From Panopea generosa (lineage: Eukaryota; Mollusca; Bivalvia; Adapedonta; Hiatellidae), in assembly GCA_029582155.1 (NCBI GenBank), contig CM055906.1:1-64000 (forward strand): a DNA stretch of 64,000 nucleotides, in the 5' to 3' direction. The position numbers and the translations under genes are program-made. Of this stretch, positions 1-64,000 are shown in pieces (within the stretch, counting starts at the first letter, position 1; every line of letters starts with the position of its first letter). The notes under the pieces are model-generated. The model was not told the DNA's origin and ran no database searches. It saw only the letters and a list, made by a program, of their open reading frames with translations.

Positions 1-414
1 CTGAGATTTCGCGTCCGGTATATAACATGGATGGATTTAGACACAAATCGGCACATCATGACGACATATCCAGCGTTATACCGAGACCCGTACCTCAAAG
101 GTCAATATCACGCTTTTAATCTGTTTGACAATATGTCTGAGATTTCGTGTCCGGTATATAACATGGATAGATTTAAAAACATATCGGCACATCATGACGA
201 CATATCCAGCGTAATACCGAGACCCGTACCTCAAAGGTCAATATCACGCTTTTAATCTGTTTGACAATATGTCTGAGATTTCGTGTCCGGTATATAACAT
301 GGATAGATTTAAAAACATATCGGCACATCATGACGACATATCCAGCGTAATACCGAGACCCGTACCTCAAAGGTCAATATCACGCTTTTAATCTGTTTGA
401 CAATACGAATATGT
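1..414. repeat. 136-bp tandem repeat, three copies
   Basis: Three head-to-tail copies start at 1, 137 and 273, each opening with ctgagatttcg(c/t)gtccgg and closing with cttttaatctgtttgaca. Copies 2 and 3 are nearly identical and copy 1 differs at a few bases. Open frames across them (for example 31-255 on plus) are artefacts of the repeat and show no protein signature. The array is cut by the left edge of the window, so the copy number is a minimum. Confidence 0.9.
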
Positions 415-720
415 TTGAGATTTCGTGTCAGGTCTGTAACTTTGTTATACATAGATGAATTTCAAAAACACATGTCTCAATTGCTTTATATGGCAGGATG
501 AAGTGTCATGCGTAAGACCCAGAGAACGGTACCTCAAAGGTCAATGTCACACTTTCAGTCTGTTTGAGATTTCGTGTCTGACATGGAGCGATTTTAAAAT
601 AACTTGGCATACTTTATCAAAATGTCATGACGATGTATCACGTGCAATTACCATATGTAAAGGTCACATAAAAGTGAAGGTCACACACTATTTCGTCTTT
701 AAACCCTTACTTATAAAATA
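415..720. repeat. Diverged relatives of the 136-bp repeat
   Basis: The sequence continues with degenerate versions of the same phrases: gagatttcgtgtcagg near 417, gtacctcaaaggtcaatg near 529, gagatttcgtgtctgacatgg near 566 and a run of aaggtcaca phrases near 660-690. Phrases such as ttttaaaataacttggca and aaaggtcacac resemble an interspersed repeat I recall as widespread in bivalve genomes. The open frame 455-847 lies over this repeat and is not supported as a gene. Confidence 0.65.
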
Positions 721-1621
721 TATCGTTATTTTCACACAACGCTTAGTGGGTATGTGGCACTTACCAGAAACATTCTTGATTTATTACAACATGTATATTT
801 GTTTTAGTATTAAACATTTAAAAGACACAACATTTCGGTGTAAATAAAAACTGTATTTTATCTTGGTGTTTATGAAATCAAAAGAAGTTCATGAGGTCGA
901 CCCCATATCCCCACCCTCACTTCCCCTAGGTTGCCCCCTCCAGCCCACCCCAAAAATAATTGCAACGATACTACGCGTATACCTATAAGAATCACGCCTT
1001 CAGTAGTTTTGGTATCATTGTCCGGAAATTTCCGATTTTCTACGAATATAGCCGAGATCAGATAAACTCAACCATTGAGGTTAGTCCACGGGTCTAACTT
1101 AATATAAATGACGGCGATAAAAGCGAGTTTAAATATATACATTTGGCGATACACAACGGCATTTTGCACGAGAAATGATCAAGATAGTCACAATTTATGC
1201 TAACTATTACACTTACTCCAAGTTTTTTTATTTGCTTTAAACCGATATAGCCAACTGGTTATGTCGCTTTATTTTGTTGTCGCACGAGCGACGTCAACCT
1301 TGAATCAGGTCAAATTGAAAACCTTCACAAATGATGCAATGTTTAAGCTTCATTTATGTCACTCATGTTTGCTTGATGATACCCTGAATGTCGCTGTTAC
1401 CAATGTACAGGATATAAACATTATTAAGTCTACCTTTATCAATAAACGTTATCAGTACGTGTACATTTGTTATATTCGTTAAATATATTAAAACGCGGAT
1501 CGCATTAAGTTCGTGATTCGAGATTTGGAGTTGATAACCGAACGTCCGAAGCTCGACTAAGACGTAGGTCTCTATATATTTTACTGGACCATACTTTATC
1601 TCCATTGTATTGTTTCTTTTT
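721..1621. other. Non-coding stretch, nothing recognised
   Basis: No splice-bounded exon, tandem repeat or transposon terminus was recognised. A C-rich patch lies at about 898-950. The short open frames on both strands around 1261-1605 overlap each other and have no recognisable domain. Confidence 0.5.
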
Positions 1622-1904
1622 AGCTGAGCCGTGCCCTGTTAGTACATCCCGTAGCGCGTCTGAATATCAATCCAGGGATCGTGAGTTTGAATCTCCGCTC
1701 TGCCACAGTCTCCGTATTGATTGATGTGCTACACGGTGTCTCATTATCGTTTTCCTCTCCTCGCTGATTCAAGTGGGAAAGTTATCAGTTACTTGCGGAG
1801 AAGGGTGTGTTCGAGTTTGTTAACCTTCCAGAATCTCTGGAAAGAGCGGTAAGGTTAACTGACCGCATGTTAGCCCTCGGTGGTATACAGATGACGTTAA
1901 ATAT

Positions 1905-1905
<1 letters not shown>
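1622..1905 (+). mobile_element. tRNA-derived SINE, plus orientation
   Basis: The head (about 1622-1706) is tRNA-like with a B-box-like segment, gtgagtttgaatctcc. The body continues with cagtctccgtattgattgat, gtctcattatcg and gggaaagttatcagttactt. The last three phrases recur in reverse orientation at 8530-8766, so this is an interspersed family. The 3' end reads gacgttaaata and runs straight into a CAAT tetranucleotide tract, as expected for a SINE with a short-repeat tail. The RNA polymerase III head is inferred from the boxes; the family name was not determined. Confidence 0.8.
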
Positions 1906-1988
<83 letters not shown>

Positions 1989-1989
1989 C

Positions 1990-2024
<35 letters not shown>

Positions 2025-2061
2025 CAATCAATCAATCAATCAATCAATCAACCAATCAATC
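1906..2061. repeat. (CAAT)n microsatellite
   Basis: A roughly 155-base CAAT/AATC tetranucleotide run interrupted near 1987, 2021 and 2050 by ccaacc or a lost base. It follows the 3' end of the SINE directly and is best read as an expanded SINE tail. The open frame 1807-2169, with its run of Ile-Asn-Gln-Ser, is only a translation of this tract. Confidence 0.97.
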
Positions 2062-3371
2062 AGCGTTTCAGCTGAACTCAAGGCCATTGATATGACATTT
2101 ACCTTTATCAAGGAATCTGATAAAGACAACGTGATTAGCTTTCAACTCTTAAAGCCATATACAGCATGATATATCTTAATCGTTTGGTAGGGATCAATTA
2201 CTGTTTACTGATTATTTTGGCAAGCCATAGACAGCACATGCTATATTATAACAGTTAGTTTTATTTCCAATATCCAATAGGCACACAGGCCCATCTGGTA
2301 CATGATGTATACACAAATATATGACAGACAGTGGTTTATTAATAATATTAAACAGTTACAATGTTATTTTCATGGTATAAATCATATCCAGTACATTTAT
2401 ATTTAAGCATGGGTAAAAATGGAAAAGGTGGTACGCACAACAGTAATAATATTCAAAAGTCATATCAGAAAGCAAATATAATGCAACATGATTTTACCTA
2501 TCATAAATATTGTAATTGAAAATATATGTGAATCATACATATATGGCTGTATTTCTTATTTGAAAAGATCTCAGTATAAAAGTATTAAGTTTTTTTTAAC
2601 TGTACTGTTGTTTTCTGAATTTAACAAATTGATAAACTTAGGCATATTGGGTCTTTCTCAATGATATTTATTAACATTTCTCAGATCGGAATATAGTGAC
2701 ACATTCAATAATAAAATGATGTTCATCCTCAACTTATAATGTACTCGGCATTTTCGTTCGCCAAATTGGTGTTCTAACTGGCCGTATCCAACGGCCTGCC
2801 TCTGCTTCTAATCTATGCGACGAGACTCGTAACTTAGCAAATGTTTTAATGAACTTTTCAGGTTTGATACAGTTTAAATAACAGAATAGCGATCATAAAC
2901 TTACTATTAATAGATCTGGACCATTTTTGCGATTGATTACTCACAATAGAATTAACATGCGCTATAAAAATAGGACAGCATTTTCCAAAATTATAATTGA
3001 TTTTCTAATAAGATAATGGTAAAGCATATTTTTATACACAATTATATCTTGAGGATAAACCAATCATCTATGTTAGTTAACATAAAGTGTTATCATAGTT
3101 TATTACAGTATAAGGTGTGCGAGGGTTCATACAATACAGCATGTGTGCGTAATATCTTAAGACTAATTATTATATAAGATAATGTACACAGCAGGTTAAC
3201 TTATTTAAAAATACAACGACGAGAAAGTAAACGCAATGACTATTTGTAAGTTGGGATATTTTGTAAATATATAGTTTAAAGTTTATTGTAATATCAAAAC
3301 AGGTTCGGTAATTTTTTTATCTAAATCATGTACTTTGTGGTTTTATAATTATTTATAGTTTCATATAATAT
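2062..3371. other. A/T-rich non-coding stretch
   Basis: Strongly A/T-rich sequence with stops in all frames. I saw no exon, tandem repeat or terminal inverted repeat. A slightly more G/C-rich patch at about 2745-2830 has no recognisable content. Confidence 0.5.
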
Positions 3372-3462
3372 TGGGTCCTCCGTGGCCGAGTGGATTTGAG
3401 GTGCTTCTGTCTAATGGCCGTTAACCTCTGACCGCAGAGGTCGTGGAGTCGACCTCACATTA
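3372..3462 (+). mobile_element. tRNA-like SINE head, degenerate
   Basis: The stretch begins gggtcctccgtggccgagtgg, which resembles the 5' half and A box of a Ser/Leu-type tRNA and the head of an abundant mollusc SINE as I recall it. A weak B-box-like segment, ggtcgtggagtcgacctc, follows near 3440. The cloverleaf cannot be completed, and no matching SINE body follows past about 3460, so it is a truncated or chimeric copy and not a working tRNA gene. Confidence 0.5.
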
Positions 3463-3943
3463 GTCCAAATAGTATATTTGAGAAAGTTAGACAGATGCAT
3501 GCAAAAAGGACGATGGTTCTATTCAGATTCATTCTGATGTCAACCTCCATCATTTCAACTGGATATGCAATAAATAGCCTGTATATTTAAAAAGAATTAC
3601 GTTAAACCATTTATTTAATAAAGGGCATTATAACATAGTAAACATCGTACTAAATGACACATATGTTAATTAAATGTTAAATAAGAGGGAAACTTAGAAT
3701 TTCTTCCACAGCATTTTTTCATTAATTATCTTTTAGTATTTTTCTTATTATTGATGGTATATTGTTTTATAAATTATGTAAACTAAGTTCACAAGTATGT
3801 TTATAAGGAAAATATAAAATAAACAATAATTCCTGTACATTGATATTGTTATAAATATAGACAGACGGACACTTGTCCAATGTTAAAGAGCAACTTCATT
3901 TAAAACAAATGTTCTCTGAGATGTGTTTATTGTTTCGTTTTAG
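3463..3943 (+). other. Flank upstream of the signal-peptide exon
   Basis: A/T-rich and without a recognised gene. It ends in a good splice acceptor (tgtttcgttttag, 3931-3943) just before the exon with the start codon. An untranslated exon and the promoter probably lie further upstream; neither could be placed. Confidence 0.45.
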
Positions 3944-4000
3944 CAATGAAGCTGTCGATTACTGTTACGAGTGTGCTATTCCTGTCAGGAGTTGGACAAG
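3944..4000 (+). CDS. Exon 1: start codon and signal peptide of TSR protein
   Basis: An acceptor (ttttag, 3938-3943) is followed by ca and ATG at 3946. The frame reads MKLSITVTSVLFLSGVGQ and ends with one base of a split codon before the donor gtgagc at 4001, giving a phase-1 exit. A basic residue, a hydrophobic core and a small-residue end are typical of a eukaryotic signal peptide, so the product should enter the secretory pathway; cleavage is probably near the Gly-Val-Gly. The next exon in phase is the TSR exon at 8914, about 4.9 kb downstream past a LINE and two SINEs. The acceptor just 5' of the ATG implies an upstream untranslated exon. Joining this exon to the TSR exons is inference from phase and orientation. 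Confidence 0.7.
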
Positions 4001-4035
4001 GTGAGCCCTATTACGTTATATCAGTCACGTTTATG

Positions 4036-6240
4036 CCGTCTCTATAAATAACAGTCGTTTAAATGATATATACAAATTAAGTATAATAAATGATAGCATC
4101 GAAGAAATTAAGGCACAATATGTATTACTCGTATAAAACTTTAATAATATAAAACAAATTGCAAATTATAAAATACTATTTATCATTGATAATCAAGTGT
4201 GTCTTGAAACATTACCAATGGAAATCAGAGGTAAGTCAATATCTTATACAAGCTTTAAAAAGAAAGAGACTGACACACGTTCAAATGATCTGATGAATAA
4301 AATTTACAATTTAGAACAAAATAAAATCTGCCAATCTCGACCAATAACTAAATTACAAAAAAGTTTAATTTTCAAGTAAAATAATACCAAAACTTGATGA
4401 AAGTGATGGAAGCTTTTTTACTAATCAAATAGATATTCTTAAAGACGCTCATCTTTTTATCAGCAAATTTAAGTAGAGATGAAATTCTGATAGATATAAA
4501 TTAAAATAATGATTTTAAAACATACCAGATGAAATTCCTTAACTGACATCTAAAGAGTCAAATTCTATGGAGTGTTTAACTAATTTTGAGGAGGCTTCAA
4601 TTACACTCGGTGCAATGAAAAATAGCAAAAGTCCTGGAATTTCAGGTTATAGTTGTCTAACAAGGTTTTCTAGGGGTGAAATAGGACATTTTGTAGAACG
4701 TTCAATAAATGCTGGTTTTAATAAAGGAAAAGTATCTGTTACTCAAAATGAGCCGATTATAACATTCCTGAAGAAAATAAGAGTAGATTCGAGATAAAAA
4801 TGATATATCCATTATTTTTATTCAATTGTGTACTAGTATATGGAATTGCTTCCGGCTGTAAAGGAAATCACGTTAAAAGCTTTTTAATACTCGGTTCAAA
4901 CAGAGTTCATTGCAAGCCGATATTTAGGAGAACATATGAGATTATAATATGATATAATACAGAATACGGAAGAAAAAATAATATATCTGGGTTATTGTTA
5001 ATAATAGATTTTGAAAAAGCCTCTGAGTCCATCTCTTGATTTCATTAATACAGTTTTAAAAGATTTTGGATTTAGAAACTCCATGATATCAAGGGTCGCG
5101 GTTGTCATCAAAGCGACCCCTTGTTCACCGTATATTTTTATTTTAAATTCCGAAATCCTTTCAATAAAAAATAGAAATAATAAAAAAGTAAATGGCATTA
5201 CCATCGGGGAAACAGTATATAAACTTTCGCAATATGCTGATGATACTTTGAACAGCTTTTCTTGTTAGGTCATATAAGTCTTTATGAAACGCTTAGACGT
5301 TGCTTCAGAAGTTGAAGCTAATAAGTGTAACGTCAAAGAAGTCGTAGATTACGAACGTCAACTCTACGTTAATTTTGATTAAATTTAAAAATAAACGTTC
5401 GTTCACACTTGATTTGATGTCTTATTGTACGATATAATAAGCTTATAACAATACATTGAGCCGATATCACTGAAAACCATAACAAAAAATAACAGTACAC
5501 ATTAGCTCACATGTCAAATGGTATGATTGAATCGAATATAATGGTAATCTGCAAAACGTCTACATACATACATTTTACAAAGTCATATCGCGCTCCTCTA
5601 GTACTTTCTAAATTGACGGATGGTCGTCTAAATTCAAATTGAATGCTTTGATTTTTTTATTGTTTTCAATAACATAAAGAATCCGAACTCTCATAATTTT
5701 TTATAGTTTTACATCATAATTTTCAGTCTTTTCTTTTATTGCCGCAACCTTCTTTTTTGACATCATTTCCGGACGTCATACGTGTTTTTAAAACGATTTG
5801 GCTCCGTTTTCACGCTAAAATCGTTTATTAACTCGTACCACTTGATAATTTCTGCTACATCTCTCACTGAGTTTTCTGTTGACGCAAACTCGTTAACGTT
5901 TTCCCTAATGTACGTGTTAGACGATGGTAAGTAAAAACTATTACAATTACAAAGAAAATAAGATTATTTTTTATTTGGTATAAAATAGATATATTATATA
6001 TTCAACAATATTAACAATATTTTATTCCCCGTTTTACCTTGAAATCGGCGTAAGCCTCAATTTCTGACGTCGCGTCTAAATGAATGATCAAATGTTTCTG
6101 AATATTCTGGTCTTAAAGTTAACTTTGACAAAACTCAAGTAGTATGGATAGCTCAGAACTAATCAAAACAAAATAGAAACTTATGTGGGACTAAACGGAT
6201 TCAAAATGATAATGTAAAACTTTAATGGATACCTAAATGA
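4036..6240 (+). mobile_element. Decayed LINE with reverse transcriptase remnants, interrupted
   Basis: Translated fragments in shifting frames match a LINE reverse transcriptase of the L1/Tx1-like kind common in bivalves. In order they are EIRGKSISYTSFKKK (linker after the endonuclease, about 4218), KNSKSPGISG (about 4620), SINAGFNKGKVSVTQ (about 4700), the motif-A region IIDFEKASES (about 5000), SPYIFIL (about 5128), the catalytic YADD (5233-5244), then after a break SEYSGLKVNFDKTQVVWI (6097-6150). Many stops and frameshifts show it is dead. It is 5'-truncated, lying in sense orientation in intron 1 of the TSR gene and starting about 35 bases after the splice donor. The subfamily is not certain; the RT identity is. 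Confidence 0.8.
5263..6090. mobile_element. Insertion of about 0.8 kb inside the LINE
   Basis: In intact LINEs of this type the YADD motif and the following GLKINFDKT-like motif are roughly 25-30 codons apart; here about 850 bases lie between them. The intervening DNA has no reverse transcriptase similarity in any frame that I could see and no clear terminal inverted repeats or target duplication. It is probably a later insertion or a rearrangement. Exact ends are uncertain by tens of bases. Confidence 0.45.
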
Positions 6241-6424
6241 AATTATCTATATAAACTATATAACAAAATAATAATTAAAAAAAAACTAATTAAACTCCGG
6301 CAATGCAGATAAATAACACCATTTAGTAAGACACCACATGGTGAAATATATGTCATCAATCAAGTGTGAGAAATTTATTAATTAATCAAATGGTTTAATC
6401 AAACAATATATAGATGGTCGTTGT

Positions 6425-6728
6425 ATGGTGTTTAGCGTCGCTTTCAACAATTTTTCAGTCATATCGCGACGGTGTCTACTTGAGACAGTCTTCTAAGCGC
6501 TGTCACACTAGAGTATCATGCCGCAGACACATGGTATGATACCCCACCCAGTCACATTATACTGACACCGGGCCGACCAGACCTAAAACTGTCAGCTAAA
6601 TGCTGAGCGTCAAGCGAGGAAGCTTCTAGTACCATTTTTAAAGTCTTTGGTATGACCCGGCCGGGGATTTGAACCCACGACCTTCTGCATGCGAGGCGGA
6701 CGCTCTACCACTAGACCACGGCGCGGTC
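6425..6728 (-). mobile_element. tRNA-Ala-like SINE, minus orientation
   Basis: On the minus strand the head (6728 down to about 6655) reads gtggtctagtggtagagcg, then an anticodon loop ctcgcat (CGC, Ala-like), then the B box gggttcaaatcc. The body carries gtactagaagcttcctcgct, a central gtcagtataatgtgactggg and an end like aaaattgttgaaagcgacgc. I recall closely similar elements as very abundant in heterodont bivalves. The acceptor and T stems do not pair properly, so this is a SINE and not a functional tRNA gene. The overlapping minus-strand frame 6610-6864 is a translation of it. Confidence 0.85.
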
Positions 6729-8529
6729 TTATATATAAATGGAGAATTAAATATGTTAAAATAAAAGGATTTAATTCAGCACTAAAATAACATTGATAAC
6801 AACGGAAGGAAATTGGAAAAATATTAATGAAAAAAAACATACCCTTCATTTTGATGGCAAACAAACAGACAAAATGTGTTCTGGAAAGATGTCATTGAAT
6901 CATTATATATTTATCAAAAAACTAAATAAACCTACAAAAAACAAACCACTTTCTCATGCACCACATTTTCATAATGAATACATTTTAATGCGAATAAAAT
7001 TATTTTGTAAAATAGGGTGCAATAAGATCATTATTTATTTAATTGACTAAATAAAAAATCAATGGCATTTTTTATACGGAGCAAGAATTTATAAATATTA
7101 ATTATATAAATACTAATTTTATTCAGTAAAATGGTATTATAAATGCAACTATAGTATTCATCACAATACAATATAAACAGTTTAACAACAAATGTAGTTA
7201 TTTCACTGTTCCTTTTACTATGGCTAAAATCATTGTACATAAAAGACTTGTAAGGAATTATATAAAGTTTTGAATTAAAATAACTGCCAATCCACATTTT
7301 AACTTAAATGGAAATATCTCTATTAAATAAAACAAGAAATTTGGAATAATAGTTACAAAGCACCCTTTAAAAATAACTGTAATAGTTCAATTTTGAATTT
7401 TAAGTTGGTTCCAAATTTTGAATTAACCATAGAATCTAACCAACAAAAACACCAACATTCAATTAAGATTTAGTAACACGTGTTATGATTGCCGATAAAT
7501 ATGCTTTTGACATTTACGGCAACACAACATTGTCTTCAGTGGTTTCAAGTGAAAACTATTATTATAACATAACAATTATAGAAGAACTATTTATATTTTA
7601 TATTGCTAACAACTATTTTTTGGCAGACCTTTTATTTATCCTAGATATTAGATGTTATATATTTTTCTACATCTACAAAACGACGTAATGGTTCATTAAC
7701 TGCAGTAGCATTTAAAAACGGAATCATAAATACATTCTCATCGTTAAAATGTATTGTTCCCAAAAAATACTGATATTCACACTTTTGAAACACATTGGAA
7801 TAAATACAACAACAAATTCCTTCAATAAGCATTATGATACTGTTAAAACATACAGAAAAGATATCACGATCTCTCATAAAAGCAAATTAAAACTGACAGA
7901 GAAAATTGCAAGAACACACATATGTTCATCTGCATAGAAAATCAAACATTTTTTCTCTCTCTGTATTTTCTTGATTTTAATATATTTACTATAAATTAAA
8001 CAGCAAACAAATTAAAATAAAATCATCAAATGATTGAATTTTAATAAATTCTGAATAAATAATATAGATTAGAAAAAAACACTTTTATATTCAACTATCA
8101 AATATTGAAATTAAATTTGATAAGACGTACTTTAGTATAGCTATGGCCAGTTTTAGTTTTTTCTTTACTTTGTTTTCACATATATGATAACCATATTTCA
8201 CATCCAAGACCATTTTCACATAAATTGTCGCCATTTTTGCATTTGGATATCATACCGTGCACGTAACACTATTAAACTGCGAAGGTCATTTACATCAAAA
8301 CATCTTTACAAATAAACATCTAAATATAGCCTGTATCATTCGTACATGCCTTCGTGAATTGGTTTAAATGATATTTCAGTTTTATCTCGCATAACTATGC
8401 AGCTAATCAGCTCAAGTACTCAATGACGTGTTAAAAATAAAACGTCAAGTGCCTTGTAGAATCTCGGTCAAGATAAAGTTACCCGTTAACTTCGAAACCC
8501 AGTACTCGGTCAAGTCCGCAGCGGTGGTC
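6729..8529. other. A/T-rich intron sequence
   Basis: Very A/T-rich intron 1 sequence. Several short frames of 60-90 codons on both strands (for example minus 7031-7297 and 7641-7877) are low-complexity in Ile, Tyr, Phe and Asn, without recognisable domains or splice context, and are taken as chance. No transposon termini were recognised. Confidence 0.5.
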
Positions 8530-8766
8530 TAAGTGTACTCGAGCACACCCCATCTCCGCAAGTAACTGATAACTTTCCCATTTCAATCAGCGGTGAGAGA
8601 CGAATGATAATGAGACGCAATGTCGTTTATCAATCATCACGGAGACTAGTTAAGTTTAAACAAATTTTATTTCAACACGGAGACTGTTGCCGGGCGGGGA
8701 TTCGAACTCACAACCACTGGATTGATAGTCAGACGCGTAACCGACTGAGCTAATCGGGCCCGGCTC
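8530..8766 (-). mobile_element. tRNA-derived SINE, same family as 1622-1905
   Basis: On the minus strand the head reads gattagctcagtcggttac (A box) and ggttgtgagttcgaatcccc (B box), better preserved than in the plus copy at 1622. The body then gives cagtctccgtgttga, a second tctccgtgatgattgat, gtctcattatc and gggaaagttatcagttactt. The doubled tctccgtg phrase brackets about 35 extra bases absent from the other copy. It ends about 150 bases upstream of TSR exon 2. The 3' boundary is not clear because similarity stops near 8535. Confidence 0.8.
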
Positions 8767-8913
8767 TACTTTATAGAAAATACAGATATCCTTAATAAAG
8801 TACCGTGTATAAAATTTATGGTGCATATGTAATATTTCTCGATTTCTAAAACATGCTGTCTTCGTAACCATTGTTTCCGAAATTATTTTACGATTGCGAT
8901 TAATTTCATTCAG

Positions 8914-9093
8914 GAAATCCCATAGATGGCGCTTGGTCAGACTGGTCTTCGTGGTCAACATGTACCCGATCATGTGGATACGGTGTGTCATTTAGACTGC
9001 GAAACTGTACCAGTCCAGCACCAAAAGATGGCGGCCTCCCTTGCAATGGTACCATAAAGGATATTAGACACTGTAATAACATCACATGTCCAG
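8914..9093 (+). CDS. Exon 2: thrombospondin type 1 repeat (TSR-1)
   Basis: The exon lies between acceptor ttcattcag (8905-8913) and donor gtacgt (9094), 180 bases, phase 1 in and out. It reads NPIDGAWSDWSSWSTC, then TRSCGYGVSFRLRNC, then a loop and TIKDIRHCNNITCP. This is a complete TSR with the three-Trp ladder WSDWSSWS, the CGxG turn, the Arg layer (FRLRNC) and six Cys. WxxW motifs are the usual sites of C-mannosylation in this family, and Asn-Cys-Thr, Asn-Gly-Thr and Asn-Ile-Thr are N-glycosylation sequons. TSRs bind glycosaminoglycans and protein partners outside the cell; no partner can be named. It is the most canonical of the five and differs from the other four in loop and Trp pattern, so it is probably the older lineage. 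Confidence 0.92.
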
Positions 9094-9186
9094 GTACGTA
9101 CATCATTGTTTTACTCACTAGGTACTGAACAATCTTTTATAAAAACATTGTCAGATATTTTTCATAATATAAAATCGTTATATATC

Positions 9187-9271
9187 CCAATCCCTGATAT
9201 CTCCCAAATCAGGTATATTTACCGCAAAGAAATACAAGGAATTCCATGCCTGTCCAACAATTCATAGCTAT
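9187..9271. repeat. Intronic repeat, copy 1 (partner 11780-11867)
   Basis: The segment from ccaatccctgatatctccc to caattcatagctat matches 11780-11867 over its whole length with scattered differences (shared phrases atatctccc, aaatacaaggaattc or its variant, and atgcctgtccaacaatt). It lies about 95 bases after TSR exon 2 here and about 380 bases after TSR exon 3 in the partner copy. It may be a small interspersed element or a trace of exon-plus-intron duplication. Confidence 0.75.
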
Positions 9272-10400
9272 AGCCCCAGTCACACTGTTAGGTATTGAGG
9301 GCTAGGTATAACTACGGTCCCACCTTTACGTATTGCCAAGATTTTGCCCCGTTATGATGGGTAATAGGTTTTACTAGGTTTCTAGTAAGTTTCCACTACG
9401 TTGGGCAAGGTTTTACTACGTATGGCCCCGTCTGACAAACCGGGTATCAAAGCGGATAATTGTCATAATTTCACTAGGGATTAATACGTTTCACTATGTG
9501 TCTGGCACATTTCGCTACGTTTTACTATGATTCAGTGTTTTTTACTAGGGATTACTAGGTAGTGTTAGGGAATACTACGAGATCGGCAAACCGGAAATGA
9601 ATTTTTATGCGTTTGCATGGACAAGCCAAATAAAATCCTATCTGACCTCCAGAGAGTGATCAACTGCTAGAACTTCTAAAACTGTTACATGTTTAAGGTG
9701 TCCTGACGCCAGGGTGGTACCAGAGGGGGTAATAGAGGCACAATACCTCCTCTGCATGCCTAGCAATGATGGCCTCACACAGATGGTGTTGTGGGCGACC
9801 CTGAAGGAGTACATCAAGGAGTGATAGCTGACCCCGGTTACAAGGTGTCTCATGGTGATGGTCACCTTGAATCCAGGAGGTAGTGCCTTCATGTACCACG
9901 TATCCTTGTTCTGCAGCCTGGGGGAAAGCCTGTCCACAATCTCATGGGTGGATCTACCCTCAGAAAGTTTTTGAATCCAGTCACATCTTCCCTCCTCAGA
10001 TCCTCCATAAGTTGTTTATACATGTGTGTACTTGCCAAACTGGGATATGCAGCTGACCCGCTCCATAACCCAGATGGTTCTTTCCCTTATTTGGCCTCCT
10101 CTTCTTTTCTCTTTTTGCTCCCACATGTAGAGAAGCATTCTATTATTGCAGCACATCTCTATTCAGAGTTAAGGCAGCATCCATCTGCTGAAGTTGACCT
10201 GCATTCATGAATGTTGTAGGTAGATTTTATAGATATCACTTCAACGAAGTGACTGTAGGAGATGGTGGCCATAAACACTCGATGTTGATACCAAGTCGGG
10301 GATGCCACCAAAAATGTAGTAAAACGTAGCTACTCGTAGTCATGCGAACTAATGCGAAGTAATACCAAGCCAAGCAGTAGTAGCCAATTAATTCTTCCGG
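9272..10400 (-). mobile_element. PIF/Harbinger transposon remnant
   Basis: This block carries broken transposase coding on the minus strand and a flank at 9290-9600 with recurring ttactacgt/tactagg phrases; similar phrases in the opposite sense lie near 10315-10345. Its left edge falls exactly where the intronic repeat copy 1 stops (tagctat, 9271), while copy 2 continues into unrelated sequence, which supports an insertion point there. The first bases, agccccagtcacact, may be the terminal repeat; I could not find its inverted partner, so the right end is approximate. Confidence 0.6.
9637..10030 (-). pseudogene. Harbinger (HARBI1-like) transposase fragment, frameshifted
   Basis: Reading the minus strand from about 10030, one frame gives QLMEDLRREDVTGFKNFLRV, similar to the N-terminal part of HARBI1/PIF transposases. 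After a shift near 9940 a second frame gives DRLSPRLQNKDTWYMKALPP, then MRHLVTGVSYHSLMYSFRVA and HNTI, the conserved segment before the catalytic domain (family pattern TPRIxKQDT, LxxLATGxSYxSLxYxFRVxxNTI). A further shift gives CEAIIARHAEEVL. Nothing of the DDE catalytic core follows. At least two frameshifts and the truncation make it non-functional. It sits antisense in intron 2 of the TSR gene. The plus-strand frame 9944-10210 is its shadow. Confidence 0.8.
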
Positions 10401-11122
10401 CTTCATCTATAATTTTAAGCATGTGAATTTATACCTGCATAAAGTAAATTTTTATCGAATATTTTATACAGTTTGACATATGATTATGCCAAATGAAAAG
10501 GGTTTCGATCGCACTCTCCAACAACAAAATAATCTGCAGTATTTTGCAGAAGAGCTGCATACTGTTTACATGAGCGTATCTGAACATTTTCAATTTTACC
10601 CGAGTGTTGATGCCACCTTTACCTGTCTGACGAGTAGCCTAATATATGTTTTAACATACTATCAAATACTATCAAATAAATTAAAAATATCTTCCAGGTG
10701 ACAAAAAATGAATGAACGTTGGTATCTAAAAACAGAAGATATTGTTTACCTTGAAGAGTCATCATTTCTTTATGTTTTGGCCATAAACGTTTTCGATTGA
10801 AATATGTACCGACATATTTGTAGAAAGACACTATTAATATTTCTATTCATTGTTCGAATTATACCATTGAACTGAAACGCCAATGATTACGGCATATTTA
10901 GATTCATAGTAAAATCCCGTTAACTCTCGTTAATTTTGTAATGCGTTGTAAAGACTATGCACAATGATTGTACAGATCAAGTACTCCTGTTGTTGGAAAT
11001 GGTGGACAGCCATAGACGTCACTGTGACGTTATTAAAACAAATTTCGTTTCTTTCATATAAGTTTAAGGAAATTTGGAATTGGAATATTTAAAATGATAC
11101 ACTGAATGATAAACATAACAAC
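10401..11122. other. Intron sequence, nothing recognised
   Basis: Remainder of the intron before TSR exon 3. A/T-rich, with short frames on both strands (10480-10831) lacking domains. No repeat ends were seen. Confidence 0.45.
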
Positions 11123-11228
11123 ACCAATGTTGTCTAATCAGTAGATATTAATCTTAATTATTTATCCTGCCAAAATATTACCAGTAGAGCTAAGTACATT
11201 TGCATTATGTTCTAAACTTCGGTTGCAG
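11123..11228 (+). repeat. Duplicated intron flank upstream of TSR exon 3
   Basis: The 106 bases before exon 3 match the 117 bases before exon 4 (12392-12508). Shared landmarks are accaatgt, the phrase ccaaaatatta(c/t)cagtagagc and taagt(a/g)catttgcattat, in the same order and near-equal spacing to the splice site. The exon duplication therefore carried intron sequence with it. Confidence 0.85.
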
Positions 11229-11399
11229 ACGATGATAATTTTACCACATGGTCCAGCTGGACGTCGTGCGACCAGACATGTGGTGATGGTAAAATGTTCC
11301 GGTTCCGTGACTGTGCAGACACAAATGAAGATGGGCTTAAAGCATGTATCGGAGATAAGACAGATATGACAACATGTAATAATGGCTCCTGTCCTACAG
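11229..11399 (+). CDS. Exon 3: thrombospondin type 1 repeat (TSR-2)
   Basis: 171 bases between acceptor ggttgcag and donor gtaatg, phase 1 in and out. It reads DDNFTTWSSWTSCDQTCGDG, then KMFRFRDCADTNEDGLKAC, then IGDKTDMTTCNNGSCPT. Two Trp of the ladder are kept (WSSW); the first is replaced by Phe-Thr-Thr. CDQTCGDG, the Arg layer FRFRDC and six Cys fit a TSR. Between Cys 3 and Cys 4 sits DTNEDG, which resembles an acidic DxNxDG calcium-binding loop and is unusual in place of the more common Pro/Gly-rich loop. By my count it differs from exon 4 at about 7 of 57 residues, indicating a recent duplication. Confidence 0.92.
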
Positions 11400-12391
11400 G
11401 TAATGGCTACTGATTTATTTCGATATGATATTGTCAATAAAATATGGCGAAATAAGAATGAGAGGCGATTTGCTCACGACGGTGAGCGGAATAAAACTAT
11501 AAATTTGAAAAGAAGCGTTGATGACGAACATAATATCAAGAGTCTTGAACCAAAAGAAAAAAATGAACGGTCGAATGGAAGCATATATTGCAAAAAAAGA
11601 AAAGAAAATAAACATTTTCGGAATTTTATTTCTGTCCATGCGAACTAATGTTAAATACAATACCTCTCGAGACACAGTCCCATAGCAACTAAACGGTATT
11701 CTAGTTACTTGTCATCATGAATGACTGATAATCAACCTGTGATTGAATGACATTACGACAAACGTTTCAAATAGTCTACCCCAGTCCCTAATATCTCCCG
11801 AACAAGGTCTAGTTACCGCCAGTGGAAATACAGGGAATTCAATGCCTGTCCAACAATTAATAGCTATTAAATGCTTACAAAACTGTGACACCATTTTAAA
11901 TGTTCCTGAAGTAGCTGACAGATCAACGTGCTCGAATGTGATTAAATCTCATTGCTTTATAACGGACCCAATCGGAGGAGGTTAATTTTCAAAATAGAAT
12001 GACTTTATTCACATGACCATTTGCAAGACCCCAAAGAATTTAGAATAGGGATATCGTTTCAAGTTTACATATCGGTTTTGTCATATTTTGGCGGATTTGC
12101 CATTACTAAATATATACTATTCGTTTGATATTTATTGATGATAATGAGATGCTTTTTATCCATTTTGATAATTATTTTATTTTTCAAGACATTCATTACT
12201 GTAACAGCGTTTTATCCCAATACACTCCCTTTAAGCTTAAATTGCTTTTAACAACGCAGCTTTGAGCTTTTGACATTTAATATTAATCTGAAAGTTTATA
12301 GGTCTAAATTTTAGTATATTGTAAAAACGGTATTGTCAAACTTGATCGCTCCGTTCATTGATAACTCATTAATTATACAGTGTTTCCCCAT
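11400..12391. other. Intron between TSR exons 3 and 4
   Basis: Contains intronic repeat copy 2 (11780-11867). The plus frame 11382-11648 begins inside exon 3 out of frame and is not a gene. The rest is A/T-rich with nothing recognised. The first bases after the donor, gtaatggctactga, match those after exon 4. Confidence 0.5.
11780..11867. repeat. Intronic repeat, copy 2 (partner 9187-9271)
   Basis: Same sequence as 9187-9271 from the ctccc phrase through atgcctgtccaacaatt to tagctat. Here the sequence continues into taaatgcttac, whereas copy 1 is interrupted at the same point by the Harbinger-like block, so this copy shows the uninterrupted state. Confidence 0.75.
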
Positions 12392-12508
12392 ACCAATGTC
12401 GACTAATAAGTAGAGTTTAACCGTACTTACTTAGCCTTCCAAAATATTATCAGTAGAGCTAAGTGCATTTGCATTATCCCCTTAGTGTGTAGTTTTATTT
12501 GGTTCCAG
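12392..12508 (+). repeat. Duplicated intron flank upstream of TSR exon 4
   Basis: Partner of 11123-11228, with the same order of landmarks leading into the splice acceptor (ggttccag here, ggttgcag there). About 11 extra bases lie just before the acceptor in this copy. Confidence 0.85.
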
Positions 12509-12679
12509 ACGACGACGTTTTTACCACATGGTCCAGCTGGACGTCTTGCGACCAGACATGCGGTGATGGTAAAATGTTCCGATTCCGTGACTGTGCAGAC
12601 ACAAATGGAGATGGGGTTAAAGCATGTAATGGAGATAAGACAGATATGAAAACATGTAATAATGGCTCATGTTTCAAAG
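12509..12679 (+). CDS. Exon 4: thrombospondin type 1 repeat (TSR-3)
   Basis: 171 bases between acceptor ggttccag and donor gtaatgg, phase 1 in and out. It reads DDDVFTTWSSWTSCDQTCGD, then GKMFRFRDCADTNGDGVKAC, then NGDKTDMKTCNNGSCFK. All six Cys are present, with the WSSW pair and the Arg layer. The DTNGDG loop is a closer match to an acidic calcium-binding loop than in exon 3. It is the sister copy of exon 3 and its flanks are duplicated too. The minus-strand frame over the same bases is a shadow. Confidence 0.93.
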
Positions 12680-13237
12680 GTAATGGTTACTGAGTTTTTA
12701 TTTTGAGTTTACATGTATTTTAGTAATTATGGGGAAACCATTTTTACATAACGTATTGCATTTTGTAAACCTTAATGCCACCGTTCTTCTATTGAATCAA
12801 ACATGCCTGCAACAATTTAAGCGCCTGTTCCAATCGTTACATATACACAATCACTGTTTTATCAAGTTAGACTTCCGCACCTTATCATCTTCAAGTCTTT
12901 CTACAAGGTTGTACTGGGTTAAGCAATTTGTTAATGTTTATAAACTAAAATGTGATCTCTGGTAAAATGTCAGAATTGTAGCCCTTTTAACATCATACAC
13001 GGCTGTTATACTTTTTCATAGCTATCTCTTTAGATGTTGGATTATTTCAGCCGGTTTTAACCTAAACATCATGACTGGGTTTTGGCCGTTGGAACAGTAC
13101 GTATTCTTTTCCCTAAGAATATCGTAATAATTATATCAAGACTTTCAGCCGAATACTTTTTTAAAATTGAAATGGACATTCCAAAATATATATCAAATGC
13201 TATCCGTGTAATATGACGTACAATTCTTCGTTGCTAG
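12680..13237. other. Intron between TSR exons 4 and 5
   Basis: About 560 bases without recognised repeats. The short plus frame 12729-12965 has no domain. It ends with the acceptor ttgctag (13231-13237). Confidence 0.5.
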
Positions 13238-13408
13238 ACAATGATAGGTTCTCCGCGTGGACTAGTTGGTCGTCATGTGGCATGATACTCGGTGATTGTA
13301 AAAAGTACAGGCTGCGAAGCTGTGAAGACACAAATGGAGACGGGCACACAGCCTGTGTAGGAGATACAATTGAGTTCTATACATGCAATACTGGACCTTG
13401 CTTGACAG
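13238..13408 (+). CDS. Exon 5: TSR-4 with an altered cysteine pattern
   Basis: 171 bases between acceptor cgttgctag and donor gtatat, phase 1 in and out. It reads NDRFSAWTSWSSCGMILGDC, then KKYRLRSCEDTNGDGHTAC, then VGDTIEFYTCNTGPCLT. The sister exon 6 has CDMTCGDG where this one has CGMILGDC, so the second conserved Cys has become Leu and a new Cys appears three positions later in place of Gly. The total stays at six, but the disulfide geometry must differ or the domain is decaying. The frame is open and both splice sites are good, which argues against a simple pseudo-exon. The downstream intron start matches that after exon 6. Confidence 0.85.
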
Positions 13409-13691
13409 GTATATACTATCATGTCAATGTTGCTATGTTATCACAAGAACCTCGTGTATATGAACTATGCTCGGGCACAATAGATAACATTGACATTACA
13501 ATGAGAAAGTAAGAAAGCGTTAGATCCTTCATGTGCTATGCATAGTATTGTACCATCGTTCTTACTCCGATGTATGATTTTGGCCTTCAGTTTTTAAACT
13601 TTCCGATTTCTAATATAAGTAAGAAGAAATTTATTAATCTTCAATTTAGTAAAGAATCCTTGGGTTAAAAATAACCAGCTCCAGTGGTTAC
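13409..13691. other. Intron start after TSR exon 5
   Basis: The first 40 bases, starting gtatatactatcatg with gttgctat following, match the bases after exon 6 (14948 onward), so exons 5 and 6 also duplicated with some intron. The rest shows nothing recognised. Confidence 0.55.
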
Positions 13692-13695
13692 ATAC

Positions 13696-13954
13696 TGTAA
13701 AACACTTTTTATTAGCGAGACGTTATTTTCGCTGTCATTCGCAAGTTTCAACCCTCGCGAATTCAAAGATTTCGTTTAAATTACAATCATGTCGAACTTC
13801 ACTGTCCGAATGTTTAAAATATCCTAATAAAAAATGCATTTCCGTCGGTTTCACTTTTGAACGTCGCGAATTCAACATTTCGCAAATGAATTAAATAGGA
13901 AAATTCAAAGCAAATTCGCAAAATAAATTTTACACGAATTTAAAGTGTTTTACA
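13696..13954. mobile_element. MITE, 259 bp, with terminal inverted repeats
   Basis: The ends are tgtaaaacactttt and, inverted, aaagtgttttaca. Both sides carry the same four bases, atac (13692-13695 and 13955-13958), a candidate target-site duplication. The interior has repeated cgcgaattcaa and attcgc phrases in both senses. There is no coding capacity, so it is a non-autonomous DNA transposon; superfamily not assigned. Confidence 0.8.
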
Positions 13955-13958
13955 ATAC

Positions 13959-14589
13959 ACATATTCATTGGTTAATCAACGCGGATTTTCCGCATCATAT
14001 CTTTATAATATATGTTTGGATGGCTATTTGATATCCATTCGATCTGTTCTTACCAAAACGACTTGTCTGCTCTTTTGGTCTTTGATACAGAACGCATTCT
14101 TTATTTCAATCAAAAATATAATAATAACATCCAAACATTCAGTCAGAAAATTTCTCTCCATACAGGTCACGGACAAACTGTGACATATTTTCATTTTACA
14201 TGGGTGGTTTATTGGACGAAAGAAATGCATATGGACCGAGAAGAAATAAATCAAGTGAAATAAATTTACTGGTCCATCCTTGTATAAATTAAAAAGATCA
14301 TGTCTCTAGGACAAATCTGACTTAAATGCGCCGATAAAGAGTATTTCCTCCATCCCACGAGGCTGCACGTGCACGATTTACAACATGCAAATGTATAGGA
14401 ACACCCACAATATAAATTTTCAATTACTCTGTGTATAAACAGGTTATGCATACATGTACCTAATACTCGTGACATTCATGCACATTTACGTAAGAACTAA
14501 CATACCAAACTGCACCATATACGACGAGTAAAAAAGGTAATATAACAGTATCAAAAACATCAAAACATACCTGGATTCAAATGAAACAG
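13959..14589. other. Intron sequence, nothing recognised
   Basis: Short overlapping frames on both strands (13968-14263 plus, 14024-14475 minus) have no domain and contradict one another. No clear repeat structure was seen. Confidence 0.45.
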
Positions 14590-14678
14590 AACAAGAAAAT
14601 ATGCAGCCAGTCCGGGACACAAGCCCGGAACTTTCGCTTACAGAGCAAATGCTGTCACGACTGAGCTAGCCGGGCAGA
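14590..14678 (-). mobile_element. tRNA-like SINE head, degenerate
   Basis: On the minus strand it reads gcccggctagctcagtcg, an A box of tRNA-Lys type, followed about 40 bases later by ccgggcttgtgtcccgg in the B-box and T-arm position. The T stem pairs but the conserved TTC of the loop is lost and the anticodon arm is ambiguous. I found no SINE body beyond it. It is a decayed tRNA-derived element, not a tRNA gene, lying about 100 bases upstream of TSR exon 6. Confidence 0.55.
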
Positions 14679-14776
14679 TGAATATTTTTTTCCATATAGA
14701 ATAAGTACACACTGTGACATATACATGTTAACCAGCCGTTTTAATATGAGGTAAATCGAATTTGTTTCGTTGACAG

Positions 14777-14947
14777 CTAACGATACGCTCTCCACGTGGA
14801 CTAGTTGGTCGTCATGTGACATGACATGTGGTGATGGTAAAAAGTTCCGGATGCGTAGCTGTGAAGACAAAAATGGAGACGGTCAGGAAACCTGTGTAGG
14901 AGATAAAATAGAGTTCTCTACATGCAATAATGGACCTTGCTTGGCAG
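14777..14947 (+). CDS. Exon 6: thrombospondin type 1 repeat (TSR-5)
   Basis: 171 bases between acceptor cgttgacag and donor gtatat, phase 1 in and out. It reads NDTLSTWTSWSSCDMTCGDG, then KKFRMRSCEDKNGDGQETC, then VGDKIEFSTCNNGPCLA. It has the six Cys, the WTSW pair, CGDG turn and Arg layer of a TSR, plus the acidic DKNGDG loop. It is the sister of exon 5 and keeps the normal cysteine order that exon 5 has lost. The split first codon joins as Ala where the other copies have Asp. The minus frame 14655-14870 is a shadow. Confidence 0.92.
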
Positions 14948-15390
14948 GTATATACTTTCATATAATGTTGCTATAGTATGACATGCAAACCGTACATACA
15001 CTATCAATGTATCTACCAAACCAATATATTTGGTGTCAACAATAACTTATATACTATGGTTTTACATGCAACATATCTGGACTGGACGTACAATTTACAT
15101 ATATTTGCTATGGTAATTATGGTAAAAGTTATTTTTTATTATTATGTATATCTATTATGCTTAAGATTTTTTGGTAACTGGGTCCTTTGAATGTTGCGTG
15201 TTATGTTAGACATACATTTTTGTAGTTTTGATAAAACTCTTATTCTGATAACTCAATTTATCACATTGGACTTCTTTAGGAATATATATTCACTATTTGA
15301 AAATCAGATTTGACTACTCGACAGGAACAATTTACATGCATGCTTAAAATAATAATGTATGCAGTACGCTTTATGTTTGTTTTTCTTCAG
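14948..15390. other. Intron after TSR exon 6
   Basis: A/T-rich intron ending in a strong polypyrimidine tract and acceptor (gtttttcttcag, to 15390). The plus frame 14978-15190 has no domain. Confidence 0.5.
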
Positions 15391-15461
15391 GACACGTACG
15401 TAACGTAAGATTTGTGCGTGAAACTGTACCGGCCTTCAAGACCAGATCAGAGGATGGCTGA
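15391..15461 (+). pseudogene. Possible last exon or decayed TSR exon
   Basis: After a strong acceptor (ttttcttcag), the phase-1 frame reads HVRNVRFVRETVPAF, then KTRSEDG and a stop TGA at 15459. Read across frames, the nucleotides resemble the middle of TSR exon 2: gcgtgaaactgtacc here against gcgaaactgtacc there, followed by aggatggc against agatggc. No frame restores the Trp ladder or Cys set. Either a sixth TSR has decayed here, or the gene uses the remnant as a short terminal exon giving a tail of about 24 residues. Transcript data would be needed to choose. Confidence 0.4.
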
Positions 15462-15576
15462 TAAGGACTTTATTACAATCGTATTCATAGGACAAAAATG
15501 ATCGAATAAGAATTGGACGTAATACATGACATTTACCCCGCGTGGTATTAGCATGATTATTTGTAATTGATTTGAT

Positions 15577-16148
15577 TACAAGCTTCTCGATCTCATTGAA
15601 ATCAACTTTAGCGTCATTACTCTACGCACGATAGATCTGACGGCCACACATAGAAGGTCACCTCAGAATAACCTTTTCACCAACCAATCAATATTTTGAA
15701 AGTGGAAGTAGAAATCTGTTTACCGAAGAAAAATCTATATTTAGCTATGTAATGTGGATTATCACGCGTTTATATTTGTTTACGACGAAAAATCATTAAC
15801 GTTTATCATGGGCCATGATAAACGTAAATGATTTTTAGAAATTTTAGAAATCGGTGACGGAACCGGTACATTTGTTATTTATACAACATAGGACGATCAC
15901 GATGACCGAATCTACACCCAGGAAACAGTACTATGTGATTGATTAGTGTCTCTCTATATATCTATCGACGTCATGTTTTAAATTTCAACGAGCTACGAAT
16001 GTAACAATTAACCTGATTGGCTGAGTTGTTATGAATATTAATTACATAAAAGGTCAATTTGAGGTGACCTCCTATGCGTGGTCGTCAGATTTACAGTGCG
16101 TAGAGTATTGAAGCTAAAGTTAATATAAGTTTAAAGAGGTTGCAAGCT
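15577..16148. mobile_element. Foldback element with long inverted arms
   Basis: The outer arms of roughly 100 bases, 15577-15682 and 16048-16148, are reverse complements with some mismatches: left has actctacgcac, atctgacg and aggtcacctca; right has gaggtgacct, cgtcagat and gtgcgtagagt. At the centre, 15789-15836 is a second, tighter palindrome, aaaaatcattaacgtttatc against gataaacgtaaatgattttt around catgggccatg. No coding was seen. This is a non-autonomous inverted-repeat element. Confidence 0.8.
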
Positions 16149-16347
16149 TCCTAACTTAGTATTATGATTAAAACAGAGCATTCTAGTAAATAGAACTCCG
16201 GCATATTGTTCCTATAAGAACCCTTTCAAACATACAACACGTACATTTAATTACTTATTGAATAAACTGTACTTGGTACCCGTTCTTGATCAGGAAATCA
16301 ATATACACTTATTTAATATTTAAACCAAAGTACTTGATGCACTGAAA
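16149..16347. other. Spacer between two inverted-repeat elements
   Basis: About 200 A/T-rich bases with no recognised feature. Confidence 0.5.
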
Positions 16348-17003
16348 TACGGAAACGTTTATTGACCCCCCTTATATTTAAAATAAATAAATATGTCATT
16401 TTCAAAGCGTTATCTATTTACGTTCTAATATAATCTAGATCTATAAATCGTAGCTTTATCAACATGGTGACACATAATGAATTGGTAAATTAAGACGATA
16501 AAAATATTGCGATTATAGTTGTTGAAAAAATAGCTTTTTATATTTTGAATTTATAACTTGGTAATTTTCTGTCGGATATAAATACTTTAAGAAAATATCA
16601 TGTCTTTATACTTGAAGTAATCTACATTTAAGACAGCTTTTACTATATTAATATATAACTCACAATAAAACCTTAAGCATTTATTTAAAAAAACATTTAA
16701 CATATATTAAAACTAAATGTTAAATTGCATAAAACAGATAAATTGAGGAAACAACGTTTAATATAATTGTCGCTCGTATATAATTACTGATCAATTGGTG
16801 AAGATAAATAATAAGCATGGACTGCATGGATAACTTTTTAGTTGTAAATATATATAAAAAAGAAATAAGATTACTTATATATGATACATATATACAATCA
16901 CGTACAACATGCATTTTTGTAATATTAATATATAACTCACAATAAAACCTTCGTTTATGTATTATTTTGGTATATATAAGGGGGGTCAATATACGATTCC
17001 GTA
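16348..17003. mobile_element. TIR element with C6/G6 ends, copy 1 (short form)
   Basis: The left end is tacggaaacgtttattgacc running into cccccttatattta. The right end is its inverse: tatataagg, ggggtcaatatacg, attccgta. Internal phrases (tttgaatttataacttggta, aagataaataataag, atggactgcatggataac, atgcatttttgtaatatta) all recur in order in copy 2. No coding capacity. Superfamily unknown; the tacgga...tccgta termini and the homopolymer of six C just inside are the distinguishing marks. Confidence 0.82.
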
Positions 17004-17499
17004 GTAAATAGTAACCTTTACTAAATCATTTAATGTCCCATGCTTTATCTGAGACAAACCTTATTATTTCATTTAAACTTGATCATTGCTTCCCAAGGTT
17101 TCAGTACGGAAACGTGTATTGACCCCCCTATATTTAAGATAGATAAATGGCAATTTTTCAAGTGGCAAAGTAAGACGATATAAATATTGTGATTATAGTA
17201 ATTGATTTTTTTATATTTTTTATATTTTGAATTTATAACTTGGTAATTTTCTGTTGGGAATAAATACATTTCACGCAAAATTCAAGGTTTTGTCAATTTA
17301 TGTAAATGCACAGTGCGCCACTACGCCTTTCCGGATGTAGTGTCTGTCGGCTGCAATTCGAACTGGCGAAGCTTCAGAAAGTGGCGTGAAAACAAAGGCG
17401 TATGTTCCTTTCCCCACCCAATATTAAGGTGGAGGGGCAGCATATACTCTGCCCACCTCCCACTCCAAAAACAAAAATTATTAAATATGTTTAAAAGTC

Positions 17500-18385
17500 A
17501 CAAAATACAAACAATCTTCAGTAAATAACAACTATGATTTATCTTAAAAGCTAACTAGAGCACAGCATTTGTTGTTTTAATTATTATATCAATGTTACCT
17601 TCTGGGGGAGGCCGCAGCATCGACATAAACCCGCTTCCCACCTTCTTCCTCTTAATTAGTTTGCAGTGAATTGGGTTTACAACCCAGTGAAACAATGAAA
17701 GTTCCTGTTTAATACATCTTACAGTTTTTCATTCTTAATAAAAACGTTTAATATCACCGTGAAAATGTTGGAGTAAATAACAACCAGCTTTCCCCTAGTA
17801 CACTATAAAATTGCAATAATGCATTATTTGGCTTTTAAGATATCAAGATTTTTCAGGGGAGGTTCCTCTTACCCCCACCAGCAAGGGAAACTCTGGAATA
17901 AATGTCAACCATATTTTTTCTTGGAAACTCTTTAGAATGCAGCAGTTGGTGTTTAAAATACAATCTTTTCCTAGGGAGGCCCCGTACCCCGACCAGCAGA
18001 GACCCCACAATCTGGTATAAATAATAACCATTTTCCAAATAAAATCTATTATAATGCATTTTTGTTTTTTAAATATCTTTTTTGCAGGGGAGAAGCCCAA
18101 TAGGTAATACCCTCCCTGATCTCCTCTCATGTCTTGCTCCCAATGCATGAGGTGACGGGTTTAAAACCCGGTCGAAGTTATTTTTTTAATACATTTAATG
18201 CCTTTTTCTTTATACAATATTCAAATATCACAAAATATTGGAGTTTTAACAACCACATCTTTATCTTAACAACTCCATTGAATACAACAGCTTGGGATTA
18301 AGATATCAAAATGATCGGATGGAGGCCCCCGTAGCCTCAATTGTGGGAGGGGATTCTTTCTCCCACACTCTCTTGCCAGGTTGGT
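17500..18385. repeat. Degenerate tandem repeat, about 120 bp, within copy 2
   Basis: A phrase of the type 'g(g)a(g/a)taaataacaacca ... tattaaaatgcagca(t)ttgg ... ttaagatatcaa ... ggggaggccc' recurs starting near 17518, 17770, 17899, 18012 and 18235 with considerable divergence. G/C-rich patches such as gaggccccgtaccccgacc punctuate each copy. Minus frames 17843-18148 are translations of it. It resembles a dispersed tandem repeat I recall from bivalve genomes. Confidence 0.65.
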
Positions 18386-18762
18386 CTCTCAAGTAATTGA
18401 AACGCTCTTACGCCCATGAAAATTTAAATATGATACATATATATAATTGCGAGAAAATAAACTTTGCATTATTACTATATAACTCACGGTAAAACTTGAA
18501 ACACAAGCCATTTAACATGTATTAAAACCAAATGTTAAATTGCATAACATTATAAATTGAGTAAACAACGTTTAATATATTTATCACTCGTTTATAATAG
18601 TCGATCAAATGGTGAAGATAAATAATAAGTATGGACTGCATGGATAACAATTCAGTTGTAAATATATATAATCACATGAAACATGCATTTTTGTAATATT
18701 AATTTATAACTCATGATAGACCCATCAATTATAAATTATTTTGGTGTATATATATAGGGGGT

Positions 18763-18784
18763 GGGGGGGGGGGGGGGGGGGGGG
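18763..18784. repeat. Run of 22 G
   Basis: An uninterrupted G homopolymer following ggggt, inside the G-tract terminal repeat of copy 2, where the other end has six C. Length is prone to slippage and to sequencing or assembly error. Confidence 0.9.
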
Positions 18785-18802
18785 TCAATATACGTTTCCG
18801 TA

Positions 18803-19218
18803 CAAAACAACTGATTGACAGTTTATTTAGAAATAAAATAATATACAAACATCATTAATTGTTGATGTTGATAGATTGTTGCTGTTTTTTCAATTCAATG
18901 TTTATTATTTTATACCTGTAAGGCTATAGCCGATCACCTACCACAGATGTAACCACGTGTCCGTACAATATGTAGAAGTTTACTGGATCCAATCACTTTT
19001 ATATTGTACAGTTTAAAATTCAAGATGTCGACTAAAAAAGAAGAATAATCTTAGTAGAAATTTCAACGATAAAAACGAACAACCGAACAAAATGTTCCGC
19101 ATGACGGTAACGTTGAAAAATCCGAATATCTGTAACTGCAACATCCTTCGTCTACTGCATTGAACTCGCGGTTTATTTACTTGATTTTTCTATACTCTTT
19201 TGATAAATTTCTTTCAGA
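18803..19218. other. Spacer, nothing recognised
   Basis: A/T-rich sequence with no gene, tandem repeat or transposon end that I could identify. Confidence 0.45.
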
Positions 19219-19415
19219 ATGAGATATAGAATAAAGAGATAATTTTACAGTGTTTTGTACAATATTGGAATATATTGTACTCGTACGTATTGTGGTGAAA
19301 ACCATATTGGACTCGGCGTCTCGTCCAATATGGTTTACGTCACAATACATACTCGTAAAATATATTTCCCATATGGTACAAAACACTGTAAAATAACCTT
19401 ATATTACTTACTGCG
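19219..19415. mobile_element. Foldback MITE, near-perfect palindrome
   Basis: The arms 19219-19310 and 19328-19415 are inverted copies: ttttacagtgttttgtac and accatattggac on the left, gtccaatatggt and gtacaaaacactgtaaaa on the right, about ten loop bases (tcggcgtctc) between them. The mirror-image frames on both strands (19177-19464) come from the palindrome. Non-coding inverted-repeat transposon. Confidence 0.85.
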
Positions 19416-19704
19416 TTCCATCACGTCTCAAAAAGGAACCCGGCAAACACCCACGCTTTTCTAGACCAGCCATCAACTGTATTATTAAATAAGCGTGAAC
19501 ATGTCTAAGAGTGAATGGCCTTTCATTGGAAACTCCCTTTAATATACCACTTGAGAATGTGTAAACGTTCAATTACTCCCGCGATATCACTTACTTTAGT
19601 TTCCAATTGAGGGAATTTGCTAGATATCGTACAGAATGATTGACATTCTACATTATTTCAAGTAATTTGCAGGCACACTTCTTGGATATACAATAGAATA
19701 TACA
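19416..19704. other. Sequence between foldback element and gap
   Basis: Single-copy-looking sequence with no feature recognised. It contains no satellite block, so the left border of the satellite lies inside the gap. Confidence 0.55.
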
Positions 19705-20204
19705 NNNNNNNNNNNNNNNNNNNNNNNNNNNNNNNNNNNNNNNNNNNNNNNNNNNNNNNNNNNNNNNNNNNNNNNNNNNNNNNNNNNNNNNNNNNNNNNN
19801 NNNNNNNNNNNNNNNNNNNNNNNNNNNNNNNNNNNNNNNNNNNNNNNNNNNNNNNNNNNNNNNNNNNNNNNNNNNNNNNNNNNNNNNNNNNNNNNNNNNN
19901 NNNNNNNNNNNNNNNNNNNNNNNNNNNNNNNNNNNNNNNNNNNNNNNNNNNNNNNNNNNNNNNNNNNNNNNNNNNNNNNNNNNNNNNNNNNNNNNNNNNN
20001 NNNNNNNNNNNNNNNNNNNNNNNNNNNNNNNNNNNNNNNNNNNNNNNNNNNNNNNNNNNNNNNNNNNNNNNNNNNNNNNNNNNNNNNNNNNNNNNNNNNN
20101 NNNNNNNNNNNNNNNNNNNNNNNNNNNNNNNNNNNNNNNNNNNNNNNNNNNNNNNNNNNNNNNNNNNNNNNNNNNNNNNNNNNNNNNNNNNNNNNNNNNN
20201 NNNN
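19705..20204. other. Assembly gap, 500 N
   Basis: Exactly 500 N, a round number that usually marks a gap of arbitrary or estimated size. The sequence right of it starts in the middle of a satellite block of the Q/q type, so the array-to-flank junction is missing and an unknown amount of satellite may be absent. The two frames of X residues over it are meaningless. Confidence 0.99.
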
Positions 20205-23200
20205 TCACAAACTAGCGACAACTGTTAATTTGATATAGAAGAATAATCGTTACATACAGGAACAGATGATTTGGCAAGCTAATTACAGTATGAATAAATA
20301 TCACATATCTCATCCTAATATAATGTCAGGTTTGCAACAAGTTTAAATCACAACACATACATTAACAGGAATGATTAACTGGAAAGAATAAATTATACTA
20401 TAACCTATAAAGTAGATTAAAACGTTCTCTACAGCCAGTAATTGATAAGCTCACTGCAGTATAAATAAATTATTAAAAGAGTATTAATGAAACTTAGAAG
20501 GTAACAAAATTATCAATCATCTGAATTAAAGTAGCAACAACTGTTAATTTGATATAGTAGAATAAACATTACATACAGGAACAGATGTTTTGGCAAGCTA
20601 ATTACAGTATGAATAAATATCACATATCTCATCCTAATATAATGTCAGCTTTGAAACAAGTTTAAATCACAACACATATATTAACAGGAATAATTAACTG
20701 GAAAGAATAAATTATACTATAACCTGTAAAGTAGATTAAAACATTCTATACAGCCAGTAATGTGGTGCGTCTTTCAGATGTAACCACACAACTGGATAAT
20801 TAATAAGCTCACTGCAGTATAAATAAATTATTAAGAGACTAAAATAATGAAGCTTTGAAGGTAACATAATTATAAATCATCTGAAATAAACTAGCGACAA
20901 CTGTTAATTTGATATAGTAGAATAATCGTTACATACAGGAACATGACTATTGAGTGTAATACTCTTTAGATTATGTATCACTTTCACTTGTTAGAATGTA
21001 TGAAACTCACAGTTCCATATACTTCTACAGTATGCAGTGCAAAGTCGATACCTGCAAGATTGACATCTTATCTGATGTATTGATAGTTGTACGATGGAGG
21101 AGTTTCATGGGCCAGGCTACCTCTTTCATCTACTGTTAGCTCAGATGTAGTTGTTCTTTCAAGCAGTCACTTTAATATGGTAATATGGGCTGGCTGGGAG
21201 CAATGTTATGAGCCAGGCCAAAGCTCCTTCAGCTGAACAAAACCTCGAAATTAATTTTGCTTTAATGACCTTTATTATTGGAGTATTTTACAAACCTATA
21301 CAATATAAAAAAAAGTGTATCTATATTACAGTGAATAAATATAACATATCTCATACTAATATAATCTCAGCTTTGAAACAAGTTTAAATCCTAACACATA
21401 CATTGATAGGAACGATTAACTGGAAAGAATAAAATATACTATAACCTATAAAGTAGATTCAAACATTCTATAGAGTCAGTAATGTGGTGCATCTTTCAGA
21501 TGTAACCATACAACAGCATAATTGGTAAGCTCACTGCAGTATAAATAAATTATAAAGAGACTAATACTGAAGCTTTGAAGGTAACATAATTATAAATCAT
21601 CTGAAATAAACTAGCGACAACTGTTAATTTGATATAGTAGAATAATCATACATACTACACAACAGCATAATTGATAAGCTCACTGCAGTATAAATAAATC
21701 ATTAAGGGACTAATAATGAAGCTTTGAAGGTAACATAATTATAAATCGTCTGAAATAAACCAGCGACAACTGTTAATTTGATATAGTAGAATAATCATAC
21801 ATACCAGACAACAGCATAATTGATAAGCTCACTGCAGTATAAATAAATTATTAAGGGACTAATATTGAAATTTTGAAGGTAACATAATTATGAAACACCT
21901 GAAATAAACTAGCGACAACTGTTAATTTGATATAGAAGAATAATCGTTACATACAGGAACAGATGATTTGGCAAGCTAATTACAGTATGAATAAATATCA
22001 CATATCTCATCCTAATATAATGTCAGGTTTGCAACAAGTTTAAATCACAACACATACATTAACAGGAATGATTAACTGGAAATTATAAATTATACTATAA
22101 CGTATAAAGTAGATTAAAACGTTCTCTACAGCCAGTAATTGATAAGCTCACTGCAGTATAAATAAATTATTAAAAGAGTAATAATGAAACTTAGAAGGTA
22201 ACAAAATTATCAATCATCTGAATTAAAGTAGCAACAACTGTTAATTTGATATAGTAGAATAAACATTACATACAGGAACAGATGTTTTGGCAAGCTAATT
22301 ACAGTATGAATAAATATCACATATCTCATCCTAATATAATGTCAGCTTTGAAACAAGTTTAAATCACAACACATATATTAACAGGAATAATTAACTGGAA
22401 AGAATAAATTATACTATAACCTGTAAAGTAGATTAAAACATTCTATACAGCCAGTAATGTGGTGCGTCTTTCAGATGTAACCACACAACTGGATAATTAA
22501 TAAGCTCACTGCAGTATAAATAAATTATTAAGAGACTAAAATAATGAAGCTTTGAAGGTAACATAATTATAAATCATCTGAAATAAACTAGCGACAACTG
22601 TTAATTTGATATAGTAGAATAATCGTTACATACAGGAACATGACTATTGAGTGTAATACTCTTTAGATTATGTATCACTTTCACTTGTTAGAATGTATGA
22701 AACTCAAAGTTCCATATATTTCTACAGTATGCAGTGCAAAGTCGATAACTGCAAGATTGACATCTTATCTGATGTATTGATAGTTGTATGACAGAGGTGT
22801 TCTAAGGGCCAGGCTACCTCTTTCATTTACTGTTAGCTCAGATGTAGTGGTTCTTTCAAGTAAATGATTTGGCAAGCTTATTATAGCATGAATAAATATC
22901 ACATATCTCATCCTAATATAATCTCAGCTTTGAAACAAGTTTAAATCACAACACATACATTAACAGGAATGATTAACTGGAAAGAATAAATTATACTATA
23001 ACCTATAAAGTAGATTAAAACGTTCTATACAGCCAGTAATTGATAAGCTCACTGCAGTATAAATAAATTATTAAAAGAGTAATAATGAAACTTAGAAGGT
23101 AACAAAATTATCAATCATCTGAATTAAAGTAGCAACAACTGTTAATTTGATATAGTAGAATAATCATACATACCAGACAACAGCATAATTGATAAGCTCA

Positions 23201-26200
23201 CTGCAGTATAAATAAATTATTAAGGGACTAATATTGACATTTTGAAGGTAACATAATTATGAAACACCTGAAATGAACTAGTGACAACTGTTAATTTGAT
23301 ATAGTAGAATAATTGTTACATATAGGAGCAGATGTTTTGTCAAGCTTATTACAGTATAAATAAATGTCACATATCTCATCCTAATATAACCTTAGCTTTG
23401 AAACAAGTTTAAATCACAAACTAGCGACAACTGTTAATTTGATATAGAAGAATAATCGTTACATACAGGAACAGATGATTTGGCAAGCTAATTACAGTAT
23501 GAATAAATATCACATATCTCATCCTAATATAATGTCAGGTTTGCAACAAGTTTAAATCACAACACATACATTAACAGGAATGATTAACTGGAAAGAATAA
23601 ATTATACTATAACCTATAAAGTAGATTAAAACGTTCTCTACAGCCAGTAATTGATAAGCTCACTGCAGTATAAATAAATTATTAAAAGAGTAATAATGAA
23701 ACTTAGAAGGTAACAAAATTATCAATCATCTGAATTAAAGTAGCAACAACTGTTAATTTGATATAGTAGAATAAACATTACATACAGGAACAGATGTTTT
23801 GGCAAGCTAATTACAGTATGAATAAATATCACATATCTCATCCTAATATAATGTCAGCTTTGAAACAAGTTTAAATCACAACACATATATTAACAGGAAT
23901 AATTAACTGGAAAGAATAAATTATACTATAACCTGTAAAGTAGATTAAAACATTCTATACAGCCAGTAATGTGGTGCGTCTTTCAGATGTAACCACACAA
24001 CTGGATAATTAATAAGCTCACTGCAGTATAAATAAATTATTAAGAGACTAAAATAATGAAGCATTGAAGGTAACATAATTATAAATCATCTGAAATAAAC
24101 TAGCGACAACTGTTAATTTGATATAGTAGAATAATCGTTACATACAGGAACATGACTATTGAGTGTAATACTCTTTAGATTATGTATCACTTTCACTTGT
24201 TAGAATGTATGAAACTCAAAGTTCCATATATTTCTACAGTATGCAGTGCAAAGTCGATAACTGCAAGATTGACATCTTATCTGATGTATTGATAGTTGTA
24301 TGACAGAGGTGTTCTAAGGGCCAGGCTACCTGTTTCATTTACTGTTAGCTCAGATGTAGTGGTTCTTTCAAGCAAATGATTTGGCAAGCTTATTATAGCA
24401 TGAATAAATATCACATATCTCATCCTAATATAATCTCAGCTTTGAAACAAGTTTAAATCACAACACATACATTAACAGGAATGATTAACTGGAAAGAATA
24501 AATTATACTATAACCTATAAAGTAGATTAAAACGTTCTATACAGCCAGTAATTGATAAGCTCACTGCAGTATAAATAAATTATTAAAAGAGTAATAATGA
24601 AACTTAGAAGGTAACAAAATTATCAATCATCTGAATTAAAGTAACAACAACTGTTCATTTGATATAGTAGAATAATCATACATACCAGACAACAGCATAA
24701 TTGATAAGCTCACTGCAGTATAAATAAATTATTAAGGGACTAATATTGACATTTTGAAGGTAACATAATTATGAAACACCTGAAATAAACTAGCGACAAC
24801 TGTTAATTTGATATAGAAGAATAATCGTTACATACAGGAACAGATGATTTGGCAAGCTAATTACAGTATGAATAAATATCACATATCTCATCCTAATATA
24901 ATGTCAGGTTTGCAACAAGTTTAAATCACAACACATACATTAACAGGAATGATTAACTGGAAAGAATAAATTATACTATAACCTATAAAGTAGATTAAAA
25001 CGTTCTCTACAGCCAGTAATTGATAAGCTCACTGCAGTATAAATAAATTATTAAAAGAGTAATAATGAAACTTAGAAGGTAACAAAATTATCAATCATCT
25101 GAATTAAAGTAGCAACAACTGTTAATTTGATATAGTAGAATAATCATACATACCAGACAACAGCATAATTGATAAGCTCACTGCAGTATAAATAAATTAT
25201 TAAGGGACTAATATTGACATTTTGAAGGTAACATAATTATAAATCATCTGAAATGAACTAGCGACAACTGTTAATTTGATATAGTAGAATAATCGTTACA
25301 TACAGGAACATGACTATTGAGTGTAATACTCTTTAGATTATGTATCACTTTCACTTGTTAGAATGTATGAAACTCACAGTTCCATATACTTCTACAGTAT
25401 GCAGTGCAAAGTCGATACCTGCAAGATTGACATCTTATCTGATGTATTGATAGTTGTACGACGGAGGAGTTTCATGGGCCAGGCTACCTCTTTCATCTAC
25501 TGTTAGCTCAGACGTAGTTGTTTTTTCAAGCAGTCACTTTAATATGGTAATATGGGCTGGCTGGGAGCAATGTTATGAGCCAGGCCAAAGCTCCTTCAGC
25601 TGAACAAAACCTCGAAATTAATTTTGCTTTAATGACCTTTATTATTGGAGTATTTTACAAACCTATACAATATAAAAAAAAGTGTATCTATATTACAGTG
25701 AATAAATATAACATATCTCATACTAATATAATCTCAGCTTTGAAACAAGTTTAAATCCTAACACATACATTGATAGGAACGATTAACTGGAAAGAATAAA
25801 ATATACTATAACCTATAAAGTAGATTCAAACATTCTATAGAGTCAGTAATGTGGTGCATCTTTCAGATGTAACCATACAACAGCATAATTGGTAAGCTCA
25901 CTGCAGTATAAATAAATTATAAAGAGACTAATACTGAAGCTTTGAAGGTAACATAATTATAAATCATCTGAAATAAACTAGCGACAACTGTTAATTTGAT
26001 ATAGTAGAATAATCATACATACTACACAACAGCATAATTGATAAGCTCACTGCAGTATAAATAAATCATTAAGGGACTAATAATGAAGCTTTGAAGGTAA
26101 CATAATTATAAATCGTCTGAAATAAACTAGCGACAACTGTTAATTTGATATAGTAGAATAATCATACATACCAGACAACAGCATAATTGATAAGCTCACT

Positions 26201-29200
26201 GCAGTATAAATAAATTATTAAGGGACTAATATTGAAATTTTGAAGGTAACATAATTATGAAACACCTGAAATAAACTAGCGACAACTGTTAATTTGATAT
26301 AGTAGAATAATTGTTACATATAGGAGCAGATGTTTTGTCAAGCTTATTACAGTATAAATAAATATCACATATCTCATCCTAATATAACCTTAGCTTTGAA
26401 ACAAGTTTTAATCACAAACTAGCGACAACTGTTAATTTGATATAGAAGAATAATCGTTACATACAGGAACAGATGATTTGGCAAGCTAATTACAGTATGA
26501 ATAAATATCACATATCTCATCCTAATATAATGTCAGGTTTGCAACAAGTTTAAATCACAACACATACATTAACAGGAATGATTAACTGGAAAGAATAAAT
26601 TATACTATAACCTATAAAGTAGATTAAAACGTTCTCTACAGCCAGTAATTGATAAGCTCACTGCAGTATAAATAAATTATTAAAAGAGTAATAATGAAAC
26701 TTAGAAGGTAACAAAATTATCAATCATCTGAATTAAAGTAGCAACAACTGTTAATTTGATATAGTAGAATAAACATTACATACAGGAACAGATGTTTTTG
26801 CAAGCTAATTACAGTATGAATAAATATCACATATCTCATCCTAATATAATGTCAGCTTTGAAACAAGTTTAAATCACAACACATATATTAACAGGAATAA
26901 TTAACTGGAAAGAATAAATTATACTATAACCTTTAAAGTAGATTAAAACATTCTATACAGCCAGTAATATGGTGCGTCTTTCAGATGTAACCACACAACT
27001 GGATAATTAATAAGCTCACTGCAGTATAAATAAATTATCAAGAGACTAAAATAATGAAGCTTTGAAGGTAACATAATTATAAATCATCTGAAATAAACTA
27101 GCGACAACTGTTAATTTGATATAGTAGAATAATCGTTACATACAGGAACATGACTATTGAGTGTAATACTCTTTAGATTATGTATCACTTTCACTTGTTA
27201 GAATGTATGAAACTCAAAGTTCCATATATTTCTACAGTATGCAGTGCAAAGTCGATAACTGCAAGATTGACATCTTATCTGATGTATTGATAGTTGTATG
27301 ACAGAGGTGTTCTAAGGGCCAGGCTACCTGTTTCATTTACTGTTAGCTCAGATGTAGTGGTTCTTTCAAGCAAATGATTTGGCAAGCTTATTATAGCATG
27401 AATAAATATCACATATCTCATCCTAATATAATCTCAGCTTTGAAACAAGTTTAAATCACAACACATACATTAACAGGAATGATTAACTGGAAAGAATAAA
27501 TTATACTATAACCTATAAAGTAGATTAAAACGTTCTATACAGCCAGTAATTGATAAGCTCACTGCAGTATAAATAAATTATTAAAAGAGTAATAATGAAA
27601 CTTAGAAGGTAACAAAATTATCAATCATCTGAATTAAAGTAGCAACAACTGTTAATTTGATATAGTAGAATAATCATACATACCAGACAACAGCATAATT
27701 GATAAGCTCACTGCAGTATAAATAAATTATTAAGGGACTAATATTGACATTTTGAAGGTAACATAATTATGAAACACCTGAAATAAACTAGCGACAACTG
27801 TTAATTTGATATAGTAGAATAATTGTTACATATAGGAGCAGATGTTTTGTCAAGCTTATTACAGTATAAATAAATATCACATATCTCATCCTAATATAAC
27901 CTTAGCTTTGAAACAAGTTTAAATCACAAACTAGCGACAACTGTTAATTTGATATAGAAGAATAATCGTTACATACAGGAACAGATGATTTGGCAAGCTA
28001 ATTACAGTATGAATAAATATCACATATCTCATCCTAATATAATGTCAGGTTTGCAACAAGTTTAAATCACAACACATACATTAACAGGAATGATTAACTG
28101 GAAAGAATAAATTATACTATAACCTATAAAGTAGATTAAAACGTTCTCTACAGCCAGTAATTGATAAGCTCACTGCAGTATAAATAAATTATTAAAAGAG
28201 TAATAATGAAACTTAGAAGGTAACAAAATTATCAATCATCTGAATTAAAGTAGCAACAACTGTTAATTTGATATAGTAGAATAAACATTACATACAGGAA
28301 CAGATGTTTTGGCAAGCTAATTACAGTATGAATAAATATCACATATCTCATCCTAATATAATGTCAGCTTTGAAACAAGTTTAAATCACAACACATATAT
28401 TAACAGGAATAATTAACTGGAAAGAATAAATTATACTATAACCTGTAAAGTAGATTAAAACATTCTATACAGCCAGTAATGTGGTGCGTCTTTCAGATGT
28501 AACCACACAACTGGATAATTAATAAGCTCACTGCAGTATAAATAAATTATTAAGAGACTAAAATAATGAAGCTTTGAAGGTAACATAATTATAAATCATC
28601 TGAAATAAACTAGCGACAACTGTTAATTTGATATAGTAGAATAATCGTTACATACAGGAACATGACTATTGAGTGTAATACTCTTTAGATTATGTATCAC
28701 TTTCACTTGTTAGAATGTATGAAACTCAAAGTTCCATATATTTCTACAGTATGCAGTGCAAAGTCGATAACTGCAAGATTGACATCTTATCTGATGTATT
28801 GATAGTTGTATGACAGAGGTGTTCTAAGGGCCAGGCTACCTCTTTCATTTACTGTTAGCTCAGATGTAGTGGTTCTTTCAAGCAAATGATTTGGCAAGCT
28901 TATTATAGCATGAATAAATATCACATATCTCATCCTAATATAATCTCAGCTTTGAAACAAGTTTAAATCACAACACATACATTAACAGGAATGATTAACT
29001 GGAAAGAATAAATTATACTATAACCTATAAAGTAGATTAAAACGTTCTATACAGCCAGTAATTGATAAGCTCACTGCAGTATAAATAAATTATTAAAAGA
29101 GTAATAATGAAACTTAGAAGGTAACAAAATTATCAATCATCTGAATTAAAGTAGCAACAACTGTTAATTTGATATAGTAGAATAATCATACATACCAGAC

Positions 29201-30783
29201 AACAGCATAATTGATAAGCTCACTGCAGTATAAATAAATTATTAAGGGACTAATATTGACATTTTGAAGGTAACATAATTATGAAACACCTGAAATGAAC
29301 TAGCGACAACTGTTAATTTGATATAGTAGAATAATTGTTACATATAGGAGCAGATGTTTTGTCAACCTTATTACAGTATAAATAAATGTCACATATCTCA
29401 TCCTAATATAACCTTAGCTTTGAAACAAGTTTAAATCACAAACTAGCGACAACTGTTAATTTGATATAGAAGAATAATCGTTACATACAGGAACAGATGA
29501 TTTGGCAAGCTAATTACAGTATGAATAAATATCACATATCTCATCCTAATATAATCTCAGCTTTGAAACAAGTTTAAATCACAACACATACATTAACAGG
29601 AATGATTAACTGGAAAGAATAAATTATACTATAACCTATAAAGTAGATTAAAACGTTCTATACAGCCAGTAATTGATAAGCTCACTGCAGTATAAATAAA
29701 TTATTAAAAGAGTAATAATGAAACTTAGAAGGTAACAAAATTATCAATCATCTGAATTAAAGTAGCAACAACTGTTAATTTGATATAGTAGAATAATCAT
29801 ACATACCAGACAACAGCATAATTGATAAGCTCACTGCAGTATAAATAAATTATTAAGGGACTAATATTGACATTTTGAAGGTAACATAATTATGAAACAC
29901 CTGAAATGAACTAGCGACAACTGTTAATTTGATATAGTAGAATAATTGTTACATATAGGAGCAGATGTTTTGTCAAGCTTATTACAGTATAAATAAATGT
30001 CACATATCTCATCCTAATATAACCTTAGCTTTGAAACAAGTTTAAATCACAAACTAGCGACAACTGTTAATTTGATATAGAAGAATAATCGTTACATACA
30101 GGAACAGATGATTTGGCAAGCTAATTACAGTATGAATAAATATCACATATCTCATCCTAATATAATGTCAGGTTTGCAACAAGTTTAAATCACAACACAT
30201 ACATTAACAGGAATGATTAACTGGAAAGAATAAATTATACTATAACCTATAAAGTAGATTAAAACGTTCTCTACAGCCAGTAATTGATAAGCTCACTGCA
30301 GTATAAATAAATTATTAAAAGAGTAATAATGAAACTTAGAAGGTAACAAAATTATCAATCATCTGAATTAAAGTAGCAACAACTGTTAATTTGATATAGT
30401 AGAATAAACATTACATACAGGAACAGATGTTTTGGCAAGCTAATTACAGTATGAATAAATATCACATATCTCATCCTAATATAATGTCAGCTTTGAAACA
30501 AGTTTAAATCACAACACATATATTAACAGGAATAATTAACTGGAAAGAATAAATTATACTATAACCTGTAAAGTAGATTAAAACATTCTATACAGCCAGT
30601 AATGTGGTGCGTCTTTCAGATGTAACCACACAACTGGATAATTAATAAGCTCACTGCAGTATAAATAAATTATTAAGAGACTAAAATAATGAAGCTTTGA
30701 AGGTAACATAATTATAAATCATCTGAAATAAACTAGCGACAACTGTTAATTTGATATAGTAGAATAATCGTTACATACAGGAA
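20205..30783. repeat. Satellite, left part with irregular block order
   Basis: Landmark spacings here are 1697, 1512, 1158, 1840, 1512 and 2123. Each can be written in the block alphabet: 1697 is S+M+M+q+P, 1512 is R+M+Q+P and 2123 is R+M+Q+M+Q+P. No 901-bp R+P unit occurs in this part. The mixed order suggests either an older, less homogenised flank or a region rearranged by repeated unequal exchange. Confidence 0.88.
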
Positions 30784-31369
30784 CATGACTATTGAGTGTA
30801 ATACTCTTTAGATTATGTATCACTTTCACTTGTTAGAATGTATGAAACTCACAGTTCCATATACTTCTACAGTATGCAGTGCAAAGTCGATACCTGCAAG
30901 ATTGACATCTTATCTGATGTATTGATAGTTGTACGACGGAGGAGTTTCATGGGCCAGGCTACCTCTTTCATCTACTGTTAGCTCAGATGTAGTTGTTTTT
31001 TCAAGCAGTCACTTTAATATGGTAATATGGGCTGGCTGGGAGCAATGTTATGAGCCAGGCCAAAGCTCCTTCAGCTGAACAAAACCTCGAAATTAATTTT
31101 GCTTTAATGACCTTTATTATTGGAGTATTTTACAAACCTATACAATATAAAAAAAAGTGTATCTATATTACAGTGAATAAATATAACATATCTCATACTA
31201 ATATAATCTCAGCTTTGAAACAAGTTTAAATCCTAACACATACATTGATAGGAACGATTAACTGGAAAGAATAAAATATACTATAACCTATAAAGTAGAT
31301 TCAAACATTCTATAGAGTCAGTAATGTGGTGCATCTTTCAGATGTAACCATACAACAGCATAATTGGTA
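30648..31369. repeat. Exemplar S block (722 bp)
   Basis: The longest block. After the shared head come the landmark segment (30784-31006), an S-only segment (31007-31173), the common 'aataaatataacatatctc...cagtaa' body and a tail resembling that of P. Ten S blocks occur in the window, with S-specific segments starting near 21165, 25540, 31007, 38253, 43697, 49141, 52783, 56425, 59166 and 62807. Confidence 0.9.
31007..31173. repeat. S-only segment of the satellite
   Basis: About 167 bases found only in S blocks, from agtcactttaatatggtaat to ctatattacag, including gggctggctgggagc and gagccaggccaaagctcc. It is more G-rich than the rest and has no counterpart in R, so it was either inserted into an S ancestor or lost from R. 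No coding frame or transposon end was seen. Confidence 0.8.
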
Positions 31370-31518
31370 AGCTCACTGCAGTATAAATAAATTATAAAGA
31401 GACTAATACTGAAGCTTTGAAGGTAACATAATTATAAATCATCTGAAATAAACTAGCGACAACTGTTAATTTGATATAGTAGAATAATCATACATACTAC
31501 ACAACAGCATAATTGATA

Positions 31519-31667
31519 AGCTCACTGCAGTATAAATAAATCATTAAGGGACTAATAATGAAGCTTTGAAGGTAACATAATTATAAATCGTCTGAAATAA
31601 ACTAGCGACAACTGTTAATTTGATATAGTAGAATAATCATACATACCAGACAACAGCATAATTGATA
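31519..31667. repeat. Exemplar M block (149 bp)
   Basis: The smallest block: the shared head of about 118 bases plus a 30-base tail (catacataccagacaacag and cataattgata). M usually occurs in pairs inside the 1840-bp unit. It is the simplest candidate for the ancestral monomer. Confidence 0.88.
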
Positions 31668-32129
31668 AGCTCACTGCAGTATAAATAAATTATTAAGGGA
31701 CTAATATTGAAATTTTGAAGGTAACATAATTATGAAACACCCGAAATAAACTAGCGACAACTGTTAATTTGATATAGTAGAATAATTGTTACATATAGGA
31801 GCAGATGTTTTGTCAAGCTTATTACAGTATAAATAAATATCACATATCTCATCCTAATATAACCTTAGCTTTGAAACAAGTTTAAATCACAAACTAGCGA
31901 CAACTGTTAGTTTGATATAGAAGAATAATCGTTACATACAGGAACAGATGATTTGGCAAGCTAATTACAGTATGAATAAATATCACATATCTCATCCTAA
32001 TATAATGTCAGGTTTGCAACAAGTTTAAATCACAACACATACATTAACAGGAATGATTAACTGGAAAGAATAAATTATACTATAACCTATAAAGTAGATT
32101 AAAACGTTCTCTACAGCCAGTAATAGATA
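31668..32129. repeat. Exemplar Q block (462 bp)
   Basis: Shared head, then a partial body (tgttacataggagc-like start through ttagctttgaaacaag), then an internal return to the last part of the head (actagcgacaactgttaatt), then a full body ending ctctacagccagtaatagat. The internal return makes Q 143 bases longer than q (319), which lacks it, so Q and q differ by one internal duplication or deletion. Confidence 0.85.
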
Positions 32130-32487
32130 AGCTCACTGCAGTATAAATAAATTATTAAAAGAGTAATAATGAAACTTAGAAGGTAACAAAATTATCAATC
32201 ATCTGAATTAAAGTAGCAACAACTGTTAATTTGATATAGTAGAATAAACATTACATACAGGAACAGATGTTTTGGCAAGCTAATTACAGTATGAATAAAT
32301 ATCACATATCTCATCCTAATATAATGTCAGCTTTGAAACAAGTTTAAATCACAACACATATATTAACAGGAATAATTAACTGGAAAGAATAAATTATACT
32401 ATAACCTGTAAAGTAGATTAAAACATTCTATACAGCCAGTAATGTGGTGCGTCTTTCAGATGTAACCACACAACTGGATAATTAATA

Positions 32488-33030
32488 AGCTCACTGCAGT
32501 ATAAATAAATTATTAAGAGACTAAAATAATGAAGCTTTGAAGGTAACATAATTATAAATCATCTGAAATAAACTAGCGACAACTGTTAATTTGATATAGT
32601 AGAATAATCGTTACATACAGGAACATGACTATTGAGTGTAATACTCTTTAGATTATGTATCACTTTCACTTGTTAGAATGTATGAAACTCACAGTTCCAT
32701 ATATTTCTACAGTATGCAGAGCAAAGTCGATACCTGCAAGATTGACATCTTATCTGATGTATTGATAGTTGTATGACAGAGGTGTTCTAAGGGCCAGGCT
32801 ACCTCTTTCATTTACTGTTAGCTCAGATGTAGTGGTTCTTTCAAGCAAATGATTTGGCAAGCTTATTATAGCATGAATAAATATCACATATCTCATCCTA
32901 ATATAATCTCAGCTTTGAAACAAGTTTAAATCACAACACATACATTAACAGGAATGATTAACTGGAAAGAATAAATTATACTATAACCTATAAAGTAGAT
33001 TAAAACGTTCTATACAGCCAGTAATTGATA
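32488..33030. repeat. Exemplar R block (543 bp)
   Basis: Shared head, then a segment of about 223 bases found only in R and S (32624-32846, starting catgactattgagtg and ending ttctttcaagc), then the common body from aaatgatttggcaagc to cagccagtaattgata. R is always followed by P in the 901-bp unit and by M in the irregular left part. Confidence 0.88.
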
Positions 33031-36000
33031 AGCTCACTGCAGTATAAATAAATTATTAAAAGAGTAATAATGAAACTTAGAAGGTAACAAAATTATCAAT
33101 CATCTGAATTAAAGTAGCAACAACTGTTAATTTGATATAGTAGAATAAACATTACATACAGGAACAGATGTTTTGGCAAGCTAATTACAGTATGAATAAA
33201 TATCACATATCTCATCCTAATATAATGTCAGCTTTGAAACAAGTTTAAATCACAACACATATATTAACAGGAATAATTAACTGGAAAGAATAAATTATAC
33301 TATAACCTGTAAAGTAGATTAAAACATTCTATACAGCCAGTAATGTGGTGCGTCTTTCAGATGTAACCACACAACTGGATAATTAATAAGCTCACTGCAG
33401 TATAAATAAATTATTAAGAGACTAAAATAATGAAGCTTTGAAGGTAACATAATTATAAATCATCTGAAATAAACTAGCGACAACTGTTAATTTGATATAG
33501 TAGAATAATCGTTACATACAGGAACATGACTATTGAGTGTAATACTCTTTAGATTATGTATCACTTTCACTTGTTAGAATGTATGAAACTCACAGTTCCA
33601 TATATTTCTACAGTATGCAGAGCAAAGTCGATACCTGCAAGATTGACATCTTATCTGATGTATTGATAGTTGTATGACAGAGGTGTTCTAAGGGCCAGGC
33701 TACCTCTTTCATTTACTGTTAGCTCAGATGTAGTGGTTCTTTCAAGCAAATGATTTGGCAAGCTTATTATAGCATGAATAAATATCACATATCTCATCCT
33801 AATATAATCTCAGCTTTGAAACAAGTTTAAATCACAACACATACATTAACAGGAATGATTAACTGGAAAGAATAAATTATACTATAACCTATAAAGTAGA
33901 TTAAAACGTTCTCTACAGCCAGTAATTGATAAGCTCACTGCAGTATAAATAAATTATTAAAAGAGTAATAATGAAACTTAGAAGGTAACAAAATTATCAA
34001 TCATCTGAATTAAAGTAGCAACAACTGTTAATTTGATATAGTAGAATAAACATTACATACAGGAACAGATGTTTTGGCAAGCTAATTACAGTATGAATAA
34101 ATATCACATATCTCATCCTAATATAATGTCAGCTTTGAAACAAGTTTAAATCACAACACATATATTAACAGGAATAATTAACTGGAAAGAATAAATTATA
34201 CTATAACCTGTAAAGTAGATTAAAACATTCTATACAGCCAGTAATGTGGTGCGTCTTTCAGATGTAACCACACAACTGGATAATTAATAAGCTCACTGCA
34301 GTATAAATAAATTATTAAGAGACTAAAATAATGAAGCTTTGAAGGTAACATAATTATAAATCATCTGAAATAAACTAGCGACAACTGTTAATTTGATATA
34401 GTAGAATAATCGTTACATACAGGAACATGACTATTGAGTGTAATACTCTTTAGATTATGTATCACTTTCACTTGTTAGAATGTATGAAACTCACAGTTCC
34501 ATATATTTCTACAGTATGCAGAGCAAAGTCGATACCTGCAAGATTGACATCTTATCTGATGTATTGATAGTTGTATGACAGAGGTGTTCTAAGGGCCAGG
34601 CTACCTCTTTCATTTACTGTTAGCTCAGATGTAGTGGTTCTTTCAAGCAAATGATTTGGCAAGCTTATTATAGCATGAATAAATATCACATATCTCATCC
34701 TAATATAATCTCAGCTTTGAAACAAGTTTAAATCACAACACATACATTAACAGGAATGATTAACTGGAAAGAATAAATTATACTATAACCTATAAAGTAG
34801 ATTAAAACGTTCTATACAGCCAGTAATTGATAAGCTCACTGCAGTATAAATAAATTATTAAAAGAGTAATAATGAAACTTAGAAGGTAACAAAATTATCA
34901 ATCATCTGAATTAAAGTAGCAACAACTGTTAATTTGATATAGTAGAATAAACATTACATACAGGAACAGATGTTTTGGCAAGCTAATTACAGTATGAATA
35001 AATATCACATATCTCATCCTAATATAATGTCAGCTTTGAAACAAGTTTAAATCACAACACATATATTAACAGGAATAATTAACTGGAAAGAATAAATTAT
35101 ACTATAACCTGTAAAGTAGATTAAAACATTCTATACAGCCAGTAATGTGGTGCGTCTTTCAGATGTAACCACACAACTGGATAATTAATAAGCTCACTGC
35201 AGTATAAATAAATTATTAAGAGACTAAAATAATGAAGCTTTGAAGGTAACATAATTATAAATCATCTGAAATAAACTAGCGACAACTGTTAATTTGATAT
35301 AGTAGAATAATCGTTACATACAGGAACATGACTATTGAGTGTAATACTCTTTAGATTATGTATCACTTTCACTTGTTAGAATGTATGAAACTCACAGTTC
35401 CATATATTTCTACAGTATGCAGAGCAAAGTCGATACCTGCAAGATTGACATCTTATCTGATGTATTGATAGTTGTATGACAGAGGTGTTCTAAGGGCCAG
35501 GCTACCTCTTTCATTTACTGTTAGCTCAGATGTAGTGGTTCTTTCAAGCAAATGATTTGGCAAGCTTATTATAGCATGAATAAATATCACATATCTCATC
35601 CTAATATAATCTCAGCTTTGAAACAAGTTTAAATCACAACACATACATTAACAGGAATGATTAACTGGAAAGAATAAATTATACTATAACCTATAAAGTA
35701 GATTAAAACGTTCTATACAGCCAGTAATTGATAAGCTCACTGCAGTATAAATAAATTATTAAAAGAGTAATAATGAAACTTAGAAGGTAACAAAATTATC
35801 AATCATCTGAATTAAAGTAGCAACAACTGTTAATTTGATATAGTAGAATAAACATTACATACAGGAACAGATGTTTTGGCAAGCTAATTACAGTATGAAT
35901 AAATATCACATATCTCATCCTAATATAATGTCAGCTTTGAAACAAGTTTAAATCACAACACATATATTAACAGGAATAATTAACTGGAAAGAATAAATTA

Positions 36001-38030
36001 TACTATAACCTGTAAAGTAGATTAAAACATTCTATACAGCCAGTAATGTGGTGCGTCTTTCAGATGTAACCACACAACTGGATAATTAATAAGCTCACTG
36101 CAGTATAAATAAATTATTAAGAGACTAAAATAATGAAGCTTTGAAGGTAACATAATTATAAATCATCTGAAATAAACTAGCGACAACTGTTAATTTGATA
36201 TAGTAGAATAATCGTTACATACAGGAACATGACTATTGAGTGTAATACTCTTTAGATTATGTATCACTTTCACTTGTTAGAATGTATGAAACTCACAGTT
36301 CCATATATTTCTACAGTATGCAGAGCAAAGTCGATACCTGCAAGATTGACATCTTATCTGATGTATTGATAGTTGTATGACAGAGGTGTTCTAAGGGCCA
36401 GGCTACCTCTTTCATTTACTGTTAGCTCAGATGTAGTGGTTCTTTCAAGCAAATGATTTGGCAAGCTTATTATAGCATGAATAAATATCACATATCTCAT
36501 CCTAATATAATCTCAGCTTTGAAACAAGTTTAAATCACAACACATACATTAACAGGAATGATTAACTGGAAAGAATAAATTATACTATAACCTATAAAGT
36601 AGATTAAAACGTTCTATACAGCCAGTAATTGATAAGCTCACTGCAGTATAAATAAATTATTAAAAGAGTAATAATGAAACTTAGAAGGTAACAAAATTAT
36701 CAATCATCTGAATTAAAGTAGCAACAACTGTTAATTTGATATAGTAGAATAAACATTACATACAGGAACAGATGTTTTGGCAAGCTAATTACAGTATGAA
36801 TAAATATCACATATCTCATCCTAATATAATGTCAGCTTTGAAACAAGTTTAAATCACAACACATATATTAACAGGAATAATTAACTGGAAAGAATAAATT
36901 ATACTATAACCTGTAAAGTAGATTAAAACATTCTATACAGCCAGTAATGTGGTGCGTCTTTCAGATGTAACCACACAACTGGATAATTAATAAGCTCACT
37001 GCAGTATAAATAAATTATTAAGAGACTAAAATAATGAAGCTTTGAAGGTAACATAATTATAAATCATCTGAAATAAACTAGCGACAACTGTTAATTTGAT
37101 ATAGTAGAATAATCGTTACATACAGGAACATGACTATTGAGTGTAATACTCTTTAGATTATGTATCACTTTCACTTGTTAGAATGTATGAAACTCACAGT
37201 TCCATATATTTCTACAGTATGCAGAGCAAAGTCGATACCTGCAAGATTGACATCTTATCTGATGTATTGATAGTTGTATGACAGAGGTGTTCTAAGGGCC
37301 AGGCTACCTCTTTCATTTACTGTTAGCTCAGATGTAGTGGTTCTTTCAAGCAAATGATTTGGCAAGCTTATTATAGCATGAATAAATATCACATATCTCA
37401 TCCTAATATAATCTCAGCTTTGAAACAAGTTTAAATCACAACACATACATTAACAGGAATGATTAACTGGAAAGAATAAATTATACTATAACCTATAAAG
37501 TAGATTAAAACGTTCTCTACAGCCAGTAATTGATAAGCTCACTGCAGTATAAATAAATTATTAAAAGAGTAATAATGAAACTTAGAAGGTAACAAAATTA
37601 TCAATCATCTGAATTAAAGTAGCAACAACTGTTAATTTGATATAGTAGAATAAACATTACATACAGGAACAGATGTTTTGGCAAGCTAATTACAGTATGA
37701 ATAAATATCACATATCTCATCCTAATATAATGTCAGCTTTGAAACAAGTTTAAATCACAACACATATATTAACAGGAATAATTAACTGGAAAGAATAAAT
37801 TATACTATAACCTGTAAAGTAGATTAAAACATTCTATACAGCCAGTAATGTGGTGCGTCTTTCAGATGTAACCACACAACTGGATAATTAATAAGCTCAC
37901 TGCAGTATAAATAAATTATTAAGAGACTAAAATAATGAAGCTTTGAAGGTAACATAATTATAAATCATCTGAAATAAACTAGCGACAACTGTTAATTTGA
38001 TATAGTAGAATAATCGTTACATACAGGAAC
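32624..38030. repeat. Longest run of the 901-bp unit (six copies)
   Basis: The landmark falls at 32624, 33525, 34426, 35327, 36228, 37129 and 38030, so six consecutive spacings are exactly 901. Copies differ at isolated sites, for example acgttctatac against acgttctctac. This is the most homogeneous part of the array. Confidence 0.93.
33031..33388. repeat. Exemplar P block (358 bp)
   Basis: Shared head in its aattaaagtagc variant, the common body (ttacatacaggaacagatg through cattctatacagccagtaa), then a 39-base tail (tgtggtgcgtctttcagatg, taaccacacaactggat). P closes both the 901-bp and 1840-bp units, so it may mark the exchange boundary. Confidence 0.88.
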
Positions 38031-41000
38031 ATGACTATTGAGTGTAATACTCTTTAGATTATGTATCACTTTCACTTGTTAGAATGTATGAAACTCACAG
38101 TTCCATATACTTCTACAGTATGCAGTGCAAAGTAGATACCTGCAAGATTGACATCTTATCTGATGTATTGATAGTTGTACGACGGAGGAGTTTCATGGGC
38201 CAGGCTACCTCTTTCATCTACTGTTAGCTCAGATGTAGTGGTTCTTTCAAGCAGTCACTTTAATATGGTAATATGGGCTGGCTGGGAGCAATGTTATGAG
38301 CCAGGCCAAAGCTCCTTCAGCTGAACAAAACCTCGAAATTAATTTTGCTTTAATGACCTTTATTATTGGAGTATTTTACAAACCTATACAATATAAAAAA
38401 AAGTGTATCTATATTACAGTGAATAAATATAACATATCTCGTACTAATATAATCTCAGCTTTGAAACAAGTTTAAATCCTAACACATACATTGATAGGAT
38501 CGATTAACTGGAAAGAATAAAATATACTATAACCTATAAAGTAGATTCAAACATTCTATAGAGTCAGTAATGTGGTGCATCTTTCAGATGTAACCATACA
38601 ACAGCATAATTGGAAAGCTCACTGCAGTATAAATAAATTATAAAGAGACTAATACTGAAGCTTTGAAGGTAACATAATTATAAATCATCTGAAATAAACT
38701 AGCGACAACTGTTAATTTGATATAGTAGAATAATCATACATACTACACAACAGCATAATTGATAAGCTCACTGCAGTATAAATAAATCATTAAGGGACTA
38801 ATAATGAAGCTTTGAAGGTAACATAATTATAAATCGTCTGAAATAAACTAGCGACAACTGTTAATTTGATATAGTAGAATAATCATACATACCAGACAAC
38901 AGCATAATTGATAAGCTCACTGCAGTATAAATAAATTATTAAGGGACTAATATTGAAATTTTGAAGGTAACATAATTATGAAACACCCGAAATAAACTAG
39001 TGACAACTGTTAATTTGATATAGTAGAATAATTGTTACATATAGGAGCAGATGTTTTGTCAAGCTTATTACAGTATAAATAAATATCACATATCTCATCC
39101 TAATATAACCTTAGCTTTGAAACAAGTTTAAATCACAAACTAGCGACAACTGTTAATTTGATATAGAAGAATAATCGTTACATACAGGAACAGATGATTT
39201 GGCAAGCTAATTACAGTATGAATAAATATCACATATCTCATCCTAATATAATGTCAGGTTTGCAACAAGTTTAAATCACAACACATACATTAACAGGAAT
39301 GATTAACTGGAAAGAATAAATTATACTATAACCTATAAAGTAGATTAAAACGTTCTCTACAGCAAGTAATAGATAAGCTCACTGCAGTATAAATAAATTA
39401 TTAAAAGAGTAATAATGAAACTTAGAAGGTAACAAAATTATCAATCATCTGAATTAAAGTAGCAACAACTGTTAATTTGATATAGTAGAATAAACATTAC
39501 ATACAGGAACAGATGTTTTGGCAAGCTAATTACAGTATGAATAAATATCACATATCTCATCCTAATATAATGTCAGCTTTGAAACAAGTTTAAATCACAA
39601 CACATATATTAACAGGAATAATTAACTGGAAAGAATAAATTATACTATAACCTGTAAAGTAGATTAAAACATTCTATACAGCCAGTAATGTGGTGCGTCT
39701 TTCAGATGTAACCACACAACTGGATAATTAATAAGCTCACTGCAGTATAAATAAATTATTAAGAGACTAAAATAATGAAGCTTTGAAGGTAACATAATTA
39801 TAAATCATCTGAAATAAACTAGCGACAACTGTTAATTTGATATAGTAGAATAATCGTTACATACAGGAACATGACTATTGAGTGTAATACTCTTTAGATT
39901 ATGTATCACTTTCACTTGTTAGAATGTATGAAACTCACAGTTCCATATATTTCTACAGTATGCAGAGCAAAGTCGATACCTGCAAGATTGACATCTTATC
40001 TGATGTATTGATAGTTGTATGACAGAGGTGTTCTAAGGGCCAGGCTACCTCTTTCATTTACTGTTAGCTCAGATGTAGTGGTTCTTTCAAGCAAATGATT
40101 TGGCAAGCTTATTATAGCATGAATAAATATCACATATCTCATCCTAATATAATCTCAGCTTTGAAACAAGTTTAAATCACAACACATACATTAACAGGAA
40201 TGATTAACTGGAAAGAATAAATTATACTATAACCTATAAAGTAGATTAAAACGTTCTATACAGCCAGTAATTGATAAGCTCACTGCAGTATAAATAAATT
40301 ATTAAAAGAGTAATAATGAAACTTAGAAGGTAACAAAATTATCAATCATCTGAATTAAAGTAGCAACAACTGTTAATTTGATATAGTAGAATAAACATTA
40401 CATACAGGAACAGATGTTTTGGCAAGCTAATTACAGTATGAATAAATATCACATATCTCATCCTAATATAATGTCAGCTTTGAAACAAGTTTAAATCACA
40501 ACACATATATTAACAGGAATAATTAACTGGAAAGAATAAATTATACTATAACCTGTAAAGTAGATTAAAACATTCTATACAGCCAGTAATGTGGTGCGTC
40601 TTTCAGATGTAACCACACAACTGGATAATTAATAAGCTCACTGCAGTATAAATAAATTATTAAGAGACTAAAATAATGAAGCTTTGAAGGTAACATAATT
40701 ATAAATCATCTGAAATAAACTAGCGACAACTGTTAATTTGATATAGTAGAATAATCGTTACATACAGGAACATGACTATTGAGTGTAATACTCTTTAGAT
40801 TATGTATCACTTTCACTTGTTAGAATGTATGAAACTCACAGTTCCATATATTTCTACAGTATGCAGAGCAAAGTCGATACCTGCAAGATTGACATCTTAT
40901 CTGATGTATTGATAGTTGTATGACAGAGGTGTTCTAAGGGCCAGGCTACCTCTTTCATTTACTGTTAGCTCAGATGTAGTGGTTCTTTCAAGCAAATGAT

Positions 41001-44000
41001 TTGGCAAGCTTATTATAGCATGAATAAATATCACATATCTCATCCTAATATAATCTCAGCTTTGAAACAAGTTTAAATCACAACACATACATTAACAGGA
41101 ATGATTAACTGGAAAGAATAAATTATACTATAACCTATAAAGTAGATTAAAACGTTCTATACAGCCAGTAATTGATAAGCTCACTGCAGTATAAATAAAT
41201 TATTAAAAGAGTAATAATGAAACTTAGAAGGTAACAAAATTATCAATCATCTGAATTAAAGTAGCAACAACTGTTAATTTGATATAGTAGAATAAACATT
41301 ACATACAGGAACAGATGTTTTGGCAAGCTAATTACAGTATGAATAAATATCACATATCTCATCCTAATATAATGTCAGCTTTGAAACAAGTTTAAATCAC
41401 AACACATATATTAACAGGAATAATTAACTGGAAAGAATAAATTATACTATAACCTGTAAAGTAGATTAAAACATTCTATACAGCCAGTAATGTGGTGCGT
41501 CTTTCAGATGTAACCACACAACTGGATAATTAATAAGCTCACTGCAGTATAAATAAATTATTAAGAGACTAAAATAATGAAGCTTTGAAGGTAACATAAT
41601 TATAAATCATCTGAAATAAACTAGCGACAACTGTTAATTTGATATAGTAGAATAATCGTTACATACAGGAACATGACTATTGAGTGTAATACTCTTTAGA
41701 TTATGTATCACTTTCACTTGTTAGAATGTATGAAACTCACAGTTCCATATATTTCTACAGTATGCAGAGCAAAGTCGATACCTGCAAGATTGACATCTTA
41801 TCTGATGTATTGATAGTTGTATGACAGAGGTGTTCTAAGGGCCAGGCTACCTCTTTCATTTACTGTTAGCTCAGATGTAGTGGTTCTTTCAAGCAAATGA
41901 TTTGGCAAGCTTATTATAGCATGAATAAATATCACATATCTCATCCTAATATAATCTCAGCTTTGAAACAAGTTTAAATCACAACACATACATTAACAGG
42001 AATGATTAACTGGAAAGAATAAATTATACTATAACCTATAAAGTAGATTAAAACGTTCTCTACAGCCAGTAATTGATAAGCTCACTGCAGTATAAATAAA
42101 TTATTAAAAGAGTAATAATGAAACTTAGAAGGTAACAAAATTATCAATCATCTGAATTAAAGTAGCAACAACTGTTAATTTGATATAGTAGAATAAACAT
42201 TACATACAGGAACAGATGTTTTGGCAAGCTAATTACAGTATGAATAAATATCACATATCTCATCCTAATATAATGTCAGCTTTGAAACAAGTTTAAATCA
42301 CAACACATATATTAACAGGAATAATTAACTGGAAAGAATAAATTATACTATAACCTGTAAAGTAGATTAAAACATTCTATACAGCCAGTAATGTGGTGCG
42401 TCTTTCAGATGTAACCACACAACTGGATAATTAATAAGCTCACTGCAGTATAAATAAATTATTAAGAGACTAAAATAATGAAGCTTTGAAGGTAACATAA
42501 TTATAAATCATCTGAAATAAACTAGCGACAACTGTTAATTTGATATAGTAGAATAATCGTTACATACAGGAACATGACTATTGAGTGTAATACTCTTTAG
42601 ATTATGTATCACTTTCACTTGTTAGAATGTATGAAACTCACAGTTCCATATATTTCTACAGTATGCAGAGCAAAGTCGATACCTGCAAGATTGACATCTT
42701 ATCTGATGTATTGATAGTTGTATGACAGAGGTGTTCTAAGGGCCAGGCTACCTCTTTCATTTACTGTTAGCTCAGATGTAGTGGTTCTTTCAAGCAAATG
42801 ATTTGGCAAGCTTATTATAGCATGAATAAATATCACATATCTCATCCTAATATAATCTCAGCTTTGAAACAAGTTTAAATCACAACACATACATTAACAG
42901 GAATGATTAACTGGAAAGAATAAATTATACTATAACCTATAAAGTAGATTAAAACGTTCTCTACAGCCAGTAATTGATAAGCTCACTGCAGTATAAATAA
43001 ATTATTAAAAGAGTAATAATGAAACTTAGAAGGTAACAAAATTATCAATCATCTGAATTAAAGTAGCAACAACTGTTAATTTGATATAGTAGAATAAACA
43101 TTACATACAGGAACAGATGTTTTGGCAAGCTAATTACAGTATGAATAAATATCACATATCTCATCCTAATATAATGTCAGCTTTGAAACAAGTTTAAATC
43201 ACAACACATATATTAACAGGAATAATTAACTGGAAAGAATAAATTATACTATAACCTGTAAAGTAGATTAAAACATTCTATACAGCCAGTAATGTGGTGC
43301 GTCTTTCAGATGTAACCACACAACTGGATAATTAATAAGCTCACTGCAGTATAAATAAATTATTAAGAGACTAAAATAATGAAGCTTTGAAGGTAACATA
43401 ATTATAAATCATCTGAAATAAACTAGCGACAACTGTTAATTTGATATAGTAGAATAATCGTTACATACAGGAACATGACTATTGAGTGTAATACTCTTTA
43501 GATTATGTATCACTTTCACTTGTTAGAATGTATGAAACTCACAGTTCCATATACTTCTACAGTATGCAGTGCAAAGTAGATACCTGCAAGATTGACATCT
43601 TATCTGATGTATTGATAGTTGTACGACGGAGGAGTTTCATGGGCCAGGCTACCTCTTTCATCTACTGTTAGCTCAGATGTAGTGGTTCTTTCAAGCAGTC
43701 ACTTTAATATGGTAATATGGGCTGGCTGGGAGCAATGTTATGAGCCAGGCCAAAGCTCCTTCAGCTGAACAAAACCTCGAAATTAATTTTGCTTTAATGA
43801 CCTTTATTATTGGAGTATTTTACAAACCTATACAATATAAAAAAAAGTGTATCTATATTACAGTGAATAAATATAACATATCTCGTACTAATATAATCTC
43901 AGCTTTGAAACAAGTTTAAATCCTAACACATACATTGATAGGATCGATTAACTGGAAAGAATAAAATATACTATAACCTATAAAGTAGATTCAAACATTC

Positions 44001-47000
44001 TATAGAGTCAGTAATGTGGTGCATCTTTCAGATGTAACCATACAACAGCATAATTGGTAAGCTCACTGCAGTATAAATAAATTATAAAGAGACTAATACT
44101 GAAGCTTTGAAGGTAACATAATTATAAATCATCTGAAATAAACTAGCGACAACTGTTAATTTGATATAGTAGAATAATCATACATACTACACAACAGCAT
44201 AATTGATAAGCTCACTGCAGTATAAATAAATCATTAAGGGACTAATAATGAAGCTTTGAAGGTAACATAATTATAAATCGTCTGAAATAAACTAGCGACA
44301 ACTGTTAATTTGATATAGTAGAATAATCATACATACCAGACAACAGCATAATTGATAAGCTCACTGCAGTATAAATAAATTATTAAGGGACTAATATTGA
44401 AATTTTGAAGGTAACATAATTATGAAACACCCGAAATAAACTAGCGACAACTGTTAATTTGATAGAGTAGAATAATTGTTACATATAGGAGCAGATGTTT
44501 TGTCAAGCTTATTACAGTATAAATAAATATCACATATCTCATCCTAATATAACCTTAGCTTTGAAACAAGTTTAAATCACAAACTAGCGACAACTGTTAG
44601 TTTGATATAGAAGAATAATCGTTACATACAGGAACAGATGATTTGGCAAGCTAATTACAGTATGAATAAATATCACATATCTCATCCTAATATAATGTCA
44701 GGTTTGCAACAAGTTTAAATCACAACACATACATTAACAGGAATGATTAACTGGAAAGAATAAATTATACTATAACCTATAAAGTAGATTAAAACGTTCT
44801 CTACAGCCAGTAATAGATAAGCTCACTGCAGTATAAATAAATTATTAAAAGAGTAATAATGAAACTTAGAAGGTAACAAAATTATCAATCATCTGAATTA
44901 AAGTAGCAACAACTGTTAATTTGATATAGTAGAATAAACATTACATACAGGAACAGATGTTTTGGCAAGCTAATTACAGTATGAATAAATATCACATATC
45001 TCATCCTAATATAATGTCAGCTTTGAAACAAGTTTAAATCACAACACATATATTAACAGGAATAATTAACTGGAAAGAATAAATTATACTATAACCTGTA
45101 AAGTAGATTAAAACATTCTATACAGCCAGTAATGTGGTGCGTCTTTCAGATGTAACCACACAACTGGATAATTAATAAGCTCACTGCAGTATAAATAAAT
45201 TATTAAGAGACTAAAATAATGAAGCTTTGAAGGTAACATAATTATAAATCATCTGAAATAAACTAGCGACAACTGTTAATTTGATATAGTAGAATAATCG
45301 TTACATACAGGAACATGACTATTGAGTGTAATACTCTTTAGATTATGTATCACTTTCACTTGTTAGAATGTATGAAACTCACAGTTCCATATATTTCTAC
45401 AGTATGCAGAGCAAAGTCGATACCTGCAAGATTGACATCTTATCTGATGTATTGATAGTTGTATGACAGAGGTGTTCTAAGGGCCAGGCTACCTCTTTCA
45501 TTTACTGTTAGCTCAGATGTAGTGGTTCTTTCAAGCAAATGATTTGGCAAGCTTATTATAGCATGAATAAATATCACATATCTCATCCTAATATAATCTC
45601 AGCTTTGAAACAAGTTTAAATCACAACACATACATTAACAGGAATGATTAACTGGAAAGAATAAATTATACTATAACCTATAAAGTAGATTAAAACGTTC
45701 TCTACAGCCAGTAATTGATAAGCTCACTGCAGTATAAATAAATTATTAAAAGAGTAATAATGAAACTTAGAAGGTAACAAAATTATCAATCATCTGAATT
45801 AAAGTAGCAACAACTGTTAATTTGATATAGTAGAATAAACATTACATACAGGAACAGATGTTTTGGCAAGCTAATTACAGTATGAATAAATATCACATAT
45901 CTCATCCTAATATAATGTCAGCTTTGAAACAAGTTTAAATCACAACACATATATTAACAGGAATAATTAACTGGAAAGAATAAATTATACTATAACCTGT
46001 AAAGTAGATTAAAACATTCTATACAGCCAGTAATGTGGTGCGTCTTTCAGATGTAACCACACAACTGGATAATTAATAAGCTCACTGCAGTATAAATAAA
46101 TTATTAAGAGACTAAAATAATGAAGCTTTGAAGGTAACATAATTATAAATCATCTGAAATAAACTAGCGACAACTGTTAATTTGATATAGTAGAATAATC
46201 GTTACATACAGGAACATGACTATTGAGTGTAATACTCTTTAGATTATGTATCACTTTCACTTGTTAGAATGTATGAAACTCACAGTTCCATATATTTCTA
46301 CAGTATGCAGAGCAAAGTCGATACCTGCAAGATTGACATCTTATCTGATGTATTGATAGTTGTATGACAGAGGTGTTCTAAGGGCCAGGCTACCTCTTTC
46401 ATTTACTGTTAGCTCAGATGTAGTGGTTCTTTCAAGCAAATGATTTGGCAAGCTTATTATAGCATGAATAAATATCACATATCTCATCCTAATATAATCT
46501 CAGCTTTGAAACAAGTTTAAATCACAACACATACATTAACAGGAATGATTAACTGGAAAGAATAAATTATACTATAACCTATAAAGTAGATTAAAACGTT
46601 CTCTACAGCCAGTAATTGATAAGCTCACTGCAGTATAAATAAATTATTAAAAGAGTAATAATGAAACTTAGAAGGTAACAAAATTATCAATCATCTGAAT
46701 TAAAGTAGCAACAACTGTTAATTTGATATAGTAGAATAAACATTACATACAGGAACAGATGTTTTGGCAAGCTAATTACAGTATGAATAAATATCACATA
46801 TCTCATCCTAATATAATGTCAGCTTTGAAACAAGTTTAAATCACAACACATATATTAACAGGAATAATTAACTGGAAAGAATAAATTATACTATAACCTG
46901 TAAAGTAGATTAAAACATTCTATACAGCCAGTAATGTGGTGCGTCTTTCAGATGTAACCACACAACTGGATAATTAATAAGCTCACTGCAGTATAAATAA

Positions 47001-48917
47001 ATTATTAAGAGACTAAAATAATGAAGCTTTGAAGGTAACATAATTATAAATCATCTGAAATAAACTAGCGACAACTGTTAATTTGATATAGTAGAATAAT
47101 CGTTACATACAGGAACATGACTATTGAGTGTAATACTCTTTAGATTATGTATCACTTTCACTTGTTAGAATGTATGAAACTCACAGTTCCATATATTTCT
47201 ACAGTATGCAGAGCAAAGTCGATACCTGCAAGATTGACATCTTATCTGATGTATTGATAGTTGTATGACAGAGGTGTTCTAAGGGCCAGGCTACCTCTTT
47301 CATTTACTGTTAGCTCAGATGTAGTGGTTCTTTCAAGCAAATGATTTGGCAAGCTTATTATAGCATGAATAAATATCACATATCTCATCCTAATATAATC
47401 TCAGCTTTGAAACAAGTTTAAATCACAACACATACATTAACAGGAATGATTAACTGGAAAGAATAAATTATACTATAACCTATAAAGTAGATTAAAACGT
47501 TCTCTACAGCCAGTAATTGATAAGCTCACTGCAGTATAAATAAATTATTAAAAGAGTAATAATGAAACTTAGAAGGTAACAAAATTATCAATCATCTGAA
47601 TTAAAGTAGCAACAACTGTTAATTTGATATAGTAGAATAAACATTACATACAGGAACAGATGTTTTGGCAAGCTAATTACAGTATGAATAAATATCACAT
47701 ATCTCATCCTAATATAATGTCAGCTTTGAAACAAGTTTAAATCACAACACATATATTAACAGGAATAATTAACTGGAAAGAATAAATTATACTATAACCT
47801 GTAAAGTAGATTAAAACATTCTATACAGCCAGTAATGTGGTGCGTCTTTCAGATGTAACCACACAACTGGATAATTAATAAGCTCACTGCAGTATAAATA
47901 AATTATTAAGAGACTAAAATAATGAAGCTTTGAAGGTAACATAATTATAAATCATCTGAAATAAACTAGCGACAACTGTTAATTTGATATAGTAGAATAA
48001 TCGTTACATACAGGAACATGACTATTGAGTGTAATACTCTTTAGATTATGTATCACTTTCACTTGTTAGAATGTATGAAACTCACAGTTCCATATATTTC
48101 TACAGTATGCAGAGCAAAGTCGATACCTGCAAGATTGACATCTTATCTGATGTATTGATAGTTGTATGACAGAGGTGTTCTAAGGGCCAGGCTACCTCTT
48201 TCATTTACTGTTAGCTCAGATGTAGTGGTTCTTTCAAGCAAATGATTTGGCAAGCTTATTATAGCATGAATAAATATCACATATCTCATCCTAATATAAT
48301 CTCAGCTTTGAAACAAGTTTAAATCACAACACATACATTAACAGGAATGATTAACTGGAAAGAATAAATTATACTATAACCTATAAAGTAGATTAAAACG
48401 TTCTCTACAGCCAGTAATTGATAAGCTCACTGCAGTATAAATAAATTATTAAAAGAGTAATAATGAAACTTAGAAGGTAACAAAATTATCAATCATCTGA
48501 ATTAAAGTAGCAACAACTGTTAATTTGATATAGTAGAATAAACATTACATACAGGAACAGATGTTTTGGCAAGCTAATTACAGTATGAATAAATATCACA
48601 TATCTCATCCTAATATAATGTCAGCTTTGAAACAAGTTTAAATCACAACACATATATTAACAGGAATAATTAACTGGAAAGAATAAATTATACTATAACC
48701 TGTAAAGTAGATTAAAACATTCTATACAGCCAGTAATGTGGTGCGTCTTTCAGATGTAACCACACAACTGGATAATTAATAAGCTCACTGCAGTATAAAT
48801 AAATTATTAAGAGACTAAAATAATGAAGCTTTGAAGGTAACATAATTATAAATCATCTGAAATAAACTAGCGACAACTGTTAATTTGATATAGTAGAATA
48901 ATCGTTACATACAGGAA
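38030..48917. repeat. Two consecutive 5444-bp super-units
   Basis: The landmark pattern 1840 followed by four times 901 repeats exactly twice, starting at 38030 and 43474 and ending at 48918. The two super-units are of equal length but differ in private variants (ttggaaagctc and agcaagtaatag in the first; gatagagtag and ctgttagtttg in the second). Confidence 0.9.
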
Positions 48918-51900
48918 CATGACTATTGAGTGTAATACTCTTTAGATTATGTATCACTTTCACTTGTTAGAATGTATGAAACTCACAGTTCCATATACTT
49001 CTACAGTATGCAGTGCAAAGTAGATACCTGCAAGATTGACATCTTATCTGATGTATTGATAGTTGTACGACGGAGGAGTTTCATGGGCCAGGCTACCTCT
49101 TTCATCTACTGTTAGCTCAGATGTAGTGGTTCTTTCAAGCAGTCACTTTAATATGGTAATATGGGCTGGCTGGGAGCAATGTTATGAGCCAGGCCAAAGC
49201 TCCTTCAGCTGAACAAAACCTCGAAATTAATTTTGCTTTAATGACCTTTATTATTGGAGTATTTTACAAACCTATACAATATAAAAAAAAGTGTATCTAT
49301 ATTACAGTGAATAAATATAACATATCTCGTACTAATATAATCTCAGCTTTGAAACAAGTTTAAATCCTAACACATACATTGATAGGATCGATTAACTGGA
49401 AAGAATAAAATATACTATAACCTATAAAGTAGATTCAAACATTCTATAGAGTCAGTAATGTGGTGCATCTTTCAGATGTAACCATACAACAGCATAATTG
49501 GAAAGCTCACTGCAGTATAAATAAATTATAAAGAGACTAATACTGAAGCTTTGAAGGTAACATAATTATAAATCATCTGAAATAAACTAGCGACAACTGT
49601 TAATTTGATATAGTAGAATAATCATACATACTACACAACAGCATAATTGATAAGCTCACTGCAGTATAAATAAATCATTAAGGGACTAATAATGAAGCTT
49701 TGAAGGTAACATAATTATAAATCGTCTGAAATAAACTAGCGACAACTGTTAATTTGATATAGTAGAATAATCATACATACCAGACAACAGCATAATTGAT
49801 AAGCTCACTGCAGTATAAATGAATTATTAAGGGACTAATATTGAAATTTTGAAGGTAACATAATTATGAAACACCCGAAATAAACTAGTGACAACTGTTA
49901 ATTTGATATAGTAGAATAATTGTTACATATAGGAGCAGATGTTTTGTCAAGCTTATTACAGTATAAATAAATATCACATATCTCATCCTAATATAACCTT
50001 AGCTTTGAAACAAGTTTAAATCACAAACTAGCGACAACTGTTAATTTGATATAGAAGAATAATCGTTACATACAGGAACAGATGATTTGGCAAGCTAATT
50101 ACAGTATGAATAAATATCACATATCTCATCCTAATATAATGTCAGGTTTGCAACAAGTTTAAATCACAACACATACATTAACAGGAATGATTAACTGGAA
50201 AGAATAAATTATACTATAACCTATAAAGTAGATTAAAACGTTCTCTACAGCAAGTAATAGATAAGCTCACTGCAGTATAAATAAATTATTAAAAGAGTAA
50301 TAATGAAACTTAGAAGGTAACAAAATTATCAATCATCTGAATTAAAGTAGCAACAACTGTTAATTTGATATAGTAGAATAAACATTACATACAGGAACAG
50401 ATGTTTTGGCAAGCTAATTACAGTATGAATAAATATCACATATCTCATCCTAATATAATGTCAGCTTTGAAACAAGTTTAAATCACAACACATATATTAA
50501 CAGGAATAATTAACTGGAAAGAATAAATTATACTATAACCTGTAAAGTAGATTAAAACATTCTATACAGCCAGTAATGTGGTGCGTCTTTCAGATGTAAC
50601 CACACAACTGGATAATTAATAAGCTCACTGCAGTATAAATAAATTATTAAGAGACTAAAATAATGAAGCTTTGAAGGTAACATAATTATAAATCATCTGA
50701 AATAAACTAGCGACAACTGTTAATTTGATATAGTAGAATAATCGTTACATACAGGAACATGACTATTGAGTGTAATACTCTTTAGATTATGTATCACTTT
50801 CACTTGTTAGAATGTATGAAACTCACAGTTCCATATATTTCTACAGTATGCAGAGCAAAGTCGATACCTGCAAGATTGACATCTTATCTGATGTATTGAT
50901 AGTTGTATGACAGAGGTGTTCTAAGGGCCAGGCTACCTCTTTCATTTACTGTTAGCTCAGATGTAGTGGTTCTTTCAAGCAAATGATTTGGCAAGCTTAT
51001 TATAGCATGAATAAATATCACATATCTCATCCTAATATAATCTCAGCTTTGAAACAAGTTTAAATCACAACACATACATTAACAGGAATGATTAACTGGA
51101 AAGAATAAATTATACTATAACCTATAAAGTAGATTAAAACGTTCTATACAGCCAGTAATTGATAAGCTCACTGCAGTATAAATAAATTATTAAAAGAGTA
51201 ATAATGAAACTTAGAAGGTAACAAAATTATCAATCATCTGAATTAAAGTAGCAACAACTGTTAATTTGATATAGTAGAATAAACATTACATACAGGAACA
51301 GATGTTTTGGCAAGCTAATTACAGTATGAATAAATATCACATATCTCATCCTAATATAATGTCAGCTTTGAAACAAGTTTAAATCACAACACATATATTA
51401 ACAGGAATAATTAACTGGAAAGAATAAATTATACTATAACCTGTAAAGTAGATTAAAACATTCTATACAGCCAGTAATGTGGTGCGTCTTTCAGATGTAA
51501 CCACACAACTGGATAATTAATAAGCTCACTGCAGTATAAATAAATTATTAAGAGACTAAAATAATGAAGCTTTGAAGGTAACATAATTATAAATCATCTG
51601 AAATAAACTAGCGACAACTGTTAATTTGATATAGTAGAATAATCGTTACATACAGGAACATGACTATTGAGTGTAATACTCTTTAGATTATGTATCACTT
51701 TCACTTGTTAGAATGTATGAAACTCACAGTTCCATATATTTCTACAGTATGCAGAGCAAAGTCGATACCTGCAAGATTGACATCTTATCTGATGTATTGA
51801 TAGTTGTATGACAGAGGTGTTCTAAGGGCCAGGCTACCTCTTTCATTTACTGTTAGCTCAGATGTAGTGGTTCTTTCAAGCAAATGATTTGGCAAGCTTA

Positions 51901-54900
51901 TTATAGCATGAATAAATATCACATATCTCATCCTAATATAATCTCAGCTTTGAAACAAGTTTAAATCACAACACATACATTAACAGGAATGATTAACTGG
52001 AAAGAATAAATTATACTATAACCTATAAAGTAGATTAAAACGTTCTCTACAGCCAGTAATTGATAAGCTCACTGCAGTATAAATAAATTATTAAAAGAGT
52101 AATAATGAAACTTAGAAGGTAACAAAATTATCAATCATCTGAATTAAAGTAGCAACAACTGTTAATTTGATATAGTAGAATAAACATTACATACAGGAAC
52201 AGATGTTTTGGCAAGCTAATTACAGTATGAATAAATATCACATATCTCATCCTAATATAATGTCAGCTTTGAAACAAGTTTAAATCACAACACATATATT
52301 AACAGGAATAATTAACTGGAAAGAATAAATTATACTATAACCTGTAAAGTAGATTAAAACATTCTATACAGCCAGTAATGTGGTGCGTCTTTCAGATGTA
52401 ACCACACAACTGGATAATTAATAAGCTCACTGCAGTATAAATAAATTATTAAGAGACTAAAATAATGAAGCTTTGAAGGTAACATAATTATAAATCATCT
52501 GAAATAAACTAGCGACAACTGTTAATTTGATATAGTAGAATAATCGTTACATACAGGAACATGACTATTGAGTGTAATACTCTTTAGATTATGTATCACT
52601 TTCACTTGTTAGAATGTATGAAACTCACAGTTCCATATACTTCTACAGTATGCAGTGCAAAGTAGATACCTGCAAGATTGACATCTTATCTGATGTATTG
52701 ATAGTTGTACGACGGAGGAGTTTCATGGGCCAGGCTACCTCTTTCATCTACTGTTAGCTCAGATGTAGTGGTTCTTTCAAGCAGTCACTTTAATATGGTA
52801 ATATGGGCTGGCTGGGAGCAATGTTATGAGCCAGGCCAAAGCTCCTTCAGCTGAACAAAACCTCGAAATTAATTTTGCTTTAATGACCTTTATTATTGGA
52901 GTATTTTACAAACCTATACAATATAAAAAAAAGTGTATCTATATTACAGTGAATAAATATAACATATCTCGTACTAATATAATCTCAGCTTTGAAACAAG
53001 TTTAAATCCTAACACATACATTGATAGGATCGATTAACTGGAAAGAATAAAATATACTATAACCTATAAAGTAGATTCAAACATTCTATAGAGTCAGTAA
53101 TGTGGTGCATCTTTCAGATGTAACCATACAACAGCATAATTGGTAAGCTCACTGCAGTATAAATAAATTATAAAGAGACTAATACTGAAGCTTTGAAGGT
53201 AACATAATTATAAATCATCTGAAATAAACTAGCGACAACTGTTAATTTGATATAGTAGAATAATCATACATACTACACAACAGCATAATTGATAAGCTCA
53301 CTGCAGTATAAATAAATCATTAAGGGACTAATAATGAAGCTTTGAAGGTAACATAATTATAAATCGTCTGAAATAAACTAGCGACAACTGTTAATTTGAT
53401 ATAGTAGAATAATCATACATACCAGACAACAGCATAATTGATAAGCTCACTGCAGTATAAATAAATTATTAAGGGACTAATATTGAAATTTTGAAGGTAA
53501 CATAATTATGAAACACCCGAAATAAACTAGCGACAACTGTTAATTTGATAGAGTAGAATAATTGTTACATATAGGAGCAGATGTTTTGTCAAGCTTATTA
53601 CAGTATAAATAAATATCACATATCTCATCCTAATATAACCTTAGCTTTGAAACAAGTTTAAATCACAAACTAGCGACAACTGTTAATTTGATATAGAAGA
53701 ATAATCGTTACATACAGGAACAGATGATTTGGCAAGCTAATTACAGTATGAATAAATATCACATATCTCATCCTAATATAATGTCAGGTTTGCAACAAGT
53801 TTAAATCACAACACATACATTAACAGGAATGATTAACTGGAAAGAATAAATTATACTATAACCTATAAAGTAGATTAAAACGTTCTCTACAGCCAGTAAT
53901 AGATAAGCTCACTGCAGTATAAATAAATTATTAAAAGAGTAATAATGAAACTTAGAAGGTAACAAAATTATCAATCATCTGAATTAAAGTAGCAACAACT
54001 GTTAATTTGATATAGTAGAATAAACATTACATACAGGAACAGATGTTTTGGCAAGCTAATTACAGTATGAATAAATATCACATATCTCATCCTAATATAA
54101 TGTCAGCTTTGAAACAAGTTTAAATCACAACACATATATTAACAGGAATAATTAACTGGAAAGAATAAATTATACTATAACCTGTAAAGTAGATTAAAAC
54201 ATTCTATACAGCCAGTAATGTGGTGCGTCTTTCAGATGTAACCACACAACTGGATAATTAATAAGCTCACTGCAGTATAAATAAATTATTAAGAGACTAA
54301 AATAATGAAGCTTTGAAGGTAACATAATTATAAATCATCTGAAATAAACTAGCGACAACTGTTAATTTGATATAGTAGAATAATCGTTACATACAGGAAC
54401 ATGACTATTGAGTGTAATACTCTTTAGATTATGTATCACTTTCACTTGTTAGAATGTATGAAACTCACAGTTCCATATATTTCTACAGTATGCAGAGCAA
54501 AGTCGATACCTGCAAGATTGACATCTTATCTGATGTATTGATAGTTGTATGACAGAGGTGTTCTAAGGGCCAGGCTACCTCTTTCATTTACTGTTAGCTC
54601 AGATGTAGTGGTTCTTTCAAGCAAATGATTTGGCAAGCTTATTATAGCATGAATTAATATCACATATCTCATCCTAATATAATCTCAGCTTTGAAACAAG
54701 TTTAAATCACAACACATACATTAACAGGAATGATTAACTGGAAAGAATAAATTATACTATAACCTATAAAGTAGATTAAAACGTTCTATACAGCCAGTAA
54801 TTGATAAGCTCACTGCAGTATAAATAAATTATTAAAAGAGTAATAATGAAACTTAGAAGGTAACAAAATTATCAATCATCTGAATTAAAGTAGCAACAAC

Positions 54901-57900
54901 TGTTAATTTGATATAGTAGAATAAACATTACATACAGGAACAGATGTTTTGGCAAGCTAATTACAGTATGAATAAATATCACATATCTCATCCTAATATA
55001 ATGTCAGCTTTGAAACAAGTTTAAATCACAACACATATATTAACAGGAATAATTAACTGGAAAGAATAAATTATACTATAACCTGTAAAGTAGATTAAAA
55101 CATTCTATACAGCCAGTAATGTGGTGCGTCTTTCAGATGTAACCACACAACTGGATAATTAATAAGCTCACTGCAGTATAAATAAATTATTAAGAGACTA
55201 AAATAATGAAGCTTTGAAGGTAACATAATTATAAATCATCTGAAATAAACTAGCGACAACTGTTAATTTGATATAGTAGAATAATCGTTACATACAGGAA
55301 CATGACTATTGAGTGTAATACTCTTTAGATTATGTATCACTTTCACTTGTTAGAATGTATGAAACTCACAGTTCCATATATTTCTACAGTATGCAGAGCA
55401 AAGTCGATACCTGCAAGATTGACATCTTATCTGATGTATTGATAGTTGTATGACAGAGGTGTTCTAAGGGCCAGGCTACCTCTTTCATTTACTGTTAGCT
55501 CAGATGTAGTGGTTCTTTCAAGCAAATGATTTGGCAAGCTTATTATAGCATGAATAAATATCACATATCTCATCCTAATATAATCTCAGCTTTGAAACAA
55601 GTTTAAATCACAACACATACATTAACAGGAATGATTAACTGGAAAGAATAAATTATACTATAACCTATAAAGTAGATTAAAACGTTCTCTACAGCCAGTA
55701 ATTGATAAGCTCACTGCAGTATAAATAAATTATTAAAAGAGTAATAATGAAACTTAGAAGGTAACAAAATTATCAATCATCTGAATTAAAGTAGCAACAA
55801 CTGTTAATTTGATATAGTAGAATAAACATTACATACAGGAACAGATGTTTTGGCAAGCTAATTACAGTATGAATAAATATCACATATCTCATCCTAATAT
55901 AATGTCAGCTTTGAAACAAGTTTAAATCACAACACATATATTAACAGGAATAATTAACTGGAAAGAATAAATTATACTATAACCTGTAAAGTAGATTAAA
56001 ACATTCTATACAGCCAGTAATGTGGTGCGTCTTTCAGATGTAACCACACAACTGGATAATTAATAAGCTCACTGCAGTATAAATAAATTATTAAGAGACT
56101 AAAATAATGAAGCTTTGAAGGTAACATAATTATAAATCATCTGAAATAAACTAGCGACAACTGTTAATTTGATATAGTAGAATAATCGTTACATACAGGA
56201 ACATGACTATTGAGTGTAATACTCTTTAGATTATGTATCACTTTCACTTGTTAGAATGTATGAAACTCACAGTTCCATATACTTCTACAGTATGCAGTGC
56301 AAAGTCGATACCTGCAAGATTGACATCTTATTTGATGTATTGATAGTTGTACGACGGAGGAGTTTCATGGGCCAGGCTACCTCTTTCATCTACTGTTAGC
56401 TCAGATGTAGTTGTTCTTTCAAGCAGTCACTTTAATATGGTAATATGGGCTGGCTGGGAGCAATGTTATGAGCCAGGCCAAAGCTCCTTCAGCTGAACAA
56501 AACCTCGAAATTAATTTTGCTTTAATGACCTTTATTATTGGAGTATTTTACAAACCTATACAATATAAAAAAAAGTGTATCTATATTACAGTGAATAAAT
56601 ATAATATATCTCATACTAATATAATCTCAGCTTTGAAACAAGTTTAAATCCTAACACATACATTGATAGGAACGATTAACTGGAAAGAATAAAATATACT
56701 ATAACCTATAAAGTAGATTCAAACATTCTATAGAGTCAGTAATGTGGTGCATCTTTCAGATGTAACCATACAACAGCATAATTGGTAAGCTCACTGCAGT
56801 ATCAATAAATTATAAAGAGACTAATACTGAAGCTTTGAAGGTAACATAATTATAAATCATCTGAAATAAACTAGCGACAACTGTAAATTTGATATAGTAG
56901 AATAATCATACATACTACACAACAGCATAATTGATAAGCTCACTGCAGTATAAATAAATCATTAAGGGACTAATAATGAAGCTTTGAAGGTAACATAATT
57001 ATAAATCGTCTGAAATAAACTAGCGACAACTGTTAATTTGATATAGTAGAATAATCATACATACCAGACAACAGCATAATTGATAAGCTCACTGCAGTAT
57101 AAATAAATTATTAAGGGACTAATATTGAAATTTTGAAGGTAACATAATTATGAAACACCTGAAATAAACTAGCGACAACTGTTAATTTGATATAGTAGAA
57201 TAATTGTTACATATAGGAGCAGATGTTTTGTCAAGCTTATTACAGTATAAATAAATATCACATATCTCATCCTAATATAACCTTAGCTTTGAAACAAGTT
57301 TAAATCACAAACTAGCGACAACTGTTAATTTGATATAGAAGAATAATCGTTACATACAGGAACAGATGATTTGGCAAGCTAATTACAGTATGAATAAATA
57401 TCACATATCTCATCCTAATATAATGTCAGGTTTGCAACAAGTTTAAATCACAACACATACATTAACAGGAATGATTAACTGGAAAGAATAAATTATACTA
57501 TAACCTATAAAGTAGATTAAAACGTTCTCTACAGCCAGTAATAGATAAGCTCACTGCAGTATAAATAAATTATTAAAAGAGTAATAATGAAACTTAGAAG
57601 GTAACAAAATTATCAATCATCTGAATTAAAGTAGCAACAACTGTTAATTTGATATAGTAGAATAAACATTACATACAGGAACAGATGTTTTGGCAAGCTA
57701 ATTACAGTATGAATAAATATCACATATCTCATCCTAATATAATGTCAGCTTTGAAACAAGTTTAAATCACAACACATATATTAACAGGAATAATTAACTG
57801 GAAAGAATAAATTATACTATAACCTGTAAAGTAGATTAAAACATTCTATACAGCCAGTAATGTGGTGCGTCTTTCAGATGTAACCACACAACTGGATAAT

Positions 57901-60900
57901 TAATAAGCTCACTGCAGTATAAATAAATTATTAAGAGACTAAAATAATGAAGCTTTGAAGGTAACATAATTATAAATCATCTGAAATAAACTAGCGACAA
58001 CTGTTAATTTGATATAGTAGAATAATCGTTACATACAGGAACATGACTATTGAGTGTAATACTCTTTAGATTATGTATCACTTTCACTTGTTAGAATGTA
58101 TGAAACTCACAGTTCCATATATTTCTACAGTATGCAGAGCAAAGTCGATACCTGCAAGATTGACATCTTATCTGATGTATTGATAGTTGTATGACAGAGG
58201 TGTTCTAAGGGCCAGGCTACCTCTTTCATTTACTGTTAGCTCAGATGTAGTGGTTCTTTCAAGCAAATGATTTGGCAAGCTTATTATAGCATGAATAAAT
58301 ATCACATATCTCATCCTAATATAATCTCAGCTTTGAAACAAGTTTAAATCACAACACATACATTAACAGGAATGATTAACTGGAAAGAATAAATTATACT
58401 ATAACCTATAAAGTAGATTAAAACGTTCTCTACAGCCAGTAATTGATAAGCTCACTGCAGTATAAATAAATTATTAAAAGAGTAATAATGAAACTTAGAA
58501 GGTAACAAAATTATCAATCATCTGAATTAAAGTAGCAACAACTGTTAATTTGATATAGTAGAATAAACATTACATACAGGAACAGATGTTTTGGCAAGCT
58601 AATTACAGTATGAATAAATATCACATATCTCATCCTAATATAATGTCAGCTTTGAAACAAGTTTAAATCACAACACATATATTAACAGGAATAATTAACT
58701 GGAAAGAATAAATTATACTATAACCTGTAAAGTAGATTAAAACATTCTATACAGCCAGTAATGTTGTGCGTCTTTCAGATGTTACCACACAACTGGATAA
58801 TTAATAAGCTCACTGCAGTATAAATAAATTATTAAGAGACTAAAATAATGAAGCTTTGAAGGTAACATAATTATAAATCATCTGAAATAAACTAGCGACA
58901 ACTGTTAATTTGATATAGTAGAATAATCGTTACATACAGGAACATGACTATTGAGTGTAATACTCTTTAGATTATGTATCACTTTCACTTGTTAGAATGT
59001 ATGAAACTCACAGTTCCATATACTTCTACGGTATGCAGTGCAAAGTCGATACCTGCAAGATTGACATCTTATCTGATGTATTGATAGTTGTACGACGGAG
59101 GAGTTTCATGGGCCAGGCTACCTCTTTCATCTACTGTTAGCTCAGATGTAGTTGTTCTTTCAAGCAGTCACTTTAATATGGTAATATGGGCTGGCTGGGA
59201 GCAATGTTATGAGCCAGGCCAAAGCTCCTTCAGCTGAACAAAACCTCGAAATTAATTTTGCTTTAATGACCTTTATTATTGGAGTATTTTACAAACCTAT
59301 ACAATATAAAAAAAAGTGTATCTATATTACAGTGAATAAATATAACATATCTCGTACTAATATAATCTCAGCTTTGAAACAAGTTTAAATCCTAACACAT
59401 ACATTGATAGGATCGATTAACTGGAAAGAATAAAATATACTATAACCTATAAAGTAGATTCAAACATTCTATAGAGTCAGTAATGTGGTGCATCTTTCAG
59501 ATGTAACCATACAACAGCATAATTGGTAAGCTCACTGCAGTATAAATAAATTATAAAGAGACTAATACTGAAGCTTTGAAGGTAACATAATTATAAATCA
59601 TCTGAAATAAACTAGCGACAACTGTTAATTTGATATAGTAGAATAATCATACATACTACACAACAGCATAATTGATAAGCTCACTGCAGTATAAATAAAT
59701 CATTAAGGGACTAATAATGAAGCTTTGAAGGTAACATAATTATAAATCGTCTGAAATAAACTAGCGACAACTGTTAATTTGATATAGTAGAATAATCATA
59801 CATACCAGACAACAGCATAATTGATAAGCTCACTGCAGTATAAATAAATTATTAAGGGACTAATATTGAAATTTTGAAGGTAACATAATTATGAAACCCC
59901 GAAATAAACTAGCGACAACTGTTAATTTGATATAGTAGAATAATTGTTACATATAGGAGCAGATGTTTTGTCAAGCTTATTACAGTATAAATAAATATCA
60001 CATATCTCATCCTAATATAACCTTAGCTTTGAAACAAGTTTAAATCACAAACTAGCAACAACTGTTAATTTGATATAGAAGAATAATCGTTACATACAGG
60101 AACAGATGATTTGGCAAGCTAATTACAGTATGAATAAATATCACATATCTCATCCTAATATAATGTCAGGTTTGCAACAAGTTTAAATCACAACACATAC
60201 ATTAACAGGAATGATTAACTGGAAAGAATAAATTATACTATAACCTATAAAGTAGATTAAAACGTTCTCTACAGCCAGTAATAGATAAGCTCACTGCAGT
60301 ATAAATAAATTATTAAAAGAGTAATAATGAAACTTAGAAGGTAACAAAATTATCAATCATCTGAATTAAAGTAGCAACAACTGTTAATTTGATATAGTAG
60401 AATAAACATTACATACAGGAACAGATGTTTTGGCAAGCTAATTACAGTATGAATAAATATCACATATCTCATCCTAATATAATGTCAGCTTTGAAACAAG
60501 TTTAAATCACAACACATATATTAACAGGAATAATTAACTGGAAAGAATAAATTATACTATAACCTGTAAAGTAGATTAAAACATTCTATACAGCCAGCAA
60601 TGTGGTGCGTCTTTCAGATGTAACCACACAACTGGATAATTAATAAGCTCACTGCAGTATAAATAAATTATTAAGAGACTAAAATAATGAAGCTTTGAAG
60701 GTAACATAATTATAAATCATCTGAAATAAACTAGCGACAACTGTTAATTTGATATAGTAGAATAATCGTTACATACAGGAACATGACTATTGAGTGTAAT
60801 ACTCTTTAGATTATGTATCACTTTCACTTGTTAGAATGTATGAAACTCACAGTTCCATATATTTCTACAGTATGCAGAGCAAAGTCGATACCTGCAAGAT

Positions 60901-63318
60901 TGACATCTTATCTGATGTATTGATAGTTGTATGACAGAGGTGTTCTAAGGGCCAGGCTACCTCTTTCATTTACTGTTAGCTCAGATGTAGTGGTTCTTTC
61001 AAGCAAATGATTTGGCAAGCTTATTATAGCATGAATAAATATCACATATCTCATCCTAATATAATCTCAGCTTTGAAACAAGTTTAAATCACAACACATA
61101 CATTAACAGGAATGATTAACTGGAAAGAATAAATTATACTATAACCTATAAAGTAGATTAAAACGTTCTCTACAGCCAGTAATAGATAAGCTCACTGCAG
61201 TATAAATAAATTATTAAAAGAGTAATAATGAAACTTAGAAGGTAACAAAATTATCAATCATCTGAATTAAAGTAGCAACAACTGTTAATTTGATATAGTA
61301 GAATAAACATTACATACAGGAACAGATGTTTTGGCAAGCTAATTACAGTATGAATAAATATCACATATCTCATCCTAATATAATGTCAGCTTTGAAACAA
61401 GTTTAAATCACAACACATATATTAACAGGAATAATTAACTGGAAAGAATAAATTATACTATAACCTGTAAAGTAGATTAAAACATTCTATACAGCCAGTA
61501 ATGTGGTGCGTCTTTCAGATGTAACCACACAACTGGATAATTAATAAGCTCACTGCAGTATAAATAAATTATTAAGAGACTAAAATAATGAAGCTTTGAA
61601 GGTAACATAATTATAAATCATCTGAAATAAACTAGCGACAACTGTTAATTTGATATAGTAGAATAATCGTTACATACAGGAACATGACTATTGAGTGTAA
61701 TACTCTTTAGATTATGTATCACTTTCACTTGTTAGAATGTATGAAACTCACAGTTCCATATTTTTCTACAGTATGCAGAGCAAAGTCGATACCTGCAAGA
61801 TTGACATCTTATCTGATGTATTGATAGTTGTATGACAGAGGTGTTCTAAGGGCCAGGCTACCTCTTTCATTTACTGTTAGCTCAGATGTAGTGGTTCTTT
61901 CAAGCAAATGATTTGGCAAGCTTATTATAGCATGAATAAATATCACATATCTCATCCTAATATAATCTCAGCTTTGAAACAAGTTTAAATCACAACACAT
62001 ACATTAACAGGAATGATTAACTGGAAAGAATAAATTATACTATAACCTATAAAGTAGATTAAAACGTTCTATACAGCCAGTAATTGATAAGCTCACTGCA
62101 GTATAAATAAATTATTAAAAGAGTAATAATGAAACTTAGAAGGTAACAAAATTATCAATCATCTGAATTAAAGTAGCAACAACTGTTAATTTGATATAGT
62201 AGAATAAACATTACATACAGGAACAGATGTTTTGGCAAGCTAATTACAGTATGAATAAATATCACATATCTCATCCTAATATAATGTCAGCTTTGAAACA
62301 AGTTTAAATCACAACACATATATTAACAGGAATAATTAACTGGAAAGAATAAATTATACTATAACCTGTAAAGTAGATTAAAACATTCTATACAGCCAGT
62401 AATGTGGTGCGTCTTTCAGATGTAACCACACAACTGGATAATTAATAAGCTCACTGCAGTATAAATAAATTATTAAGAGACTAAAATAATGAAGCTTTGA
62501 AGGTAACATAATTATAAATCATCTGAAATAAACTAGCGACAACTGTTAATTTGATATAGTAGAATAATCGTTACATACAGGAACATGACTATTGAGTGTA
62601 ATACTCTTTAGATTATGTATCACTTTCACTTGTTAGAATGTATGAAACTCACAGTTCCATATACTTCTACAGTATGCAGTGCAAAGTCGATACCTGCAAG
62701 ATTGACATCTTATCTGATGTATTGATAGTTGTACGACGGAGGAGTTTCATGGGCCAGGCTACCTCTTTCATCTACTGTTAGCTCAGATGTAGTTGTTCTT
62801 TCAAGCAGTCACTTTAATATGGTAATATGGGCTGGCTGGGAGCAATGTTATGAGCCAGGCCAAAGCTCCTTCAGCTGAACAAAACCTCGAAATTAATTTT
62901 GCTTTAATGACCTTTATTATTGGAGTATTTTACAAACCTATACAATATAAAAAAAAGTGTATCTATATTACAGTGAATAAATATAACATATCTCATACTA
63001 ATATAATCTCAGCTTTGAAACAAGTTTAAATCCTAACACATACATTGATAGGATCGATTAACTGGAAAGAATAAAATATACTATAACCTATAAAGTAGAT
63101 TCAAACATTCTATAGAGTCAGTAATGTGGTGCATCTTTCAGATGTAACCATACAACAGCATAATTGGTAAGCTCACTGCAGTATAAATAAATTATAAAGA
63201 GACTAATACTGAAGCTTTGAAGGTAACATAATTATAAATCATCTGAAATAAACTAGCGACAACTGTTAATTTGATATAGTAGAATAATCATACATACTAC
63301 ACAACAGCATAATTGATA

Positions 63319-64000
63319 AGCTCACTGCAGTATAAATAAATCATTAAGAGACTAATAATGAAGCTTTGAAGGTAACATAATTATAAATCGTCTGAAATAA
63401 ACTAGCGACAACTGTTAATTTGATATAGAAGAATAATCGTTACATACAGGAACAGATGATTTGGCAAGCTAATTAAAGTATGAATAAATATCACATATCT
63501 CATCCTAATGTAATGTCAGGTTTGCAACAAGTTTAAATCACAACACATACATTAACAGGAATGATTAACTGGAAAGAATAAATTATACTATAACCTATCA
63601 AGTAGATTAAAACGTTCTATACAGCCAGTAATTGATAAGCTCACTGCAGTATAAATAAATTATTAAAAGAGTAATAATGAAACTTAGAAGGTAACAAAAT
63701 TATCAATCATCTGAATTAAAGTAGCAACAACTGTTAATTTGATATAGTAGAATAAACATTACATACAGGAACAGATGTTTTGGCAAGCTAATTACAGTAT
63801 GAATAAATATCACGTATCTCATCCAAATATAATGTCAGCTTTGAAACAAGTTTAAATCACAACACATATATTAACAGGAATAATTAACTGTCAAGAATAA
63901 ATTATACTATAACCTGTAAAGTAGATTAAAACATTCTATACAGCCAGTAATGTGGTGCGTCTTTCAGATGTAACCACACAACTGGATAATTAATAAGCTC
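63319..64000. repeat. Right-end satellite blocks with extra substitutions
   Basis: After S and a single M (instead of two), a q block (63319-63637) and a P block follow up to the window edge. They carry changes not seen elsewhere: aattaaagta, cctaatgtaatg, cctatcaag, cacgtatctc, catccaaat and aactgtcaagaat. This is far above the density inside the array. Confidence 0.8.

Follow-up and report, generated by a model that had tools for sequence, protein, structure and literature searches.

Most work on higher-order satellites concerns huge arrays at centromeres, in which the traces of their origin have been erased. The repeat array near the start of contig C13 of Panopea generosa, examined in a window of 64,000 nucleotides (positions 1 to 64,000 of the contig), raises the question of what such a repeat is and how its order arose. 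An earlier note had described the array as spanning 20205..64000; the repeat structure does occupy every block of this interval, but the array continues to 69,431, past the window edge, for a total of ~49 kb (Table 1). Our preferred and likely explanation is a higher-order satellite, non-coding and present in few copies, which took its shape from unequal exchange within the head that its blocks share. The modules, the two-level order, the near-identical units, the greater change at the right edge, the mosaic blocks and a second order elsewhere are all directly seen in the assembly.

The array had been parsed into an alphabet of six block lengths sharing one head, and 107 of the 109 head-to-head blocks in the window have exactly those lengths (P, 358 bp, 34 copies; R, 543 bp, 25; M, 149 bp, 25; Q, 462 bp, 11; S, 722 bp, 9; q, 319 bp, 3), the other two being a Q of 461 bp and a block of 720 bp. 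The lengths are therefore real, but the blocks are not the basic units: all six reduce to combinations of the modules A, B, i, D1 and D2 plus one B/A chimera, among which M is a deletion form and Q a duplication form. Nor does M stand as a single block, since it comprises three position-specific subtypes, Ma, Mb and Mg; the Mg pattern is present in 6/6 Mg blocks, with the second half of the head tying between P and Ma. A and B are weakly alike, their global score being reached by 0/1000 (P pair) and 3/1000 (Q pair) dinucleotide shuffles and their local score by 11/1000 and 2/1000, respectively. D showed no detectable relation with either A or B (z between −0.9 and 1.0), and such a relation was rejected. 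The DNA fold of the i copy at 20756-20804 gave a z of −1.97, with 9 of 200 shuffles as good.

Table 1. Coordinates of the array, its zones and examples of its units, blocks and modules (window positions unless stated)
Feature	Position	Strand	Remark
500-N scaffold gap	19705..20204	.	divides array piece from unique DNA on left
Modular higher-order array, one orientation	20205..64000 in window, onward to C13:69431	+	block intervals, autocorrelation, fetched sequence
Left zone	20205..32119	+	mixed units (1697, 1512, 1160, 1838, 1512, 2123, 1840)
Core zone	32120..63308	+	RP (901) runs of 1 to 6 between SMMQP (1840) units
Right edge zone, start	63309..64000, to 69431 beyond window	+	
Example 1840-bp unit	30638..32477	+	S-Ma-Mb-Q-P
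Example 901-bp unit	32478..33378	+	R-P
S block (722)	20796..21517	+	A + D1 + D2 + shortened B + i
D module	20943..21320	+	D1 223 + D2 155 bp, within S block
M block, Ma	21518..21666	+	first after S
M block, Mb	21667..21815	+	second after S
q block (319)	21816..22134	+	A + B, i.e. Q minus 143-bp chimera
P block (358)	22135..22492	+	A (148) + B (171) + i (39)
i module (39 bp)	22454..22492	+	imperfect inverted repeat TGTGGT/ACCACA
R block (543)	22493..23035	+	A + D1 + B
M block, Mg	23036..23184	+	P-type first half of A head, M length and tail
Q block (462)	23185..23646	+	A + B/A chimera (143) + B
s block (720)	25165..25884	+	Q-type head on S body; diagnostic columns

The units reported earlier were recovered in the window, with RP (901 bp) occurring 21 times, SMMQP (1840 bp) six times plus once at 1839 bp, and the rarer lengths corresponding to RMQP (1512 bp, twice), SMMqP (1697 bp, once) and RMQMQP (2123 bp, once). 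Missing from that list were RMqM (1160 bp) and sMMQP (1838 bp), one of each, and one cut SMq. At a further level, each SMMQP is followed by a run of RP units, numbering 6, 4, 4, 2, 2, 1 and 2, where block order and copy number are as given in an assembly that looks as if its pieces had been cut and joined again. A plain monomeric satellite was rejected on the block intervals and on the autocorrelation, which has peaks at 901, 5444, 3642, 4543 and 1802. An inverted array was rejected as well, since the minus strand carries neither the 32-base A head, at up to 7 substitutions, nor a self-match of the array at E 1e-3. The multi-level organisation that had been proposed holds in identity as well as in order: one copy of a unit matches another at ~99.6-99.7% identity (RP, n = 23, mean 0.9971, minimum 0.9800; SMMQP, n = 6, mean 0.9961), whereas the distinct A-type monomers inside one unit share 87.4-96.3%. 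The identity of 274 of 561 P pairs across all 358 bp excludes chance.

The changes per kb in the P, R and S blocks number 4.68 in the left zone (12 blocks), where the R blocks have shared variants of their own, 1.47 in the core (56 blocks) and 11.73 in the whole right edge zone (10 blocks), counted against a consensus built from window blocks, mostly of the core, which favours the core. A homogeneous core and a diverged edge are thus present, with one true edge and that core-weighted consensus. Differences between R blocks grow with distance, from a mean of 0.64 under 1 kb to 3.67 over 16 kb (351 non-independent pairs), and indels are very rare. Among 123 blocks, several are mosaic, namely the s block at 25165, six Mg, a q at 63309 and one diverged R. 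At diagnostic columns, the left half of the s block shows 0 differences to Q and the right half 0 to R/S, and it may be read as an exchange product within the shared A head. Copies would pair out of register via the ~110-150-bp A head (and B), so that unequal exchange or conversion could swap block bodies, gain or lose RP units and homogenise the core. In this way a block order of its own would become established at every locus, or in every set of loci that exchange.

The same modules occur elsewhere in the 1.47-Gb assembly. At up to 3 mismatches, the A head was found 466 times (315 forward, 151 reverse) and the D start 132 times (86 forward, 46 reverse), with 0 occurrences of the reversed-pattern control in either case; these counts fall short of the high copy number of an abundant classical satellite, though assemblies may under-represent satellites. 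Among the matches listed (100 each for the A head and D start), contigs C2, C12, C13, C16 and C20 are represented. The R junction occurs 29 times in the assembly, 28 of them within the C13 array (control 0). The fetched parts of C12, C16 and C20 follow another order, in which A measures 185 bp and the units are ~2.22 kb long, with some of ~2.9 kb as well on C12; C12 and C16 agree at 97.8% over 5.8 kb. In a tree of A modules (62 rows, 56 of them distinct, over 100 columns, with 30 of the 53 inner branches open), the rows of C12, C16 and C20 intermix and those of C13 cluster, with 5 label changes against a shuffled mean of 18.1 and 0 of 500 shuffles as low, although near-copies by themselves make the labels cluster. 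An exact search with a 24-base A head gave 0 matches in virus and prokaryote contig collections. The array has A, B, i, D1 and D2 in common with a dispersed sequence that probably resembles a mobile element. We suggest, tentatively and at somewhat under even chances, that a single small module set, borne by such an element-like sequence, crystallised separately into two higher-order grammars in one genome, i.e., RP/SMMQP with a 149-bp A on C13 and, on C12, C16 and C20, a 185-bp A in units of ~2.2 and 2.9 kb.

What the position of the array can tell is restricted by the assembly. Its left end is the N gap, so that the right edge is the single true edge visible, and the piece carrying it is exactly 51,000 bp long, bounded by 500-N gaps; C13:1-264000 contains four pieces that are complete from gap to gap (51000, 27000, 130000 and 22000 bp), and the length of each is a multiple of 1,000 bp. 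The piece looks cut and placed by editing, its apparent chromosome-end position is not to be trusted, and its place at the start of C13 is uninformative on chromosomal location. The DNA to the left need not adjoin the array, since the intervening gap and the round piece size speak against assuming adjacency; its best match to the array is only 25 bp (E 0.21). This left piece, which need not be a neighbour, carries an animal-like thrombospondin type 1 exon.

Among other explanations, it is possible, if rather unlikely, that the arrays are central repeats of non-autonomous Helitron/Helentron-like elements, comparable to the oyster HINEs, and grew in place after insertion. Modules lie behind the same ~1.2-kb left flank on C12 and C20 (99.7%) and on C2 (90-91%). 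The flank has a common starting point there (GTCTTTTTTCTACAAGG) and different surroundings, which suggests a mobile-element source. The D2 end also has relatives inside this flank, and oyster elements of such design have been described (PMC7492417). However, C12 and C20 are alike beyond the left boundary and therefore count as one insertion, duplicated or allelic, leaving two independent sites for the common left module. Furthermore, no full-length match to the flank was seen within C13:1-264000, and a comparison by eye of five right ends (one on C13, two each on C20 and C2) showed that they differ and share no right module. This reading can be compatible with the exchange-shaped satellite that we prefer.

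For such a satellite no coding role would be expected, and a chromatin role at most. A coding repeat was rejected because the array contains no closed stop-to-stop frame of at least 70 aa, the five listed all crossing the N gap, and the window gave no match to Rfam at the gathering score and none in a tRNA search. A hAT-like reading of an exon beyond the right end had no support in Pfam and was dropped. Centromere or heterochromatin function is a possible candidate role. That the array is part of a functional centromere, whose role would keep the order as in active alpha satellite, seems improbable. The monomers, at 149, 171 and 185 bp, come close to the size of a nucleosome, the core is homogeneous beside its diverged right edge, and a 17-base motif carries 7 of the 9 specified bases of the CENP-B box at 3 sites of the non-redundant unit, exceeding shuffles at this level (mean 0.47; 0 of 60 reached 3). 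However, the 56 CENP-B-like hits are one motif repeated along with its module, the 3 sites included, and none has 8/9 or 9/9 of the bases of the box. The few copies likewise argue against a centromere, with the reservation on assembled satellites given above, and the location is uninformative on this point. A clean 10-bp series of AA/TT/TA spacing was not seen. That the assembler or scaffold editing made the block order or copy number is very improbable despite the round pieces, since the order is written into variants of M, Q, R and S that are specific to position, indels are so rare, and the agreement of C12 with C16 supports the modules, though not the C13 order itself.

With parts, short relatives and two alternative orders in one assembly, models for the birth of higher-order repeats become directly testable, namely edge decay, the insertion of foreign modules and unequal exchange within a segment that copies share. 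If the reading of two separate grammars is true, it would be a natural replicate of how higher-order repeats of the alpha-satellite type originate, caught while copies are few and while likely progenitors can still be recognised. The array is also a caution, in that a scaffold piece seemingly placed by editing may give a misleading chromosome-end position.

Among the papers listed in literature searches, none was recognised as describing the C13 array, and passages of a golden mussel satellite paper (PMC12818792) and a review (PMC12692304) held nothing matching it. The oyster HINE/Helentron central repeats (PMC7492417) are similar in being mostly 140-180 bp long, in short dispersed arrays linked to flanking element modules; those arrays are built from a single repeat type, or exceptionally two, and reach no more than 29.3 monomers, in contrast to the 49-kb two-level array here, at which no right module or 3' palindrome was seen. 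The Ac4p1 repeat of the scallop Adamussium colbecki, likened here by its description, is another mollusc repeat, with a unit of ~726 bp and a variable subrepeat number; its authors discuss the formation of higher-order repeats, and the part of their account available describes no two-level ordered array (PMC5874043). The likeness to alpha satellite is one of organisation only, with no sequence relation claimed. Its higher-order repeats (in part PMC3694981) share with the array monomers of ~150-185 bp, near-identical units of diverged monomers, a diverged edge and perhaps locus-restricted unit types. The array differs in its non-monomer modules (D, i), its few copies and its lack of a full CENP-B box. 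The complex satellites of Meloidogyne nematodes (PMC3694981) similarly form higher-order repeats of divergent monomers outside primates. The junctions between their divergent monomers fall at short conserved boxes, for which the authors invoke either cut-and-paste resembling transposition or illegitimate recombination, whereas the blocks of the present array have a single long head in common and are set apart by inserts, deletions and a duplication.

The array on contig C13, whose bases 1-64000 are the window, is concluded to be a real, low-copy, two-level satellite. From 20205 onward the window holds a single array in one orientation, in which 109 blocks were counted from one A head (the start common to all blocks) to the next. 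The six-block alphabet of 149, 319, 358, 462, 543 and 722 bp proposed in an earlier note was borne out as to lengths, which are exact in 107 of the 109 blocks (the remaining two are 720 and 461 bp), but its basic letters are smaller modules, A, B, i, D1 and D2, from which the blocks are composed (see table). M blocks form three position-fixed subtypes (Ma, Mb and Mg). In the left part of the array the block order is PSMMqPRMQPRMqMsMMQPRMQPRMQMQP, where s is a 720-bp S-like block; next come seven SMMQP units, trailed in turn by runs of 6, 4, 4, 2, 2, 1 and 2 RP units, and the window edge cuts the array within SMq, the last blocks of the order string. All the units noted previously (901, 1840, 1512, 1697 and 2123 bp) were found in the window, together with one copy each of 1160-, 1838- and 1839-bp units. 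The extent 20205..64000 was correct at its start, but 64000 is no end, the array continuing to C13:69431, so that its 124 A heads bound 123 complete blocks in all.

Array modules and coordinates of the features observed
Feature	Coordinates	Length (bp)	Make-up or observation
P block		358	A (148) + B (171) + i (39)
R block		543	A + D1 + B
S block		722	A + D1 + D2 + shortened B + i
q block		319	A + B
Q block		462	A + 143-bp B/A chimera + B
M block		149	A with the end of i
Array	C13:20205-69431		Last A head breaks off after ~36 bp (neighbouring C13 sequence)
136-bp repeat	window 1-405 (to ~584)		Period 136, three copies, 97%, cut by the C13 start; degraded continuation past the main copies
136-bp repeat pairs	C13:169120-197849		Eight minus-strand matches, as four pairs recurring every 9417 bp, which suggests a long-period tandem duplication
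CAAT tetranucleotide run	window 1906-2062		39.5 copies
Four related stretches	window 11123-14983		68-84% pairwise, a thrombospondin type 1 domain in one of them; probable tandem exon duplicates
N run	C16 from 4499658	343	Starts inside the C16 array; a gap or withheld bases
Lone fragment	C11:19888524-19888698	175	D1 end + most of B, 96% to C13; no other array modules nearby
Different tandem array	C2:73063001-73064979		Periods 211 and 419; directly adjoins the C2 modules

In window blocks, mean identity is 0.9978 for P (n = 34; 274 of 561 pairs identical), 0.9965 for R (n = 25) and 0.9955 for S (n = 9); over the full array it is 0.9971 for 901-bp units (n = 23, minimum 0.9800) and 0.9961 for 1840-bp units (n = 6). 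In contrast, the A modules that head P, R/S, Q, Ma and Mb are distinct subtypes sharing 87.4-96.3% identity (one A is common to R and S, and that of Mg is P-like at 99.3%). Near-identical unit copies set against diverged A subtypes are the defining contrast of a higher-order repeat (HOR). P, R and S blocks carry 4.68 changes per kb on the left (12 blocks), against 1.47 for the core (56 blocks) and 11.73 for the right edge (10 blocks), a core/edge contrast exaggerated by the core-weighted reference consensus.

Modules A and B are weakly alike, as judged from alignment scores. Their global score was matched by 0/1000 (P pair) and 3/1000 (Q pair) dinucleotide shuffles, and their local score by 11/1000 and 2/1000, respectively; in a first local test with plain shuffles as control, 16/500 reached the score. 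No relation was found when D was compared with A and with B. A mosaic test with 28 diagnostic columns found 114 of the 123 blocks consistent with their own type or subtype. Without any difference, the block at 25165 follows Q over the left half and R/S over the right; the q at 63309 starts as Mb and switches to R/S, each half showing one difference; in six Mg blocks the left half is P-type and the right half a P/Ma tie; and one R block shows a weak split. Difference among R blocks increases with distance along the array, the pairs being non-independent.

The left end of the array is a 500-N gap, and five such gaps lie in C13:19705-252204. From gap positions, the complete pieces between gaps in C13:1-264000 measure 51,000 (carrying the array), 27,000, 130,000 and 22,000 bp; the first piece, at 19,704 bp, lacks such a round size. 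The round sizes can be read as scaffold-editing cuts at binned coordinates, so that the proximity of 1-19704 to the array, and the chromosome-end position, may be only apparent. The thrombospondin type 1 exon lies in 1-19704, on the other side of the gap from the array.

Across the assembly (1.474 Gb, 39 contigs), relatives turned up on C2 and C20 with a 496-bp DNA query; this search ignores very common words, and the array itself is absent from its matches. Pattern searches (≤3 mismatches; reversed patterns as control, 0 sites each) gave 29 R junctions in the full list (28 in the C13 array, one on C11), 132 D starts and 466 A heads. Among the first 100 places listed for each of the latter two, all exact and given by contig as far as C20, D starts fall on C12 (30), C13 (38), C16 (7) and C20 (25), and C2 is among the contigs with A heads; contigs after C20 may carry more. 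Pieces were compared from C12 (20 kb), C16 (10 kb, 343 bases N), C20 (11 kb, two pieces outside the main D-start run), C2 (two of 5 kb) and C11 (8 kb). On C12, C16 and C20, A is 185 bp with an internal 35-bp duplication, and D spacings of ~897 and ~1320 (C12 also ~677) give units of 2.22 and 2.9 kb; C16 adds spacings such as 1510 and 1462, and C20 a variable series. Identity between C12 and C16 is 97.8% along 5.8 kb, and between C12 and C20 98.2% along 4.5 kb; C13 matches these three at 76-88% in the best long stretches. The C16 array may exceed its visible length, given the N run inside it. When 62 A cores were placed in a tree (from 100 columns, with many forks open), the C13 cores were clustered without forming a single clade (5 label changes versus a shuffled mean of 18.1), and those of C12, C16 and C20 were intermixed.

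About 1.2 kb of non-array DNA, containing a relative of the D2 end, precedes the modules on C12, C20 and C2 (C12/C20 99.7% identical; C2 90-91%, with a ~430-bp insertion). Its start point is identical on C2 and C12/C20 in different surroundings; C12 and C20 still agree past it, making them duplicates or alleles of one site. Five array right ends compared by eye had nothing evident in common. A flank shared in different surroundings, with unlike right ends, makes a mobile-element source of the modules plausible but unproven. The likeliest origin of the block order is unequal exchange through the common head, in which case foreign modules would have entered some monomers; a sister group of arrays is concluded to have adopted another order.

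The history of the C13 array is unusually readable. HORs outside primates are already known (e.g., PMC3694981), as are bivalve mobile elements carrying satellite-like repeats (PMC7492417). The likeness to alpha-satellite HORs drawn in the earlier note is fair for architecture, to which the comparison is confined: both combine near-identical units with diverged monomers.
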